A stretch of DNA of 64,000 nucleotides, taken from the NCBI GenBank assembly GCA_902362805.1, contig CABIXY010000004.1, positions 62,001 through 126,000 of the forward strand. Reading direction: 5' to 3'. Position numbers and translations under genes: made by a program. Under the pieces are notes generated by a model. It was not told where the DNA came from. It did not search any database and saw only the letters and a list, made by a program, of their open reading frames with translations. Shown here piece after piece: positions 1-64,000 of the stretch. The first letter of the stretch is position 1. Every line of letters begins with the position of its first letter. The stretch is from Eubacteriaceae bacterium (GTDB lineage: Bacteria; Bacillota; Clostridia; Peptostreptococcales; Anaerovoracaceae).

Positions 1-751
1 GTGACCTTGTATAAGGTTCTGTGGTGTGGTCGAAGACAGATTGAACTTCACCGGATTCTATAATTTTTCCCTCTTTCATCACCAACATGCTTCCACCTAA
101 TTGAAGAGCTGTTGCGAAATCATGAGTTACCATAAGAATCCCAACTCCATTTGCTTTCATCTGCGAAAATAAATCTATGATTCCATTTCTGTGAATCACA
201 TCCAAAGCAGTCGTCGGCTCATCGGCAAGCACAAATTTTGCATCAAGCATCATAGCCATTGCGATAATGACACGCTGCAACATTCCCCCGGAAAGCATAT
301 GGGGGTATGCTCTGTATACCCTGTCAGGGTCATCTAACCCTACATCATGCAGAAACTGCAGAATATAGTTGTAACGCTGCTGGCGGGATTTGTCCGAATG
401 AAGCCGCAGAGTTTCATCCATCTGTCTACCAATACGCATAGAAGGGTCTAATGCAGTCATTGGATTTTGCGGGATATAAACAATCTGGTTTCCGTATATT
501 CCTCGTCTCTGCTTTTCTGATGAATTCAAAAGATCCGTTTCGCCGAAGAAAACGGAACCCGACACCTCAAATTTTTTAGGGTCCAATAAGTTTAGCACCG
601 CACTACAGGTCATTGTTTTGCCGCTGCCTGATTGACCTAACAAGATTAAAGACTCTCCTTCTTTTATTGCAAAGGATATTTCAGAAACAAAGTTATCGGT
701 GCCTGACCGAAGTTTAATGCTTAAATAATCGATTATAAGTGATGACATCAT
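1..751 (-). CDS. Peptide/nickel-type ABC transporter ATPase, DppD/NikD-like (3' end off window)
   Basis: Nucleotide-binding subunit that would power uptake through the two permeases encoded just upstream. The visible 250 residues carry Walker A (GQSGSGKT), a Q-loop (IPQNPMTALDP), the ABC signature (LSGGMLQR) and Walker B followed by the H-loop (LADEPTTALD, MVTHD), so the core ATPase is intact. The pattern of the Q-loop and the spacing match the Dpp/Opp/Nik family. The start at 751 follows AGGAGG by 7 bases and overlaps the upstream stop in ATGA; an alternative ATG lies one codon in. The C-terminal part and any second ATPase or binding protein lie outside the window. Substrate is not determinable; nickel, peptide or a metal chelate are all possible given the IrtAB-like genes in the same operon. 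Confidence 0.9.
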   Translation of the reverse strand, partial: MMSSLIIDYLSIKLRSGTDNFVSEISFAIKEGESLILLGQSGSGKTMTCSAVLNLLDPKKFEVSGSVFFGETDLLNSSEKQRRGIYGNQIVYIPQNPMTALDPSMRIGRQMDETLRLHSDKSRQQRYNYILQFLHDVGLDDPDRVYRAYPHMLSGGMLQRVIIAMAMMLDAKFVLADEPTTALDVIHRNGIIDLFSQMKANGVGILMVTHDFATALQLGGSMLVMKEGKIIESGEVQSVFDHTTEPYTRS

Positions 752-1572
752 ATGTTGTCCTCCTCTGGCGTCAGAATATCACGGAGTGCTTCTCCAAACA
801 AATTGAAGCCTGCTGCCGTTACGAAGATGCACAAGCCTGGATAGATCAGCAATTCCGGATGAGAGTAAAGCGCTGTCCTGGCATCATTTAACATGGCACC
901 CCATTCCGGTGTGCCGGAGGGAAGGCCAAGTCCGAGAAAAGCAAAGCTGGAAACCATAATGATGGAAGAAGCGACACCAGTGGAAACATACACAAGAAAC
1001 TGTGGCAGAATGTTAGGGATCAGATGTCTGAAGACCAGCTTTCCTGTATTGCACCCAGAAATCCGAGCTGCCAAGATATAATCTTTTCCCATTTCTTGAA
1101 CGGAATAAGATCTGACAACACGAACAAACCAAGCCCAGGTCGCTATCACAACAGAAACAGCAATATTCTGGAGTCCATTTCCCAGAACACCTATGACGGC
1201 AATGGCGATGATAAGAGAAGGAAAAGCAATAAACACATCACAGAGTATAGTAATGAAATGGTCTGCTTTTTCTCCAGCGCAGGCACTAAAAGTACCGACA
1301 ATCAGACCAATCACAGACAAAATCAACAGCACAGGTAAACTGATCCCGATGGAGTATCTGGCTCCATACAGCAGCCTTGATAAGGTACACCTGCCCAGTT
1401 GATCTGTTCCAAGAGGGTATTCTGCGTCAGGCTGTGCATACTTTTGCGATAAATTCACCAATTCAGGGTCGTGAGGCGAAAAAGCAGGTGCTGCAATCGC
1501 AATCACAATCACAATAGCAATCAGGCACAGACCGATGATTGCCTGCGGCCTTTTGAGTAGCTTATGTATCAT
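748..1572 (-). CDS. ABC transporter permease, DppC/NikC-like
   Basis: Inner-membrane permease of the binding-protein-dependent peptide/nickel class. The 274-residue product has an N-terminal membrane segment (LIAIVIVIAIAAPAF), the periplasmic-side motif PLGTDQLGRCTLSRLLYGAR that is typical of DppC/NikC N-terminal regions, and a cytoplasmic coupling loop near residues 160-180 (YILAARISGCN) with the EAA-type glycine. Length is normal for the family. GGGAGG precedes the ATG by 7 bases. It overlaps the partner permease by 11 bases and the ATPase by 4, so the three are translationally coupled. Confidence 0.92.
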   Translation of the reverse strand: MIHKLLKRPQAIIGLCLIAIVIVIAIAAPAFSPHDPELVNLSQKYAQPDAEYPLGTDQLGRCTLSRLLYGARYSIGISLPVLLILSVIGLIVGTFSACAGEKADHFITILCDVFIAFPSLIIAIAVIGVLGNGLQNIAVSVVIATWAWFVRVVRSYSVQEMGKDYILAARISGCNTGKLVFRHLIPNILPQFLVYVSTGVASSIIMVSSFAFLGLGLPSGTPEWGAMLNDARTALYSHPELLIYPGLCIFVTAAGFNLFGEALRDILTPEEDNI

Positions 1573-2503
1573 TTTCTTCCCTCCCCATCCATGGACAAAG
1601 CAGACGGTTGATTATGTCTGCCATGAAATTTGCGACAACAAAAATTGCTGCAATGACGACTATACAGGTAGAAACTGAAATCGTATCTGCTGCAACCACA
1701 CTGTCCACCAGATAAGTTCCGATTCCCTTGATTGAAAAAACACTTTCGACTACAGCCCCTCCGGCAATTAGAAAGCCGAATTGCTGAAAGAAAATTGTAA
1801 CAACAGGCGGTAGGGCATTTCGTAGAATGTGGCATACCAGAATCCTGTTGGCAGATAATCCACGGGCTTTTGCAAACCGAACATAATCAGAAGATAATTC
1901 AGCCAGAAGAGAGGAACGCATAATTCGGATGAGCGAACACGAACTAGGAACTGCCAGAGCAAATGAAGGTAGCAAAAAGCCTTTCCAACCTGGACTTGGT
2001 AATACACTGAACCATTTCAGATGAACCGCAAAGAACAGGAGAAGAAGGAATCCCAGCCAGAAAGTTGGCACACAAATACCGCAGATAGTAATGCCTCTGG
2101 TAACCTGATCGAAAAGGCGGTTCCGCTTTCTGGCGCAGAGCAAACTGATAGGAACGGTGAGTACGATAATCCATAGAATGGCCATCCCTACAAGAGATGT
2201 GGTCGTAGCCAGATACTTGTGCAGATCCTTTACAATCGGTTGATGAGTGGTCAAAGAAGTCCCAAGTTCTCCTGTAAACATTCCGGAAAGCCACTGAATA
2301 TATCGCACAGGGAGAGGTTGATCCAATCCCATTTCCACCCGAATCATCTCAATCTGTTCCGGCGTAGGATTGGATACGCCTCGGTGTGCAATAATTTCTG
2401 CAGGATCTTTTCCGGACCAAGCAATCAACAAAAAACTCAGGACGCTGACTCCTACCAGCACAATGAGGAAGCTAATGATCCTTTTTCCAATATATTTCTT
2501 CAA
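1562..2503 (-). CDS. ABC transporter permease, DppB/NikB-like
   Basis: First permease of the peptide/nickel-type transporter. It has an N-terminal transmembrane helix (residues about 7-30), the large extracytoplasmic loop with GLDQPLPVRYIQWL characteristic of DppB/NikB, and a C-terminal EAA-like loop (YVRFAKARGLS) that docks on the ATPase. I take a TTG at 2503 as the start because AGGAGG lies 7 bases before it; a GTG at 2512 overlaps that ribosome site and is less likely. It follows the IrtAB-like pair by about 90 bases containing a strong hairpin. No solute-binding protein gene is visible in the window, which is unusual for this class. Confidence 0.9.
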   Translation of the reverse strand: MKKYIGKRIISFLIVLVGVSVLSFLLIAWSGKDPAEIIAHRGVSNPTPEQIEMIRVEMGLDQPLPVRYIQWLSGMFTGELGTSLTTHQPIVKDLHKYLATTTSLVGMAILWIIVLTVPISLLCARKRNRLFDQVTRGITICGICVPTFWLGFLLLLFFAVHLKWFSVLPSPGWKGFLLPSFALAVPSSCSLIRIMRSSLLAELSSDYVRFAKARGLSANRILVCHILRNALPPVVTIFFQQFGFLIAGGAVVESVFSIKGIGTYLVDSVVAADTISVSTCIVVIAAIFVVANFMADIINRLLCPWMGREENDT

Positions 2504-2560
2504 ATAATGCACCTCCTCACGCTGGCAATCAGTTATACATAGTTAACCAAATGTCTTTAA

Positions 2561-2596
2561 GTTACCCTTCAGTGCGGCCTGCATCTGAAAGGTAAC
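2561..2596. terminator. Hairpin between the IrtAB-like pair and the Dpp/Nik-like genes
   Basis: GTTACCCTTCAG at 2561-2572 pairs with CTGAAAGGTAAC at 2585-2596 with one mismatch (G-U in RNA on one strand). No clear U-run follows on the minus strand, so it may be an mRNA processing or stabilising stem, or a weak terminator that lowers expression of the downstream permeases, and not a full stop. Confidence 0.5.
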
Positions 2597-2600
2597 CTGC

Positions 2601-4322
2601 TTAGTAGTTAAATTTCTCTGCCAGATTGGACTTTTCAATCATCTTTCTATATGTGGGCGACTGTTTCAGCAGATGAGCATGCTTTCCGCAGGCTTCTACC
2701 GTACCTGCTTTCATAACGACGATCTTATCTGCATTTTCAATAGACTTTAGTCTGTGTGAAATAACAATCACGGTCTTGCCTTGAATCAAATGATTTAATC
2801 CAGTCTGTATCTGGACTTCTGTTTCCACATCTAACGATGCGGCAATCTCATCCAAAATGATAATCGGGGCATCCTTCAGGATTGCCCTGGCAATAGACAG
2901 CCGCTGACGTTCTCCTCCGGAGAGTTTGGCTCCATTTTCCCCGATTATTGTCTGGTAAGTGTCTGGCAGACGGTTGACAAACTCATTACATCCGGCCAGT
3001 TTTGAAGCTCGTATCACTTCTTCGTCAGAAGCATCCAGCCGTCCGAGGCGAATATTTTCCATAATAGAAGTATTGAATAGAATGACTTCCTGAAAAACAA
3101 TGGAAACATACTTGAACAAGCTGTCAGTGTGAATTTCTCGTATGTCAGTTCCTCCAATTTGAACGGTACCGGAATCTGCATCATATAGTCTGCTGATGAG
3201 CTTAAGCATTGTTGTTTTTCCGCAACCACTGGGACCGACCAATGCGGTTACCTGTCCTTGCTCCGCTGTAAAGGATGCATGGCGAATCACCTGGGTGTCT
3301 TTCTGGTAGGAAAAACAAACGTCCTTTATTTCTACATTGAAATCTGAAAGGACTTCTTTTTCTCCACCCTGAAGTTCATGATTCTTGATTTCACCAATCC
3401 GTGCGATCCTTGCATCCAAATAAAAGATTTCAGTCAGATAGAGCAAAACACCACCCATGGCCCCGCTGAGTTTTGCTGCCATAATAATATAGCCCAGAAG
3501 AATCAGGACACTTACCTGACCGGAGGCAAGCATCGAAAGGCCAACAGTCGCCGTGATTCCAATAGGAAGAATAGATAAAGTCTGGCCGATTGTAACAGGA
3601 ATCGTCTGGGTGATCTGAGCTTTCCACTGAAGATTTTCTGACTCATCCAACTGCTGGTCCATTTGAGCTTCTACCTTTTCTTTCAAGCCATAGCTTTTAA
3701 TTTCCTGATTTAGTTCAATTGCATTTTGAAAGCTTTCGGAAATATCTCTCAATTTATCATAATGTTTATTTACATCTCTGACCTGCAGTTTCTTTGTCAG
3801 GAAAAGAACCGAAGCAGAAGCAAGAACGGGAAGCAATACACAGAGCCCTAATTTCCAATTCATGATTAGAAGTGCTGCGCTGATAACCAAAAAGTAAATT
3901 GAAAACCCAATGAAATTAGCCACTGCGTTCGCAAAAGCATGCTCAATCGAAGCCACATCTGCCATGATTGTCTGAGCAAGGTCAGACAAATTGTGCTTTG
4001 AAAAATAGGATAGGGGCAGCTTGGAAAGCTGTTCCGCCAGATCAATTCTTAAATTCGCAGATTCTTGGTAGGTTTCATCATAGGTCGTTTTATAGTTATA
4101 GTTAATAACTAAGTACATCAGCAGGGTCGCTACCATCATAAACAGGAGATATGCCACCGGTTTCCCGGTGTTTCCATTCAGCAGCCTGTCTGCAAACACA
4201 AAAACACAGATCATCGGCGGTACAAAAGAAACATAATAGAGAAAGAATGACCAGATTGATTTTGCAAGGCCTTTCACACCCGAATCACTAAGCTGGAAAA
4301 ATTTTTTTAGATATGTCTTCAT
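2601..4322 (-). CDS. ABC transporter, fused membrane and ATPase domains (YbtQ/IrtB-like)
   Basis: Half-transporter with an exporter-type fold: about six transmembrane helices in residues 20-300, then an ATPase domain with Walker A (GPSGCGKTT), signature (LSGGERQRLS) and Walker B (IIILDEIAAS, with Ile where Ala is more usual). It would heterodimerise with the protein encoded directly upstream. YbtPQ and IrtAB proteins of this architecture import siderophores, while others export; direction cannot be read from sequence. The start at 4322 follows TGGAGG by 8 bases and overlaps the upstream stop as TGATG. The divergent AraC gene resembles the ybtA-ybtPQ arrangement and favours metallophore uptake. 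Confidence 0.9.
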   Translation of the reverse strand: MKTYLKKFFQLSDSGVKGLAKSIWSFFLYYVSFVPPMICVFVFADRLLNGNTGKPVAYLLFMMVATLLMYLVINYNYKTTYDETYQESANLRIDLAEQLSKLPLSYFSKHNLSDLAQTIMADVASIEHAFANAVANFIGFSIYFLVISAALLIMNWKLGLCVLLPVLASASVLFLTKKLQVRDVNKHYDKLRDISESFQNAIELNQEIKSYGLKEKVEAQMDQQLDESENLQWKAQITQTIPVTIGQTLSILPIGITATVGLSMLASGQVSVLILLGYIIMAAKLSGAMGGVLLYLTEIFYLDARIARIGEIKNHELQGGEKEVLSDFNVEIKDVCFSYQKDTQVIRHASFTAEQGQVTALVGPSGCGKTTMLKLISRLYDADSGTVQIGGTDIREIHTDSLFKYVSIVFQEVILFNTSIMENIRLGRLDASDEEVIRASKLAGCNEFVNRLPDTYQTIIGENGAKLSGGERQRLSIARAILKDAPIIILDEIAASLDVETEVQIQTGLNHLIQGKTVIVISHRLKSIENADKIVVMKAGTVEACGKHAHLLKQSPTYRKMIEKSNLAEKFNY

Positions 4323-6073
4323 CACGCCAACCTCCACTGATTTGCCTTGTAGTATACATCCTGAAAATCCTTATAACGCCCATTGTAGGCCATCAGCTCA
4401 TTGTGGGTTCCTTGTTCCACAACTTTTCCATTCTGGACAAACAGGATCTGGTCTACATTCTGAATAGAGGACAGCCTGTGTGCAATCATGATAACTGTTT
4501 TGCCCCTCATCAGTTTTTGGAAAGCCTGCTGCAACTCGTATTCATTTTCCGGATCTGCAGCTGCAGAAGCCTCATCCATAATGACGATATTCGCATTCTT
4601 TAAAATAGCCCTTGCAATAGCAATCCTCTGCACCTCACCACCGGAAAGGTATACGCCCTTTGCCCCTATGACAGTCATCTCCCTTTGGGGAAATTTGTCA
4701 AGGATAGATGTGCAGTTCGCTGCGTTAAGTGCATCCATAATCTGCTGCCGTGTTGCCTGAGGATTTCCGATTCGGACATTTTCGTAAATTGAGGTCTTCA
4801 GTAATTGACTGTGCTGGAAGACAAATGCTATGTTTTGAATGAGAGCTTTTTCAGAATAACTCTGAATGTTCTTTCCACCAATCAGAATCTCGCCGCCATC
4901 AACAGGATAAAATCCTGAAATCAGCTTTGCAATGGTAGATTTGCCTCCGCCGGAAGACCCGATAAGCGCATAAGTTCTATTCTGATGCAGTGTCAGGTTA
5001 AAATTCTTCAGCACGAAGGTGTCATCATATTTAAAGTCAACATGACGAAATTCGATATCGAAATTTGGGAAGTTCTCTTCGCTTCCATGCGGAATCTTTG
5101 CCTGATCCATTGAAGCAGTCAGCTCATCAAGCTGATTCAGCGTATTTTGTGCGCCAAAGTTATCCTGCCCCGTAAACATAATCGATGTGAAAGAAGTAAA
5201 TACAGCTCCGGAGAATACAGCAAAAAAAACAATCTTTGCCAGGATCAGCATGGCAGGTTCTCCATAGCTGATGAGTATAACTGCGGCTGGTACGGCAAAA
5301 GCATAAAACACGTTGAACAGAACCTGGAATCCAACATAGGGATTCTTACAACTGAGGCTATACTGATAAACGTACTGTTTGTACTCCTTGATCGAGTCAA
5401 TCAGAGTTTTGTAATACTGTACAGTTACACCGAAGATTTTTATGATCTGCATTCCTCTGACATATTCTACTGTTGCTGCACTCATCTTTTGAAGTGCCGC
5501 TGAATAGCCAGACAGAAATTCAGTACCATCGGACATTTTACGATACTGAAGAACACCAATCACAGTTGTAAGGGTCAAGAGAATACCAAGGCGGTAGTCA
5601 ATTGCAAACATCAACACAAACATTAACACTGGTGTCATAACAGCAGTGATATTGTCTGGAATCAAATGGGCCACTGTTTTGTGTGTTTCTGCAGCGTTAT
5701 CATCAATAATTTTTCGAATCTCTCCAGAGCTGTTATGGTCAAAAAAGGAAGAAGATGCATCCAACAATTTATGAAGCCCATTTTTTCTTAAGTTTGTTTC
5801 AAGACGGAAGCCTAAATAGTGGGAACACGTTGCCGATGCAATGTTGAGAACGCCTCGTAAAATCATAAGTACGACTACAATAATTGCATCATACATGGCC
5901 TTCTCATATGTAGGAATAACCAGAATAGACACAATGGCTTGCCAAAGAAACCAATATGCTCCCATATAGGAGCAGACGGCAGCGGCAGATAGCGCCATAG
6001 AAGAATATGCCCAATTTTTTTTATCTGGGACATATTGAAATAGTTTTTTATATAAACTGCGCATTGACTTCAA
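4322..6073 (-). CDS. ABC transporter, fused membrane and ATPase domains (YbtP/IrtA-like)
   Basis: Partner half-transporter: an N-terminal six-helix membrane domain and a C-terminal ATPase with Walker A (GSSGGGKST), signature (LSGGEVQRIA) and Walker B (IVIMDEASAA). First gene of the leftward operon. An upstream ATG at 6127 overlaps a good -10 box, so it is unlikely to be in the transcript. I place the start at a TTG (6073) preceded by AAGGAG at 8 bases; the next ATG, three codons in, is an alternative. No siderophore-interaction domain like that of mycobacterial IrtA is seen. Function as a metallophore importer is inferred from family and from the divergent AraC gene. Confidence 0.88.
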   Translation of the reverse strand: MKSMRSLYKKLFQYVPDKKNWAYSSMALSAAAVCSYMGAYWFLWQAIVSILVIPTYEKAMYDAIIVVVLMILRGVLNIASATCSHYLGFRLETNLRKNGLHKLLDASSSFFDHNSSGEIRKIIDDNAAETHKTVAHLIPDNITAVMTPVLMFVLMFAIDYRLGILLTLTTVIGVLQYRKMSDGTEFLSGYSAALQKMSAATVEYVRGMQIIKIFGVTVQYYKTLIDSIKEYKQYVYQYSLSCKNPYVGFQVLFNVFYAFAVPAAVILISYGEPAMLILAKIVFFAVFSGAVFTSFTSIMFTGQDNFGAQNTLNQLDELTASMDQAKIPHGSEENFPNFDIEFRHVDFKYDDTFVLKNFNLTLHQNRTYALIGSSGGGKSTIAKLISGFYPVDGGEILIGGKNIQSYSEKALIQNIAFVFQHSQLLKTSIYENVRIGNPQATRQQIMDALNAANCTSILDKFPQREMTVIGAKGVYLSGGEVQRIAIARAILKNANIVIMDEASAAADPENEYELQQAFQKLMRGKTVIMIAHRLSSIQNVDQILFVQNGKVVEQGTHNELMAYNGRYKDFQDVYYKANQWRLA

Positions 6074-6125
6074 ATCTACATCTCCTTTTTGCTTAAAAAA
6101 CGGTTTGACATGCATCACATCTTTC

Positions 6126-6209
6126 ATTATAATTAGTTCTAGCTAACTGTAAAGAACAAAACAGATATAAAGTCTAATCAAGGTACTAATAAATCTAACC
6201 GAGGTATCT
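6126..6209 (-). promoter_or_regulatory. Promoter of the IrtAB-like operon with AraC-type direct repeats
   Basis: On the minus strand TTTACA (6153-6148), a 16-base spacer and TATAAT (6131-6126) form a sigma-A promoter. Upstream of it, on the plus strand, TCTAATCAAGGTACT (from 6173) and TCTAACCGAGGTATC (from 6194) are near-identical direct repeats with a 21-bp period, two helical turns, as expected for the AraC-family dimer encoded next door. The second repeat also sits just before the ribosome site of the araC-like gene, so autoregulation is likely. Confidence 0.7.
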
Positions 6210-6222
6210 TTTGGAGGAGCCA

Positions 6223-7146
6223 ATGATAGAAGTTAAACGAGATGATTTCTTTATTGAATCAATAAAGAATCCAATAGAGTACGGAACATATTATAAGATC
6301 AACCCAAAATATGGAACCGGATTTCAATGGACGAATGAGGTTCACTACGATTTCATCATCACAGTGACAGATATTCGATTTAACCAGGAAACCATGGTCG
6401 GAGAACATATTGGGTCTGGATATGTACTTGCTCTCTATATTAGTGGCGCAGGAGATGAATTCTATCCGTATCAAATTGTTTCTCCGAATACATTACGCTG
6501 CTATGAACCATCTGAAAAGTACAAAGCTATTTATCATCCTCAGATTCCATTAAGATGTATTACTGTGCAGTTTGACCAGGAATTTATTGATCAGTATCTC
6601 CAGGAAATTTCCGGTGATCTTGAGGTGAACTTTTCTGATTTTTTCAAAGAAAAAGGAAAATTCTATTTACCAAATGTCAATCGTGCTATGCAAAGCCTAT
6701 ATGAGTATCTGCTTTCCATGAAAGCGTCCAGAATTACAGTAGAAGCAAAAATATATGAAATCATCTCTTTTCTTGCTTCTTATTTGAAAGAAAACAGACT
6801 AAATGAAGAGAATGGCCAATCCATTAGCAAAACAGATTTGCAGGCATTAGATGAACTAACGCATTACATGGACGAACATTACAGTTTTAATATTACGTTA
6901 CAAACGCTTTCCACCATTGCATGTATGAGTGAAAGCAAGATGAAAAAGCTATTTAAGTCAGTTTATAATATGTCCATTACTGAATACATTCAGCGGAAAA
7001 GGATCTCTGTAGCCGAGCACATGCTTATTCAAACTGACCTCACCATTGCGGAAATTTCAAAAATTGTTGGATACTCCAACCCCAGTAGATTGATTGAAAT
7101 ATTCAAAAGGTATTATGGATTTACCCCATCAAAATACAGAGGATAA
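6223..7146 (+). CDS. AraC-family regulator (YbtA-like position)
   Basis: 307-residue DNA-binding regulator. The C-terminal 100 residues contain two helix-turn-helix units (LQTLSTIACMSESKMKKLFK and TIAEISKIVGYSNPSRLIEIFKRYYGFTPSKYR), the hallmark of AraC/XylS proteins; the N-terminal 190 residues are a ligand-sensing region without recognised motif. The ATG at 6223 follows GGAGG by 5 bases; an in-frame TTG at 6211 lies in front of that site and is rejected. Divergent from the IrtAB-like operon over about 150 bp. By analogy with YbtA it would activate transporter expression when its ligand, possibly a metal-loaded chelator, is present. Confidence 0.9.
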   Translation: MIEVKRDDFFIESIKNPIEYGTYYKINPKYGTGFQWTNEVHYDFIITVTDIRFNQETMVGEHIGSGYVLALYISGAGDEFYPYQIVSPNTLRCYEPSEKYKAIYHPQIPLRCITVQFDQEFIDQYLQEISGDLEVNFSDFFKEKGKFYLPNVNRAMQSLYEYLLSMKASRITVEAKIYEIISFLASYLKENRLNEENGQSISKTDLQALDELTHYMDEHYSFNITLQTLSTIACMSESKMKKLFKSVYNMSITEYIQRKRISVAEHMLIQTDLTIAEISKIVGYSNPSRLIEIFKRYYGFTPSKYRG

Positions 7147-7270
7147 AAGTGTTATACTAATTTCGATTTTCTTAACACTCTGCAAACCACAAGCGCCTAT
7201 ATACACTGCTTGCGCACATAGGCATTTGTCTTGATTATCGGCACCACCAATCATCACAAAATATCCCAAT

Positions 7271-7304
7271 AAAAAACCCCTGTTGCTCACGCACCAGGGT
7301 TTTG
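7271..7304 (-). terminator. Rho-independent terminator of rubredoxin copy 1
   Basis: On the minus strand AAACCCTGGTG...CAACAGGGGTTTTTT forms a stem followed by a T-run, 35 bases after the rubredoxin stop codon. Confidence 0.8.
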
Positions 7305-7339
7305 ATTTATCCATCCATATTTAACACATGATTAAGCTT

Positions 7340-7498
7340 CTATTCAACTTCTGAAAACTGATCTTTTCCAACATTACATAATGGGCATTCAAAATCTTCC
7401 GGAACATCCTCCCACTTTGTTCCTGGTGCAATACCACCTTCAGGATAACCTTCCTCTTCATCATATTCCCATCCGCAAACATCACATACGTATTTCAT
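7340..7498 (-). CDS. Rubredoxin (copy 1)
   Basis: 52-residue one-iron electron carrier. The CDVC and CPLC pairs supply the four cysteine ligands, and GYPEGGIAPGT between them is the standard rubredoxin loop; length is typical. AGGAGG precedes the ATG. It would shuttle electrons to desulfoferrodoxin and rubrerythrin-type enzymes encoded within 8 kb. The protein is identical, residue for residue, to that of the second copy at 12965-13123. It stands alone, divergent from the LysR gene. Confidence 0.97.
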   Translation of the reverse strand: MKYVCDVCGWEYDEEEGYPEGGIAPGTKWEDVPEDFECPLCNVGKDQFSEVE

Positions 7499-7630
7499 TC
7501 GTTGTTCCTCCTTGTAAATATATTAATACACAGCCTATATTGCTGTTATATTTGTGTTCCTGAACACGAATCCATTTGTTATTCTTATTTCAAATTCATT
7601 CAAAAACATTGGCAAAAGGGAGGACATCAC

Positions 7631-8515
7631 ATGGAAATACGGGTTCTAAACTATTTTCTTGCAGTTGCAAGAGAACAAAGTATCATTCGTGCAGCGAAAT
7701 CTCTGCACTTATCTCAGCCGATACTTTCTACACAGATTCGTAACATGGAAAAAGAACTTGGGAAGCAGCTTTTAATTCGTGGTACGAAAGGCTCACGAAA
7801 AGTCACCTTAACAGAAGAGGACATGATTCTCAAAAAACGTGCAGAAGAAATTTTGAATCTTGTTGATAAAACAGAAAAGGAAATCACGCTCTCTGATCAC
7901 GTGATTGCAGGAGATGTATATATCGGAGCCGGTGAAACAGATGCCGTCAGACTTCTCGCAAAGGCTGCCAAAGAAATTCAAAGCAGATATCCCGGCATTC
8001 ATTATCACATTTCCAGCGGAAATGTAGAATTTATTTTAGAACAATTAGACAAAGGGCTGATAGATTTCGGATTAGTATTTGGGCATGTGGATTTTGACAA
8101 ATATAATGCCATCAAAATTCCTGTCAAAGATACCTGGGGAGTGTTAATGCGCAAAGATTCAGAGCTTGCCCATCAGAATACCATTACTCCGGAAGATTTG
8201 CGGAATAAGCCCCTCATTATCTCCCATCAGAAAAACCAGAGTGGAGAATTTAGTTCCTGGCTAAATTGTAACATAGACCAGCTAAATATCGTAGCTACCT
8301 ATAATTTATTGTTTAACGCTTCACTTCTCGTAGATGAGGGACTGGGGTATGCGATTGGGCTTGATAAAATAATCAATATGGGCGAAAACAGCAATCTGTG
8401 TTTTCGCCCTCTGGCGCCAGTCGTTGAAGCTGAACTATCAATCATCTGGAAAAAATATCAGGTTTTCTCAAAGCCGGCTGAACAGTTTATGATAAAGATT
8501 AAAGAACTCCAATAA
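7631..8515 (+). CDS. LysR-family transcriptional regulator
   Basis: 294-residue regulator with an N-terminal winged helix-turn-helix (residues 1-60: YFLAVAREQSIIRAAKSLHLSQP, TQIRNMEKELG) and a periplasmic-binding-like effector domain from about residue 90. The start ATG at 7631 follows GGGAGG; longer in-frame extensions upstream carry no ribosome site. Divergent from rubredoxin copy 1, which is a possible target. The 3' end abuts an IS1380-type transposase remnant, so the former downstream neighbour may have been lost. Effector unknown. Confidence 0.92.
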   Translation: MEIRVLNYFLAVAREQSIIRAAKSLHLSQPILSTQIRNMEKELGKQLLIRGTKGSRKVTLTEEDMILKKRAEEILNLVDKTEKEITLSDHVIAGDVYIGAGETDAVRLLAKAAKEIQSRYPGIHYHISSGNVEFILEQLDKGLIDFGLVFGHVDFDKYNAIKIPVKDTWGVLMRKDSELAHQNTITPEDLRNKPLIISHQKNQSGEFSSWLNCNIDQLNIVATYNLLFNASLLVDEGLGYAIGLDKIINMGENSNLCFRPLAPVVEAELSIIWKKYQVFSKPAEQFMIKIKELQ

Positions 8516-8517
8516 AC

Positions 8518-8664
8518 AATGCGATTGATGAGTTTCACAGCTCCAATCTTGAACAGGAATTCCTTAAACAGGAGAAGTCCTGCATCGAAGGATAAATTGC
8601 CTCCATCAAAATTTATTTTCAAGTACTTGTTGCTTTCTAACGCGGTGTCGTTTAAACTATACAT
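8518..8664 (-). pseudogene. IS1380-type transposase, N-terminal remnant
   Basis: About 48 residues beginning MYSLNDTALESNKYLKINF and continuing DGGNLSFDAGLLLFKEF match my memory of the conserved N-terminus of IS1380-family transposases. An AAGGAG ribosome site is retained in front. Similarity stops at the lysR 3' end; the remaining 400 or so residues are missing. A decayed insertion; no terminal repeats were identified. Confidence 0.65.
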
Positions 8665-8869
8665 AAGGATTTCTCCTTTGTTTTTATTTTGATTAGACAC
8701 CTTAATTTTAACAAATTTGAAGTCCTTTTTCTATGTGATTTTTCTTCACTTGTTAGATGAAAGCAAAAAGTACCAAAAACATAGTAACTATACGGCGTGA
8801 AGCACCGTCAACAATTATTGGATGAATAATTCAGGTTTATATACTATGTTCGTAAAGGAGATAACTGTT
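8665..8869. other. Intergenic DNA between IS remnant and crp-like gene
   Basis: AT-rich, about 200 bp. It holds the 5' flank of the IS remnant and the promoter region and AAAGGAG ribosome site of the Crp-like gene. No other gene is seen. Confidence 0.5.
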
Positions 8870-9529
8870 ATGAACTTCGAAAATTATTTTCCACTATGGA
8901 ATGACTTAAACATAGCACAGAAAAAACTAATTTCAGACAATTTAATCACACAGAATGTAAAAAAAGGAACGATCATTCACAATGGAAACCTGGACTGTAC
9001 TGGGTTATTACTGGTTAAATCCGGGCAGCTTCGGACCTACATACTTTCAAATGAAGGACGAGAGATTACACTTTACCGTCTGTTCGATATGGATATGTGT
9101 CTTTTATCCGCCTCATGTATCATACGATCCATTCAATTTGAAGTAACCATTGAAGCAGAAAAAGATACTGACCTTTGGATCATCCCTGCTGAAATCTATA
9201 AGGGCATCATGAAAGAATCCGCTCCTGTCGCAAACTATACCAATGAGTTAATGGCTACCCGTTTTTCTGATGTCATGTGGCTGATTGAACAGATTATGTG
9301 GAAGAGTTTGGATAAGCGTGTTGCTTCATTTCTTTTAGAAGAAACATCCATTGAAGGAACAAATGAACTGAAAATCACTCACGAAACTATCGCAAACCAT
9401 CTTGGTTCCCACAGGGAAGTTATCACTCGAATGCTTCGATACTTTCAAGGCGAAGGACTCGTCAGACTCTCTCGCGGCAAAATAACAATCCTTGATTCGA
9501 AAAGACTGGAAACACTACAAAGATCATAA
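8870..9529 (+). CDS. Crp/Fnr-family transcriptional regulator
   Basis: 219 residues. The N-terminal half is a cyclic-nucleotide-binding-like beta-roll (GLLLVKSGQLRTYILSNEGREITLYRL) and the C-terminal half a winged HTH (ITHETIANHLGSHREVITRMLRYFQGEGLV). There is no N-terminal cysteine cluster for an iron-sulfur centre as in Fnr, although cysteines occur near residues 85-90. ATG at 8870 follows AAAGGAG. It converges on the CoA-disulfide reductase operon with a shared bidirectional terminator. Similar regulators often accompany CoA-disulfide reductase and rhodanese genes; control of that operon is an inference. Confidence 0.9.
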   Translation: MNFENYFPLWNDLNIAQKKLISDNLITQNVKKGTIIHNGNLDCTGLLLVKSGQLRTYILSNEGREITLYRLFDMDMCLLSASCIIRSIQFEVTIEAEKDTDLWIIPAEIYKGIMKESAPVANYTNELMATRFSDVMWLIEQIMWKSLDKRVASFLLEETSIEGTNELKITHETIANHLGSHREVITRMLRYFQGEGLVRLSRGKITILDSKRLETLQRS

Positions 9530-9544
9530 AACGTTTTTTTCTCT

Positions 9545-9604
9545 AAAGAATCCTCCATTTATCAGAATTATGAAAGTCATTCTAATAAATGGGGGATCTT
9601 TTTA
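9545..9604. terminator. Bidirectional terminator
   Basis: A long imperfect stem (AAAGAATCCTCCATTTAT and ATAAATGGGGGATCTTTTT) with T-runs on both strands separates the convergent crp-like gene and the CoA-disulfide reductase operon. Confidence 0.85.
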
Positions 9605-9640
9605 TACTACAATCAAACTATAAAAATATTTTATTTATTT

Positions 9641-11332
9641 CTAATAATCCATACCACATGCATATGATCTTTCAATCAGTGCATGGTCATTAGCCACTGC
9701 ATCATAAAAGCGGAATCCACCTGAAAAGTTGTATGTTTCATATCCATTTCCTTCCAAAATACGGCTTGCAATATAACTGCGTAGCCCACTCTGGCATATC
9801 AGGTAAACAGGCTTTCCCTTCTCAATTTCATTGATACGTTCCCTTAGTTCATCTACAGGAATGTTTTTGAATCCATCCATATGCCCCCTGTTAAATTCAC
9901 CTACAGTTCTCACATCCAGCAACACAACACTTTTATCTCTAGAAATCTTATCCATATCTTCCAGATGCCATTGTTTTAAGGTACCTTTTGCTATATTGTC
10001 TATCATGAATCCTGCCATATTTACAGGATCTTTGGCAGAGGAATAAGGCGGTGCATATGCGAGATCCAAATCCTTCAGCTGGGTTGCCTTCAGCCCTGCA
10101 TGAATTGCTGTTGCCAGCACATCAATACGTTTATCAACTCCTTCATATCCAATAATCTGAGCGCCAAGCAAACGATAGGTCTCTTTTTCAAAAACCACCT
10201 TCATGGTCATCACTTTTCCACCAGGATAGTAACCGGCATGACTCATAGGAGAAAGAATTACTGTATCTACCTCTAATCCTGACTTTTTGGCATTGGTTTC
10301 ATTGATACCTGTAGTAGCTGCTGTCATATCAAATACTTTGATAACGGAGCTTCCCTGACTGCCCAGGTAACGACTATCACCGCCACAAATATTATCAGCG
10401 ATGATTCTGCCCTGTTTATTGGCTGGTCCTGCCAAAGAAATCAGCGCATCATTACCCGTAACATAATGTTTTACCTGAACTGCATCACCTGCAGCATAAA
10501 TATCCGGTACAGAGGTTTCCATTCTGTCATTCACTACAATACTTTCCTTGATGCCAAGTTCCAGGCCGGCTTCTTTTGCTAATACTGTGTCTGGTGTGAC
10601 TCCGATTGCCAGAACTACCATATCAGCCTGAAGGGATGGATTATCTTTCAACAGGACCTCCACTCCGTTGTCTTTTTCTTTAAATCCTTCTACTGTATAG
10701 CCCAGTACCAGTTTTATCCCATGCTTTCTCATTTCATTATGGATCATGGATGCCATATCCAGGTCAAAAGGGTTCATCAGCTGCTTAGGCCTCTGGACAA
10801 TCGTAACATCCATGCCAAGCCCCCTCAAATTTTCAGCCAGTTCCAGACCAATAAAACCGCCCCCTGCCAATACAGCCGATTTTGGATGATTCTTATTTAT
10901 ATATTCCTTTATCCGAAAAGTGTCTTCTACAGTACGAAGTGTAAAAAGTTTATCAATACCTACTCCGGGAAGTCTCGGCTGTGTTGGCTTTGCACCTGGA
11001 GAGAGGATCAGCTTATCATAGTTTTCTTCAAATATCTCACCATTCTCTAAATTTTTCACTGAAACCGTTTTACGTTCCGGATGTATGGAGATAACTTCAT
11101 GATGAATTTTCATGTTAATACGGAAGCGTTTAAAAAAACTCTCTGGTGTCTGTAGTGTAAGTTCTTCCGGGTCTGTGATCACGTCTCCAATATAATATGG
11201 AAGTCCACAATTTGCATAGGATATGTATCCGGATCTTTCAAACACAGTAATTTCAGCATGTTCATTCAGTCTGCGTATTCTTGCTGCAGCTGTAGCTCCT
11301 CCGGCTACACCTCCTACAATTATTACCTTCAT
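9641..11332 (-). CDS. CoA-disulfide reductase / NADH oxidase with C-terminal rhodanese domain
   Basis: 563-residue FAD enzyme. FAD-binding GGVAGGATAAARIRRL at the N-terminus, the redox cysteine in SYANCGLPYYIG near residue 43, an NAD(P)-binding GGGFIGLELAENL near residue 157, the second FAD motif (DIYAAGDAV) and a dimerisation domain precede a C-terminal rhodanese domain with active-site Cys in VYLICQSGLRS. Such fusions (CoADR-Rhd) reduce CoA disulfide, persulfides or polysulfide with NADH. Last gene of the operon with SDR, thioredoxin and a separate rhodanese; start 1 base after the rhodanese stop with AAAGGTGG in front. Confidence 0.95.
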   Translation of the reverse strand: MKVIIVGGVAGGATAAARIRRLNEHAEITVFERSGYISYANCGLPYYIGDVITDPEELTLQTPESFFKRFRINMKIHHEVISIHPERKTVSVKNLENGEIFEENYDKLILSPGAKPTQPRLPGVGIDKLFTLRTVEDTFRIKEYINKNHPKSAVLAGGGFIGLELAENLRGLGMDVTIVQRPKQLMNPFDLDMASMIHNEMRKHGIKLVLGYTVEGFKEKDNGVEVLLKDNPSLQADMVVLAIGVTPDTVLAKEAGLELGIKESIVVNDRMETSVPDIYAAGDAVQVKHYVTGNDALISLAGPANKQGRIIADNICGGDSRYLGSQGSSVIKVFDMTAATTGINETNAKKSGLEVDTVILSPMSHAGYYPGGKVMTMKVVFEKETYRLLGAQIIGYEGVDKRIDVLATAIHAGLKATQLKDLDLAYAPPYSSAKDPVNMAGFMIDNIAKGTLKQWHLEDMDKISRDKSVVLLDVRTVGEFNRGHMDGFKNIPVDELRERINEIEKGKPVYLICQSGLRSYIASRILEGNGYETYNFSGGFRFYDAVANDHALIERSYACGMDY

Positions 11333-11333
11333 C

Positions 11334-11654
11334 TTATTTTTCCACCTTTCCTGAGTAAGCTACAATGCCACCGATATTATTTACTTTAGAATATCCCATT
11401 CGTTGCAGTATCCCAGTTGCCTGGCGGCTTCGTGAACCGGAATAACAGTATACAAACAGTGGAATATCCTTATTCTTCGCTACAGAAGCAATATTGTCAA
11501 GTTGCTGCAACGGCACATTTTTACTTTCTGGTATATGTCCTTCCTGATATTCCTGCGGTGTACGTACATCCAGCAGAACTGCATCATCAGTCCTTTTATA
11601 TTCTTCTATGCCTTGATTAATATTCGACTGTTTAAAGAGATCGAAAAATCCCAT
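11334..11654 (-). CDS. Rhodanese-domain protein
   Basis: 106-residue single-domain sulfurtransferase. The active loop is VYCYSGSRSRQA with the catalytic Cys, and DVRTPQEYQEGHIPESKNVPL is the conserved CH2-type motif. The ATG at 11654 is preferred to a GTG at 11660 because the purine-rich GGGGGG site is better spaced. Between thioredoxin and CoADR-rhodanese, it would carry sulfane sulfur in the same persulfide/thiol pathway. Confidence 0.93.
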   Translation of the reverse strand: MGFFDLFKQSNINQGIEEYKRTDDAVLLDVRTPQEYQEGHIPESKNVPLQQLDNIASVAKNKDIPLFVYCYSGSRSRQATGILQRMGYSKVNNIGGIVAYSGKVEK

Positions 11655-11666
11655 TAGCACACCCCC

Positions 11667-11972
11667 CTAAAGCATTTCTAAAATCGCATTCTTAGGTCTC
11701 GCACCTGAAACCTGCTGTACAATCTTCCCATTCTTCATAACCACTAAAGTTGGAATGCTCATAATACTGAACTTATTTGCCAGTTCAGGCTCTTCATCTA
11801 CATTAATCTTTCCAACTTTAATATCTCTACGCTCACTTGCAATCTCCTCTACAATAGGTACTACCATACGGCAAGGCGCACACCAAGATGCCCAAAAATC
11901 TAAAAGAACGGGTTTATCGGAATTCAGTACTTCGTTCTGAAAATTATTTTTATTGATATTAATAGCAGACAT
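11667..11972 (-). CDS. Thioredoxin
   Basis: 101 residues with the canonical WCAPC active site at about residue 28-32, the cis-proline motif (SIPTLVVMKNG) and normal length. Cytosolic disulfide reductant, likely for peroxiredoxin and persulfide turnover. AAGGAGG lies before the ATG. Follows the SDR gene by about 90 bp and precedes the rhodanese by 12 bp in the same direction. Confidence 0.96.
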   Translation of the reverse strand: MSAININKNNFQNEVLNSDKPVLLDFWASWCAPCRMVVPIVEEIASERRDIKVGKINVDEEPELANKFSIMSIPTLVVMKNGKIVQQVSGARPKNAILEML

Positions 11973-12064
11973 TTTACAGTCCTCCTTATCTTTTTCTTTT
12001 TGTAGATTTATTATAGTCTTAATTTCATTTATTTTCCGTGATTACATCACCATACCTCATTAAC

Positions 12065-12811
12065 TTAACTTCTTGCCATACCATCTACACTTAATATAAC
12101 ACCTGTAATGTAACTCGCCTCATCTGAAGCAAGAAACACAAACGCATTGGCAATATCTTCTGGCTGTCCAAGACGACGCAATGGAATTCTTTCAATCATA
12201 GGTTCGATAACTTCCTTTGGCACGGCCTTCATCATATCAGTTTCTGTAATTCCAGGTGCAACAGCATTAACACGAATACCTTTAGGTCCTAGTTCTCTTG
12301 CTAATGATACAGTCAATCCGTTTACTGCAAACTTCGATGCCGGATAAGCAAACCCACTTGGCTGTCCCGAAATACTCACCATGGAAGAAGTTGAGAGAAT
12401 GACCCCCTTGCCTCTTGCCACCATACATTCTGCTGCTACACGAGTAGTATTAAATACTCCTTTTACATTTAGATCCATGACTTTATCAAAAGTCTCCTCT
12501 GTATAATCCATAAATGAGGTGTTTTCTGAAATCCCTGCATTATTTACCAGTATGTCGACACATCCATATTTTTCAGTTGCCTCTTTAAAAGCCTTTCTGA
12601 CAGACTCCATGCTTGCTAGATTTGGACTAATTCCAGCAACTATTGCATTGGGATATTTTTCTTTTAATTTATCTACAGCAACATCTGCCGATTCCTGTGA
12701 ACTTGCTGCCAACACAACTGAAGCACCTTCCTTCAAGAATTTATCAGCTGTAGCAAATCCTATACCACGGCTTCCACCAGTAATGATTGCAACTTTATCT
12801 TTTAATCTCAT
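12065..12811 (-). CDS. Short-chain dehydrogenase/reductase (FabG/BaiA-like)
   Basis: 248-residue NAD(P)-dependent oxidoreductase of the classical SDR fold. It has TGGSRGIG cofactor binding at residues 12-19, NNAG near 89, the catalytic Ser and YPASK near 140-160, and a C-terminal SVDG. The overall layout, including the last residues, reminds me of bile-acid BaiA-type hydroxysteroid dehydrogenases as well as of FabG 3-oxoacyl-ACP reductase; the two cannot be separated by eye and no fatty-acid genes are nearby. First gene of the leftward run to CoADR-rhodanese, with AAGGAGG before the ATG. Confidence 0.88.
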   Translation of the reverse strand: MRLKDKVAIITGGSRGIGFATADKFLKEGASVVLAASSQESADVAVDKLKEKYPNAIVAGISPNLASMESVRKAFKEATEKYGCVDILVNNAGISENTSFMDYTEETFDKVMDLNVKGVFNTTRVAAECMVARGKGVILSTSSMVSISGQPSGFAYPASKFAVNGLTVSLARELGPKGIRVNAVAPGITETDMMKAVPKEVIEPMIERIPLRRLGQPEDIANAFVFLASDEASYITGVILSVDGMARS

Positions 12812-12893
12812 TTAGACTACCTCCTTACTTTGTTTGTAGTTACATTATAAGCAAAAGGTAAACCATTTTCTGTGATATCATCACAAACTATCG

Positions 12894-12932
12894 CAATAAA
12901 AAACCCTGTTGCTCACACGCACCAGGGTTTTT
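12894..12932 (-). terminator. Rho-independent terminator of rubredoxin copy 2
   Basis: On the minus strand AAACCCTGGTGCGTG...CAACAGGGTTTTTT, a stem and T-run equivalent to that after copy 1. Confidence 0.8.
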
Positions 12933-12964
12933 GTTTATCTATCCGTATTTAAATAATCAGAATT

Positions 12965-13123
12965 TTATTCAACTTCTGAAAACTGATCTTTTCCAACATT
13001 ACATAATGGGCATTCAAAATCTTCTGGAACGTCCTCCCACTTTGTTCCTGGTGCAATACCACCTTCAGGATAACCTTCCTCTTCATCATATTCCCATCCG
13101 CAAACGTCACATACATATTTCAT
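12965..13123 (-). CDS. Rubredoxin (copy 2)
   Basis: 52-residue rubredoxin with CDVC and CPLC iron ligands, identical in protein sequence to the copy at 7340-7498; the differences I can see within the gene are synonymous third-position changes. The start ATG at 13123 follows AGGAGGAAC; an in-frame upstream extension has no ribosome site. It sits between the SDR operon and desulfoferrodoxin, which is the expected electron acceptor. Confidence 0.97.
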   Translation of the reverse strand: MKYVCDVCGWEYDEEEGYPEGGIAPGTKWEDVPEDFECPLCNVGKDQFSEVE

Positions 13124-13214
13124 TAGTTTGTTCCTCCTTATAAATATATTAATACACAGCATATATTACTGTTGTATTTGTGTTGTTCTGTAACCTTAAT
13201 ATGTATAAATGCTT

Positions 13215-13589
13215 TTAGCATTTCCATAATCCATGCAGGTTACAATATGCATATACCTCTTCTACCTGTTCACCATCGCAAAGACAAAGATCTGCTACCG
13301 GCTCCTGCCCTGGATTTAACTGTTTTCTGTATATTCCCTGGTTTGTATTTAATGTAATCCACTCAATGAAATGCTCTTCAAGCATTGGATGTTTTGTCTC
13401 TCCGACCACGACATGAACATGACTGCCTTCTATCGTATATACAGGTACATGCTTCTCGACAGCAGCATCTGTCACTCCGGCTTTTAATTCCTGCATAGGT
13501 TCTCCGCAACAAATTACAGGTACACCCTTATCCTTTACCTTTTCAACAATGTTTCCACAATGCTTACAAATATAATACCTTACTTCCAT
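13215..13589 (-). CDS. Desulfoferrodoxin (superoxide reductase)
   Basis: 124-residue two-domain enzyme that reduces superoxide without releasing oxygen. The N-terminal desulforedoxin-like domain has CKHCG and CCGEPM cysteine ligands; the C-terminal catalytic domain has the His ligands (KHVPVY, SHVHVVVGE, KHPMLEEHFIEWI) and the Cys-His pair (CNLHGLW). All expected ligands are present. ATG at 13589 is chosen because GGAG precedes it; the upstream ATG adds six residues absent from the family. Downstream of the rubrerythrin fusion in the PerR operon. Confidence 0.95.
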   Translation of the reverse strand: MEVRYYICKHCGNIVEKVKDKGVPVICCGEPMQELKAGVTDAAVEKHVPVYTIEGSHVHVVVGETKHPMLEEHFIEWITLNTNQGIYRKQLNPGQEPVADLCLCDGEQVEEVYAYCNLHGLWKC

Positions 13590-13635
13590 GCCTTTTTCTC
13601 CTTCCATGTGTAAAATTTATAATTCAATTGTCTCC

Positions 13636-14817
13636 TTAATAATTCTCTTCATGTACTTCAAAATAGCTCTGTGGATGATTACATACCGGACATACTTCAG
13701 GCGCCTTAGTTCCTACCACAATATGTCCACAGTTACGGCATTCCCATACCTTAACTTCGCTCTTTTCAAATACCTGTGAAGTTTCAATATTCTTAAGAAG
13801 TGCACGATATCTTTCCTCATGGTGCTTCTCAATCTCACCTACTGCCCTGAATTTTGCTGCAAGCTCAGGGAATCCTTCTTCCTCAGCCGTTTTAGCAAAG
13901 CCATCATACATATCTGTCCACTCATAATTTTCGCCTTCTGCCGCTGCCACCAGGTTTGCCTTTGTATCACCAATTCCTGCTAATTCCTTGAACCACATCT
14001 TTGCATGTTCTTTCTCATTATCTGCAGTCTTTAAAAACAATGCTGACATCTGCTCGTAACCTTCCTTTTTCGCTACAGAAGCAAAATATGTATACTTATT
14101 TCTTGCCTGTGATTCCCCTGCAAATGCCTCCTGTAAATTCTTCTCTGTCTGTGTTCCTGCATATTTGTTTGCTGCCATCTCTTTTACCTCCGTTTTCTTT
14201 ACTACTTTTTCAAAATCTGATGCCGGGTGCTTGCACAAAGGACATATAAAGTCATCTGGTAATTCCTCGCCTACATATTCATATCCGCAAATTCTGCAAC
14301 GCCATATTGTCTGACTGTCCTCTGTTTTTCCAACCTCCTGTGGCTTAGGCTTAATATTATTCTGATAATAATCATATGTTACTGAAGGAACATTGCTTAA
14401 AACTTCCATATCGGTTATCTCACCGATAAACATCGTATGTGAACCCAAGTCCTCTGTTTTAGTAACTGTCACAGAAATGTATGCATTTGTACCTTCTGTA
14501 ATATAATAAATACCATTTGTGCCCCTGGCACACTGCTCAAAGGCTTCAAACTTATTAGTATCTCTTCCTGATTGGAAGCCAAAATGTTTGAACAATTCAA
14601 ATTGTGCCTTCTGACTTAAGACTGATACAGTAAATTTTCCGGTTCTTTGAATCATATCATGCGTATAATTTGCCTTATTTACACAGATACTTAACTGGTT
14701 TGGTTCCGAAGCTGCCTGAATAGCTGTATTAATGATACATCCGTTATCTTTTTCTGCTTCTTTAGCGGTCAATATAAACAGTCCATAACTCAACTTATAC
14801 ATTGCTTTCCTATCCAT
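13636..14817 (-). CDS. Flavin reductase-rubredoxin-rubrerythrin-rubredoxin fusion
   Basis: 393-residue multidomain redox protein. Residues 1-155 form a flavin-reductase/flavoredoxin-like FMN domain ([22 protein letters not shown]); 168-200 a rubredoxin (CRICGY, CPLC); 213-345 a ferritin-like di-iron domain ([19 protein letters not shown], with the EKEH and EKHHEERY helices); 357-393 a rubrerythrin-type rubredoxin tail (CRNCG, CPVC). It puts an NAD(P)H-to-peroxide electron path in one chain. Start ATG lies within the perR 3' end with AAGGAGG. Part of perR-rbr-dfx. Confidence 0.95.
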
Positions 14818-15217
14818 GCTGTTCCTCCTTTACCTTCTCCCTGCATTTCGGGCAAATGCCTTTAAATGAAATATCATAATCCACAAATTCAATTCCATGA
14901 GTGTTATGAATTCTTTCCAGCAAATCCGGTATTTGATCCATATCCACATCAAAAATTTCACCGCACTTTATACATCTTACATGGTAATGATTTTTCAATA
15001 TAAAATCAAATCGGTTCGGTCCATCCGGAACTTCAACCTTTCTTAATGCACCTTCCTCTACCAATATATCAAGATTTCTATATACAGTTCCTTTCCCAAT
15101 TGTTGGATATGCTTCTTTTATAAATTCATACACTTCATTTGCCGTAACGTGTCTTCTCATTTCGTATACGGTATTTCTTACAAGATCTTTTTGAATGGTA
15201 TTTCTTCTACTTGTCAT
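14810..15217 (-). CDS. perR: PerR/Fur-family peroxide-responsive repressor
   Basis: 135-residue metalloregulator: winged HTH ([30 protein letters not shown]) and metal domain with HYHVRC and the two CxxC zinc pairs (CIKC, CPKC). The residue after IF in CGEIFDVD is Asp, as in PerR, where Fur has Glu, so I favour peroxide sensing. It precedes and overlaps the rubrerythrin fusion by 8 bases, so it probably regulates its own operon and the neighbouring bcp-yaaA genes. Confidence 0.88.
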
Positions 15218-15239
15218 TCGTCCTCCTTATTAGGATTAG

Positions 15240-15304
15240 TTCTTAATAAGGATTATATACCACTATTATCCTGTTGTCAATAAAAATAGTAATAGTTCTC
15301 ATTA
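15240..15304. promoter_or_regulatory. AT-rich PerR-box-like region upstream of perR
   Basis: TAATAGTTCTCATTATTA near 15288 is an imperfect dyad similar to PerR boxes, and TTATTAGGATTAGTTCTTAATAA overlaps the perR upstream region from about 15227. Placement 5' of perR supports autoregulation; the exact operator is uncertain. Confidence 0.45.
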
Positions 15305-15307
15305 TTA

Positions 15308-16057
15308 TTATTTTATTTTGCGTTCAAATACATATTCTGAATCTGAAGATAAATCCGGCCTAAACGAATATCCGAGTCTGTCAAATTTCTGAATTTCCAC
15401 CGGATTTTCAATATTATTTTCCGCTATGAATCTGACCATTTCACCACGAGCCATCTTGGCATAGGTACCTTTTGTTACAAATTTATCTCCGGATAACTCA
15501 CAAAATACAATCGTAATATATCTGTCCTGTGGTGTCAGATACTTTTCTATACATTTTGAGTATTCTTTTGATGCAAGATTAATGATAATCCTACTGTCAT
15601 CGATTACTGAGCGGTATAACAATTCTCCCCAGTACTCATACAGATTTTTTGCATCTCCAATTCCAACCTTTGTCTGCATTTCAAGACGATAAGGAGTCAC
15701 ACCATCCATTGGTTTTAAAATGCCATAAAACGCAGACAAGATTCTTAAATGATTTTGCAAATACTCAAACTGCTGGATTTCAAACACAGATGGTGCCATA
15801 TATTGAAATGCAATCCCTTCATATGCTAAAACAGCCGGAGTAAGCCTGTTATAAAGATCCATATTTTCCAATCTGTTAAAGTTCTGCTCTGCAATCTTGT
15901 CATTACATTTCCATATAGCTTTCAATTCTTCTTTTGATTTGCTTTTCATCCAGTTTAATACTTCTGCTGTCTTATCAATATAGACAGGCAGTTCAACCGG
16001 TGCTAAGTTATCGGTATCTACAATCATCTTTTTTGCAGGTGATAAAATAATCTTCAT
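15308..16057 (-). CDS. yaaA: Peroxide stress protein YaaA
   Basis: 249-residue YaaA/DUF328 protein that limits free iron and DNA damage during hydrogen peroxide stress in Escherichia coli. The N-terminal KIILSPAKKM and the C-terminal KFDRLGYSF are the family signatures, and length is typical. It overlaps the bcp stop by one base (TAATG), a coupled pair, which fits the peroxide-defence context. Confidence 0.93.
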   Translation of the reverse strand: MKIILSPAKKMIVDTDNLAPVELPVYIDKTAEVLNWMKSKSKEELKAIWKCNDKIAEQNFNRLENMDLYNRLTPAVLAYEGIAFQYMAPSVFEIQQFEYLQNHLRILSAFYGILKPMDGVTPYRLEMQTKVGIGDAKNLYEYWGELLYRSVIDDSRIIINLASKEYSKCIEKYLTPQDRYITIVFCELSGDKFVTKGTYAKMARGEMVRFIAENNIENPVEIQKFDRLGYSFRPDLSSDSEYVFERKIK

Positions 16058-16512
16058 TATGCCAATTCCTTAAGCATATTTTCAGGATCATCTGCCGCCT
16101 TGACTTTATCATTTGCCTTTATAATGATTCCCTGCTCATCAATAAGATATGTAGTTCTTACTACACCCATAGATACTTTTCCATAATTTTTCTTTTCTTT
16201 CCAGACATCATATGCTTCAATAACTTTACGCTCCGGATCTGCTAATAGCGTAAATGCCAGTCCGTATTTTTCTTCAAATCTCTTGTGAGACGCTACAGAG
16301 TCCTTGCTTACTCCGAGAATAACAGCTCCCTTCTCAGTAAACTGTGGATAACGCTCAGAAAAGCCACATGCCTGCTTCGTACATCCTGGTGTATTATCCT
16401 TTGGATAAAAATATAAAATTATTTTTTTACCTAAATAATCACTTAATTTATGCACTTCTCCGTTCTGATCCGGCAATTCAAACTCCGGTGCTTTTATTCC
16501 TAACTCTAACAT
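16057..16512 (-). CDS. bcp: Peroxiredoxin, Bcp/PrxQ type
   Basis: 151-residue thiol peroxidase. Peroxidatic Cys is in DNTPGCTKQACGF with a second Cys five residues later, the PrxQ arrangement. It uses thioredoxin to reduce peroxides. Between the small membrane protein and yaaA in one tight operon. Confidence 0.95.
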   Translation of the reverse strand: MLELGIKAPEFELPDQNGEVHKLSDYLGKKIILYFYPKDNTPGCTKQACGFSERYPQFTEKGAVILGVSKDSVASHKRFEEKYGLAFTLLADPERKVIEAYDVWKEKKNYGKVSMGVVRTTYLIDEQGIIIKANDKVKAADDPENMLKELA

Positions 16513-16515
16513 TTA

Positions 16516-16725
16516 CTATTCCTCCGCTTTTGTACTTTCCACCTGTTTTCTTGTTCTTTTATTGCCTGAAATCATTTTATGACCAGAATAGACTGCCATA
16601 ATCATGCATATCAGAGAGCCAAATGCAAAGTATTTGTGTGCTGCTTTTAACCCTTTATATCCTGTATAAAAAGTTCCAATCATTGTGATTAAAGCTCCTA
16701 CTGACCAATATTTATGTGCTTTCAT
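16516..16725 (-). CDS. Small two-helix membrane protein (paralogue of 18199-18405)
   Basis: 69 residues starting MKAHKYW, with two hydrophobic helices (SVGALITMIGTFYTGY and FAFGSLICMIMAVYSG) separated by KAAHKYF, so an internal repeat of a HKYxx-helix unit. TGGAGG before the ATG at 16725 decides the start over a longer in-frame option. Function unknown. First gene before bcp-yaaA. A close paralogue lies 1.5 kb away on the other strand. Confidence 0.8.
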   Translation of the reverse strand: MKAHKYWSVGALITMIGTFYTGYKGLKAAHKYFAFGSLICMIMAVYSGHKMISGNKRTRKQVESTKAEE

Positions 16726-16904
16726 GTAATTCCTCCATTTTTTCAGTGTATTCAATTCTAATTATACGCTACCATATTCCTATGTCAATTTGATAATAGA
16801 GCACTCCTATAAAATTTTTCAAAATATCATTGTCAAAACTATGTTTTGTTATCCTTTAATTTATCTTTGAAATAATTGACAAAAAGCTTGCTTTCAGGAG
16901 ATTA

Positions 16905-17333
16905 CTATTTAATCTCTTTTCCATCTATATATAGTTGAAATTTATCAGGATTATTGACAACATCATAGTCCTTTCCGTATTCTACAGGTCTATATTCGGC
17001 TGTCATTACCGATTCCCCGTCTTCAATATCCTCTTTCCATAAATAGATGTTCATATCAATGCTCGTCGCATATCCTCTATCTGTGGAGAATTTTGTCGAA
17101 TGAAAAGAATCATCCTTGTACATCTGCAAAAGTTTTCTTGCAAACGCTTCTCTATCCTCAATATTTTTCCGGTTAGCAACCACGGTAATATTTACATCTA
17201 GATTTACGGAAAATGTTCCAACTACATCCGGTTCGCCTTCCTTATGACCAGATTCAGATTTCCCATAAATACTTCCTGCAGCAATTATCAAGATCACTGC
17301 TCCTGAAATCAATGCAATTATCTTTTTCTTCAT
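16905..17333 (-). CDS. Secreted or membrane-anchored hypothetical protein
   Basis: 142 residues. Lys-rich N-terminus and a hydrophobic stretch (IIALISGAVILIIAAGSIYG) form a signal anchor without a lipobox cysteine; the rest is hydrophilic and probably extracytoplasmic. No family recognised. Four bases after the preceding small gene, so co-transcribed with it. Confidence 0.65.
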   Translation of the reverse strand: MKKKIIALISGAVILIIAAGSIYGKSESGHKEGEPDVVGTFSVNLDVNITVVANRKNIEDREAFARKLLQMYKDDSFHSTKFSTDRGYATSIDMNIYLWKEDIEDGESVMTAEYRPVEYGKDYDVVNNPDKFQLYIDGKEIK

Positions 17334-17337
17334 CTTT

Positions 17338-17550
17338 TTATTTTCCTTTTAGTTTTTTTACTGCGTAATTGATTACTTCTTCCGGTGTAGGTCTTTCTCC
17401 TTTAAGTGTCATTTTCTTCCATTCTTCCTGCACAGCCGGATCAGGATTATCAAATCCTGCATCTATGGCTATCTGCATTTCTCTGCGTACTTCTTCTGGT
17501 GTTGTGTTGTACTTTTCTGCAATCTTCTGATAAATAGTTTTCTCTCTCAT
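17338..17550 (-). CDS. Small Spo0A C-terminal-like protein
   Basis: 70 residues, MREKTIYQKIAEKYNTTPEE then VRREMQIAIDAGFDNPD. It resembles a set of short clostridial proteins that match the Spo0A C-terminal HTH profile; DNA binding is not established. GGAGG lies 7 bases before the ATG. A perfect palindrome GTTCTATAGAAC at 17587 is in its promoter region. Confidence 0.7.
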   Translation of the reverse strand: MREKTIYQKIAEKYNTTPEEVRREMQIAIDAGFDNPDPAVQEEWKKMTLKGERPTPEEVINYAVKKLKGK

Positions 17551-17586
17551 TCATTTTCCTCCGATATATAATTGGAATTATGTCTT

Positions 17587-17598
17587 GTTCTATAGAAC
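17587..17598. promoter_or_regulatory. GTTCTATAGAAC palindrome
   Basis: Perfect 12-bp palindrome about 40 bp upstream of the 17338-17550 gene. Related half-sites occur around the nearby XRE gene at 18032 and 18102, so it may be an operator of that regulator. Confidence 0.5.
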
Positions 17599-17661
17599 CA
17601 ATTTAGCATATTTCTATTATCATGAAAAGACACTTTACAATTTAAAGCGGAATAAAAAGTC

Positions 17662-17690
17662 AAAAAAAAGAAGAGCTACTTGCTCTTCCC
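17662..17690 (-). terminator. Rho-independent terminator after the XRE gene
   Basis: GAAGAGC-AAGTA-GCTCTTC followed by eight T on the minus strand, directly after the stop of the 17702-18019 gene. Confidence 0.88.
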
Positions 17691-17701
17691 ATTTTGTCAT
17701 A

Positions 17702-18019
17702 TTACTCTTCCAATAATGTATGAATTACTTTGATAATTTTTTTCTGCTCTTTGATCGGAAGTTTTTCTATTTTCTCTGTCAGCTCATTGGTAACACCTGT
17801 AACTGAATGTGCCACAACATCAATCAAAAGAGTATCTGCAGAAACATCTAATGCATTTGCAATTGCAACAAAGGTATCCAATTTTGTAACTTTCAAGCCT
17901 CTCTCTATTACACTCACATGCGTCGGACTTAAATTTACTAATGCAGCCAGTTCCTCTTGCGTGAGATTTTTTGCTTCTCGTGCTGATTTGATTCGCTGTC
18001 CTACTGCCTTCAAATCCAT
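17702..18019 (-). CDS. XRE-family transcriptional regulator
   Basis: 105 residues. HTH at residues 7-60 (RIKSAREAKNLTQEELAALVNL, SPTHVSVIERG) and a short C-terminal helical region. GGAGG precedes the ATG. Divergent from the small membrane protein gene at 18199; dyads in the shared spacer suggest autoregulation. Confidence 0.9.
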   Translation of the reverse strand: MDLKAVGQRIKSAREAKNLTQEELAALVNLSPTHVSVIERGLKVTKLDTFVAIANALDVSADTLLIDVVAHSVTGVTNELTEKIEKLPIKEQKKIIKVIHTLLEE

Positions 18020-18031
18020 CGTAACACCTCC

Positions 18032-18121
18032 TCCAGAACGAATAATCGTTCTGGATTTAGTATACTTGTGGATATCTTAAATATACAGAATCGCAAAGCC
18101 AAGTTCTAATTCTACAGAACT
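18032..18121. promoter_or_regulatory. Operator-like dyads between XRE gene and small membrane protein gene
   Basis: TCCAGAACGA-ATAA-TCGTTCTGGA (18032-18055) is a perfect 10-bp inverted repeat at the ribosome-site side of the XRE gene, and AGTTCT-8-AGAACT (18102-18121) is a second dyad. Both share AGAAC/GTTCT halves with the palindrome at 17587. Confidence 0.6.
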
Positions 18122-18198
18122 ATATTTCAAGATTTTCTTTGCATATTCGTAAAATAGAGTTATGATTGAAGCAGCTAAATCAAAGGAGGTATCAAATC

Positions 18199-18405
18199 AT
18201 GAAATCACATAAATACTGGTCCCTAGGCGCACTTTTCTGTATGTTGGGATGCATTTATTCTGGAATCAGAAAATCTATGACTGCACATAAATACTTTGCC
18301 TATTCTTCATTGCTTTGTATGGGCATGTCCATTTATTCCGGTCACAAACTGGTTTCTCCAAAGAAGAAAAAAATCACTGAATCAAACAATAGTGAAAATA
18401 ATTGA
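18199..18405 (+). CDS. Small two-helix membrane protein (paralogue of 16516-16725)
   Basis: 68 residues beginning MKSHKYWSLGALFCMLGCIY, then a second unit (MTAHKYFAYSSLLCMGMSIYSGHK). The same two-unit design as the protein before bcp. AAAGGAGG precedes the ATG at 18199. Monocistronic with a terminator after it. Function unknown. Confidence 0.8.
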   Translation: MKSHKYWSLGALFCMLGCIYSGIRKSMTAHKYFAYSSLLCMGMSIYSGHKLVSPKKKKITESNNSENN

Positions 18406-18437
18406 ACAAAAAATTGACCTCTATTCATCAAAGACAA

Positions 18438-18474
18438 AGTTGCTGGAGAGTTTTTTCCCTCCAACAACTTTCTT
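18438..18474 (+). terminator. Terminator-like hairpin
   Basis: AAGTTGCTGGAG and CTCCAACAACTT pair around a T-rich loop, 30 bases after the small membrane protein gene and facing the convergent gene at 18480. Confidence 0.6.
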
Positions 18475-18479
18475 CATCT

Positions 18480-18851
18480 TTAAGCCATTGAAACACAATA
18501 CTGTCCAATCAACTTCATCCAACTATTATATTTATTCTTTTCACACACCTTTCGGCAAATTTCATTTTCCATCAGTACACAGAACATCTTATCATAATCA
18601 AATGCCCAAACAGCACCATTCACATGGTTTTCCACTGCTTTCTGATCTATGCTTTTCAAGCGTGTGACCATTTTCTCAATTTCTCCATTTCCCAAGTTAC
18701 CGATATTTTTGCAGATAAACCGAAAGAAATTCAACGTTGCATATTCGTCATGCCAATGGAACTCTTCTGGATTGTTTTTTATTTTACTGGCTCGCTGCTG
18801 TTCTTTGATTATCTGAGCAGCTACACCTTTCATCGAATCTTCGTATCTCAT
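18480..18851 (-). CDS. Hypothetical protein
   Basis: 123 residues, hydrophilic and helical, no membrane segment and no family recognised. I place the start at 18851 (ATG after AGGTGA); a GTG at 18860 overlaps that site. It follows the HTH-like gene by about 10 bases and is probably co-transcribed with it. Confidence 0.6.
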   Translation of the reverse strand: MRYEDSMKGVAAQIIKEQQRASKIKNNPEEFHWHDEYATLNFFRFICKNIGNLGNGEIEKMVTRLKSIDQKAVENHVNGAVWAFDYDKMFCVLMENEICRKVCEKNKYNSWMKLIGQYCVSMA

Positions 18852-18860
18852 ATTACTCAC

Positions 18861-19433
18861 CTACTCTTCCTCTACGCCCAGTGACGGTTTAAATCTTTTA
18901 TCCTTTGCCTGCGGTACCACGATCTCATAAAAATAAAATCCTAAATATCCAAGGGCCTGCTTCTTCATTTTATAAAATGAAGTCCTGCCTACTCCTAACT
19001 CCTGTTGTACTTCCACGTCTGTCTTATTATAATGACTGCAAAAACAGGAATGAAGAACCTCACTGAGCATCACACCATTCGGTGCATAGAACTTTACCAG
19101 TGTCATTCCACGATAGATCATATCTGACAAGCCGTAAATGATCATCAGGTTATTCATTTCCCGGTGCATCTTTGGCACATCTAACTGATTGTTATAAATA
19201 CTCAGATAACTCAACGCATATGCCATATCTTCATTGATTTTCTCCTGGCACTCCATATCCAGTTCTTCTAATACAATCTGATTTTCCAAAATCAATTTCT
19301 GATAGCTTGTCATCAGTTCTTTGATATCTGTATAATGTCTCTCCATCGTTACTTCCAGATAATCCTGCGCATGGCTTGCCATCTGGAAGGTAATCTCTTT
19401 CATTGATTTAATTGCATAATCTCTGTCTGTCAT
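18861..19433 (-). CDS. Hypothetical protein with possible C-terminal HTH
   Basis: 190 residues. The segment TDVEVQQELGVGRTSFYKMK near residue 140 looks like a sigma-region-4 or ArpU/RinA-type helix-turn-helix; the N-terminal 130 residues are helical with no family recognised. Start is ATG 19433, or a TTG at 19442 closer to AAGGAG. Possibly a phage-type or element-encoded regulator. Confidence 0.6.
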   Translation of the reverse strand: MTDRDYAIKSMKEITFQMASHAQDYLEVTMERHYTDIKELMTSYQKLILENQIVLEELDMECQEKINEDMAYALSYLSIYNNQLDVPKMHREMNNLMIIYGLSDMIYRGMTLVKFYAPNGVMLSEVLHSCFCSHYNKTDVEVQQELGVGRTSFYKMKKQALGYLGFYFYEIVVPQAKDKRFKPSLGVEEE

Positions 19434-19683
19434 CAGTTTCAAAATCTCCTTATCATCATCACACTAACTGGCGGTCTTTCAGACCAGTTCGCTTTCCCCA
19501 TGATTTTGATGGGAAGCAATTACTTACTACAACTTGCAGAAGCGGATATCCAAAAGGCATTGTGGGAGCTGCCTTTGCTGACCGGAATCCCTCTTCTTAT
19601 GTAAAACCTGCAGGAATATAAAGGGAAAGTGACTATCCCTGCCGGTTAATAATCCAAATAATATCGTCTATACCAATCTCTCC

Positions 19684-19923
19684 TTATGCTGTTTTTCTCT
19701 CCATAAACCATTTATCCACTTCGTAAAACAAGTGGCTTTCCTGCCCCTGTATCATACAGGTGTACATCATTCCTACACCGCCTGCCTTTCTGCTGGCGCA
19801 TCGCTCGATTTTCAAAATTCTGTCAATGCTATACTTTCTTCCATCCTCCCATGTAAAAAATATGGGAACCAGCTGTCCGTCTTTACGAAACTCTGCTACT
19901 ACATCTACATATACTTTGTTCAT
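19684..19923 (-). CDS. Conserved small protein of the SOS polymerase operon
   Basis: 79 residues, beta-rich (VYVDVVAEFRKDGQLVPIFF), no domain recognised with certainty. AGGTG precedes the ATG. It is 12 bases after the LexA-DNA-binding-domain gene, as third gene of the polymerase operon, so a role in lesion bypass or its control is plausible. Confidence 0.65.
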   Translation of the reverse strand: MNKVYVDVVAEFRKDGQLVPIFFTWEDGRKYSIDRILKIERCASRKAGGVGMMYTCMIQGQESHLFYEVDKWFMERKTA

Positions 19924-19935
19924 GCCGACACCTCA

Positions 19936-20148
19936 CTATAAAATCTCAATTGCTCTTGGCGATGCCGGGATTCTGCGGATATATCCATTTAACTCCAACT
20001 GCTTGATTCTGGAAAATGCTGATGATGTTGATTTCACCCCGATCAATTTTCCAAATTCCCGTACTGTCGGCGGATATCCATGCTCCTTCGTATAATCCAA
20101 AATACACTGATAACTTTCTTTCTGTTTTCTGGTTAATGCTTTTTTCAA
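19936..20148 (-). CDS. LexA-like DNA-binding-domain protein without peptidase domain
   Basis: 70 residues, MKKALTRKQKESYQCILDYT, then GYPPTVREFGKLIGVKSTSS, matching the LexA N-terminal winged HTH. The chain ends where LexA would enter its self-cleaving S24 domain; the Ala-Gly cleavage site, Ser and Lys are absent. TTG start with GGAGGG 6 bases before it. It could compete with or modulate the full repressor encoded divergently at 21605. Confidence 0.85.
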   Translation of the reverse strand: MKKALTRKQKESYQCILDYTKEHGYPPTVREFGKLIGVKSTSSAFSRIKQLELNGYIRRIPASPRAIEIL

Positions 20149-20162
20149 ATCTATCCCTCCAA

Positions 20163-21410
20163 TTATCCATGAAAATAACTGTGTGGATGGATCGTGTGCG
20201 TACCAGCGTCTAAGTGGGATAAGACTTTATCCTGATACATTGCCGCTCGCTGTATACTGAAATAACCAAACCGTCGTCTGATCTCATCTACAGTACGATC
20301 CAGCTTCTCTAACTTTTCCTTTTTCTCCTGATTTCCAAATAAATCCAACTGCACGGGAATATCATCTAACACAAGATCCGCAGCTCGGATTCCCAGGCTT
20401 CTAATGGGATATTCCCATTTGTAATTATCTTTAAATAGCTGAAATGCTGCAGTTACAATCTCGTTTGTAATATTCGTTGGCTGTCGTAAATGTATCTGTC
20501 TGGAAAAACTATACAATCCATTATCTCGAACTGTAATTTCTACTGTTTTGCATTTAAATCCATGTTTCCGCAATCGTGCAGCTACACTTTCTGCCAATGC
20601 TATTTGAATGATCCATACATCCAGATCATTTTCCAGATCTCTCGGTGTTGTAGTGCTATTACCTATCGACTTTACTGGTGCTTCATATCCTTCCTTGCAA
20701 ACCGGATCTTCATCCCAGCCATTTGCGAAAGCCCATAATACATTTCCTATTTTTCCAAAATGACTCTCTAACAACTTTTCGTCTGATTCCGCAAGTTGCC
20801 CGATTGTCCGGATTCCAAGTTTTTGCAATTTCTTATTTGTCTGTCTTCCGACATAAAGCAAATCTGACGCTGGAAGCTGCCATATCCTGTCTTTATAATT
20901 TTCTCGATTAAACTCTGTGATTGCATCCGGCTTTTTATAATCTGAACCAAGTTTCGCATAAATCTTATTCCAGGAAATTCCAATACTTACCGTTACACCC
21001 AATTCGTATTTAATCCGATGGCTGATTTCTCTTGCAATCGTCATTCCGCTTCCTTTCAGATTTCTGCTGTCCGATACATCCAGCCAGGCTTCATCAATTC
21101 CATATGGCTCGATCTTGTCCGTATACTCCGAATAGATTTCTCTTGCCATCTTTGAAAATCTCAAATACAAATCCATCCGTGGTGGTACAAATATGATTTC
21201 CGGACAAATCTGTTTTGCCTGCCATAATGCCATTCCGGTCTTTACACCTTTTTGCTTTGCAATATAATTTGCTGTCAGCACAATCCCATGTCTGGCTTCC
21301 GGATCGCCACCGACTGCCAGCGGCATTCCGGCAAATTCCGGATGATGCAGCATTTCTACACTGGCATAAAAACAGTTCATATCACTATGCAGGATCACAC
21401 GCTCACTCAA
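20163..21410 (-). CDS. Y-family translesion DNA polymerase (UmuC/DinB-like)
   Basis: 415 residues. Catalytic motif HSDMNCFYASVEM with the first Asp, the second carboxylate motif (YGIDEAWLD), a helix-hairpin-helix region near RTIGQLAESDEKLLESHFG, and a C-terminal little finger. I prefer a TTG start at 21410 with GGGAGG 7 bases ahead; a longer frame reaches a TTG at 21455 without ribosome site. Leads an operon with the LexA-like fragment and the 79-residue protein, and is divergent from an S24 repressor, so it is likely DNA-damage inducible. Family members of this kind are common on mobile elements. Confidence 0.92.
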   Translation of the reverse strand: MSERVILHSDMNCFYASVEMLHHPEFAGMPLAVGGDPEARHGIVLTANYIAKQKGVKTGMALWQAKQICPEIIFVPPRMDLYLRFSKMAREIYSEYTDKIEPYGIDEAWLDVSDSRNLKGSGMTIAREISHRIKYELGVTVSIGISWNKIYAKLGSDYKKPDAITEFNRENYKDRIWQLPASDLLYVGRQTNKKLQKLGIRTIGQLAESDEKLLESHFGKIGNVLWAFANGWDEDPVCKEGYEAPVKSIGNSTTTPRDLENDLDVWIIQIALAESVAARLRKHGFKCKTVEITVRDNGLYSFSRQIHLRQPTNITNEIVTAAFQLFKDNYKWEYPIRSLGIRAADLVLDDIPVQLDLFGNQEKKEKLEKLDRTVDEIRRRFGYFSIQRAAMYQDKVLSHLDAGTHTIHPHSYFHG

Positions 21411-21485
21411 ACTTTTTACCTCCCAGCTGTTTCCTTCAACATGATGTCTTATCAATTTTTGTATGTTTAGTATATATCGACATTC

Positions 21486-21535
21486 CGGAGATAGTCAAGT
21501 AACATCTTGGTTGTATTTTCTCCATTTCGGAGATT
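21486..21535. promoter_or_regulatory. Divergent promoter region with repeated ATT(C/T)CGGAGAT sites
   Basis: GACATTCCGGAGAT near 21480 and CCATTTCGGAGAT near 21523 are direct near-repeats in the spacer between the polymerase operon and the S24 repressor gene; candidate operators of that repressor. Confidence 0.5.
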
Positions 21536-21604
21536 ATTGTTGATTTTATTTCTGACATACGGTATAATGCATATAGAAAATTCAAATAGAAATGAGGCGA
21601 ACAA

Positions 21605-22336
21605 ATGCGTGATTTCGGGGAAATATTAGCAGAAAATAGAAAAAAGAAAGGATACTCTCAATCAGATCTTGTAGACCTGCTTTCTCAGGAAGGTATTCAG
21701 GTCACTACAAAAGCAATCTCCAAATGGGAGACCAATGCACGAGAACCAGCTTTACATGTTTTCCTGACACTTTGCCAGTTACTTGATATCGAAGATATAT
21801 ATGAATCCTTCTTTGGAGAAAACCCATATAACATTATGAGTGGATTGAATGAAGAAGGCAGAAATAAATTGATTGAATTTGCTGATATTTTGAAAGCTTC
21901 TAAAAAGTTTTCTCCACTGTCTGCAAAAATTATCCCATTCCATCATCCTGTAGAAATTACCTGGGAACCAGTTTCTGCTGGTACTGGAAATTATCTGGAG
22001 GATTCTGTAAAAGAAACCTATGATGTAGGACACCTTGCTCCTGAGCAGACTGACTTTGGTGTACGGATTTCCGGTGACAGTATGGAGCCACTTTATCATA
22101 CAGACGATGTTGCATGGATTCAGAAAAAAGATTCTCTTGCTAATGGTGAAATTGGAATCTTCTATCTCAACGGCAATACTTACATCAAGGAATTACACGA
22201 TGAGCCAGATGGTGTTTATCTGATTTCTTTAAATCAAAAATATCGTCCTATCCAGGTTTTGGAATCTGACTCTTTTAAGATTTTTGGAAAAGTAATCGGG
22301 AAATGCAAAGGTGCAGAAATTCCGGGATTCCATTAA
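21605..22336 (+). CDS. XRE-HTH / S24-peptidase repressor (LexA/CI-like)
   Basis: 243 residues. N-terminal XRE HTH (ILAENRKKKGYSQSDLVDLL) and a C-terminal S24 domain with the catalytic Ser in SGDSMEPL near residue 159 and the Lys in TYIKEL near 197. Self-cleavage after RecA stimulation is expected for the family. Divergent from the polymerase operon, the likely target. Confidence 0.9.
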   Translation: MRDFGEILAENRKKKGYSQSDLVDLLSQEGIQVTTKAISKWETNAREPALHVFLTLCQLLDIEDIYESFFGENPYNIMSGLNEEGRNKLIEFADILKASKKFSPLSAKIIPFHHPVEITWEPVSAGTGNYLEDSVKETYDVGHLAPEQTDFGVRISGDSMEPLYHTDDVAWIQKKDSLANGEIGIFYLNGNTYIKELHDEPDGVYLISLNQKYRPIQVLESDSFKIFGKVIGKCKGAEIPGFH

Positions 22337-22392
22337 ATTTCAACAGCAGGTTCATGATCCTGCTGATAACAATAAGCAAAGGAAGTGATTGA

Positions 22393-22593
22393 ATGGCAAT
22401 CAATAATACACTAAAAGATATTCGTGAAGAACGGAATCTCATTCAAGCAGATTTGGCTGAAGCCATAGGTTCCTGCAGCCAGACTATAGGCCGCATCGAA
22501 CGTGGAGAACGTAATCCCTCTCTTGAGATTGCAATCCGGCTGGCACATTACCTGAAAGTGCCTGTAGAAGATATTTTTCAGGTTGAAGACTAG
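22393..22593 (+). CDS. Small XRE/Cro-type regulator
   Basis: 66 residues that are almost only HTH (LKDIREERNLIQADLAEAIG, IGRIERGERNPSLEIAIRLA, FQVED). Family of short clostridial Cro-like regulators. GGAAGTG precedes the ATG; about 55 bp after the S24 repressor gene, possibly one transcript. Confidence 0.85.
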   Translation: MAINNTLKDIREERNLIQADLAEAIGSCSQTIGRIERGERNPSLEIAIRLAHYLKVPVEDIFQVED

Positions 22594-22606
22594 AAACACA
22601 ACTGCC

Positions 22607-22642
22607 AGAAAACCGAGGAGTAAAATCCCCGGTTTTCCTTTT
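22607..22642 (+). terminator. Terminator-like hairpin
   Basis: AGAAAACCGAGGA and TCCCCGGTTTTCCTTTT form a stem with a T-rich tail after the small XRE gene, before the convergent flavodoxin gene. Confidence 0.6.
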
Positions 22643-22650
22643 CTCAAAAA

Positions 22651-23085
22651 TCAGTGTAATCCTTTTACGAAGTCCGCTGCGTTTTTCATATCTTCTTCAT
22701 TCGGATGGTCTTTAGCAATACCTCCAACCAGTTTAAATGGTCCGAATGTGTCATACCCTTTACAGCCAAATTTTCCAACCACACTGGCATGTCTTTTATC
22801 CAAAATCTGCTCTATGGTTTTATAATTCGCACTCCCGCCATAAGTACAGATCAGAAATATCTTTTTGTCGTCCGGTAGATTCTTCTCTGCAAATTCCAAT
22901 ATCGACTGATGAAACTTTGAAAAATAGATTCCTGATGCAAACCCAATCATATCATAACTGCTCAGGTCTGCATCTGGCTGTTTCACAGCATCAATCAAAT
23001 CCACCTGACATTCTTCTGCGATCCTCTTTACTAATTTTTCTGTATTTCCATGATGCACAGATGCGTATACTATCGCTGTTCTCAT
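22651..23085 (-). CDS. Flavodoxin-domain protein
   Basis: 144 residues. The FMN phosphate loop is YASVHHGNTEKLV and the aromatic loops are SGIYFSKFH and CTYGGSANY. Low-potential electron carrier or menaquinone-independent protoporphyrinogen oxidase-like flavodoxin. Start overlaps the stop of the YjbR-like gene by 4 bases. Confidence 0.88.
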   Translation of the reverse strand: MRTAIVYASVHHGNTEKLVKRIAEECQVDLIDAVKQPDADLSSYDMIGFASGIYFSKFHQSILEFAEKNLPDDKKIFLICTYGGSANYKTIEQILDKRHASVVGKFGCKGYDTFGPFKLVGGIAKDHPNEEDMKNAADFVKGLH

Positions 23086-23456
23086 TTTTCTTCCTTTCTG
23101 TCTGCTCCGTCAATCAGGTCATAGCTCATATCCAAAAAGTCCAATATCTTCGCTTCACTGACTGAACCATCCAGTAAAATTGTGATCCAGTGCTGTTTGT
23201 TCATATGGTATCCTGGCAAAAATCCAAAGGTCTGAATAATCATACTTGTCATTTCCGGATCACATTTTACATCCATAATATCGACAAATTCATTTCCTTC
23301 TAATCCTAGTTTGCATTTTTCAACGCTCATGACCACAGCATACCATTTTCCATTCTTATGTCGCAACACAGCATTATCTGGTGATTGTGCCCATAAATAC
23401 TCCGGCATCGTACCATACTGTTTCTTCACATATTCAAAAATTTCTTCTTTCTTCAC
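23082..23456 (-). CDS. MmcQ/YjbR-family protein
   Basis: 124 residues, YAWQSPDNAVLRHKNGKW-type core (here LWAQSPDNAVLRHKNGKWYA) and GYHMNKQHWITILLDG, as in YjbR double-wing DNA-binding-like proteins. Role unknown. Paired with the flavodoxin. Confidence 0.88.
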   Translation of the reverse strand: MKKEEIFEYVKKQYGTMPEYLWAQSPDNAVLRHKNGKWYAVVMSVEKCKLGLEGNEFVDIMDVKCDPEMTSMIIQTFGFLPGYHMNKQHWITILLDGSVSEAKILDFLDMSYDLIDGADRKEEK

Positions 23457-23590
23457 AATCTATTCAACTCCTGATTCTCCTGATATCCTGCCCATAATCA
23501 TACCATATTTTCACTTCCCGTGCTACCTGCCAAATTCTTTTGCATTTTCCCGGTTCTCCTGACTTTAACTAATAGAGGGGTAAAACAGCA

Positions 23591-23684
23591 AGGACAGGAA
23601 GTGAGGATACACTTCCGGGAAATCCCAATTTAGGGTACCCTGCCCTAAATTGAAAAACGTTGAAAGCAACGATACTACTGTCCT
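23591..23684. other. Candidate origin of transfer (oriT)
   Basis: Four nested or serial inverted repeats lie just before the mob genes: GGAAGTG/CACTTCC (23597-23616), CAATTTAGGG/CCCTAAATTG (23626-23652), CGTTG/CAACG (23658-23671), and an outer AGGACAG/CTGTCCT pair (23591-23684). The position 5' of mobC-mobA and the hairpin density are those of MOB-P-type oriT regions. The nick site is not identified. Confidence 0.6.
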
Positions 23685-23705
23685 CTCAGAAAGGAGAACC
23701 CACCA

Positions 23706-24029
23706 ATGGCTGAAAGAAAGAGAAACAAAGAAATCCATTTTTATGTCACCGAAGAAGAAAGGAAGCTTATACGCAGGAAGATGATAGAATCAAAAACCAA
23801 AAACATGGGAGCTTATCTGCGTAAGATGGCAATCGACGGTTACATCGTCAACACCGATACCACCCCACTGAAGAAACAGTATGAGGAAATGCACAAGATT
23901 GGTGTAAATATCAACCAGATTGCAAAAAAGGTAAATACCACCGGAGATCTATATCCAGAAGAAATGCAAGAATTGAAAGAGATGGTGAAAGAATTATGGC
24001 GTATCTTAAAATCTTTCCCATTAAGGTAA
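23706..24029 (+). CDS. mobC: MobC-like relaxosome accessory protein
   Basis: 107 residues. Basic N-terminus with a ribbon-helix-helix-like segment (KEIHFYVTEEERKLIRRKM) and the MobC core (GVNINQIAKKVNTTGDLYPE). Opens oriT DNA for the relaxase. AGAAAGGAG precedes the ATG; overlaps the relaxase gene by 34 bases. Confidence 0.9.
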   Translation: MAERKRNKEIHFYVTEEERKLIRRKMIESKTKNMGAYLRKMAIDGYIVNTDTTPLKKQYEEMHKIGVNINQIAKKVNTTGDLYPEEMQELKEMVKELWRILKSFPLR

Positions 24030-25375
24030 CTGACAAGAAAGCTCTGGACTATATTACAAATCCAGATAAGACAGATGAAAAACTGTTAGTTTCCAGTTTT
24101 GGCTGTTCCCCGGAAACTGCAGATCTTGAATTTTCTATGACAAGAGAAATGGCAAAAAAGAATGGAATGGATAAAGGCGATAACCTGGCATTTCATCTGA
24201 TCCAATCATTTAAACCTGGAGAAGTTGATGCCGAAAATGCCCATCGCTTAGGTCAACAATTTGCTGACGAAGTGCTGAAAGGAAAATATGAGTACGTGAT
24301 CAGCACACACGTTGACAAAAATCATATTCACAATCATATCATCTTCAACGCTGCAAGCTTTGTTGATCATCACAAGTATGTTTCCAATAAGCGGAGCTAC
24401 CATAAACTCTGCAGAATCAGTAATCGTATCTGCCATGAAAATGGACTTGCCACCAGCATGCCAACCGGAGAAAAAGGTAAAAGCTATAAAGAGAACATGG
24501 AATATCATCGTGGCACCAGTTGGAAAGCCAAGCTACGTGTCGCAGTTGATAAATCAATCTGGACTTCCATCAACTATGAGGAATTTCTGCAAAAGATGCA
24601 GTTAGCCGGATATGAAGTCCGGCAGGGAAAGCACCTGTCCTTCCGTGCACCGGAGCAGAAGAACTTCACTTATATGAAATCTCTCGGAAGCTATTATTCC
24701 GAAGAAAATGTTCGCATCCGTCTGGCTAAAAATCGTAGCAAAGTAAAAACTCCAAGACATCTGTCCAGAGAAGCTCGCTTGTATATCAATATCTCCACTT
24801 ATGTCACAACTGGAAATCGAGAGGGATTTGAACGATGGGCAAAGCTCAATAATCTAAAAGAGGCAGCCCGCACCTTCAACTATCTTTCCGAAAATAACTT
24901 GCTGAATTATGACGATTTCAGGCAGCATGTATCTGACATTGAAGCTTCTGTGAAAGTTGCCGACCAAAGAATAGCACAAATCAACAGTGAGCTGAGCACG
25001 CAGAAAGTCATTCAGAAACACTGCGATTCTTACCGGCTTTGTCGTAAAGTAATTGAAGATTGTAAATCTGCTAAAAATCCAAAAGCATACCGCACCAAAC
25101 ATCAGGCAGAATACCAGCTCCACGATTCACTAAAAAAAGAGCTTCAGGATCTCGGTATCACCAAAATCCCAAGCTCTAATAAAATCCAGAAGCGGATTGA
25201 AAATCTTGAATCTGAACAGGATGCTACTGTCCGGGAAAAACAGGAATTGCAGAAAAAGCAGAAAACCCTAGAGATCATTCAGCAAAATTTCACTGTACTG
25301 CTCGATGCTCCAGAGATCAGTTCAGACTTACTTCCGGCAAAAAAGGAACCTGTTTCTGTCACAAGAGAAAAATAA
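23996..25375 (+). CDS. mobA: Relaxase/mobilization nuclease (MobA, MOB-P type)
   Basis: 459 residues. The relaxase domain covers residues 1-280 with the metal-binding histidine motif HVDKNHIHNHII near residue 106-117 and an N-terminal tyrosine (DYITNPDKT) as nick-forming candidate; the C-terminal 180 residues are coiled-coil rich. It would nick oriT and pilot the strand using transfer machinery from a larger element. Seems intact. No primase or helicase fused. Confidence 0.93.
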   Translation: MAYLKIFPIKVTDKKALDYITNPDKTDEKLLVSSFGCSPETADLEFSMTREMAKKNGMDKGDNLAFHLIQSFKPGEVDAENAHRLGQQFADEVLKGKYEYVISTHVDKNHIHNHIIFNAASFVDHHKYVSNKRSYHKLCRISNRICHENGLATSMPTGEKGKSYKENMEYHRGTSWKAKLRVAVDKSIWTSINYEEFLQKMQLAGYEVRQGKHLSFRAPEQKNFTYMKSLGSYYSEENVRIRLAKNRSKVKTPRHLSREARLYINISTYVTTGNREGFERWAKLNNLKEAARTFNYLSENNLLNYDDFRQHVSDIEASVKVADQRIAQINSELSTQKVIQKHCDSYRLCRKVIEDCKSAKNPKAYRTKHQAEYQLHDSLKKELQDLGITKIPSSNKIQKRIENLESEQDATVREKQELQKKQKTLEIIQQNFTVLLDAPEISSDLLPAKKEPVSVTREK

Positions 25376-25390
25376 GATTGCACTGGCAAC

Positions 25391-25627
25391 TCACTCATTT
25401 TCTTCCAAATCTTCCCAAGGTTTCAAATCCTTTTCCTCCCAGGTGACACCATACGGTGCACCTCCGGAGGTATAACCAGCAATACAGAAAAATCGGTCAT
25501 CTTGCAAGATCTCTTCTTTGGTCAGATTATCTCTTGCTTCTTTTTTCCGTTTTGCTCGCCTCTGTTTCCTCTTTTGTTTCGCAACAGCTGCTTTTTCTTC
25601 CGGCGTTTTCCTATGTCCTTTTGCCAT
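25391..25627 (-). CDS. Hypothetical basic protein
   Basis: 78 residues. The first 35 are strongly basic (KQKRKQRRAKRKKEARDNL) and the rest acidic with FFCIAGYTSGGAPYGVTWEE. No family recognised. Convergent with mobA, and probably part of the same mobilizable unit. Confidence 0.6.
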   Translation of the reverse strand: MAKGHRKTPEEKAAVAKQKRKQRRAKRKKEARDNLTKEEILQDDRFFCIAGYTSGGAPYGVTWEEKDLKPWEDLEENE

Positions 25628-25750
25628 AAGTGTTTCTAGTGTAATTCCACTCTGAATGTCTTTGAGTATACGAGTTTCATACCCTGTTTCACGTTTCTCA
25701 ACAATTCTATAGTATGATGAACATAAAAGATTCGGTGAATCAACATTGTA

Positions 25751-26119
25751 CTAATACTTTTTTTCAACCGAAGTTTTCAATTTTTCAAAAGCTTCTTCAC
25801 TGATTACATGTTCTATCCGACAGGCATCTCTTTCTGCAGTTTCCCGATCAACCCCGACAGCTACAAGCTGCTCCGTAAAGAACTGATGGCGTTCATAAAT
25901 TTTCTCGGCAACCTCCCGCCCGGCATTAGTCAGATTGAGGTATCCATCTTCATCGACAGTCAGGAAACCGCCATTCTTTAACACACCTACTGCATGGCTG
26001 ATGCTCGGTTTACTGAATCCCATGTGCCGGGCAAGATCAATGGATCGGACCATACCCTGCTTCTTTTGAAGAATCAGCACAGCCTCCAGATAATCCTCCC
26101 CGGACGCATGAATCTTCAT
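25751..26119 (-). CDS. DtxR/MntR-family metal-dependent repressor
   Basis: 122 residues: an N-terminal winged HTH (DYLEAVLILQKKQGMVRSIDLARHMGFSKPS) and a dimerisation/metal domain with ERHQFFTEQL and RDACRIEHVIS, which hold the typical His/Glu/Cys-type ligands. No SH3 third domain, so it is MntR-length. Iron or manganese would be the corepressor. It follows the ABC gene by 11 bases, so the repressor is the last gene of the transport operon. In the equibactin locus of Streptococcus equi, as I recall it, a DtxR-type gene also accompanies NRPS and transport genes. Confidence 0.92.
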   Translation of the reverse strand: MKIHASGEDYLEAVLILQKKQGMVRSIDLARHMGFSKPSISHAVGVLKNGGFLTVDEDGYLNLTNAGREVAEKIYERHQFFTEQLVAVGVDRETAERDACRIEHVISEEAFEKLKTSVEKKY

Positions 26120-26130
26120 CGGTTCCTCCT

Positions 26131-27879
26131 TTATGCAAGGCTCCAGCCGGAAGCCTTTTTACGGATATTTACAAAATCCTGATAAATCCCGGCTTTTGCC
26201 ATAAGCTCGTCATGGGTTCCCTGTTCGCTGATCCGTCCATCAGAGATCACCAAAATCTGATCTGCCTGACGGATGGTATTCAGGCGATGTGCAATCACAA
26301 GTAATGTTTTACCCTTTACCAGCTCATTGATTGCCTCCTGGATATAGCTTTCATTATCGGTATCAACACTTGCAGTCGCTTCATCCAGAATGACAATCGG
26401 TGCGTCCTTCAAAATGCATCGGGCGATAGAGATTCTTTGCTTTTCGCCGCCGGACAGAGTAGCGCCGCCTTCACCGATGACTGTCTGGAATCCATCTGGC
26501 AGCGCCATGATAAAATCATAGCAGCGGGCTTTTTTTGCAGCCTCATAGACTTCTTCCTCGGTAGCGTCCGGTTTACCCATGCTGATATTGTTGTAAATGG
26601 TATCCTGGAACAAGTACACCCTCTGGAAAACCATGCTGATCTGTTCCATCAGTTCGGCGAGAGGTACATCCCGAATATCTGTACCACGGATTGTCACTTT
26701 GCCGGATTTCACATCCCACAGCCGCGCCAGAAGGTTCGCAATCGTGGATTTGCCACCGCCAGACGGTCCCACAAGTGCGGTCATGGTATTCTTCTGCATA
26801 GAGAAGCTGATGTTGTGCAGGACTTCCTTGTCCTGATAGGCGAAGCCCACATCGCTAAATTGTACTTCTGGCTGATCCGGCTGTGCCTGTGACAGAATAT
26901 GTTGATTTCCGTTATCGGGAAGTTCGGGCTCGTCCAAAACAGCTTCAATGCGGTCTAATGCGGCATTCATCACGGTCAGTCGGGTTGCTTCTCCATAAAG
27001 AGCTTTCAGAGGTCCAAAGAGATCAAAGACAAACAGCAGCACGCCCAAAAGATAAGCCAGGGAGAGTACGCCTTCCTGATGTAAAAAAACGGATAAATCG
27101 AAGATAGCGGCAATACCCACGCCATAGAGAATGTTTAAGCCAGTGGTCCACGGTGTCATTTTCTGCTCAAACTTCGTATTGACATCCCTTGATTTTTTGA
27201 AGTTTTCCGTTAATTCGTCAGATTTTTCTCCGAGCAGATTGTAACTTTTGATAACCCCAATTCCTTCAGCAAAAGACAAGACCGCATCCGTCAAATTCTC
27301 GCTTTGGTTTTGACGCCCGACAGCCTCCTTGAAGGAAACCTTATTCATATATTTTGCAACCAGTGATGCCAGCAAGGTAATGATTACCGCAATCAGCCCA
27401 AGTCTCCAATCCAGTACGAACATAAAAACAGCTAAAACCAAAGTAGACAGCATATAGCTCATCATGTTGCCAATGGTACTCATAGAAACTTCCTCAATGA
27501 ATACCATATCCGTACTGAGAACAGAGCTGATTTTTCCAATATTCCCCGATGTAAAGTAACCCATCGGCATTTTTCTTAAATGATTTCCCAACTCCATCCG
27601 TTTATCAGCAAAGATCATAAATCCAGCGGCACTTTGCAGACGGTCGCTCAAATAGTGAACCACTGTCTGAACCACTACAACAGCTAATAATCCAAGTCCG
27701 ACAAACAGACAGGTCTTTCCAGTCAGCGTATTATCAGCAAACCCGGCCAAGACAATAAACGCCATGAAGATCGGCATTTTGGAGAGAATGGACTCGACAA
27801 ATGCACATAGAAATGCAGCCTGAATACGGCTTTTATACCTCCCGGAGAGGTTCAGGATTCTTGAAATCAATGCAAACAT
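26131..27879 (-). CDS. ABC transporter, fused membrane and ATPase domains (IrtB/YbtQ-like)
   Basis: 582 residues. Six-helix membrane domain, then ATPase with Walker A (GPSGGGKST), signature (LSGGEKQRIS) and Walker B (IVILDEATAS). Its ATG directly follows the stop of the partner gene, so a heterodimer is expected. The pair resembles siderophore-importing IrtAB/YbtPQ in layout and sits beside a DtxR repressor, ECF genes and a metallophore-type NRPS locus. Import is favoured, but exporter function for the NRPS product cannot be excluded. Confidence 0.9.
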   Translation of the reverse strand: MFALISRILNLSGRYKSRIQAAFLCAFVESILSKMPIFMAFIVLAGFADNTLTGKTCLFVGLGLLAVVVVQTVVHYLSDRLQSAAGFMIFADKRMELGNHLRKMPMGYFTSGNIGKISSVLSTDMVFIEEVSMSTIGNMMSYMLSTLVLAVFMFVLDWRLGLIAVIITLLASLVAKYMNKVSFKEAVGRQNQSENLTDAVLSFAEGIGVIKSYNLLGEKSDELTENFKKSRDVNTKFEQKMTPWTTGLNILYGVGIAAIFDLSVFLHQEGVLSLAYLLGVLLFVFDLFGPLKALYGEATRLTVMNAALDRIEAVLDEPELPDNGNQHILSQAQPDQPEVQFSDVGFAYQDKEVLHNISFSMQKNTMTALVGPSGGGKSTIANLLARLWDVKSGKVTIRGTDIRDVPLAELMEQISMVFQRVYLFQDTIYNNISMGKPDATEEEVYEAAKKARCYDFIMALPDGFQTVIGEGGATLSGGEKQRISIARCILKDAPIVILDEATASVDTDNESYIQEAINELVKGKTLLVIAHRLNTIRQADQILVISDGRISEQGTHDELMAKAGIYQDFVNIRKKASGWSLA

Positions 27880-29664
27880 TTATCTTCCCTCCTTTGCAGT
27901 AGATACTTTCCACTCGGCGCTGTCCTGAGCCGCTTTCCACAACTTTTGGTATTCTGGGCAAGCTTGAATCAGCTCCTGATGTTTTCCGGTTGCCACCATC
28001 TTTCCGTGATCCATAACGCATATTTGATCTGCGTTCATTATAGCGGGAAGTTTGTGAGCGATAACTACCAAGGTTTTTCCCTCCACCAGCTCCGCAATAG
28101 CAGCCTCCATTTTTTCCTCATTTTCTGGATCAGCATAGGCCGTGGCCTCGTCAAGCACTACAATCGGGGCATCCTTCAATATTGCCCGCGCCAGGGAAAT
28201 TCGCTGGCGCTGCCCCCCGGAAAGCATTTTCCCCGCATCGCCCGCCATGGAGTGAATACCTTGCGGCAGCTTTTCCAGAAACTCCATACACCGGGCTTTC
28301 TTCGCCGCCTGCATTACTTCCTCATCGGTAGCATCCAAACGTCCAAGACGGATATTTTCCAGCAGGGAGGTGTTAAACAGGTACTGATCCTGAGCCACAT
28401 AGGAAATGCGGCTGTTCAATGCCTCCAGGCTCATATCACAAAGTTTCTGCCCGCCAATGGAAATGCTCCCTTTCTGCGGGTCATAGTAGTGGATCAACAG
28501 TTTTGCAAGGGTGCTCTTGCCAGAACCGGATTCACCAACTAGGGCAGTTTTTTGTCCTGCTTGTGCCACAAAGGTAATATCGTGGAGGACTTCGTTTTCC
28601 GCTATTATCGGTTTCCCATCTGGGCCAGGCTGTGTCGTCTGATACGCAAAGGAAACATGATCGTAAGAAATGTTAAAATCCTGTCCGTGGAAATCATCCT
28701 CAGCAGCTTGCAGCGGTGCCGTATTTAACATCTGTTCAAGTGCCGTGATCTTATAATTCAGATTCGGAATCGTCTCCATAAAGCCCAGTGCTTTCAGGAG
28801 AGGAATCCCAATGCTGAGGGAAAGGCAGAGGACTAAAATCAAATCAGGTAAAGTGCTTATGCCACAGAGAACAAACCATGCCCCAAGAGGCAAAGTCAGA
28901 ATAACAGTGCAGGGCAGTAGACTTCCGTATATCGCCATCCAGGGCCAGGCGGCCTTATACCATGCCAAGGTATAATCCCGATAGTCCGTTACATCCTTGC
29001 GGAAGTTCTCGTAAGATTCGCTCTCCCGGTTGAAAACCTTGACAACCTCCATACCATTGATGTACTCAATGATCGTGTTGTTCATTTTCTGTGCAGACTG
29101 ATAGTAGGGACCCATGCGCTTCATTCCAACAGAGTACATAATGACCATGGAGAGCAGGCTGATCGGGATAGAGGCCAAAGACATAAGAGCCAGTTTCCAG
29201 TCCGCACAAAACATAGCAACATAAATCACCAGCGGGATCAGTAAATTTGCGATACCCTCTGGGACTGAATGAGCAAGGAGCAATTCCAAGCTGTCCACAT
29301 CATCGACAAACAGCTTTTTGATTGTCCCTGTCCCTTTTTCCTCCACAATGCCAAGGGGAAGTTTCTCAAACTTCTTTTGCAGAGATACCCGCAGCCGGAA
29401 CAATGTGTTATATGCTGCTTTATGAGAAATTGATAATCCCCATCCATAAAAAAACGCCTGCAAAACAAGACAGATCAAAACCCCTATAACACGCAATAAA
29501 ACAAATTCTGTTTCAACAGAATCGCCCATAACCAATGGCGAAATGACCTGATAGGCCAGCACAAAAGGCAGGATGCCCATAAGAACGCTGACCAGTACGA
29601 CAACCGTGGCCACATACATATTTTTCTTATATGGCCCTGCGTACTCAAAGATTTTTTTGAACAT
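27880..29664 (-). CDS. ABC transporter, fused membrane and ATPase domains (IrtA/YbtP-like)
   Basis: 594 residues. Membrane domain in residues 15-310, ATPase with Walker A (GESGSGKST), signature (LSGGQRQRIS) and Walker B (IVVLDEATAY). Partner of the next gene, with which it abuts without spacer. Preceded by a strong terminator that separates it from the ECF genes, so the pair may have its own promoter or depend on read-through. Confidence 0.9.
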   Translation of the reverse strand: MFKKIFEYAGPYKKNMYVATVVVLVSVLMGILPFVLAYQVISPLVMGDSVETEFVLLRVIGVLICLVLQAFFYGWGLSISHKAAYNTLFRLRVSLQKKFEKLPLGIVEEKGTGTIKKLFVDDVDSLELLLAHSVPEGIANLLIPLVIYVAMFCADWKLALMSLASIPISLLSMVIMYSVGMKRMGPYYQSAQKMNNTIIEYINGMEVVKVFNRESESYENFRKDVTDYRDYTLAWYKAAWPWMAIYGSLLPCTVILTLPLGAWFVLCGISTLPDLILVLCLSLSIGIPLLKALGFMETIPNLNYKITALEQMLNTAPLQAAEDDFHGQDFNISYDHVSFAYQTTQPGPDGKPIIAENEVLHDITFVAQAGQKTALVGESGSGKSTLAKLLIHYYDPQKGSISIGGQKLCDMSLEALNSRISYVAQDQYLFNTSLLENIRLGRLDATDEEVMQAAKKARCMEFLEKLPQGIHSMAGDAGKMLSGGQRQRISLARAILKDAPIVVLDEATAYADPENEEKMEAAIAELVEGKTLVVIAHKLPAIMNADQICVMDHGKMVATGKHQELIQACPEYQKLWKAAQDSAEWKVSTAKEGR

Positions 29665-29699
29665 AAGCCCTCCTTATATTGAGCCGTACTGTCTGTGCT

Positions 29700-29736
29700 T
29701 CAAAAACAAGAGGCCGCCAAAGTAAAGCGGCCTCTT
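29700..29736 (-). terminator. Terminator between ECF genes and the ABC pair
   Basis: AAGAGGCCGC at 29708-29717 and GCGGCCTCTT at 29727-29736 form a perfect 10-bp GC-rich stem; on the minus strand it is followed by TTGTTTTTG. It lies 50 bases after the ECF ATPase stop. Confidence 0.85.
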
Positions 29737-29790
29737 ATCATTATCTTTCTGTCCAGTCAAGGCGGCCCTGACATTCATAATTTCTAAAAT

Positions 29791-31257
29791 TCACTGGCGG
29801 ATTCGGAAAAAATCCAAAACCTTTTTACTGCCGGATTCGTCCAATGGATAGCTTTCTTTTACTTGCCCTTTTTCCATATGGACTACATACGAACATCCCG
29901 CCATCACCAACTCCGGATCATGCGTAATAACAAGAAGCGTTTTGCCCTGATCCGCGAGTGACTTCAAACTCCGCGCAACTTCCCGCATATGTTTGAGATC
30001 AAGCCCGCTTGTTGGTTCGTCAAACACAATGATCTCCCGGTTACTCACAATGGCAGACGCGATCGCTACCCGCTGTTTTTGCCCGCCGGAAAGAGAAAGC
30101 GGGTGCCTGTCTTTATATTCCAGCAGATCAAACTGTTTAAGGATTTTATCCACAACAGTTTCATCCTTGTTGTCCATGCTCAGAAGCACTTCATCCGCCA
30201 CGCTTTCGGTAAATAGCTGATGGCTGGTATCCTGCATTACCATGTAGCAATGTTTGAGCCGGGCTTTCCAATCAAGGGTTTTCCCCTCAACCTGCAAAAA
30301 GCCACACTTCTTTTCCAGTCCGCAAATACAGCGGGCCAGAGTAGATTTTCCAGCGCCATTCAGACCGATAATGGCAATCGTTTCTCCAACAGGCAGTTCT
30401 GCACTCGGAATATGGAGGCTTTCCGGTTCCCGCTTTTTATACGCAAAGCAGAAATTTTGAAATTCCATCTGTTTAGCTGTATGCGCCTGATACTGATTCG
30501 CAGGCTTCAACTTCGAGAGAGAAAACGGCCGCAGCCCTATTTCTTTTCGAGTGCCATCCGATAAGCTGTCAAATTCAGCAGGCGTGTATTCCCGTTCAAT
30601 CTCCCCATCTTTTACATACAGCACACGATCTGCAAGATCGTGAAGGTAGTAAAGGCGGTGTTCTGCGATCAGAATTGTTTTGCCCTGCTTTTTCCAGAGG
30701 CTTAGGACCTGCCGCAGGTCATCAATAGCAGCCATATCCAAATTAGAAGATGGTTCGTCCAGGACCATAATTCCCGGCAGCAATACACTTGATGAAGCAC
30801 AGGCTATTTTTTGCTTTTCGCCTCCGGACAGAGCAAACACGCTTCGCCCCATCAAATCTTCAATATGATAATCGGAAACTGTCCGGTCAATCCTTTTCAG
30901 GATATCCTCCTGAGGATAGCCTAAATTTTCACAGGCAAAGGCTAATTCACTATCCGTATCCACGTTGAAAAACTGACTTTTGGGATTCTGGAATACAGAT
31001 CCCACCATAGCAGCCAAGTCATAAAGCGGCGTATCTGATACGCTTTTTCCGTCCAGAAGGACATCGCCCTCTAATTTGCCCTCGTAATAATGAGGCACCA
31101 GCCCGTTTACCAAACGGGTAATCGTTGTTTTCCCACAGCCGGATTCTCCCGTAAGTAAAACAAATTCCCCTGTGTTTATGGTGAGATTGACATTTCTAAT
31201 CCCTCCGCCGCTGGATTCTTCACCATAAGAAAAAGAAACATTTTGAAAATCTATCAT
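29791..31257 (-). CDS. ECF transporter ATPase, duplicated (CbiO/EcfA-like, two ABC domains)
   Basis: 488 residues with two ATPase domains in tandem. Domain 1 has GESGCGKTT, LSGGEKQK and IMVLDEPSSN; domain 2 has GLNGAGKST, LSGGQKQRV and IIVFDEPTSG. A fused EcfA-EcfA' unit replaces the usual two subunits. ATG at 31257 follows AGGAGGG and overlaps the T-component stop as ATGA; an in-frame upstream extension is rejected. Powers uptake together with the T and S proteins. Confidence 0.94.
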   Translation of the reverse strand: MIDFQNVSFSYGEESSGGGIRNVNLTINTGEFVLLTGESGCGKTTITRLVNGLVPHYYEGKLEGDVLLDGKSVSDTPLYDLAAMVGSVFQNPKSQFFNVDTDSELAFACENLGYPQEDILKRIDRTVSDYHIEDLMGRSVFALSGGEKQKIACASSSVLLPGIMVLDEPSSNLDMAAIDDLRQVLSLWKKQGKTILIAEHRLYYLHDLADRVLYVKDGEIEREYTPAEFDSLSDGTRKEIGLRPFSLSKLKPANQYQAHTAKQMEFQNFCFAYKKREPESLHIPSAELPVGETIAIIGLNGAGKSTLARCICGLEKKCGFLQVEGKTLDWKARLKHCYMVMQDTSHQLFTESVADEVLLSMDNKDETVVDKILKQFDLLEYKDRHPLSLSGGQKQRVAIASAIVSNREIIVFDEPTSGLDLKHMREVARSLKSLADQGKTLLVITHDPELVMAGCSYVVHMEKGQVKESYPLDESGSKKVLDFFRIRQ

Positions 31258-32006
31258 GGCAAAATCCCTCCTGCGGAAATTATCGGGGAAGCAATCGCCC
31301 AAAACACTACAAAGCAACAAAACAAGATCAGCACCACATCGGCAAAATTGAATTTAAGCTGGCAAATGTTTGTGCGTTTGACAGGAGCGCCGAGGCCACG
31401 GGTAATTGCCGCAGCGGAAAGTTCCTCACCGATTTTCACGGAGCAGGTAATCATCGGGATCAGCTTATACTCCAATATTTTTGAAGATTTTTTCCCTCCA
31501 AGTTTAATCCCACGCATTTTCATAGCGTCACTGATTGCTTCTGACTCCTGAAAGACAGTTGGAAAGAAGCGGAACATGACCGTTAAGGGGATCGTCACTT
31601 CTTTAGGCATATGGATTCTTTCCATGCCGGAAATCAATTCACTGACCGTTGTTGTTTTCACTGCATAGGCAGCAATCGCAACACTGGGAAGGATTCGGCA
31701 GAAGAATCCTATTGTAAACAAAACAAGGAAATTCAATATCCCCGTAAGGTGCGGCAAAACATAAATTTGGACAGCATAAAAAACAGAAAACACAGCAATA
31801 TAGCCCACAGCTTTTGCACATTGTTTCGAGGTAAGCAGCAATATAGCCGGAACCACACAAAGAACAAGGCGGATCAGTCCCATAGCTTCTCCGCCTGTTC
31901 CACCCATGACAAAAATGCTTATGATGAAGATGAGCAACAGTTTTGTACGCGGATCGAGCCGCAACCCTTGTTCTGTTTTTTTGCTGAGCAGAATTTCCCG
32001 CGCCAT
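31254..32006 (-). CDS. ECF transporter transmembrane (T) component, CbiQ-like
   Basis: 250 residues, several transmembrane helices, with the two short coupling-helix motifs of T components visible as ARG-like SDAMKMRGIKLGG and AITRGLGAPVKR. N-terminal LRLDPRTKLLLIF is the typical EcfT start. ATG at 32006 overlaps the S-component stop (TAATG). Confidence 0.92.
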   Translation of the reverse strand: MAREILLSKKTEQGLRLDPRTKLLLIFIISIFVMGGTGGEAMGLIRLVLCVVPAILLLTSKQCAKAVGYIAVFSVFYAVQIYVLPHLTGILNFLVLFTIGFFCRILPSVAIAAYAVKTTTVSELISGMERIHMPKEVTIPLTVMFRFFPTVFQESEAISDAMKMRGIKLGGKKSSKILEYKLIPMITCSVKIGEELSAAAITRGLGAPVKRTNICQLKFNFADVVLILFCCFVVFWAIASPIISAGGILP

Positions 32007-32602
32007 TATGCAATACCGGCACGCTGGAAGTGCTTTTTGCAAATGACTTTCCCAATCATACCTCCGACAAGGCCAAACACAAAGCAGGCAACCAGCAAAA
32101 TAGGCGCAATCCACATAGGCATATATGTATTAAGGGTAGCTGCATATTCAGCGCCGTATCCTTCAGTCAGCATTACCATATAGCTTTCACGGTTCAGGAA
32201 AATGGGAGCAAAGTTGCCAAACACCCAGATGCTGAACACACCGCAGGAAAGAACTGTACTCTTTGCACTTTTGTAGTCTGCCTTTTTCAGGATCACGTCA
32301 GCCAACAGACCGCCAACAAGACCAGTTACCATAGTAAGATAGCCGTTGCCGAAGAACACCATGATTAGGCCAATCAGGAAACCCATGATTGCAGTCATCC
32401 CGAATTTTTTAGCCTTTGTAACATACAGCATATAGGGGATGCCGCCAATCAAAGGACACAGCACCGCCATCAGCGGAATAAAAATGGGGATGAAGCCAAG
32501 CATCGCCACCAGCATAACAATGACGACATAGATGACGGTGTAGATGCCGATAGTAATTAAATCTTTTCCCTCAAGCCGGGAACTTTTTTTCTGGGAACTC
32601 AT
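32006..32602 (-). CDS. ECF transporter substrate-binding (S) component, MptD/Trep_Strep-like
   Basis: 198 residues with about six hydrophobic helices; LVAMLGFIPIFIPLMAVLC and GFLIGLIMVFFGNGY resemble the Trep_Strep (TIGR02185) putative S components. The substrate of that family is not established to my knowledge; the context suggests a metal complex. First gene of the ECF operon, with AGGAGG ahead and a strong promoter with AraC-type repeats. Confidence 0.85.
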   Translation of the reverse strand: MSSQKKSSRLEGKDLITIGIYTVIYVVIVMLVAMLGFIPIFIPLMAVLCPLIGGIPYMLYVTKAKKFGMTAIMGFLIGLIMVFFGNGYLTMVTGLVGGLLADVILKKADYKSAKSTVLSCGVFSIWVFGNFAPIFLNRESYMVMLTEGYGAEYAATLNTYMPMWIAPILLVACFVFGLVGGMIGKVICKKHFQRAGIA

Positions 32603-32626
32603 ACCAGTATCCTCCTATCTAAAAAA

Positions 32627-32722
32627 TGGTGTAGTTAGCATTTTCTAACTACACCACATATAATAACAATTTACGCCTACATTTCCAACCCAAAAACGGT
32701 TTTATTCTACCCAAAATCGGTA
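32627..32722 (-). promoter_or_regulatory. Promoter of the ECF operon with AraC-type direct repeats and a 12-bp dyad near +1
   Basis: On the minus strand TTGGAA, a 17-base spacer and TATTAT make a good sigma-A promoter (about 32686-32658). Just upstream, on the plus strand, CCAACCCAAAAACGGT and TCTACCCAAAATCGGT are direct repeats with a 21-bp period, the first overlapping -35: an AraC-activator layout. At the predicted start, TGGTGTAGTTAG (32627-32638) and CTAACTACACCA (32645-32656) form a perfect dyad with TTTTTT after it on the minus strand. It could be the araC terminator, an attenuator, or a repressor site. Confidence 0.7.
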
Positions 32723-32732
32723 TTTTTTATTT

Positions 32733-33698
32733 TTAACCAATCGTATTTTCCGTTTTATAGTTTTTAGGAATTACCCCATACTTCTTTTTGAATGCCGCAG
32801 CAAAGTTACTCGGTTTTGAATAGCCTACAAATGCTGCCACCTGACTTACGTTCAAATTACTTTCTAATAGTAGACTTGCCGCCTTTTCCAATCGCTGATC
32901 TATAATATACGCATGAACCGATGTTCCAAACAGCGAGGAAAAACCCTTTGACAATTTTGAAGTACTAATATTGACTTTTCGCGCCAATTCCTCACAACTT
33001 GGTGCCAAAGCAAGCTGACTGTCAATGATTCTCTTCGCTTCTATGATGGATTCTCGGTCACTTCTGGAAATTGCTATATAAGTTGACGCAAGAATACTCA
33101 GTTCCAAAATCTCACTCAAATATACAGATAACAACTCAAAAACTTTGCTTTCCAAAAACAGGTATCCCAATCCGCCGCGATATTGCGTGAAGTCTTTCAG
33201 TTCCGCAAAAATGTGCTCCATATAGGGAGTAATACCTACTTTTGATATACCTTCCAATAGTTTTTTCTGATAAACCTCAATCTCACCAACATCAAAATAG
33301 TCATTCATAATTTTACGGAAATACGACAGTGGTACTTTTACATTTTTGAAAAGGAAATCGTTTTGTTTGGAATAGCACAGATATTCCATTTTCCCGTGCC
33401 CACGATAAATACAGGACTCACCTTTTTGTATGCTGATACTTTGTCGGCTATCTGCAATATTCCAGGAAACACCATCATTGAAGCAGAACAACATTTGAAT
33501 GTATTCTTCGCTACTCACTCCCTGCACGTTCATATCTGAAAAATAATTCATTTTCCAGTCCGAAACAACTGCTCCCTGTTTCGTGACCACCTGTAAAATC
33601 TGCCCTGTCCCCATGTCTGCTGGAATATCTATGGTTATTGTCTGCGGTGAATTAGAGAGCAGATCACGATAAAGATTATTCATGTATTGGTTTGTCAT
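32733..33698 (-). CDS. AraC-family regulator of the transport operon
   Basis: 321 residues. C-terminal double HTH (CEELARKVNISTSKLSKGFS, LNVSQVAAFVGYSKPSNFAA, FKKKYGVIPKNYK); N-terminal 200 residues have no recognised family. GGGAGG lies 11 bases before the ATG at 33698 and 5 before an in-frame TTG at 33704, so either may be used. Located directly upstream of the ECF genes and, I infer, the activator that binds the direct repeats just past its own stop. The parallel with YbtA suggests a siderophore-responsive activator. Confidence 0.9.
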   Translation of the reverse strand: MTNQYMNNLYRDLLSNSPQTITIDIPADMGTGQILQVVTKQGAVVSDWKMNYFSDMNVQGVSSEEYIQMLFCFNDGVSWNIADSRQSISIQKGESCIYRGHGKMEYLCYSKQNDFLFKNVKVPLSYFRKIMNDYFDVGEIEVYQKKLLEGISKVGITPYMEHIFAELKDFTQYRGGLGYLFLESKVFELLSVYLSEILELSILASTYIAISRSDRESIIEAKRIIDSQLALAPSCEELARKVNISTSKLSKGFSSLFGTSVHAYIIDQRLEKAASLLLESNLNVSQVAAFVGYSKPSNFAAAFKKKYGVIPKNYKTENTIG

Positions 33699-33997
33699 GT
33701 ACAAGCATTCCTCCCGAAGTTAGATAAGACTAATTAAATTTTACAACTTCCAAAGTAAAAAGTCAAATTTTGTAATCATGTAAAAAGCAGACACTACTTA
33801 ATGTAAATTACAAACTTCACTTACTTCCATTTCTTTCTGCATCTCACAAGACGATAAAGTCACTTTTAAAACCCATTGTACTGACAATTTAATATTAATT
33901 CTCATTGTTCTCCCTGCACATCGCTAAATTATCTTATAAATATGGCATTTTAGGAACACCTGACAGTTCGAGAGTTAATTTTATCTGAAGTTCATAT
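33699..33997. promoter_or_regulatory. Intergenic spacer between NRPS locus and araC-like gene
   Basis: About 300 bp, AT-rich, with no gene. It must hold the promoter of the AraC gene. An imperfect dyad, ACAAT...ATTGT at 33884-33908, is AT-rich and could be a metal-regulator site. It also marks one edge of the AT-rich biosynthetic segment. Confidence 0.35.
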
Positions 33998-34741
33998 TTA
34001 TCGTGCTTTTATTGCAAGTAATAATGTTTCTGATAATTTAGCTGTTCTAAAGTGCATTTTTGTCAATTGGTTTAAAATTTTTTCCACACTCTGATAATTC
34101 CACGACATTAGGCTATCTACAGTACTAACTATGTTTTTACCACAAAAAACTTTATAGGTCAATCTCCATGTCCATTGATCCATCCCCACTTGCTTTATAT
34201 CAGTAATATACGTCTCATAGCGCAATCTTCCTTGAGTAGCCACCGATATTCTACTTCCTACTGGCGCAACAAGAAATTTCGGTTCTAAAAGTTCTATCAG
34301 GATTGGGACATTTATATTCAAATTTTTATCTAATTTATACAATAATTTTTCTTGTTCATCCCTTTTTAAATGTCCAAGTACTCCCATGCACATTACACCA
34401 CTTATTTTATCTCGAAATGAATATTTACCTACATCTATCGGCAATAGAGAAATTCTCTCTTTAACTTCATTATGCTCCATTAATCTTGCCATAAACGCTG
34501 TTCTCATATAAGCCGATGGTTCTAAAGCAATTATTTCTTTATCACATATCATATTAGCCATCTCTATTGTTGTTTTTCCAGTTCCTGCACCTATATCCAA
34601 AATGATTCCATCTAAATCCTTAACCATATCAGCAAATTTGTTTAAAACAATTTTTTTGTTCCCTATCTGTGAAAGAGCTGATAAATCATAAAATTCTACT
34701 GTCTCTCCGTATACATTCTCAATTTCATTCAATCCCGTCAT
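33998..34741 (-). CDS. SAM-dependent methyltransferase of the NRPS locus
   Basis: 247 residues, class I fold: motif I ILDIGAGTGKTT near residue 47, an acidic residue ending strand 2 (IIALEPSAYM), and post-I strands. Motif I is intact, unlike the degenerate domain in the large NRPS. It overlaps the reductase gene by 17 bases. Likely N-, C- or O-methylates a thiazoline/thiazolidine intermediate or the finished product; target unknown. GGAG is very close to the first ATG, so a TTG at 34732 is an alternative start. Confidence 0.88.
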   Translation of the reverse strand: MTGLNEIENVYGETVEFYDLSALSQIGNKKIVLNKFADMVKDLDGIILDIGAGTGKTTIEMANMICDKEIIALEPSAYMRTAFMARLMEHNEVKERISLLPIDVGKYSFRDKISGVMCMGVLGHLKRDEQEKLLYKLDKNLNINVPILIELLEPKFLVAPVGSRISVATQGRLRYETYITDIKQVGMDQWTWRLTYKVFCGKNIVSTVDSLMSWNYQSVEKILNQLTKMHFRTAKLSETLLLAIKAR

Positions 34742-35825
34742 TCTCCTTTTTTATTAAATGTCTTTTTTCCAAATCATAAAATATATTTTTTATGTCACCA
34801 AAATTGTCATAATCAACGATATTCATATAGCCCACTTTCTGACATATTTCAGACCATAATTTTGATACATATATTTGATATTGCGCCATGGACATTTTTT
34901 CTGTTCTATTTTGCTTAAATAAAATCTCTAAAGCTTTCTTTACTGCATCCGGCCATATTTGTTCAAACGTTTCTTTTACTGATGGTAACATTACATTTCC
35001 TATAGTAACACCAGAGGGTATATTTACTTCCTCTTCTACATTAATACTTAGTGTTCCATATTCATCTCTTGGCATATGCAAGAAAGGAAGCCATATTACC
35101 GGACCATGGGTATTGACCAGACAGAGCCGCCCTGTGGAAAATGTCAATTCTATTCTATGATATAAATGTAATGGATGGTCTATATCGTTACGATCCACAT
35201 TGGTATTCACTATAAATGTTACCGGAACCATTCCAATTATACCACTAATAACTCTGTTACCCCCTCCTGCCATAGAAGTTGTATAAGATTCTGCTACATT
35301 TCCCAATTTCCATGTAGATAAGCCTCCCAACGCACACCCCAATATATCTATTCCATCATATAATACATGTATAGCGCATTCCAAGGATGCATTTATAAGA
35401 TGAGCATGTTTACTTATTATTTGTGCCGCCTCTAAAAAATCTCGAATTGGCTTGATATACCGATAAAATGGATTCAACATAAAAGCGGCACTTCCGGATT
35501 CTCTTATACAATTAACAATTTCTACCTCATGAGCAGGATGTTCTAATAATGTTGGTATCCCTTTTGCAAGTATACTTTTAGCTATATTGGCACCGTTTCC
35601 ACCTCCAGCCGCATTAGGTACAACTACACATGCTGCATCAACATTTTGATTTATTTCTTTAATATCCGTATACATTGGCACATTTAGATTCTTTGAAAGA
35701 AGTCTGGATCTATCGCTTCCTTTTCCCAATATACCCATAAGCTCATATTCTTTACTTTCTGCAATAGCTTTCAAATAAATTTTCCCAAATCCTGTTCCAC
35801 ATACTAAAATCTGTTTTTTCTTCAT
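34725..35825 (-). CDS. Thiazolinyl imide reductase (Irp3/YbtU/PchG-like)
   Basis: 366 residues, Gfo/Idh/MocA-type fold. The N-terminus (ILVCGTGFGKIYLKAI) and the segments CVVVPNAAGGGNGANIAKSI and LEHPAHEVEIV are those of the NADPH-dependent reductases that convert one thiazoline of an enzyme-bound yersiniabactin or pyochelin chain to thiazolidine. This is the most diagnostic tailoring gene in the locus. Overlaps the saccharopine-dehydrogenase-like gene by 4 bases. Confidence 0.93.
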   Translation of the reverse strand: MKKKQILVCGTGFGKIYLKAIAESKEYELMGILGKGSDRSRLLSKNLNVPMYTDIKEINQNVDAACVVVPNAAGGGNGANIAKSILAKGIPTLLEHPAHEVEIVNCIRESGSAAFMLNPFYRYIKPIRDFLEAAQIISKHAHLINASLECAIHVLYDGIDILGCALGGLSTWKLGNVAESYTTSMAGGGNRVISGIIGMVPVTFIVNTNVDRNDIDHPLHLYHRIELTFSTGRLCLVNTHGPVIWLPFLHMPRDEYGTLSINVEEEVNIPSGVTIGNVMLPSVKETFEQIWPDAVKKALEILFKQNRTEKMSMAQYQIYVSKLWSEICQKVGYMNIVDYDNFGDIKNIFYDLEKRHLIKKENDGIE

Positions 35826-36847
35826 ATCTTTCCCTCTGATTTGAACTTATCTATTTTTTTAAGTTCATCTAACACTTGATATTTTTCAAGATAACTTGCC
35901 ATTGTATAAATTCCATCCTTCCTAGGCATTTCAAATATTGCATTGGCAGTAATCGCTAATATTTCGCCAGTTAAAACACTCGGATTTTTTCCTTCAAAAT
36001 AAATGCATCTACTATCATTTCCTTTATTTTGTCTTACCCATATAAAAGCTTTTTGGTTGCTATTTTTCTGTCCCATTAATGCATTTACTAAATCTTTTTT
36101 TTGACAATGCGCCTTATTTACTATTGAAAATAAACTTACAGGTGCCGCCGTATATGAATCAATATTAAGCATATATTTCCCTTGTATAATTTCTTGAATT
36201 TCTTCTGTAACATATGGCAATATAGATAATTTCGAAATTCTTGTTGGAAGATTCAGCGGACTTCTTTTCTGAGCAGGTAAAATTTTTCCATTTCGCACAC
36301 ATGCCATAGGAATTCCAGCTTTATAACTTTTTATTTCTTCCACATAATCGATTGCGGCAGCTTTTGAAAAATTATAGACACCTCCAATAATCATCTCTAT
36401 TAAGTCATCATTGAAAGCTTCTTTAAGCACAGAAGACAACATCCATCCTGATAACCCCGGAAATATTCCCGAACCAACTATAGCGGTACCTTTCATGCTA
36501 GAATTCCTCATTTTTCTAATTAAATGAATTCCTCCTGGGTCAACATACGGAATATTCTCTGCCATTGCTCCAAGTAACATTTTTTCACTATAGTCTGCGG
36601 AAGGTCCGATTGCTCCTATTACCAAATCACTTCCTTTAAAGAATTTTCCAATATTACTTTCCTTATCAATATCAAGTTCAAATAATTGGATGTTGGGAGC
36701 CATATACATTCCTGTATCTTTTATTGTTTCTATATTCCGTACACTGACTCTTAATGAATAGCCTAACTTACTTAAAACCTTACACGCTGTCACACCAACA
36801 GTACCTGTTCCGCCAAGAATACAGATTATTCTGCGATTATTTATCAT
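35822..36847 (-). CDS. Saccharopine-dehydrogenase-like oxidoreductase
   Basis: 341 residues. N-terminal Rossmann motif CILGGTGTVGVTACKVLSKL, then SDLVIGAIGPSADYS and YVDPGGIH as in saccharopine-dehydrogenase NAD(P)-binding proteins. Not a staphylopine-type opine dehydrogenase by eye. It is in the middle of the tailoring block, overlapping the last NRPS gene by 11 bases and the thiazolinyl reductase by 4, so it must act in the same pathway; a second reduction or a reductive release is possible, but unproven. Confidence 0.82.
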   Translation of the reverse strand: MINNRRIICILGGTGTVGVTACKVLSKLGYSLRVSVRNIETIKDTGMYMAPNIQLFELDIDKESNIGKFFKGSDLVIGAIGPSADYSEKMLLGAMAENIPYVDPGGIHLIRKMRNSSMKGTAIVGSGIFPGLSGWMLSSVLKEAFNDDLIEMIIGGVYNFSKAAAIDYVEEIKSYKAGIPMACVRNGKILPAQKRSPLNLPTRISKLSILPYVTEEIQEIIQGKYMLNIDSYTAAPVSLFSIVNKAHCQKKDLVNALMGQKNSNQKAFIWVRQNKGNDSRCIYFEGKNPSVLTGEILAITANAIFEMPRKDGIYTMASYLEKYQVLDELKKIDKFKSEGKI

Positions 36848-39800
36848 TTTCTAGTTCCCTCATAATAATATCAAAAATGTCATTACTATTAGATTCAAAT
36901 TCTCTAACGTTACCTAAAACAGCCTTTTCCCAAGATTTAATAGCAACTGAATTTCCGTCAATTATGCTTATATCTCCTAAATATAAATCACTTTCTTTTG
37001 CTTTAGATGGATTTATTAAAAAAATGCGGTTAATAATAATGTTTTCCCCCAATAGTTCACTTGCCTTAGTTATGCATAAAGAAGCCATTTCGGAAAAGGC
37101 AATAATATATTTCTTTTTAACATTTATGTCTTCATGACATCTTTCAATTATTTCTTGCCCTCCCACTCTCTTACAACTTATGTTTGAAGCGCTCAACTTT
37201 TCTATAAGAACATCTCTTATTTCATTTTCGTTATCCCCAAATATATATACAACAGTATATGAATTTCTTGTTTGATTTCCCGCATTACTATGCATTTGAT
37301 TTTTTGAAGGATTTTTACAATCCGATATATACTGAGCAATCCCCATAATTGTTGGCATCGTCAACGATGCCCGTAATATTTCATCAAATCTCATGCCTTG
37401 TGCTTCTTGTATGTCATTAACTATGCGCCCAGAAATCTGAGATAATAACAAAGAATCAAGTCCATTTTCTAATAAATTATCTTCATAATCAATATAATCA
37501 TTTCCAGAAATAGAGCATACGATTTTTTTGATACTTTTAGCAAGTTCTACATATTCCTTCTTTTGCGAAATTAAAGTTGCTTTTGCATTATGCTTTACCT
37601 TGATGTTCTTTTGTATACTCTCTGCCAGTCCTTTTCTGTCTATTTTGCCATTAGTAGAAAGTGGAAACCTCTCTACATTTACAAACTCTGAAGGAATCAT
37701 TGCTGGTGGCAAAAAAAAGGCTAACTGCTTTCTGTATTCTTCTTTCGTATAGGAAATGCTCGATATTTTATTTTTTATAAAAGCTATCAGCACACCCTTC
37801 CCTATACTTTGATTATAAACCACGCAACAATCTTCAATATTTTGCATTCCACGTATTGCATTTTCTATTTCCGCAATTTCTATTCTATGCCCATTGATTT
37901 TTACCTGATTATCTAATCTGCCTAAAAATTCAATGTCGCCATTCTCTACATATCTTCCATTATCTCCAGTGAGATAAATCCTGTTCTTTTCTTCTTCCAG
38001 ATAAACAAATTTTTCTTTTGTTAATGTTGTATCTCCTAAATAGCCTTCTGCCAAAGAATATCCTCCTATGGCAATTTGCCCCGAAACATATTCCGGACAA
38101 ATTCTCAATTCCTCGTCTACAACTCCCATCCACTGTCCAAGCAAAGCTTTTCCATATAATATAGTAGGCCTTTCTTCTATTTCATCAATTTCATGATATA
38201 TAGACCAAATCCCACCTTCCGTAGCGCCTCCCAAACTAATCATTTGAGCGTTGGTCATAATCTTTCTTAGTCTTCCTGGCAGACTAGTATTTATCCAATC
38301 TCCGGATAACAGTACTAATCTAACTGTCGGATAACTCTCCGATTTAGACGCAAAAGCATCTAACATTTCCGCCTGCGCTGGAACACTATTCCACAAGGTC
38401 ACTTTGTATTCATTAAGTAATCTGCCCCAATGGGATGCATCTGGTCCTTTTTCTGGATTCGGTAATACTAATGTTCCACCAACTCCCAATACACTAAATA
38501 TATCAAATACAGAAAGATCAAATGACAGTTCCGCAATACCAAGGATTGTATCCTCTTCCGAGATATTATACATATTTTCAATAGATATAAGAGTATTTTG
38601 TGCCGCAGTATGTGACATTACTACACCTTTAGGCTCTCCTGTAGAGCCAGAAGTAAATATTACATATGCAATAGGATTTTGGAATTCTGGATGCTTTTCT
38701 AATCGGTATTCCAAATTCTGAAGTATCATATTTACTTTTTTCTCATCCAATTCCACAATAACATTTGCTTTTGATAAAATTTTTTCTTGTCGTGCCAATG
38801 GCTGTTTTATATCAATAGGTAAATAAGAAAATCCAGCAATCAAAACACCCATTACTGCTGCAATTTGATTTACAGATTTTTTCATTCTTATCGCAACCAG
38901 TCCAGTTCTATTTTCCACAAATTCTTTTCTTAAATAACCTGCTATATATTCTGCTCTTTCCAACAATTCTCCATATGTCACTGTTTCAACAGCATCTATT
39001 ACGGCAGTTTTATTAGAATTCTTTTTCGCATACTTAACAAATCTCTGTTGAATACGAGATTGATTCGTAATACCTTTATTTCGTTCGCAAATTACTTTTT
39101 TCTTACTCGCACTTGGCACTATAATTTCCAATGGATTCTTCCATTCTTCCGAATGTTTTATTCCAAGTATTCTTATTGTTTCAGTAAAAGACTCAAACAT
39201 CTCCGTTACAATAGATTCTTTTATCGCACCTTTTCTTGTATCCCAGCTTATCATCAGGCCTTTTTCTTGATCTTCTGAATCTATCTCATCGACTATCTGA
39301 CAATCAATCCATACTTGAGGGGTATGACTAAACCCATATTCAATAGTGCCTACAGTGCCATCAGTCTTCAAAACCCCTGTAAATACGATCGGCATTAATA
39401 ATTCCTTTTCTTCAGACACTTTACTCAGTTCTCTTAGCACTTCGACACCAGAAAAAGAATTATGCTCTAAATCCTCCATCAATCTTTTTGTAATTTCTTT
39501 GACTCTTTCTATAAAACTCATATTTTGAGTTACATTTACTTCTAGCAAGTTCACTGCTGTAAAGTCTCCTACTATGGAATTAGTATTATTTCCGATAGTT
39601 GGTCTATTTTGAATTGGTAAATTGAGTGTAAAATGTTTATTCGAACTCCACCTTGAAATAACTTCTGCGTATATACCAATAAGCACCGATGAAACTGTTA
39701 CTCCGTATTCTCCTGCAATTTCCTTTATACGTTTCCAGTCAGACTGATTAATATGTTTCTGAAATCGATAAAATTCATATGTATTTTCACACTTATCTGC

Positions 39801-40643
39801 GGCTCGTCCATCTTGTGGAAGAATTGGAGCCTCCGGCAATTTTTTCAGTCTTTCTAACCAATACATTCTATCCTGATGCCATTTTAAACTTCCTTTACGT
39901 TGTTGATTGAACATTGCATAATCTGAAAACTTATACCTTATTTTTTCTAATGAAGCTCCTTTCAAAAGTTCTCCCATTTCAGAAATCAGAAGTTGCACAC
40001 TTGCAAAATCTGAAACAATTAAATCAACAAGTAGATGGAAAAAATTTCCTTCTATACGCTTCGTTATTAGCACTTTAAATAATGGAGGTTCCTCCGTATG
40101 AAAAACATATTCACTAAAATCTTCCCTAATCTTAGATAAAGTATCTACTTTTTCCCTCTCTGCCATTTTTTGTAGATTTACTATTTTAATTTCATAATCA
40201 ATCTCATCTCTCTCTAAAATTTCAAATCCGACCTCTGTTACTTTCGCTCTTAGCATTTCATGCCTATTTACCAATACTTTCCAAGCTCTTGATAGTTCTT
40301 CTGCACTGTAGGAACCAAAATCAACCTCAATATATCCTTTACATCCAATTCCACCCCACTTCACAGCTTCTGTTTTTCCAACTAAATAGGCTGCTTGCAC
40401 ATCAGTCAAAGGATATACATTAGTTTCATAATCATTATCCGTAATAAACTCGTCTATCGTTTGTTTTTTCTTCAAAATTTCAATTATTTCTTCTTTATAT
40501 TTTTTAACTTTCTCTTTAGAATTTTCTGTAAAATTCCCTTTGGAATCTTTATATTTTAATTTTCCATCAACAGTTTCAAAAGTAACGCCTTTTTTTTCAA
40601 GCTCTACTAATAATTCTCCTGCTACTTTTTTCGTGTCCTGCAT
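36837..40643 (-). CDS. NRPS, docking-Cy-A-PCP with degenerate thioesterase-like tail
   Basis: 1268 residues. Residues 1-60 resemble a TubC N-terminal docking domain (LLVELEKKGVTFETVDGKLK). Cy domain from about 78 (YPLTDVQAAYLVG) with intact DxxxxDxxS as DLIVSDFAS near 215. Adenylation domain about 530-1010 with FTSGSTGEPKG, SFDLSVFDIFS, GGATEGGIWS and the A10 lysine (NGKIDRKG). Carrier Ser in LLENGLDSLLLS near 1064. The last 150 residues look like a small alpha/beta hydrolase with IIAFSEMASLC in place of GxSxG and no clear catalytic His. Cys-like pocket with Phe where the two large-NRPS A domains have Tyr. Would add the last residue. AT-rich DNA. Confidence 0.93.
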   Translation of the reverse strand: MQDTKKVAGELLVELEKKGVTFETVDGKLKYKDSKGNFTENSKEKVKKYKEEIIEILKKKQTIDEFITDNDYETNVYPLTDVQAAYLVGKTEAVKWGGIGCKGYIEVDFGSYSAEELSRAWKVLVNRHEMLRAKVTEVGFEILERDEIDYEIKIVNLQKMAEREKVDTLSKIREDFSEYVFHTEEPPLFKVLITKRIEGNFFHLLVDLIVSDFASVQLLISEMGELLKGASLEKIRYKFSDYAMFNQQRKGSLKWHQDRMYWLERLKKLPEAPILPQDGRAADKCENTYEFYRFQKHINQSDWKRIKEIAGEYGVTVSSVLIGIYAEVISRWSSNKHFTLNLPIQNRPTIGNNTNSIVGDFTAVNLLEVNVTQNMSFIERVKEITKRLMEDLEHNSFSGVEVLRELSKVSEEKELLMPIVFTGVLKTDGTVGTIEYGFSHTPQVWIDCQIVDEIDSEDQEKGLMISWDTRKGAIKESIVTEMFESFTETIRILGIKHSEEWKNPLEIIVPSASKKKVICERNKGITNQSRIQQRFVKYAKKNSNKTAVIDAVETVTYGELLERAEYIAGYLRKEFVENRTGLVAIRMKKSVNQIAAVMGVLIAGFSYLPIDIKQPLARQEKILSKANVIVELDEKKVNMILQNLEYRLEKHPEFQNPIAYVIFTSGSTGEPKGVVMSHTAAQNTLISIENMYNISEEDTILGIAELSFDLSVFDIFSVLGVGGTLVLPNPEKGPDASHWGRLLNEYKVTLWNSVPAQAEMLDAFASKSESYPTVRLVLLSGDWINTSLPGRLRKIMTNAQMISLGGATEGGIWSIYHEIDEIEERPTILYGKALLGQWMGVVDEELRICPEYVSGQIAIGGYSLAEGYLGDTTLTKEKFVYLEEEKNRIYLTGDNGRYVENGDIEFLGRLDNQVKINGHRIEIAEIENAIRGMQNIEDCCVVYNQSIGKGVLIAFIKNKISSISYTKEEYRKQLAFFLPPAMIPSEFVNVERFPLSTNGKIDRKGLAESIQKNIKVKHNAKATLISQKKEYVELAKSIKKIVCSISGNDYIDYEDNLLENGLDSLLLSQISGRIVNDIQEAQGMRFDEILRASLTMPTIMGIAQYISDCKNPSKNQMHSNAGNQTRNSYTVVYIFGDNENEIRDVLIEKLSASNISCKRVGGQEIIERCHEDINVKKKYIIAFSEMASLCITKASELLGENIIINRIFLINPSKAKESDLYLGDISIIDGNSVAIKSWEKAVLGNVREFESNSNDIFDIIMRELENDK

Positions 40644-40646
40644 TTT

Positions 40647-42392
40647 TTAAATTTCCCCCTCTTCTACAAATTCTGCTATATCTGTATTTTTTCTCTTATC
40701 AACCAATTTTGTTAGTGCGTTAATTGATGGATTCATAAAGACCTCTTTCATGCGTACCTCTATTCCGCAACGAGCATTAATAGCCGCAACAAATCTAGCC
40801 GCAAGCAAGCTGTCTGCACCTATCTTAAAAAGGTTCTCATCCAAATCAGCCACTTTATTTTTCAATAGCTCCTCCCAAATCATCAGTACAATATTTAATA
40901 CTTTGTCAGACATTATTTCCACACTATCAGTTTTCTGATATTCTGCCAATCTTCTTCTATCAACTTTTCCATTTGCATTAAGAGGAAAATTTTCTAATCT
41001 GTTTATAGAATTCGGTATAGAATACTCAGGAAGATGTATCTTAAGATAATCTTCTATTTCACTCTCTGCAATGTACTCTCCCAAGTAAAATGCAACTAAT
41101 TCTTTATGGTATTTATCCCCCTGAGCAACAACTACGGCTTCTTTTATTCTTGAAATACTTTTTAATACACTTTCAATTTCTCCCAACTCAATTCGATGTC
41201 CACGTATCTTTACTTGGGTATCCATTCGCCCTAAAAACTCTATCGTTCCATCTGCCCATCGCCTTCCCCGATCTCCTGTTCTATACCAACGTTCCCCTTT
41301 TACATCCGTAATAAACTTTTTCATTGTTAGCTCTTCATCATTAATATAGCCTTTCGCCAGACTTCCACCTCCAATTTGCAATTCACCAGGAATATCAACT
41401 CCGCACTCCACAAAATTTTCATCCGTAATCCTATATTTCTGTTTTGGTAATGCTTGCCCATAAGGAATAGAATTCCACAATTTATCTACTTTTGAAACGC
41501 AATAATAGTTGGACCAAATTCCGCCTTCTGTCGCTCCGCCCAACGCTACAAATTGCGAGTTTACTGAAGTTACTTTATACCATTTCTCCGGTAAATATAA
41601 AGGAATCCAGTCCCCTGACACTAATGCCAACCGCAATTTACCAAAATGATTATTTTCCCCCATTATCAAAAACATGTCCAATAACGCGGGGGCACTATTC
41701 CAAATAGTAATTCCATAAATCTCTATCAGATTTTTCCATACTTCTGGATCTCTAAAGTCGTCTTCATCAATTAAAACAATTGTCCCTCCAACAGTTAAAA
41801 GACCAAATATGTCAAAAACCGACAAATCAAAATCAAATGCTGATATATTTAATACGGAATCTTCCGCACCAATATTCCACATATGTAAAATTTCTTCTAT
41901 TGTATTCATTGCAGCCACATGACTCATTTCTACTCCTTTAGGTTCTCCGCTAGAGCCCGATGTATAAATAATATAGGCAGTATCTTTTGAATTATTTTCA
42001 ATACACCCAGTCCATGGATTCTCTTCTAAAAAGGCTTCATCCTGCAATACAAGAGCCGGCTTGACATTTTCTATGATTTTTTTCCGACGTCCTAACGGCT
42101 GCTTCATTGCAATCGGAACATACGCTGCACCTATTGCAAGAATTCCTAACAATGCAGCTACTTGTCCAATACCTCTCGGCAATATAACCACAATCTTATC
42201 ATTTCTTCTTACTCCTCTTTGCCACATATAGTTTGCTGCACGCAACGCATATAAACGCAACATCTTATAAGAAACTTTCTCATTTTCATAGATAAGCGCA
42301 ATTCTCTCTGGATATTTCAATGCATTTTCATAAAATTCTCCATGTAATGTTTCCTTTCTATTAGAAAACTCTCGATCGTTCATCATATACAT
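40647..42392 (-). CDS. NRPS, stand-alone A-PCP didomain
   Basis: 581 residues. Adenylation domain about 15-480 with YTSGSSGEPKGV, FDFDLSVFDIFG, TIWNSAP, GGATEGGIWS, the GD motif (YRTGDRGRR) and A10 lysine (NGKVDRRRL); carrier Ser in FKIGADSLLAA near 526. There is no condensation or Cy domain, so the nearby free Cy protein (43412-44845) must act in trans. Cys-type pocket residues, Phe at the position that is Tyr in the first two A domains. Three bases before the next NRPS gene. Confidence 0.93.
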   Translation of the reverse strand: MYMMNDREFSNRKETLHGEFYENALKYPERIALIYENEKVSYKMLRLYALRAANYMWQRGVRRNDKIVVILPRGIGQVAALLGILAIGAAYVPIAMKQPLGRRKKIIENVKPALVLQDEAFLEENPWTGCIENNSKDTAYIIYTSGSSGEPKGVEMSHVAAMNTIEEILHMWNIGAEDSVLNISAFDFDLSVFDIFGLLTVGGTIVLIDEDDFRDPEVWKNLIEIYGITIWNSAPALLDMFLIMGENNHFGKLRLALVSGDWIPLYLPEKWYKVTSVNSQFVALGGATEGGIWSNYYCVSKVDKLWNSIPYGQALPKQKYRITDENFVECGVDIPGELQIGGGSLAKGYINDEELTMKKFITDVKGERWYRTGDRGRRWADGTIEFLGRMDTQVKIRGHRIELGEIESVLKSISRIKEAVVVAQGDKYHKELVAFYLGEYIAESEIEDYLKIHLPEYSIPNSINRLENFPLNANGKVDRRRLAEYQKTDSVEIMSDKVLNIVLMIWEELLKNKVADLDENLFKIGADSLLAARFVAAINARCGIEVRMKEVFMNPSINALTKLVDKRKNTDIAEFVEEGEI

Positions 42393-42405
42393 TTCCTTTC
42401 CTCAA

Positions 42406-43398
42406 CTATTCCACATTCTTTTTAAGCCATTTTACGACCCTCACAATAACCTCATCTTCTATAGTACCGCCTTCATCCTTTAATGGAGAACTTACCTTAG
42501 AAAGTGAATGTCCCAACCCTTTAAACAAAATTATATCTGCATTATTCCTTGCTGCCTTTGCTATTTGCACAGCTTCTACCGGAGAAATCCATCCGTCATT
42601 CAAACCATGAAGTACTAAAATAGGTAATTGGATTTTTTTTATGTCATCTAATATTCCTGCCCATGTTTCTCCAGGAGCATTTTCAGCAAATCGAATTAAA
42701 GTAGTAGGATCTGCAACTATTTCATCTGCCAATGGTATCCAATTATCTATTATGCTGAATCTTCCTTTCCCTTCTGGATCAAGTTCTTCATTAAATTTCA
42801 TATTTCCCTCCTTATCCGTACCAAGAATAAGTAAATACAGAGAGAAAGAGATAGATGTGGAGTCCGGTATGCAATTCAAAAAATCCGAAATTTCTAATAT
42901 GCTATCACTATTGTTATCCAACTCTTTCAACTTTTCTACTGTAAGTTCGCGCAATATATAAGAGAAATAGGAACTCCATCCTTCTGCAATACCCGACTGA
43001 AGAATCAAAGCCTGCACATTCGGAAAATCTGAAACTAAAGTTGTACAAACTCGTACTCCTTCACTCCATCCATAAAACAGAATTCCTTCCACTTCAGACA
43101 AGCCAGAAACAAATCTCGTTACCTCTCTGGCATCCCGAATAATTATTTCTATATCATAATTTTCTCTTTTATCATAACGAAATACCGCATATCTAGCTTT
43201 CACAAACCCTTCGCTCAATAAATCAAAATTACGGGATACTATACCTCCCATGGATTCAACTGTAGCGTGCCGATCAGATGGACCGGAACCATGAAATAAA
43301 ATAATCGTTTTCCATTGACCTTGCCTTTCTGGCAAATCTAATTCTCCTGAAATTTTCATTCCATTTTCCAAAGTAATTTCCAATTCTTTTACAAACAT
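42406..43398 (-). CDS. Alpha/beta hydrolase inside the NRPS locus
   Basis: 330 residues. Oxyanion motif FHGSGPSDRHA near 35, nucleophile elbow GWSEGVR (Ser near 113), Asp in LHGLNDGWISP near 270 and His in GLGHSLS near 300: a complete triad. Residues resemble dienelactone/acyl-thioesterase-type hydrolases, not a GrsT type II thioesterase. It sits between the two halves of the split module, so chain release, editing or hydrolysis of the finished metallophore are candidate roles. Confidence 0.88.
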   Translation of the reverse strand: MFVKELEITLENGMKISGELDLPERQGQWKTIILFHGSGPSDRHATVESMGGIVSRNFDLLSEGFVKARYAVFRYDKRENYDIEIIIRDAREVTRFVSGLSEVEGILFYGWSEGVRVCTTLVSDFPNVQALILQSGIAEGWSSYFSYILRELTVEKLKELDNNSDSILEISDFLNCIPDSTSISFSLYLLILGTDKEGNMKFNEELDPEGKGRFSIIDNWIPLADEIVADPTTLIRFAENAPGETWAGILDDIKKIQLPILVLHGLNDGWISPVEAVQIAKAARNNADIILFKGLGHSLSKVSSPLKDEGGTIEDEVIVRVVKWLKKNVE

Positions 43399-43411
43399 AT
43401 TTTTATTCTCC

Positions 43412-44845
43412 CTAATATTTTTCCATAAATTTCTTTATATTATTTACATAAGCGCCAAAAATATCAGTAATATATTGTTTATCAAAGATGTCAATAATAT
43501 AATCCCATGAAATCTTCAAATATCCCAAATCATCTCTTACATGGTGATCTAAAACCACCTGCGGTGTTTGGCTTATCGCATATTCTTCTTTGAATGAATA
43601 TCTTTTTTTTGTTACCTTAGACACATTCCCCTCCAGCATACAAGTAAACACTACTGGCATAATCGCTTTTCCTGCTCTACCTGAAGAAAGCATTTTTAAT
43701 ATATTGCTTCCTTCAAATTTTCTATATTGAACTAACCGCCACATCTGTTCTTGAGTTGCTCGAATAGCATCCAATAAAGAATCCGTTTTTTCTTGGTATG
43801 ATATTACTGCATTGTTAGTAAATTCACCCAGTATCCCATTCACATCTTCATGCAATAACTGTCTATTAAACAATGTTACATTTATGGAAAGTCCTGGAGT
43901 TTCACTATATTGTGCCAGTGTTTTCATAAAAATTGTAGAAATTACTGCAGCAGGAGTAAAATGATAGTTTTTTATTTTCTGATATAATCGTTGTGTTTCT
44001 ATAAAAGAAAAATCACATTCAATTCTATCAAATCTTACATTCTGCACTTCTGCAAATTTTTTCTGGTAATTCAGTTTGGGAAAGCTCGGCATATTTTTTA
44101 CTTTTTCTTTCCAGTATTCTTCAGCTTCCAAATCTCCTTTATCTGTTTTTAATCTCATGTAATTCATAAAAGAGATTCGTGGAAATTTAACATCTTTTCC
44201 ATAGTACAAACTGAAAATCTCGTTCAACAGTAATTTTGCACTCCATGCATCCAAAATAATACAATCAAAATCTACATGTAAAACACTTGTCTTTCCTGAT
44301 GTTTTCCCAACGCAAAAATGGAACATGGGCCATTTATAATAATTATACCTATGATGACTTCTCTCTAGCCGCTTTTGCTCTCTATCATTCCCTTCATATA
44401 ATGAATAAACTGGCACAGAATAATATGGCACATTATCTAAAAAACTCGCTTTCCCCTCATGTGTTACAATCAACCGTAATGCATCATTTTTAGAAATAAC
44501 CAGATTTATCATTTGCTCAAGTCGTTCAACATCCAAAGATTCTATTGTATATTCGATGTAATAATGCGCATTTATATTTCCCAACTCACACCCAGCCGTT
44601 TGTCCCACAACATAAGCTGTTTGTATTGATGTTAATGGAATCACATTTTTTTCGATCATTCGAAAGAAATCTAAAATTTGACCTTTAGCCATTTTAAGAA
44701 TCCTTAATGTTTCCGGTGCCAATTGTCTGTTTTTAGATCTGTATCGAATTTTCTCCCCTTCTCCCCAAATTTGAATGCCATTCTCTCTAAGTTGCTCCAA
44801 AAACTCCAAAATATCGGTATCATTATTAAATATGTATTTACTCAT
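43412..44845 (-). CDS. NRPS, stand-alone cyclization (Cy) domain with docking domain
   Basis: 477 residues. N-terminal TubC-type docking domain (ILEFLEQLRENGIQIWGEGE), then a single Cy domain from about residue 60 (IPLTSIQTAYVVGQT) with an intact DxxxxDxxS, DCIILDAWS, near 205. No A or carrier domain. It would condense and cyclise the chain from the large NRPS with the aminoacyl group on the A-PCP protein. Start overlaps the large NRPS stop by one base (TAATG). Confidence 0.93.
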   Translation of the reverse strand: MSKYIFNNDTDILEFLEQLRENGIQIWGEGEKIRYRSKNRQLAPETLRILKMAKGQILDFFRMIEKNVIPLTSIQTAYVVGQTAGCELGNINAHYYIEYTIESLDVERLEQMINLVISKNDALRLIVTHEGKASFLDNVPYYSVPVYSLYEGNDREQKRLERSHHRYNYYKWPMFHFCVGKTSGKTSVLHVDFDCIILDAWSAKLLLNEIFSLYYGKDVKFPRISFMNYMRLKTDKGDLEAEEYWKEKVKNMPSFPKLNYQKKFAEVQNVRFDRIECDFSFIETQRLYQKIKNYHFTPAAVISTIFMKTLAQYSETPGLSINVTLFNRQLLHEDVNGILGEFTNNAVISYQEKTDSLLDAIRATQEQMWRLVQYRKFEGSNILKMLSSGRAGKAIMPVVFTCMLEGNVSKVTKKRYSFKEEYAISQTPQVVLDHHVRDDLGYLKISWDYIIDIFDKQYITDIFGAYVNNIKKFMEKY

Positions 44846-47800
44846 TACGTTTCCTCTAATATATATCTTTCGATTTTGCTGATAGTCGGATACTCAAATA
44901 ACTTGCCGATATCCATAAAACACCCTATTTTCTCCGTCATTTGGTTAGTAATTTGTATTGCCTGTATCGAATTTCCACCTATTTCAAAAAAGTTATCATT
45001 TATATCAATATTTTCAATTTTTAAAACTTCTCTCCAAATTGCGAGTAATTGCTCCTGAAGTTGAGTAAGCTGTTTACAATTATTATTCTTTTTAAAAATA
45101 GGCTTTCTATTTTTTTCTGCAACAATCAAAATTTTATGAATATCCTTTTTCCCATTTGAATTAAGCGGAATAGCATTCGTTTTAATATATTCTGTTGGAA
45201 TCATATAGATCGGAAGATCTTTTTTTAACATTTCCTTATAAAACTTGTCTATCCGGTCACGATACCTTTTTTCCTCTACTAATACAGCACATATGTCTTC
45301 TATCGCATTATCCCTTTTAAAAAAAACAAACGCTTCAGTTATACCTTGAATCCTTCGTAATGCAGCTTCAATTTCGCCCAATTCTACCCGATATCCATTG
45401 ATTTTTACCTGATTATCCAATCTTCCAAGAAATTCAATATTACCTTCATTCCAATACCGTCCCATATCTCCAGTACAATACAATCGTTCCCCAGTTCTAT
45501 CTAAAACAACAAACTTTTCTTCTGTTTTTTCATTATCGTTTAAATACCCCTGTGCAACGCCATCTCCGGCAATATAAAGTGTTCCCGGTACCCAGTCAGG
45601 GCAATCTTCCATATTCTGATCCAGAACATAATACTTCTGGTTTGCAAGCGGTTTCCCATACGGAATACTCTTCCAATCTTCCGGCACAATCTCTGGGATC
45701 TCGAAATGATTGGACCAAATACTGCCTTCCGTCGCTCCTCCAAGTGCAACAATCTCAACATTCTGAAACAGATTACGGATTCTCCCCGGAAGTGAAACCG
45801 GAACCCAGTCGCCACTCATCATTACCAACCGCAACGATTGTGAAGTTACCTGCCTTTGATATTCCTCATATTCTGCCAGCATTTCTACAAAAGCTGGCAC
45901 GCTGTTCCATACGGTAATATTCTCATGATTCAACCAGTGAATCCAATGCGCTGGATCTTTTCCATATTCCTGATCCGGAAGAACCAATTTCCCACCTGCG
46001 CCTAAAACGCCAAAAACATCATAAACAGACAGGTCAAAATGAAGATTGGAGATTCCAAACGCCGTATCCTGTTCTGTAATCTGATAGCGTGCATTGATAT
46101 CCAGTATTGTATTCACTGCATTATGGTGAGTAATCATTACTCCTTTCGGTATCCCGGTTGTTCCCGACGTATAGATTACATACGCAAGGTCTCCCGCCTT
46201 ATTCTCCTGTGCTTTGTATTCAGAATCGGTTTTTAATCCAGACACAGAAATACAATCCCACTCGTGCAGCCATTCGGTATCCTGATCATACGCCTGATTC
46301 TGCACAAGAATGATTCTTGTTCCACTGTCACGGAGAATCTTTTCAACTCGTTCTCTCGGATTATGGATATCTATCGGAAGATATGCGGCTCCGGCAAACA
46401 GGATTCCATAAACAGCAACTACCTGCTCCCACCCTTTTTCCATAAATACAGCTACCGTCTCTTCTTTTTTTATTCCCATGCTCTTCAACTGCCCGGAAAT
46501 GTAAAACGCCTCTTCTTTTATCTCCCGATAAGTCATCCGCCTGCTGCACGTTACCAGCGCCTCCTTATCCGGAAATTTGTCTGCCGCCTCCAAGAATAAT
46601 CCATCCAACGTTTTCTCTTCAAATTCAGCCGCCGTTTCATTCGCCTGACGCCGTTTTTCTGAAATTTCCGCTGTTACCAGACTTGCCGTTTTTTCCTGCA
46701 TGATCTCCGGATGAACTGCTAGCGTATGAAGCAGGCCGGTATATGCCCGGAACATCTCATCCAGCATTCCCGGATAAAATAATTCGTCCACGGAATCCCA
46801 AAACAGGCATAAACAGCCATCCATTTCAACCACCTGATGATCCAGCCACACCTGCGGCGTCTGTGAAATGTTATAGTTCAGTTTTCCAAGCCACTTTCCT
46901 TCATTCCACTGCTCCACGCCAAGGCCACTGGTAAACACTACCGGCATAATAGCGCCCCGCATATTTCCAGTCTTTTTCTTTAATTCGCGCTCCAGTTCAA
47001 CCGCGCCATAAGCTGTATGCTCCAGATCTTCTGTAAGCTGCTTCTGAATTGCCTTTGTCCTTTCCGCAAAATTATTCCCTGCATTCTTTATCTCCAGCAA
47101 TGTCAGTGTTGTAAAATCTCCAACCAGATTGTTCACTTCCGGATGCAATTGTTTCCGGTCAAACTGCGTCAGATTAAGTGTAAAATCCTTATTACTGCTC
47201 CACAAGCGGAGAGTCTCCGCATAAGCACTCATCAAAAGAACAGAAGGCGTTACCTCCAGTCTTCCCGCCGCGTCTTTTACAGACTGCCATTCTTTCTGTG
47301 ACAGTTTTGCGCTCCGGCGACAGAAACGCTGCTCTGTAATCTGGCTTTCGTTCTTTGCAAGCGGCAGATCCGGTGCGTCCGCAAAAGTCTCCACCCGGTC
47401 TTCCCAATATTTTTTATCTTTCTCATAAGCAGAGGTAGACTTTATCTGCTCCAGTCCCAGCACGTAATCCCGGAAAGACAAAGTAATCGGCATTTCCGCT
47501 TTTTCATTTCGATATACTTCTGCCCACTCATTTAAGAGATGGAACATACTCCAGCCATCAAAGATAATATTATCAAAACTGATATGGATTCTATGCTTCT
47601 GGTCCTCTATTTTAGTGATTCGCACATCAAACAGAGGCCATTCATCTGTCTGAATTACCTGATGAGACATCTCTGCCCGTTTTTCATCCAATGCCTTTTC
47701 TTTTTCTGTCACTTCCAATTGTCGGATATCCGTCACGTCAATATGATACTGTGGAGTATTCTCCAGTATGCGCTGCATACCATCCGGCTGGATAATAACA

Positions 47801-50800
47801 CGCATCATCCCATGCCTCTGTATCAACAGATTCCATGCCGCCTCTGCGCACTCAGTATCAAGGCCGTCTGCATCCAGTTCAAAATAACAGTGCGTTGCAA
47901 CATTTCCCAATTCATACAATCCGCTTCTGCCAAGCCAGTAAGCATACTGCACATCGGTTAATGGGAACGGATGATATGCTTCCTCCAGATTCGGTTTGAT
48001 CTGCAGTGTATCTTCTTTCTGTTCGGACTGTTCAATAGCTTTTGCTAGAGATTTTACGGTCAGATTTTCAAAAATCGTACTGATCGTTATTTTGCAGCCA
48101 AAGGTTTTCTGTACTTCCGAGATCAACCTTGTGGCAATCAGCGAGTCTCCCCCAAGGCTAAAATAATTATCTTCAATTCCGATATTTTCATATCCAAATA
48201 ATTGTTTCCAGATATCTAAAAGCTTTTCTTCTGTTTCTGTCGTTGCCTTTGAAAATCGGATAACCGCAGTTTCTTCTTTAAAATCTTCCCGCAATTGCTT
48301 CCTGTTAATCTTCCCATTGGACAATGTTGGGAGCTGCTCCATGAAATGATAATTCTGTGGAACCATATACTCCGGCAGTTTTTCTGACAGATATTCCCTT
48401 AGTGCTCCATTATGATAGGACAGGACAGACGCCTGCTGTCTGCTGCAGCATATACATCTTCCATATCTCTCTGTCACAGCACAGTCTTCGCCCAATCCTG
48501 CCTCTGATAAACATTCTCTCCACAGCAGGCAATCTGGGGTAACCAGCCCTGCTTCTTTTCTCTTGTCCCGAATATCCGCAAAACCATTTTCCAAAAAAGC
48601 CGCTGTAAGTTCCTGAAGGTATGTCCTTACCACAAGGTCAGTCATCAGCAATATTCCGTTTGGCTTCAGTAATTCCGCTACTTTCTTTACCGCATCCGCA
48701 GCATCAATATTTCTATGTAAAGCATTTACCGATATCACAACGTCATAACTATGCAAGGACATCTGCTGCTTATCCATGCCTTCTTCCAGATTCAGCATCT
48801 CAAACTCGACTCTCTCATATCCCGCAAGTTCTTTCTCTGCTTCCTGCAGAAAATATTTTGAAGAATCCGCATAAGTATAAGCCACGCTTACATCTTCCAG
48901 TGCATTCAAAAACTGTCTTGTAATTGCAGTGTCCCTTGTACCAATTTCTATAATCTGGAGTGGCTCTTTTCTGCGTTCTTCTGCCAGAAGCCTTAATCCC
49001 TGCACCAGTCTTTCCACTGTTTCCTCGCAGCCCGGAATCCTCCGAAGCAGCATATTTGGAGCCAAAGCCGGCTCTTTCTGGTAGAATACGTCCAGCGGAA
49101 CTTCATTCCCAGTAACCATATGCTTCAGATACGGCTTCAGTTTCTTAAAATACGTTTCCGTATCTCCAGCTTTTTCCGGTACAGCCACTTCCTTCCCGGT
49201 ACGCGATAGTCTGCCGTCCTCTTCTCTCAGGATTCCTTCCTTCTTTAAAATTTCCAACCATCTTGCCACAGTATTCTTCTGTGTTTCCGTAATGCTCCCT
49301 TTTTCAAAAATTTCCTTCTGCGAAAGAACTTCCTTCTCTGATACAAAAATGCCTAACTCTATGAGTGTCTCCAGCATAAGCTGTACACATCTCTGGTCTG
49401 CATAGGCAAGGAAATTTTTGTATGCTGTCTTCCGTTCCTGCTGCATCTGCCAATTGCTGACATCATCCTTCAGTTCTTTCCAGCCCCCGCCAAAGATATC
49501 TGTGCCGTACAAATACGTTGTAACTTTAGAATCTTCCTGTAACGGCGCTCCGATATAAGCAGCCAGCGTTTTATTGCCATGACCATCACTAACTGTATCA
49601 ACAACTGCATGAGCCACACCCGGAAACTCCTGAATCGCATGTTCAATTTCTCCCAATTCAATCCTGTGTCCGCGAATCTTTACCTGATGGTCTTTTCTTC
49701 CCAAAAATTCAATTGTCTCATCATCCCAGATTCTTCCGAGATCGCCGGTCCGATACCATCTTCCATACTGATCTGTGATAAATTTCTGCCCCGTAAGCGC
49801 AGAATCTCCCCTATATCCTTTTGCTACACCAAAACCGCCAATCCAGAGTTCGCCTTCTGCCCAGTAAGGGCAATCCCTTCCATACTCATCCACAACACGA
49901 TATGCCTGATATCTGAGTGGCTTTCCATAAGGAATAGATTTCCAGTTTTTCGGCATCGGCAGGGTAACATTCTGATAATTGGACCAGATACTTGCCTCTG
50001 TAGCTCCTCCCATAGCGACAAACTGGCAATCCTCTGTCCATGCCGCAACCCTCTGCGGGAGATCCATCCCAATCCAATCTCCAGAAAGCATAACCGCCCT
50101 GATCGGCAGTTTCTGTTTCATGGATTCCGCCCGTATCAAAAGCATATCCAGAAGCACCGGCACTGAATTCCAAACGGTAATCTGATATTTCAACACTTGT
50201 TCCAGCCAGTAATCCGCATTCCTTCTCTCCTGCTCTGGAAGCAATACCAATGTTCCTCCTGCGCCTAAAATTCCAAAAACATCATATACCGACAGGTCAA
50301 AATCCATAGCTGATACAGCCAGCGCCCGATCTGCACTTGTCACATGGTACTTTTCATTAATATCCTGAACCGTATTCCATGCGCTTTCATGCGCAATCTC
50401 TACACCCTTCGGAACACCTGTAGAGCCTGACGTCATGATGATATAGGCGCTGTCCTTCGGCGACACCTCTGGCAGTCTCACATTTTCCTGTCCCTCTTCC
50501 ATACCTTCCATCACAAGGATTTCCGTACCTTCCGGCCAGTCCAGTTTTTCGGATAATTCCAGATTCGTGACCACATAGCGGACTCCCGTCTTCTCATGGA
50601 TTAACGCTCTCCGATCTTTAGGCTGGCTTAAGCTGACCGGAAGGTATGAATTTCCGGAAAGCAAAATTCCTAATGCCGCCTCGATCTGTTCTATCCCGCG
50701 CGGCAGGGTAAGTGCAACCGGGACTCCCTTAATATCCTTTTCTGAAATCCCTGCCGCCACTGCTGTCGCCCGTGCTTTTAATTTCCCATAGGAAACCGAT

Positions 50801-52515
50801 CTTCCGCTTCCCGCATCAATAAGCGCAATATCTTCCGGGCAAACTTCCGCATGGTTCATAACAGCCCAATGCAGGCATTCCACACGCTCCGGCACTCCTG
50901 TACGCGCTGTATCTTCAATTTCTCTTTTTCTTTTTTCAGGAAGCACATCAAATCGCTGATTCCAGTCCTTCTTTCCCAATTCATGCAGAAGATTCTCAAA
51001 ACACTCCAGCATATCCGGGATCATATTCTCCGGGAATAACTTATCCACGCTGTCCCATGTAAGCTGTACGCCATTTTCATCTTCATAACTCTGGAAGTCA
51101 TTCCACACCTGCGGCGTTTGGGAAATCATATAGGAAAACTGCCCCAGTTCTTTCCGGAACGTATCATTTACCAACGGCGTTCCCAGATTGCAGGCAAAAA
51201 CAACCGGCGCCACTGCCGATGCGTCTCCATACATCTGTGCAAGATCTCTCTGGACTTGCACGCCGGAATATGCCGTATACTTCATATCCTCATGGAGCTG
51301 CTTCTGGATCCTGTCTAGCAATTCTGCAAACGTCGGATTCCCTTCGCAGTCAATCTCCAGCAATAACAGTGTAGTGAAATCTGCTATCACGTCTTCCAAT
51401 CCCTGCTGCTCTGTTTTCCGGTTAAAAAATGGAATATTAATAAGGAAACGATGATTCCTGCTCCACCGTTCCAAAACCGTCGCATATGCAGTAAGAAGAA
51501 CCATTGCCGGAGTTGTCTGGTATTTTTTTGCCCGCATTTGCAAATGATCCCATTCTTCCTTTTCGATTCTCACAATCCTGCGGTTGAACACCGTTTTTTC
51601 CACTTCTTGCGGACGTTTTGCCAATGGAAGGTCAGGGCCTTTTGGCAAATGCTCTAAACGATTCTTCCAGTATTTTTCTGCGTTTTTCCGTTCCTCCCCT
51701 TCTTCCTGTTTCTGCCGTTCCAGATAGGAAGCAAAATTCCACCCTTTTGATTCTTTCGGCAGGTTTTCCCCTCGGTAAGCAGATGCCAAATCCCTCAATA
51801 AGATCTGCAGACTCTGTACATCAGCAACCAGAAGCGCCATATCCACATGAAGGCGTGCCTTATTTTCAGGAAAAAGCGTAAGCTCTATTCCTGCTACTTC
51901 GCCTTCCTCAATCTTTAACTTCCGATGGGATAAACGTTCTCTGACAGATACTGCCATTGCCTCTGCTTCCTCAGATGACATCCGGGAAAAATCATGAACC
52001 TTTATTTTTTCACAATACGGCTTATCCAGGATTTTCTGTGTTCCATCATCCAAAAAGCAGGCGCGCAGCATAGGATGATGATACTGCAGTACATTCCATG
52101 CTTTTTCCAGACGCTCCGGTTCTATGTTTTCCCCATCAAACTCCAAATATGCGTGACAGTCTATCCCTCCAAGATACTGTTCTTCATCCCTGCCAACCCA
52201 ATATGCATACTGTACGTCTGTTAAAGGAAACGGCTGTTTCATATCCTTTTCCGGCGTTATCTTAGATTCTTGTGCCCGTTTTTTGCCCGCTTTTTTCTTC
52301 ATGCTGCGCTGGATTAACGCCCACCAGCCTTCAAAGGTGGGATTTTCCATCAATGAACCGAAAGAAACCTTAACCCCCTGTTTTCTCCACTGGTTTACCA
52401 GACGCATGATCGTCAGGGATGAAAGCCCAAGCTCCAACAGATTTTCGGAATCTCCAAAATCTCTGGCTACCGGCAGTTTTTGTTTGATCTGTTCCTTTAT
52501 CTCTATATATTCCAT
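44845..52515 (-). CDS. NRPS, ArCP-Cy-A(MT/E-like insert)-PCP-Cy-A-PCP (HMWP2/PchE-like)
   Basis: 2556 residues. Aryl carrier 1-80 with Ser in LELGLSSLTIMR (33). Cy1 from 95 (PFPLTDVQYAYWVGRD); motif reads ALLVADVQS, with Ala for the first Asp. A1 about 545-985 (MTSGSTGVPKG, FDLSVYDVFG, GGATEASIWS). A methyltransferase-like insert 985-1345 between A8 and A10, with the SAM loop degenerate (IIEIGTRDTAI), as in the PchE/HMWP2 inserts that act as epimerases. PCP1 Ser in GGDSLIA near 1458. Cy2 from 1517 with intact DNIIFDGWS. A2 1970-2460 (YTSGTTGIPKG, FDLSVYDVFG, GGATEGSIWS). PCP2 Ser in GGNSIQA near 2517. Both A pockets read Cys-like (DL..Y..N). Base composition drops sharply after about residue 2325. 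Confidence 0.95.
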   Translation of the reverse strand: MEYIEIKEQIKQKLPVARDFGDSENLLELGLSSLTIMRLVNQWRKQGVKVSFGSLMENPTFEGWWALIQRSMKKKAGKKRAQESKITPEKDMKQPFPLTDVQYAYWVGRDEEQYLGGIDCHAYLEFDGENIEPERLEKAWNVLQYHHPMLRACFLDDGTQKILDKPYCEKIKVHDFSRMSSEEAEAMAVSVRERLSHRKLKIEEGEVAGIELTLFPENKARLHVDMALLVADVQSLQILLRDLASAYRGENLPKESKGWNFASYLERQKQEEGEERKNAEKYWKNRLEHLPKGPDLPLAKRPQEVEKTVFNRRIVRIEKEEWDHLQMRAKKYQTTPAMVLLTAYATVLERWSRNHRFLINIPFFNRKTEQQGLEDVIADFTTLLLLEIDCEGNPTFAELLDRIQKQLHEDMKYTAYSGVQVQRDLAQMYGDASAVAPVVFACNLGTPLVNDTFRKELGQFSYMISQTPQVWNDFQSYEDENGVQLTWDSVDKLFPENMIPDMLECFENLLHELGKKDWNQRFDVLPEKRKREIEDTARTGVPERVECLHWAVMNHAEVCPEDIALIDAGSGRSVSYGKLKARATAVAAGISEKDIKGVPVALTLPRGIEQIEAALGILLSGNSYLPVSLSQPKDRRALIHEKTGVRYVVTNLELSEKLDWPEGTEILVMEGMEEGQENVRLPEVSPKDSAYIIMTSGSTGVPKGVEIAHESAWNTVQDINEKYHVTSADRALAVSAMDFDLSVYDVFGILGAGGTLVLLPEQERRNADYWLEQVLKYQITVWNSVPVLLDMLLIRAESMKQKLPIRAVMLSGDWIGMDLPQRVAAWTEDCQFVAMGGATEASIWSNYQNVTLPMPKNWKSIPYGKPLRYQAYRVVDEYGRDCPYWAEGELWIGGFGVAKGYRGDSALTGQKFITDQYGRWYRTGDLGRIWDDETIEFLGRKDHQVKIRGHRIELGEIEHAIQEFPGVAHAVVDTVSDGHGNKTLAAYIGAPLQEDSKVTTYLYGTDIFGGGWKELKDDVSNWQMQQERKTAYKNFLAYADQRCVQLMLETLIELGIFVSEKEVLSQKEIFEKGSITETQKNTVARWLEILKKEGILREEDGRLSRTGKEVAVPEKAGDTETYFKKLKPYLKHMVTGNEVPLDVFYQKEPALAPNMLLRRIPGCEETVERLVQGLRLLAEERRKEPLQIIEIGTRDTAITRQFLNALEDVSVAYTYADSSKYFLQEAEKELAGYERVEFEMLNLEEGMDKQQMSLHSYDVVISVNALHRNIDAADAVKKVAELLKPNGILLMTDLVVRTYLQELTAAFLENGFADIRDKRKEAGLVTPDCLLWRECLSEAGLGEDCAVTERYGRCICCSRQQASVLSYHNGALREYLSEKLPEYMVPQNYHFMEQLPTLSNGKINRKQLREDFKEETAVIRFSKATTETEEKLLDIWKQLFGYENIGIEDNYFSLGGDSLIATRLISEVQKTFGCKITISTIFENLTVKSLAKAIEQSEQKEDTLQIKPNLEEAYHPFPLTDVQYAYWLGRSGLYELGNVATHCYFELDADGLDTECAEAAWNLLIQRHGMMRVIIQPDGMQRILENTPQYHIDVTDIRQLEVTEKEKALDEKRAEMSHQVIQTDEWPLFDVRITKIEDQKHRIHISFDNIIFDGWSMFHLLNEWAEVYRNEKAEMPITLSFRDYVLGLEQIKSTSAYEKDKKYWEDRVETFADAPDLPLAKNESQITEQRFCRRSAKLSQKEWQSVKDAAGRLEVTPSVLLMSAYAETLRLWSSNKDFTLNLTQFDRKQLHPEVNNLVGDFTTLTLLEIKNAGNNFAERTKAIQKQLTEDLEHTAYGAVELERELKKKTGNMRGAIMPVVFTSGLGVEQWNEGKWLGKLNYNISQTPQVWLDHQVVEMDGCLCLFWDSVDELFYPGMLDEMFRAYTGLLHTLAVHPEIMQEKTASLVTAEISEKRRQANETAAEFEEKTLDGLFLEAADKFPDKEALVTCSRRMTYREIKEEAFYISGQLKSMGIKKEETVAVFMEKGWEQVVAVYGILFAGAAYLPIDIHNPRERVEKILRDSGTRIILVQNQAYDQDTEWLHEWDCISVSGLKTDSEYKAQENKAGDLAYVIYTSGTTGIPKGVMITHHNAVNTILDINARYQITEQDTAFGISNLHFDLSVYDVFGVLGAGGKLVLPDQEYGKDPAHWIHWLNHENITVWNSVPAFVEMLAEYEEYQRQVTSQSLRLVMMSGDWVPVSLPGRIRNLFQNVEIVALGGATEGSIWSNHFEIPEIVPEDWKSIPYGKPLANQKYYVLDQNMEDCPDWVPGTLYIAGDGVAQGYLNDNEKTEEKFVVLDRTGERLYCTGDMGRYWNEGNIEFLGRLDNQVKINGYRVELGEIEAALRRIQGITEAFVFFKRDNAIEDICAVLVEEKRYRDRIDKFYKEMLKKDLPIYMIPTEYIKTNAIPLNSNGKKDIHKILIVAEKNRKPIFKKNNNCKQLTQLQEQLLAIWREVLKIENIDINDNFFEIGGNSIQAIQITNQMTEKIGCFMDIGKLFEYPTISKIERYILEET
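45530..45550. other. Composition breakpoint inside the NRPS gene
   Basis: Sixty-base lines just left of here (45301-45540) count 32-35% G+C, while lines to the right (45541-45720) count 40-52% and much of 46-55 kb counts 45-60%. The junction is in the A2 domain before its A7 motif. Left of it, the AT-rich state continues to about 34.0 kb. Confidence 0.75.
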
Positions 52516-52529
52516 GCTACTGTCTCCTT

Positions 52530-54119
52530 CTACTTTTCCTGAGCCATCCGTTCTAATGCTTTCTTATCTATTTTCCCTACGCTGGTCAGCGGCCATGTTT
52601 CAACCCGTTCTATCTGATCTGGCATTTTATACGCCGCAACGCCTATTTCCCGCAGAAACCTGTGGATTTCCTGTAAATCGATCCCGGCTTCATCATCGGT
52701 TACAAGGAATGCGCATATCCGATTTCCAAGGGTTTCATCCGGAACGCCGACAACGGCTGCCTCTTTGATCTCCAGATGCCTGCAAAGGTAAGCTTCAATC
52801 TCTGAAGGCATGATCTTTTCTCCGGCGCGGTTAATCTGCTCTTTGATCCTCCCACCCAAACGCAGTCTTCCGTCTTTCGTCCACATAGCCTTATCGCCCG
52901 TCCGATAAAATCCGTCCGGCGTAAAGCTCTTTTTATTCGCTTCCTCCGCCATATAATAACCATCAATCGTATACGGGCCTCTGGATAATAATTCCCCAAA
53001 AACTCCTTCCGGTACGGTCTTATCCTCTTCATCCACAATCTTCACTTCATCCGCAGGAGACACCGGAGTTCCCTGGCATCTTGCGATCAGGGAACCTTCA
53101 TCCTCCGGGCTAGTAAAGGACAGTAGCCCCTCCGCCGTACCAAATACCTGCATCAGTTTACACGGCCATTCTTCAATGATCTTATCCGCAAGGGAATCTT
53201 CCAGCATTGCGCCGCCCACCTGCAAAATCCGCAGGCTGGATATATCATAATCTTCATCCCATTCCAGCATTTCCATGCACACAGTAACCATAGCAGGAAC
53301 CAATGCCGTTATCGTGACACCTTCCTCTGTAATTGCGTCAAGGATATCATCCGGGCTGGTCGCAGACGCAAGCACAACTTTTCCTCCCACGTCCAGCGTG
53401 CCTAAAAGCCCCGGGCAGCATAACGGGAAATTATGAGCTACCGGAAGAGACGCCAGATAAACGTCACTGCTATCCAGACGGCATCTCTTCGCGGACATGC
53501 GGGCATTATACATATAATCCGTATGGGTGCGCGGAATCAGTTTCGGAACCCCTGTCGTCCCGCCGGACAGCAAAAGCACCGCCGTTTCATACCCATCCAC
53601 AGCCGGAAATGCTCCATTTTCTCCATACGTTTCCGCAATCATTCCACTGATATCCCCGGATTCGCTATCTACAAATATATGCCGGATACATGAATATTTC
53701 TCTTTCATCGCATTTGCCATCGGCACATATGAAAATCCCAGATATTTCTCCACCACAATATAAGCGGCCGGCTTTGCCAGTTCAATAATTCCTTCCAGTT
53801 CCGCCTCCCTGTGGGCCGGCAGCATCATGATTGGCACCGCCCCAATCTTGGAAAGCGCAAAAAACACGATCACAAAAGAAATCCTGTTCGGAAGCTGCAC
53901 AAGCACTTTGTCTCCCTTTAAAATCCCTTTACGCAGAAAAGCTGCCGCAAGACAATCTGCTTTTTGCTTTAATTCCATATAACTGATCTCGTCTTCACTG
54001 TCCGTGACCGCAATTCTTTCTCCATATTTTTCCGCCCACCTATCAAGCTGTTCTCCAAATCCACATCTCTCCCAGCCTTCCAGATTCTCATATTTGCTCA
54101 TATCTTTCTTATAACCCAT
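52530..54119 (-). CDS. Aryl-AMP ligase, salicylate-type (YbtE/PchD/DhbE family)
   Basis: 529 residues. AMP-binding motif LLSGGTTGVPKLIPRTH, GD motif (YRTGDKAMW), and catalytic Lys in SVGKIDKKAL. Aligned to DhbE, the pocket loop reads HNFPLCCPG, with Cys at position 240, and AEGLLSF, with Leu at 337; Cys/Leu are the salicylate-type residues, Ser/Val the dihydroxybenzoate type. Tyr236 is Phe. It would form salicyl-AMP and load the aryl carrier of the adjacent NRPS. ATG at 54119 after AAAGGAG; a longer frame into the PPTase gene is rejected. No isochorismate-derived salicylate synthase is seen nearby. Confidence 0.93.
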   Translation of the reverse strand: MGYKKDMSKYENLEGWERCGFGEQLDRWAEKYGERIAVTDSEDEISYMELKQKADCLAAAFLRKGILKGDKVLVQLPNRISFVIVFFALSKIGAVPIMMLPAHREAELEGIIELAKPAAYIVVEKYLGFSYVPMANAMKEKYSCIRHIFVDSESGDISGMIAETYGENGAFPAVDGYETAVLLLSGGTTGVPKLIPRTHTDYMYNARMSAKRCRLDSSDVYLASLPVAHNFPLCCPGLLGTLDVGGKVVLASATSPDDILDAITEEGVTITALVPAMVTVCMEMLEWDEDYDISSLRILQVGGAMLEDSLADKIIEEWPCKLMQVFGTAEGLLSFTSPEDEGSLIARCQGTPVSPADEVKIVDEEDKTVPEGVFGELLSRGPYTIDGYYMAEEANKKSFTPDGFYRTGDKAMWTKDGRLRLGGRIKEQINRAGEKIMPSEIEAYLCRHLEIKEAAVVGVPDETLGNRICAFLVTDDEAGIDLQEIHRFLREIGVAAYKMPDQIERVETWPLTSVGKIDKKALERMAQEK

Positions 54120-54120
54120 T

Positions 54121-54807
54121 TTATCTGTCTCCTTTCTCATGCGCCGCCACATACGCAGCATATCCTTTGATCCTGACCGGATACAGAAACCAGTCCTGAT
54201 CTTTCTTATCTTTTTCTGCAATTTTCTCGTTTCTGACAGAGAAGAAATCCATTCCTCTTCCTAATCCAATTCCAAGCGCCTTTACATATGCCTCTTTCGC
54301 CGCCCAGTACTGGAAAAACAGATCCGGTCCTTCATTTTTTACATCTTCCGCTTCTTCTGCAGTATAAAAATTTTCCGCTATCTCCCTATAGTCCGGGCAC
54401 TCTGCCATCTCCTGCACATCTACTCCGATATCCATTCCGACAGCGAATACCGCCAGTATGAATTCACCCGAGTGCGAAATGTTAAAATCCACTGTCCGCT
54501 TTCCCGCAATCTTTTTATGATAAGGCTTACCCAGTTCATTGACAGAAAAATCAATCGTTTCCATATCTAAGTATCTTTTTAAGAGGATCCGCACGACAAC
54601 CTTCCCGGCTATATAACGCATCCTGTCTTCAGGAAAACGGAATCTTCCGGCTTGCTCCAATTCCTGCCCACTCAGGATATATTCATGGTTCTTCCAGAAA
54701 TCTGTCATTTCAGGCCAGCGGATACACCATATATGTATCTCATTTTCACGGATATAAAGTTTGTCTGCTGACAGAAATTCCTTTTCTCCGTATCGTTTAA
54801 TCTCCAT
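54121..54807 (-). CDS. 4'-phosphopantetheinyl transferase (Sfp type)
   Basis: 228 residues. Magnesium/CoA motif GVDVQEM (with IGVD preceding) near 113 and WAAKEAYVKALG near 165 are the two signatures of Sfp-type transferases, with length typical. It would attach the phosphopantetheine arm to the aryl and peptidyl carrier domains of this locus. One base before the aryl-AMP ligase start. Confidence 0.94.
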   Translation of the reverse strand: MEIKRYGEKEFLSADKLYIRENEIHIWCIRWPEMTDFWKNHEYILSGQELEQAGRFRFPEDRMRYIAGKVVVRILLKRYLDMETIDFSVNELGKPYHKKIAGKRTVDFNISHSGEFILAVFAVGMDIGVDVQEMAECPDYREIAENFYTAEEAEDVKNEGPDLFFQYWAAKEAYVKALGIGLGRGMDFFSVRNEKIAEKDKKDQDWFLYPVRIKGYAAYVAAHEKGDR

Positions 54808-54817
54808 TTTTCATTCT

Positions 54818-55543
54818 CTAAAGCAGTCTCATGACCTCACTTATTACTTCGTCTTCACAATCCCTCAGATAAAAATGTCCTCCCGGAAATATCCGGTAGT
54901 TAAAATCATTGTCCGTATACTTTCCCCATTCCAAGATCGCACTCTCATCCGCTTCGTCGTCCTTTTCTCCGCCAAATGCAGAGATAGGTGTATGCAGCAC
55001 TACTCCCGCTTTATCATAATACGTTTCATCCATGGTAAAATCCGCCCGCAGCATAGGCAGAAAGAAATCCAACAATTCCTGATTCTCTAGTATCTCTTTT
55101 GGCGTCCCTTCAAATCTTCCCAGTTCCCTCTTAAACGCTTCATCCGGAAGATGATAGATTGGATTTGGCTCCGGAATACTAGGAACCCGGCTGCCGGAAA
55201 TAAACAGACATTTTGCAGTATATCCCGCTGCCTCCAACCGTTTTTCCAGCTCATAAGAGATCTTCCCACCCATACTGTGTCCCCATAAGGCATACGGTCC
55301 GTACACAACCTTTCTTACAGCCTCTTCCAGGTCATCTAACATAACCGACATATCTATATACGGTTTCTCCATGATCTGTTCTTCCCTTCCCGGAAGCTGA
55401 ACTGGACATACCGTTACTTTCCCCTGCATCTTTTTCGCCCACTGGTTATAAGCAGAAGCACCGCCTCCCGCAAATGGCAGACAAAACAAGGTTATTTTCT
55501 CTTTACTAATATTTTCCGTATTTTTTATCAATTTCATATTCAC
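54818..55543 (-). CDS. Type II thioesterase (GrsT/YbtT-like)
   Basis: 241 residues. LFCLPFAGGGASAYNQW at the N-terminus, nucleophile elbow WGHSMGGKISYELE near 95, Asp in GGEKDDEAD and His in FPGGHFYLRD: complete catalytic triad. Removes misprimed acyl groups from carrier domains. First biosynthetic gene after agrB, 83 bases downstream with no evident terminator. GTG start at 55543 after GAGG, with an ATG two codons in as alternative. Confidence 0.93.
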   Translation of the reverse strand: MNMKLIKNTENISKEKITLFCLPFAGGGASAYNQWAKKMQGKVTVCPVQLPGREEQIMEKPYIDMSVMLDDLEEAVRKVVYGPYALWGHSMGGKISYELEKRLEAAGYTAKCLFISGSRVPSIPEPNPIYHLPDEAFKRELGRFEGTPKEILENQELLDFFLPMLRADFTMDETYYDKAGVVLHTPISAFGGEKDDEADESAILEWGKYTDNDFNYRIFPGGHFYLRDCEDEVISEVMRLL

Positions 55544-55626
55544 TTTTATATTCCTCTGGCATAATGTTCTTTTTCTCTCTGTTTACCATCATTTTGTAAT
55601 ATGTTTTTCTCAATCACTTCTTATTT

Positions 55627-56226
55627 CTACCTGTAATTAGTTACATCTAACTCTTTGTCAAAAAAATTTTTGATCCATCCCAATATCAAACCGGACGCCA
55701 AAACAATATGCGCTACCATAATCCCGTTTACGATCAGGGAATATCCAATCACAGAAAAAACACCTGCTATCGCGCATTCAATAACTAAAATTACCCTCGC
55801 GCGCATCCCATAAACTTTTTTCTCTTTCGCATCCAACTTCTTGCTGCTGGCATCTACCGGCGCCATGATAAATATAACGCCAACCGCGACAAACCATATG
55901 ATCCGCATTTGCCATATTACAGCCGGAGCAGACGCCAGATACAGACTGCATAGAAGGACAAGGATACCGGAAACAGCCATGCAGCCCCCTGCCTTTTCCA
56001 AATGAATCCCTCCGGCATACTGCCTTAAAACAGTAAAGGGCAATAAAAAGACTATCATCTCCATCCAATTCCCCGTTATGATGCCAAGTATGACGATGAT
56101 AAGGTATATTACCACCCTGCCCAGCAGTACGCCGTAAGCATATTCATACAGCCTGCGGTCTTTCTCTTCAAGAATCCCATTCCTGCTTTGTAGTTCAAAA
56201 AGCCGACCAGCCATTTTTTTCCACAC
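55627..56226 (-). CDS. agrB: AgrB, AgrD-processing membrane peptidase
   Basis: 199 residues with four to six transmembrane helices. The catalytic His and Cys are in the conserved stretch LRQYAGGIHLEKAGGC at about residues 66-81, the hallmark of AgrB. It cleaves the AgrD C-terminus and forms the thiolactone. GTG start at 56226 shares one base with the agrD stop (TAGTG), with GAGG 8 bases before. Upstream of the NRPS genes in the same direction. Confidence 0.95.
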   Translation of the reverse strand: MWKKMAGRLFELQSRNGILEEKDRRLYEYAYGVLLGRVVIYLIIVILGIITGNWMEMIVFLLPFTVLRQYAGGIHLEKAGGCMAVSGILVLLCSLYLASAPAVIWQMRIIWFVAVGVIFIMAPVDASSKKLDAKEKKVYGMRARVILVIECAIAGVFSVIGYSLIVNGIMVAHIVLASGLILGWIKNFFDKELDVTNYR

Positions 56227-56384
56227 TAGAATTTCCTCATTTTCTTAACTTCTTCCGGCTCATCTTCCTGATAGTACAGCCAGTTGCACGCCAGATTTGC
56301 CGTATACGCCGTCAAGCAGAGTGCAAGACAGTTTACAGCTCCAAGCAGTTTGATTCCCATGTTTTTTCTGATTATTTTTTTCAT
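56226..56384 (-). CDS. agrD: AgrD, autoinducing peptide precursor
   Basis: 52 residues, too short for usual ORF calling. An amphipathic, basic leader (MKKIIRKNMGIKLLGAV), then a core ending ANLACNWLY, then an acidic tail (YQEDEPEEVKK). Cys followed by four residues and a Pro six residues after the ring end matches the AgrD plan of Staphylococcus aureus. The predicted signal is a thiolactone between that Cys and Tyr of CNWLY, with a tail of unknown length. AGGAGG precedes the ATG; stop overlaps agrB start. Confidence 0.9.
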   Translation of the reverse strand: MKKIIRKNMGIKLLGAVNCLALCLTAYTANLACNWLYYQEDEPEEVKKMRKF

Positions 56385-56397
56385 AGTTACAAAGCCT

Positions 56398-56478
56398 CCT
56401 TTTTTCCGAAAGTTTACACAAAAATCGCCCTCTTTTCAATTACCGTGGCAAAAACGGTAACTTTTTGGGCGATTTTTG
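56398..56478 (-). promoter_or_regulatory. agrDB promoter with nested inverted repeats
   Basis: Reading the minus strand: TTGAAA, a 17-base spacer and TAAACT (with TG before it) form a sigma-A promoter about 30 bases before agrD. Immediately upstream of -35 is a dyad TTACCGT-TTTTGCC-ACGGTAA. An outer perfect 11-bp pair, AAAAATCGCCC...GGGCGATTTTT, encloses both. The inner dyad is a candidate AgrA site; the outer pair may also terminate agrC transcripts. Confidence 0.7.
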
Positions 56479-56485
56479 CACGTCC

Positions 56486-57781
56486 TTATTTGATTGTAAA
56501 GATCAGCTTAACAGAGAACTCCCGTTCTCCTGCCTCCACTCGCATAATTCCCGCATACTTTTTAACCAGTTTTCCAACCGTGTGCAGTCCGATCCCGTGA
56601 CTGTCCGCGTCTCTTTTGGTGCTTATGTACCTGTCCTTGTCCTTTAACAGAGGGACGACATACCCATTGCAAAATTCCATGACAAGGAAATGCCCCGCAT
56701 TTCCCATATACATCCTGCATTCCACATATCTGCCATCTTCTGTCTTTTCTGCCGCTTCCAGTGCGTTATCCAAAAGATTCCCTACGATCGAGATCAAATC
56801 CAACTCTTCCAGAAAATCCAGTCTGAGATCATTACCCAGAGTAATCCTATAGGATATATCCTTAGATTCTGCAAGAAATTTTCTTTCACATAGGATGCTG
56901 TTCAAGATCGGATGCTCACAATATACACTTTTTTGAAGATTCTGAATCCGGACGCCTAAATGTTCCATGATGTCCTTAACCTCTTGATTCTCTCCTTCTT
57001 CTATCAAGCCGGCTACTGTACAGATAAATTTATTTATATCGTGTAAGAATGCTCTGTTATCCTCATTAACCTTATTCATATACTGCAGATTGGCAATCTC
57101 CGCCCTGCTTTTCTGGTATAGCCGGTCCATCTTCTTCACTTCTTCTGATTTTTCTACAAACCTGTCAAATACTGTGAAAATGAAGATATTCGTCATTAAC
57201 AGAAGCGAAGCTCCTACCGGAACCATAACCCTGTTCATTCCTTCAAAAGAAATATTTGAATAAAACACACATCCTAATATAATGATCGTAGCGGTTGGCA
57301 GCATGAGCAGCACAGTAAAAGTTTTATTCTCAATCGTCAGATAATCCCTTTTCCTTGTTACCTGATTAATGCATTTAATAAACAGAAATGTCATGGTACT
57401 CATCAGCAGGAGTGCTAATGTCTTTTCTATTTCAGTCCTGAAGCCCTCGGACGCACCAGTCACGCCATATGCATTCGTAAGTGCCGCAAAGAGAAATTCG
57501 GGAATAATTGCCAGCACATAATAGCAGCATACCGTAACCAGCTTCTTCCATATATTTCCCCGGAACACAACCATAGACGCAATCATATAGATTACCGGAA
57601 TCATTACCATATTAAGTATTGAGGATTCCAGGCGGTTGGTTCCGAACATTGCCAGTGCTGCGATACAATATACGAGAAATTTTTCCCAGAATCTTTCTCT
57701 TCTGTATGGGAGTATGTTCTTTTCCAAGTCCTCCAACAGATACATCTGAAGAAGACAAATCAAATAATCTCTTATTATCAT
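56486..57781 (-). CDS. agrC: AgrC-type sensor histidine kinase
   Basis: 431 residues. About six transmembrane helices in residues 1-215, a coiled linker, phosphoacceptor region with AFLHDINKFICTVAGL (His near 265), and a GHKL ATPase: N-box SIVGNLLDNALEAAE, G-box HGIGLHTVGKL. Typical of the HPK10/AgrC family that senses cyclic peptides. Start overlaps the agrA stop by 4 bases. Confidence 0.94.
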   Translation of the reverse strand: MIIRDYLICLLQMYLLEDLEKNILPYRRERFWEKFLVYCIAALAMFGTNRLESSILNMVMIPVIYMIASMVVFRGNIWKKLVTVCCYYVLAIIPEFLFAALTNAYGVTGASEGFRTEIEKTLALLLMSTMTFLFIKCINQVTRKRDYLTIENKTFTVLLMLPTATIIILGCVFYSNISFEGMNRVMVPVGASLLLMTNIFIFTVFDRFVEKSEEVKKMDRLYQKSRAEIANLQYMNKVNEDNRAFLHDINKFICTVAGLIEEGENQEVKDIMEHLGVRIQNLQKSVYCEHPILNSILCERKFLAESKDISYRITLGNDLRLDFLEELDLISIVGNLLDNALEAAEKTEDGRYVECRMYMGNAGHFLVMEFCNGYVVPLLKDKDRYISTKRDADSHGIGLHTVGKLVKKYAGIMRVEAGEREFSVKLIFTIK

Positions 57782-58521
57782 ACCATGCCGTTCCTTTCCC
57801 CAAGAAATGTTATCAGTGCGTCGGCAAACTGTCCTTTTCTCGACCTCGAAACATTCAACTGGATTCCAAACGGCAGCAACGCAACGTTCTTTTCCAATCC
57901 TTCCACTTTTGCCAAATTCACAATATAGCTGTTGTGTGCATACTCAAATCCCCTTCCGGCCAGACACTCATACAGATCACTTAAAGATTCCTTGCAATGC
58001 ATCTCTTCTATCTTTCCCTGTCTGGCAATGTATATCGTACAGCCCCTTTTCGCCAGACAGATATATAAAATGTCTTCCGTATGGATGCGCATTATCCTTC
58101 CCGCCGATGTAACTGTCACGGAAGAATCTCCACAGCACAATTTCACTTTTAATAAAATCATAGGTATTTCCTTTTTCAGACTTCTGTCATGCAGATCCTT
58201 CATGATGTACCGGAACGGTTGTCCAACATTAATGCTGTCAGGAGTCGGTTCAAAACAGCCGGAGCAGAACACCAATATCGCTGCTTCATTATATTCCCTC
58301 AGCTTCAGTACTGTTTTATTTCCATCCAATCCAGGCATACGCATATCCATAAAAATCAGATCATGCAAAATATCCGCATCTTCCAATAATTCTTTTCCTG
58401 ATTCATATTCATAAAACCGTATCTCATTCGAAGACAGAATCCCTTCCGTTTCTATGACCGTCTTTATTTTCTCCCTGTATTCTTTATCATCGTCGCAAAT
58501 TGCTATTTTACACATATTCAT
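57778..58521 (-). CDS. agrA: AgrA-type LytTR response regulator
   Basis: 247 residues. Receiver domain 1-130 with acidic cluster CDDD and phosphoacceptor Asp in LIFMDMRMPGLDG; LytTR DNA-binding domain from about 145 (IHTEDILYICLAKRG, FEYAHNSYIVNLAKVEGLE). Would bind the agrDB promoter and so drive both the signal genes and the NRPS genes downstream. First gene of the agrACDB order. Confidence 0.94.
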   Translation of the reverse strand: MNMCKIAICDDDKEYREKIKTVIETEGILSSNEIRFYEYESGKELLEDADILHDLIFMDMRMPGLDGNKTVLKLREYNEAAILVFCSGCFEPTPDSINVGQPFRYIMKDLHDRSLKKEIPMILLKVKLCCGDSSVTVTSAGRIMRIHTEDILYICLAKRGCTIYIARQGKIEEMHCKESLSDLYECLAGRGFEYAHNSYIVNLAKVEGLEKNVALLPFGIQLNVSRSRKGQFADALITFLGERNGMV

Positions 58522-58603
58522 CCTCCAGTGTTAGTTTCTTCTAACCCTTTCCCATAAAAAAACCATCTTGCAGAATCTGAATCCTAAGATTATTTGCCTG
58601 TTC

Positions 58604-58843
58604 CTATAACTCCGGTTCCAAATCTGCAAAGATGGGATCTTCAAAAAATTCCTGTATTGTAATATCCAATCCATCGCATATCTTTTTAATTGTAACTACG
58701 CCAGCATTCCTGCTTTGTCCATACAAAATATTTTTCAGTGTTGAAGGCGGGACGCCTGAGCGCACCGCCGCTTCATTCACTGTGATATCTTTCTGCTTAA
58801 TCAGATCGTTTAACCGATATATGACCGCTGTTTTTATATCCAC
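58604..58843 (-). CDS. XRE-family regulator upstream of agr
   Basis: 79 residues, HTH (LNDLIKQKDITVNEAAVRSG, STLKNILYGQSRN) and IQEFFED at the end, a common short clostridial XRE form. GTG at 58843 is preferred with AAGGTGG 8 bases ahead. It is 80 bp upstream of agrA in the same direction and may control the agr locus; inference. Confidence 0.85.
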   Translation of the reverse strand: MDIKTAVIYRLNDLIKQKDITVNEAAVRSGVPPSTLKNILYGQSRNAGVVTIKKICDGLDITIQEFFEDPIFADLEPEL

Positions 58844-58996
58844 GGTATCGACCACCTTTTTTTCTTCTATTTTATATAAATCGGCTTTAAAAGGTCGCCC
58901 ATATATAGTCTTTTTGATCTATGCACGATATTTTTTTAACAGTTTTTCTTATTCTAGCAGAAATCCGCTAAATTTCTATATTTTATTAGATACATG

Positions 58997-59035
58997 AAAC
59001 CCTGTGAGAACATTTCTGATCCTACGCAGGGTTTT
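58997..59035. terminator. Terminator-like hairpin
   Basis: AAACCCTG and CAGGGTTTT pair around a 22-base loop, between the PIN remnant and the XRE gene. It could insulate the agr-NRPS block from the element backbone. Confidence 0.55.
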
Positions 59036-59127
59036 CCACTTTGTTATAAAATTTTTATATTTTGCAGTATGCTGGATCGGAGTTATCATTCAACTTTCCT
59101 TCTGCTGCCGATTGTAAAAACATATTT

Positions 59128-59334
59128 TTACGAATAAATATTCAGCAGTTCTTCCGGAGAAAGCAGTGTAATCCAAAAGGAAAGAAAATCCTTTTTATTC
59201 CTTGTCACAATCGCATCACACTGATTCTCCTTCGTACAAGTTGCAAGTAGGCAGTCTTCAAAATCAGATACTCTCTGCAAATAAGCAGGCAGCACATCTT
59301 CGTTCGTCACTGTCAGCACTTTTGCTATGTCCAA
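59128..59334 (-). pseudogene. PIN-domain protein, C-terminal remnant
   Basis: 68 residues holding only the C-terminal half of a PIN domain (VSDFEDCLLATCTKENQCDA, IVTRNKKDFL). The N-terminal catalytic Asp region is missing, and no start with ribosome site is seen. A broken toxin-like gene, next to the element backbone genes. Confidence 0.75.
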
Positions 59335-59361
59335 AACGGAGCCAAGTGCCTTTCTATAAAT

Positions 59362-62121
59362 TTATACCGTTCTTACATCCCGATCAGCTCCTCTCTCCAG
59401 CTCATCTTTTCCCTGCTTTTCTTGGATTTTTCTCTTATTGATTTCCAGTCGTTCATGAATAGATGGCTTCTTTGCCTTCGTAGTTGCTTTATTCTTTTCT
59501 GTTTGCATACTCGAAACTACCTTTTTCACAGCTTTGTCATTATCCCCTTTTGTCACATTCGCTGCTCTTGACGCTTCTACTCTGCTGTCCTGCTTTTCTG
59601 CAACCTGCCGTTCCTGCTTTTCCTGCACACTTTTTTCTTCCAGACTGCAAAAGCTCTGCAAATATGGCAGCACATGGTTCTGCATATCGGTCAGATCTTC
59701 CATACACTTCTGAAACTCTTCATTTCCCTTGTTTTTCAGATAACCAATCCAGCTTTCATCCGTAAGTTTCAGTTCATTTTGGAGTTTCAGCTGACTTAAA
59801 ATACCGCCATTTCCTGTTCCAATATCTATTTTCCCTTTGAAATGTTGCATCATTTTATCGCCTTTTTCCGCATAATATATAGTAAAAAACATCTGGGCTG
59901 TTACCATCGGCTCATCCGTCCTCGGATTACGGTCTGCGTACCATTCCTTATCCTTCTGTGCAGTACGGGAATCCAGATCTGAGAGCTTCTGACAGCGTGG
60001 TTCCATCAGCTCTCGCTTTTCACAGTAATTCACATACACCATCGGCTCTGTTTCTTTGGATATATCTGGTTCGTAGGATTTCAGCCGTTCCAGCAAAACA
60101 CCTGCCCACACGGACTGCTCACAGTCTTCTTCAATCACATCCTTCAGAAAGGAAATATAAGAACCAACATTTCCACTTTGCAGATCCAGCATGACTTCCT
60201 GTATGGTATCCTGCCCTGGCTCTACATGGTCCCGATAGTCATACGGATCGAAGTCTTCCGCAATCTCATCCAATGCTGCTGCCAGTTCTTCTGTTGTCAT
60301 TTTTTTCGGATACATTGCCTCACGCACATCCTGAATCGGGATATATTTATAATCAGGCAATGCTTTATGAATCTTCTCCAAACCTTCACGCACCACCGGC
60401 TGATCTTTTAAAAACCGCACATTATCCAAGAAGTCGCCGTGTATCGTTGTTCCCATTACAATTAACAGTTCTGTTTCATCAAACAAGCTATCCTCCGGAT
60501 CACGATAAATAATCCCCATTCCACTGCCTTTATAAGCGTTTTCCGGATCTTCTCTGTACTTCTCATAGATTGCTGCGATTTCTTTCACATCTGTGCTTTT
60601 CTCATAAGCTCCCATATCATGAATTTCATCACATTCTGCGGCATAATATTCCAGATAAGCTTCTTTCTTAGGCGGCATATTATTGAGTACATTATCAATC
60701 ATGTTATAATTGGCCTCTTCCAGTTCCTCCACCTTTGCCAATGGCTTATATTCGCCCTGGCTTTTCTGAATCTCTGCCATTACAACTTCATCCATTTCTT
60801 CTACTTTCTCCATCAACCGATCATAATCTCCACGGATGCGTTCTCCAGTCCAGCCTTCGTCTTCCAAAAGTTCCTCCGCCGCTTCTTCAATAGAAATTTC
60901 ATCATTCTCATAAACGCCACCATCCATCAAGCGGAAATCTTCATCGTAAAAGGAATAATCATATCCTTCTTCTGTTCTCTGAATAGCAAAGTAACGTTCT
61001 CCTACCTCATATGCCAGTTCACTAAGGACCTGTTCTTCCAGATTCAGGAAAGAATCTAGCTGTTCAAAACTGATACTGTCTACAAAATGAGCAGTTACTT
61101 TTTCCCCGTCATTCAGAACTACGATATCACTGACAGACAGGGAATGCCCACGGAAATCTTCCGGTCTATCAATGTTGAACCTTTCAAAAATATCATCCAG
61201 TGACATATTTCCTGATAATTCACCAACATAGACCAGCTTGTAATCTTCTTTTTTTATCTTCATACCATGACTTTCAATAAAACTCATATTCATAAAAGCA
61301 TAGTTTTCGCCCGGTGAATCATCCCGGATCTGATAAATACCAAATACCCTTCTTGTTCCTAACAACAGGTTTGCTTCTTTCAATGACTGAATCTGTGGAT
61401 ATTTCTGCATTTCCCATTCCAGGTTACGGAAACGCTCCAGTTCTGTCATAGACATCTGATAATGCTCTGGTCCTCGTTCAATTTCCATACGTTCTGTGAC
61501 ATACATCGGTGATGAAAAATTAGTGATCAGATAGATATCTGCTCCGGCATCGTATAATTTCAGTGCTTCTTCCTGCTCAATGACACTCATAGGCTCCTGA
61601 AATGCTCCTAAATTTTCTTCTGCATAATCCAGGTTGTTATCCTTTATCCGTTCCCACATCTGCGATTCCATTCCAAACAAACCATCGTATGCCTGTATCA
61701 TTTCTTTACTCGCATATTCATCTTTACTGTCATCACTGCCAAGGCAATAAATTTTAGAACCCATTCTGTGATAATCAAGAGCTGCTTCTTTTCTAAGCGG
61801 TACCATATCTTCTGCTGTATATCCATAGTCACGTAATTCCAGCTTACCTATGGTTGGATCCGGCAGTTCCTGAATATCCATTCTTGCGTCATCCAGCAAA
61901 TCCTCTACACCTTCTTGATCTGCCTGACTCACTGCATCTGCCAGATTTCTTACCAAAGTTCTAACTTTCTCTTCCTCGCCGATCAGATTCGCATATTCAA
62001 AAATCTGTTCTTTTACATCTGTTGAAAATTCTATATCTCTACGCTCTGCCTGAGCGATCCGTTCCTGCGTATATTCCTGCATTTTCTGTGTTTCTCTACC
62101 TATTATCCTGTTTCTTGCCAT
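59362..62121 (-). CDS. Large ICE-type protein with YodL-like and other LPD domains
   Basis: 919 residues. The segment LDDIFERFNIDRPEDFRGHS, LSVSDIVVL is a YodL-type domain, and KLYDAGADIYLITNFSSPMYV resembles LPD/DUF modules of large proteins in clostridial conjugative elements. C-terminal 130 residues are lysine/glutamine rich with KPSIHERLEINKRKIQEKQG, also seen at the end of the next gene. Start ATG 62121 after AGGAGG; 13 upstream in-frame codons are rejected. Function in transfer or host defence evasion not established. Confidence 0.75.
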   Translation of the reverse strand: MARNRIIGRETQKMQEYTQERIAQAERRDIEFSTDVKEQIFEYANLIGEEEKVRTLVRNLADAVSQADQEGVEDLLDDARMDIQELPDPTIGKLELRDYGYTAEDMVPLRKEAALDYHRMGSKIYCLGSDDSKDEYASKEMIQAYDGLFGMESQMWERIKDNNLDYAEENLGAFQEPMSVIEQEEALKLYDAGADIYLITNFSSPMYVTERMEIERGPEHYQMSMTELERFRNLEWEMQKYPQIQSLKEANLLLGTRRVFGIYQIRDDSPGENYAFMNMSFIESHGMKIKKEDYKLVYVGELSGNMSLDDIFERFNIDRPEDFRGHSLSVSDIVVLNDGEKVTAHFVDSISFEQLDSFLNLEEQVLSELAYEVGERYFAIQRTEEGYDYSFYDEDFRLMDGGVYENDEISIEEAAEELLEDEGWTGERIRGDYDRLMEKVEEMDEVVMAEIQKSQGEYKPLAKVEELEEANYNMIDNVLNNMPPKKEAYLEYYAAECDEIHDMGAYEKSTDVKEIAAIYEKYREDPENAYKGSGMGIIYRDPEDSLFDETELLIVMGTTIHGDFLDNVRFLKDQPVVREGLEKIHKALPDYKYIPIQDVREAMYPKKMTTEELAAALDEIAEDFDPYDYRDHVEPGQDTIQEVMLDLQSGNVGSYISFLKDVIEEDCEQSVWAGVLLERLKSYEPDISKETEPMVYVNYCEKRELMEPRCQKLSDLDSRTAQKDKEWYADRNPRTDEPMVTAQMFFTIYYAEKGDKMMQHFKGKIDIGTGNGGILSQLKLQNELKLTDESWIGYLKNKGNEEFQKCMEDLTDMQNHVLPYLQSFCSLEEKSVQEKQERQVAEKQDSRVEASRAANVTKGDNDKAVKKVVSSMQTEKNKATTKAKKPSIHERLEINKRKIQEKQGKDELERGADRDVRTV

Positions 62122-62202
62122 ATAAGTTCCTCCTGTATTCTGAAAGATGGCATAACCCACAGAACATTCTTTCTGCCAGATTATGCCATCTTCCTTGTTA
62201 TC

Positions 62203-64000
62203 TTATTCCAGACCGAAATCCCGTTTTCTGTTTTCCTTGCCAGTTTCACTTTCCCGCTGACTCTTTTCTTTATAAATCTGCAGTTTTTCATGGATAGAAC
62301 CACGTGCCGGTCTTTCTTCTTTCTCATCTGATTCAGATACCTCTGCTTCTGCATCTTCACGTTCATCCATATTAAGCAATGCATTTAGCTCTGACAGTCG
62401 CTCCAGTTTCTGGTTCAACTCCTCTTCTTTTGGAAATGGCTTTCCAACCTCTTCTTTTGCATTTGCAAGCTGTTCATATACTGTTTCCAGTCTTTGTTGT
62501 GCTTCTGAAAGCTTCTCTGGATAACTGTCCAACAGATTGTTGATACGGGTAATATTTCCAAGTGCATCTGCTCCAAGATGAACTTTCGAGACAGCCTCAT
62601 GTTTGACAGATAGAATAAATTCTTTACTCCATCCATCAAACTGAATCCTCATATTGAATCCCTGATAGTTTCCGATATCCATCGCAGCATCTACAGCTTT
62701 AATATCTTTACATACCGCCAGAAGTGCTGCTCCTGCCTCTTTCTTTTCTGTGAACACTTTGCCACCAATCTCCATAGTAAACTGCTCTGGATCTGTGATT
62801 TTATGCTCAGAATAATGAGCGATGTCTGCCTTGTAGCTGTCAATGATTTCTGTCAGTTTTGCAATCTGTTGTGGAAAATTCCTTGCAATATCATCTTCCA
62901 GGCGGTACTGATTATTCATGTGGTTAGCTTTTAAAAGCTTTAATTTCGCCACATCAACATCCAATGCCATCTTCTCTTTTACCGCCGGATTTCCGGTTGC
63001 AAGTGCCTTGACCTCTGCATAGGAAAGTGCCGCTTCGTCCACATCTTCACAGCTTCGCACAGGTGCTTTACTGGTCATAATCTGAGAAATGAATTTCTGC
63101 TTATTCTCGATCAGCTGCCACATGTAGCTGTCGAATGTGGATTCTGTTACATATCGGAAGATATGAACTTTTTTATTATGATTTCCCTGGCGGATAATAC
63201 GCCCTTCTCTCTGTTCCAAGTCAGATGGTTTCCAGCCAATATCCAGATGGTGCAACGCAATCAGACGATCCTGCACGTTGGTCCCGGCACCCATCTTTGC
63301 TGTTGAGCCAATCAAAAAACGAACCTGCCCGGATTTCACTTTTCCAAACAGCTCCGTCTTTTTTGCTTCTGTATTTGCATCATGAATAAAAGCAATCTCT
63401 TTTTCTGGTACACCTTTTTCCATCAGCTTGCGTTTCAGGTCATCGTAGACATTAAAACTGCCATCGCCTTTCGGTGTGCTCAAATCACAAAAAATCAGCT
63501 GTGCCGATTTCTGTGCTGCTGTGTCTTTCCAGATCTCATAGCTTTTCTCTGCACAGACTGATATTTTGCTTTCCGGATTGTCTGGCAATAATTCGTTCAC
63601 CAAACGCTGATCCAAAGCTAATTTTCTTCCATCATTGGTGATTTTCAGCATATTATCAACAGAGGCATCTACCCCGCCGTTTCTGACAACTTCTGCACGT
63701 TCCCCCAGACTTTCTACGATTTCTTTCTGCTGTTCTGTTGGTTTCAGCACCACTGTTTCATATTCTACTTCCGGCACAGGAAGCTTTAACTGATCGGAAG
63801 TTTTGATATCTGCAATCTCCTTGAACATATTCATCAACTCCGGAATATTATAAAACCGTGCAAATCTTGACTTTGCACGGTAGCCTGTTCCTTCCGGTGC
63901 AAGCTCAATGCTTGTGACTACCTCGCCAAAGGTGGAGGCCCAGGAATCAAACAGTCCAAGGCCCATATTTTGTAATTTTCTGTTCTGCAGATACCGTTGC
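62203..64000 (-). CDS. Helicase-type (SNF2/methylase-helicase) ICE protein, 3' part (5' end off window)
   Basis: The open frame continues past the window edge. The visible 599 residues hold the second helicase lobe: AQLIFCDLSTPKGDGSFNVY, VRFLIGSTAKMGAGTNVQDR and HLDIGWKPSDLEQREGRIIR, RQGNHNKKVHIFRYV (motifs V and VI of SF2), then coiled-coil regions and a tail KLQIYKEKSQRESETGKENR. Such very large helicase/methylase fusions are a backbone gene of clostridial ICEs. Same direction as, and 80 bp before, the YodL-like gene. Confidence 0.88.
   Translation of the reverse strand, partial: QRYLQNRKLQNMGLGLFDSWASTFGEVVTSIELAPEGTGYRAKSRFARFYNIPELMNMFKEIADIKTSDQLKLPVPEVEYETVVLKPTEQQKEIVESLGERAEVVRNGGVDASVDNMLKITNDGRKLALDQRLVNELLPDNPESKISVCAEKSYEIWKDTAAQKSAQLIFCDLSTPKGDGSFNVYDDLKRKLMEKGVPEKEIAFIHDANTEAKKTELFGKVKSGQVRFLIGSTAKMGAGTNVQDRLIALHHLDIGWKPSDLEQREGRIIRQGNHNKKVHIFRYVTESTFDSYMWQLIENKQKFISQIMTSKAPVRSCEDVDEAALSYAEVKALATGNPAVKEKMALDVDVAKLKLLKANHMNNQYRLEDDIARNFPQQIAKLTEIIDSYKADIAHYSEHKITDPEQFTMEIGGKVFTEKKEAGAALLAVCKDIKAVDAAMDIGNYQGFNMRIQFDGWSKEFILSVKHEAVSKVHLGADALGNITRINNLLDSYPEKLSEAQQRLETVYEQLANAKEEVGKPFPKEEELNQKLERLSELNALLNMDEREDAEAEVSESDEKEERPARGSIHEKLQIYKEKSQRESETGKENRKRDFGLE

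Follow-up and report, generated by a model that had tools for sequence, protein, structure and literature searches.

The window, the whole stretch of 64,000 nucleotides that was analysed, carries on its minus strand the genes agrA, agrC, agrD and agrB followed by eleven equibactin-like metallophore genes, all collinear in its list of open reading frames. In staphylococci, the agr system consists of AgrB, AgrD, AgrC and the LytTR response regulator AgrA, and all of these types of component are present in this one locus with intact frames. The agrA gene (57778–58521, minus strand) encodes a response regulator with a LytTR DNA-binding domain (Pfam Response_reg and LytTR), and agrC (56486–57781, minus) an AgrC-like membrane histidine kinase of the GHKL type (HATPase_c_5, 67 bits), which scores 33 bits with the staphylococcal AgrC model, far under its cut-off of 500. 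The 52-aa autoinducer precursor is encoded by agrD (56226–56384, minus; TIGR04223, 37.4 bits against a cut-off of 19); its core is ...TANLACNWLYYQ, in which the predicted thiolactone ring is probably CNWLY. The start of agrB (55627–56226, minus) coincides with the end of the agrD frame at 56226, and its product is a peptide-processing membrane protease (PF04647, 107 bits) whose His75 and Cys82, presumably the catalytic residues, are invariant in an alignment of 10 sequences. Just upstream of agrA lies a gene for a Cro/CI-type HTH protein (58604–58855, minus; HTH_26/HTH_3). The locus differs from staphylococcal agr in its order A-C-D-B, in a metal box before agrA and in the NRPS locus directly downstream. 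A first-pass annotation had described this row of closely spaced or overlapping genes on the minus strand, running from agrA via the thioesterase (55543) as far as a methyltransferase (33998), and the coordinates of the reading frames agree.

The biosynthetic genes, all on the minus strand, begin with a type II thioesterase (TEII, eqbB-like; 54818–55543; PF00975, 142 bits) and a 4'-phosphopantetheinyl transferase (PPT, eqbC-like; 54121–54807; ACPS, 59 bits). They are followed by a salicylate/2,3-dihydroxybenzoate-type AMP ligase (eqbD-like; 52530–54221), whose score of 550 bits falls under the cut-off of 723.6 of TIGR02275, a 2,3-dihydroxybenzoate model, and which probably starts at 54119, past the PPT stop. 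The next gene (44845–52515) encodes an Irp2/EqbE-like NRPS of 2556 aa with two C-type, two A, three carrier and one methyltransferase domain and a Cy-type motif, DNIIFDGWS, at residue 1648. Further downstream lie a stand-alone condensation/cyclisation protein with a TubC docking domain (43412–44845; motif DCIILDAWS), an EstD-like alpha/beta hydrolase below the cut-off of the EstD model (42406–43398), a stand-alone A-PCP protein (40647–42392), a 1268-aa NRPS of the order TubC-C-A (36837–40643; motif DLIVSDFAS), an NAD-binding NmrA/epimerase-like protein (35822–36847), an Irp3/EqbF-like thiazolinyl imine reductase (34725–35825; TIGR01761, 232.7 bits against a cut-off of 188.8) and a SAM methyltransferase (33998–34741). 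The cyclisation motif D-x4-D-x2-S occurs within three of the four condensation domains, with three more matches outside C domains; the 2556-aa NRPS does not show it in its first C domain, and HHxxxDG is found in none of the four. With the aryl-AMP ligase, the Irp2-like NRPS and the thiazolinyl imine reductase, the core set for a thiazoline metallophore is present, and the predicted product is of the equibactin/yersiniabactin type.

Beyond the biosynthetic genes, the minus strand encodes an AraC-type regulator (32733–33704; HTH_18), uptake proteins (26131–32602; an ECF S component of the Trep_Strep type, CbiQ, a double ATPase and two ABC permease-ATPase proteins) and a DtxR/MntR-family metalloregulator (25751–26119; Fe_dep_repr_C), whose best PDB matches are chains of MntR, DtxR and IdeR. 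Genes for MobC/NikA-like and MobA/VirD2-like relaxase proteins lie on the plus strand (23706–25375), and on the other side of agr there is a mobile-element backbone protein (59362–62160, minus; YodL/LPD16/LPD25), which we take to be LtrC. The relaxase and backbone genes, together with a near-identical element in different hosts, are features of an integrative conjugative element.

Among studied loci of this type, the closest is the equibactin locus eqbA-N of Streptococcus equi, which a metal-dependent repressor controls. It lies on ICESe2, an element reported to have CDTn2/CDTn5 and Tn1549 as relatives (PMC3672683). According to the available portion of that report, both loci share the order thioesterase, PPT, salicylate-AMP ligase and Irp2-like NRPS, as well as a thiazoline reductase, importer genes, paired YbtPQ-like ABC proteins, a DtxR-like regulator and a mobile location, a likeness of gene order and description rather than of compared eqb protein sequences (PMC3672683). 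The window departs from equibactin in that its operon begins with agr, its DtxR gene sits at the opposite end of the cluster, and an AraC regulator and additional stand-alone C and A-PCP proteins are present. For equibactin, the available portion mentions no quorum sensing: "quorum" is absent from it and both word-starts "agr" belong to "agreement" (PMC3672683). Cluster 1 of the Clostridium kluyveri NRPS clusters and yersiniabactin, likened here by description only, share with the window an assembly line of the thiazoline type that includes Irp2- and Irp3-like proteins, and the same portion describes no agr for them (PMC3672683). Among the best matches listed from the open-licence literature, no description of agr adjoining such a metallophore locus was found. 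Two human gut isolates near Mediterraneibacter/Ruminococcus lactaris, Mediterraneibacter gm002 (PMC6675978) and Ruminococcus B05 (PMC6328661), carry the same antiSMASH equibactin label, given in genome announcements that describe neither agr nor regulation.

Equibactin also offers a parallel for the putative regulatory sites of the window. An exact GTTAG-N6-CTAAC box lies at 58531–58544, 10 bp before agrA, and a second, with one mismatch, at 55637–55650, where it overlaps the 3' terminus of agrB and precedes TEII; further boxes precede the AraC gene (33720–33733) and the ECF transporter genes (32635–32648). The same pattern forms the core of the palindromic site that EqbA, the repressor of equibactin, recognises; this palindrome stands before eqbB, contains GTTAGATGTATCTAAC and was required for EqbA binding (PMC3672683). 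The exact pattern TTAG-N6-CTAA occurs five times in the window against 0.95 expected, each time 6–94 bp upstream of a gene start. A looser pattern that allows up to two mismatches shows no enrichment (14 against 17.6 expected). The agrA box is present in three further genomes, G001, G437 and G893; in G001 and G893 it is identical to that of the window, and in G437 the arms are kept while spacer and flanks differ. In a fourth genome, G266, the search revealed no such box ahead of agrA. At the junction of agrB and TEII, the arms are kept while the spacer varies among the window, G001, G437 and G893, and in G893, where the agrB frame stops inside the box, the second arm is still kept outside the frame. 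Furthermore, of 18 thioesterase genes examined, 13 have a box in the 200 bp upstream, against 0.096 expected by shuffling; the 18 were picked after the box matches were known, and four of the 13 belong to near-identical elements. Four loci in which no thioesterase was found (G173, G572, L141, L160) and one with a contig end (G655) were excluded from the 18, as were G739 and L179, which have thioesterase-like genes with no box nearby and would make the count 13 of 20. The boxes are thus putative operators of a DtxR-family metal repressor, by their conservation and by analogy with EqbA.

Between agrB and TEII, no terminator-like site was called on the minus strand, and the 83-nt gap folds scarcely more stably than its shuffles (-3.9 kcal/mol, z -1.07, matched by 31 of 200), in line with the earlier claim that no evident terminator separates the two genes. 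Because the box at 55637–55650 adjoins a TTGACA at 55661–55656, the junction may have room for a candidate separate metal-regulated promoter. A promoter between 55627 and 55543 had been named as telling against joint transcription; box and TTGACA leave space for one, whereas the promoter scan made no call and the -10 would be weak. A strong hairpin lies between agrC and agrD (56385–56490; -33.3 kcal/mol, z -4.1, 0 of 200 shuffles as good) and could split agrA-agrC from agrD-agrB. The same stretch includes a conserved 76-bp element (56408–56483, minus) with hairpin and promoter-like sequence (TTGAAA-17-TAAACT, 56439–56411), which is 98.7% identical between the window and G437, against 86, 91, 89 and 94% for agrA, agrC, agrB and agrD. 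Neither the metal-repressor boxes nor this hairpin had been described in the first-pass annotation.

In contrast to staphylococcal agr, no AgrA tandem repeat was found in the window. Before agrD, none was significant in the window, G437 or G266. The same scan was positive for 6 of 14 control agr loci, so it may miss such repeats, or they may not be a universal feature; it took any pairs of 10-mers spaced 20–23 bp against letter shuffles, so that the control repeats are not necessarily AgrA sites. For the controls, 56 agr loci were fetched, 16 considered and 14 used; L226 duplicates the site of L005, and L229 was omitted despite a visible agrD. No tandem repeat before agrA, the XRE gene or TEII reached p <0.05 (seven gaps of the window and three of G266). 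A pair between the AraC and ECF genes, TTTTGGGTAG/TTTTGGGTTG with 21-bp spacing (p 0.035, uncorrected for ten gaps), was set aside, being located before neither agrD nor TEII.

These results bear on the earlier proposal that an AgrA-driven promoter ahead of agrD transcribes the signal and the metallophore genes together. The synteny and the absence of a terminator were borne out; the AgrA repeats and a control free of metal were not, and agr does not appear to replace metal control, given the EqbA/DtxR-type boxes before agrA and TEII. That the promoter before agrD alone drives agrD-agrB and the metallophore genes, with metal taking no direct part, therefore seems improbable to us, even with its conserved promoter-like element and an open junction, since such boxes recur in relatives, a DtxR-family gene lies on the element and the AgrA repeats were not found.

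The same synteny, which the first-pass annotation had suggested seeking elsewhere, was found in G001, G437 and G893, which carry this element or a close relative of it, and in the diverged locus of G266; in all of them, as in the window, TEII comes immediately after agr. In G266, AgrA, AgrC and AgrB are 37–43% identical to those of the window (AgrB 43%) and the thioesterase 60%; the visible 4 kb ahead of its agr gave no hit to the backbone protein of the window. G893 keeps the head agr-TEII-PPT-SalA, followed by different biosynthetic genes. Within the stretches fetched, agr was seen in three of 17 genomes bearing Irp3 (the reductase) and not in the other 14, among which the G655 contig ends inside the NRPS and that of G255 offers no more than about 2.5 kb of upstream sequence. 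One of the 14, G850, has its biosynthetic genes in the same order as the window, and the contig of L130, whose ligase is the closest to that of the element among the matches listed (75%), has no agr either. A ligase-alignment scan of genome contigs showed agr only at L131 (the G001 record) among 80 loci listed, mostly from other phyla.

In the AgrB tree, the loci with agr ahead of TEII fall into a single clade (94/97) that excludes the 14 control AgrBs, and in the ligase tree G266 and L130 group with the window set (85/87), both supports being just below the starred level of the tree tool. The clade also includes database rows known from sequence alone, without gene neighbourhood; the seven such AgrB rows in the tree were selected because they resemble the query, a choice that promotes clustering. 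The G437 ligase, split by the fetched pieces, was omitted from the ligase tree, and that of G572, which was out of alignment A1, entered it with other ends. Recombination may have placed agr beside the cluster without any functional link, as the patchy occurrence (3 of 17) and the commonness of agrB relatives among kin (41 of 145 related genomes at E 0.001 or better) would allow. We give such a chance neighbourhood very little credence, because the diverged G266 has the same order and strand, the AgrBs share a clade and metal boxes stand in front of the agr module.

Close AgrB relatives were found only in G001 among 145 relatives, 64 genomes of its genus, 392 of its order and 118 of its class (overlapping draws); in the order, 22 pass E 1e-25 and all except G001 score at most 115 bits. 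In the public protein set, AgrB clusters near that of the window are numerous, e.g. P0031 (1104 member sequences, 99% identical) and P0014 (575, 86%). Two AgrB clusters 54% and 51% identical to the window, P0072 and P0100, have longest contigs equal in size to those of thioesterase clusters P0144 (61,954) and P0137 (32,527), respectively, whereas P0066 and P0077, two large AgrB clusters that fall in the same clade as the window, had no contig-size match among the 120 thioesterases listed of 5142. No AgrB relatives were found in IMG/VR contigs, and plasmid records gave one weak match (23% identical).

Elsewhere, agr is a known regulator of other traits. Here it might control another trait of the element, e.g. 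conjugative transfer, leaving the adjacent metallophore operon to metal alone from its own box-bearing promoter. Its place between backbone genes and cargo, the separate metal box of TEII, the search that yielded no AgrA site and the lack of agr in most related loci would fit; the position directly before TEII in G266, where the visible upstream sequence holds no backbone match, the head retained in G893 despite different downstream genes, and the agrA box in four loci do not, and we consider this reading rather unlikely.

We favour, with modest confidence, a thiazoline-metallophore locus under dual control, carried by a mobile element of gut Lachnospiraceae and headed by a complete agr module of its own, in which a metal repressor gates both agr and the synthetase genes and agr probably adds density control of the metallophore genes, the agr step being suggested by conserved position. 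The metal-loaded DtxR-family regulator (25751–26119), or a host homologue, would bind the GTTAG-N6-CTAAC boxes and repress agrA, the thioesterase, the AraC gene and the ECF transporter, as box conservation and EqbA in S. equi suggest. Metal shortage would then free agrA-agrC, agrD-agrB and the synthetase genes. The intact components point to AgrB and AgrD forming a thiolactone peptide, probably on CNWLY, to which AgrC and AgrA would respond. AgrA might then boost transcription from the conserved element before agrD, judging by its position and conservation, and readthrough from agrB into the thioesterase operon would make metallophore output density-dependent. Because the agr and metallophore parts both carry putative repressor boxes, production may depend on crowding as well as metal hunger. 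Such an element, joining metal repressor and agr, would offer a direct example of gut commensals that place a public good under the control of both nutrients and density.

A narrower proposal, possible though short of probable, is a transferable metal-gated quorum sensor, in which the DtxR-family repressor controls agr and the metallophore operon via the same box and the peptide signal would therefore come only from metal-starved cells. If true, the signal would report the density of starved carriers, and the element would link a public good that is costly to make with a private vote that moves by horizontal transfer.

As for the limits of the element, homology to the window starts at 18485 in both the G001 contig, also listed as Blautia wexlerae MSK.20.46, and the stretches of G437, which belongs to a different genus, and the shared stretch extends to the window end. 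The flank at 9600–18400 resembles many genera (best G090, 98–99%), and its first 3.5 kb occurs in G001 on another contig at 99%.

The locus lies on the minus strand from 58521 to 33998 and, by ORF calls, comprises agrA, agrC, agrD and agrB followed by eleven biosynthetic genes. Domain searches identified the agr parts as a LytTR response regulator, a GHKL kinase and an AgrB protease, with an AgrD precursor scoring over the curated cut-off. In the same searches the biosynthetic genes begin with a type II thioesterase (TEII), a phosphopantetheinyl transferase (PPT), an aryl-AMP ligase (SalA) and a 2556-aa Irp2-like NRPS, continue with a stand-alone condensation protein, a hydrolase, an A-PCP protein and a second NRPS, and end with an NAD-binding protein, a thiazolinyl imine reductase (over the cut-off) and a methyltransferase. 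Past them stand the genes of an AraC regulator and of the uptake proteins (an ECF-type transporter and two ABC permease-ATPase proteins), that of a DtxR/MntR-family regulator at 25751-26119, and then MobC and relaxase genes. The order of the first four biosynthetic genes is that of eqbB-C-D-E in the equibactin locus of ICESe2 (PMC3672683). The equibactin label has been applied to human gut isolates in genome announcements that do not describe regulation (PMC6675978, PMC6328661), and no description of agr at a locus of this type was found in the open-licence literature. A small Cro/CI-type HTH gene (58604-58855) directly precedes agrA in the window and in the related genomes G001, G437 and G893.

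The first-pass annotation had placed agr next to the thioesterase gene, and this synteny is real and reaches beyond the window, to G001, G437, G893 and the diverged locus of G266. Matches to the thiazoline-reductase family over the cut-off turned up in 8 of the 397 family-level and 9 of the 391 class-level genomes searched (16 distinct genomes), and G207, below the cut-off, completed a set of 17. In three of these (G001, G437 and G266) the thioesterase gene is immediately preceded by agr; no agr was seen in the remaining 14 within the stretches fetched, the G655 contig stopping inside the NRPS. The most informative case is G266, in which AgrA, AgrC, AgrB and the thioesterase are 43, 37, 43 and 60% identical to those of the window while order and strand are unchanged, and the AgrD core is CAWIY, compared with CNWLY in the window and G437. 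Twenty-four genomes from the genus of G437 were also searched and gave a further carrier, G893. Its agr-TEII-PPT-SalA head is retained, as are some 1500 residues of the first NRPS (94.7% for that piece), after which the genes are strongly divergent (reductase 27%, second NRPS 36% identity), with the reductase still over the TIGR01761 cut-off. The kept head and changed downstream genes suggest tail swapping and another product. On the stretch fetched for this genome (L216, 3643-13846), agr and the starter genes are kept and the downstream NRPS and reductase genes are different.

In the AgrB tree, the NRPS-linked AgrBs and seven database rows form one clade (94/97, not starred; bootstrap not fully settled), and all 14 control AgrBs fall outside it. 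Within the clade, G266 stands apart from the window and groups with the database clusters P0066 and P0114. In the ligase tree, G266, G893 and the window group together with L130, which is a contig deposited under a Sporosarcina MAG (85/87, not starred); agr is absent from L130. These trees fit one ancestral agr acquisition and a loss; separate acquisitions may be the alternative history. The L130 ligase is 75% identical to that of the window, and a metal box stands before its thioesterase. This contig, which also holds a putative DAHP-synthase-like sequence, may be mis-binned. Among the thioesterases listed, AgrB cluster P0072 and thioesterase cluster P0144 have longest contigs of exactly equal size (61,954), as do P0100 and P0137 (32,527), which suggests AgrB-thioesterase linkage; the large AgrB clusters P0066 and P0077 gave no such match among the 120 thioesterases listed of 5142.

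The metal box TTAG-N6-CTAA, a candidate DtxR-family operator, occurs five times in the window (6133, 32635, 33720, 55637 and 58531) against 0.95 expected, at least five being reached in 1 of 100 shuffles, and the gene that starts 6-94 bp downstream of each copy encodes a transporter, an AraC regulator, a thioesterase or AgrA. The full GTTAG-N6-CTAAC is matched exactly by the copies at 32635 and 58531 and with a single mismatch by those at 6133, 33720 and 55637; with up to two mismatches allowed, it is not enriched in the window. In the equibactin study, EqbA binding required a palindrome containing GTTAGATGTATCTAAC (PMC3672683). The short form precedes 13 of the 18 thioesterase genes examined by no more than 200 bp, versus 0.096 expected by shuffling; four of the 13 heads belong to near-identical elements, so the independent count is closer to 10 of 15. 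None was found in that interval in G889, G396, G255, G290 and G676. The 29 control agr loci (97,392 bases, upstream of agrA not always covered) contain it once. The box ahead of agrA has the same arms in the window and G437 but a different spacer and different flanks, and the region in G001 and G893 is identical to the window. The box at the agrB/thioesterase junction varies in its spacer across the window, G001, G437 and G893, and in G893 the agrB frame stops inside the box with the second arm still present. The junction box is also present in G266, where a box before agrA was looked for and not found.

An AgrA-driven promoter before agrD, transcribing signal and metallophore genes together, had been proposed. 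The synteny is confirmed, but this mechanism is incomplete. The locus looks to be under dual control, in which a DtxR-family repressor would act ahead of the agr genes as well as ahead of the synthetase genes, and agr would supply a density input. For the metal part, the reading draws on the conserved box and on an experimentally studied relative; for the agr part, it draws on the conserved placement of the genes and on their intact state. The leading alternative is a role of agr in the element's own functions, such as transfer. Homology to G001 and G437 starts at the identical base (18485); therefore the cluster is on a mobile element, one end of which is probably near that position. The G266 contig covers 4 kb upstream of agr, with an ABC ATPase-like gene, and the backbone protein of the window (59362-62160, minus strand) has no match there.

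A 76-bp block in the agrC-agrD gap is 98.7% identical between the window and G437, with agrA at 86.0%, agrC at 91.1%, agrD at 93.7% and agrB at 89.0%; identity is high again in the agrB-TEII gap (98.8%) and in TEII (97.2%). The block contains a promoter-like TTGAAA-17-TAAACT. A strong hairpin is predicted in the gap (z -4.1) and could terminate agrC transcripts, serve a regulator as its site, or do both. For the G266 gap the prediction likewise includes a long hairpin, a weaker one (z -2.3; 3 of 200 shuffles as good). Tandem repeats with 20-23 bp spacing precede agrD in 6 of 14 control agr loci (p <=0.05, uncorrected), and the same scan detected none before agrD in the window, G437 or G266. 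The stretch that separates the AraC and ECF genes (32603-32732) does contain a direct repeat, TTTTGGGTAG/TTTTGGGTTG, with 21-bp spacing (p 0.035, uncorrected); if real, it might be where AgrA acts on the uptake genes.

One G001 contig, Blautia wexlerae MSK.20.46 in its database entry, matches window 18485-63995, identity being 98.1-99.8% over the part that starts at 24345 and 87-95% over the part preceding it. G437, of another genus, shares 18485-22659 and 23086-64000 at 91-99%. At 24344/24345 the G001 copy (L034) has about 2.5 kb extra within the relaxase gene region, the window being continuous there. Window 1-18484 has no match on that G001 contig save a 195-bp piece at 88% in a second comparison; 3.5 kb of it is found elsewhere in G001 at 99%. 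The flank 9600-18400 is matched piecewise by numerous genera of the family (best 92-99%) and looks as if built from exchanged segments. Outside the element, two ABC permease-ATPase genes and a binding-protein-dependent permease gene (1562-6127) have a TTAG-N6-CTAA box (6133-6146) 6 bp ahead of the first gene, and they are perhaps a host metal-uptake operon under a similar repressor.
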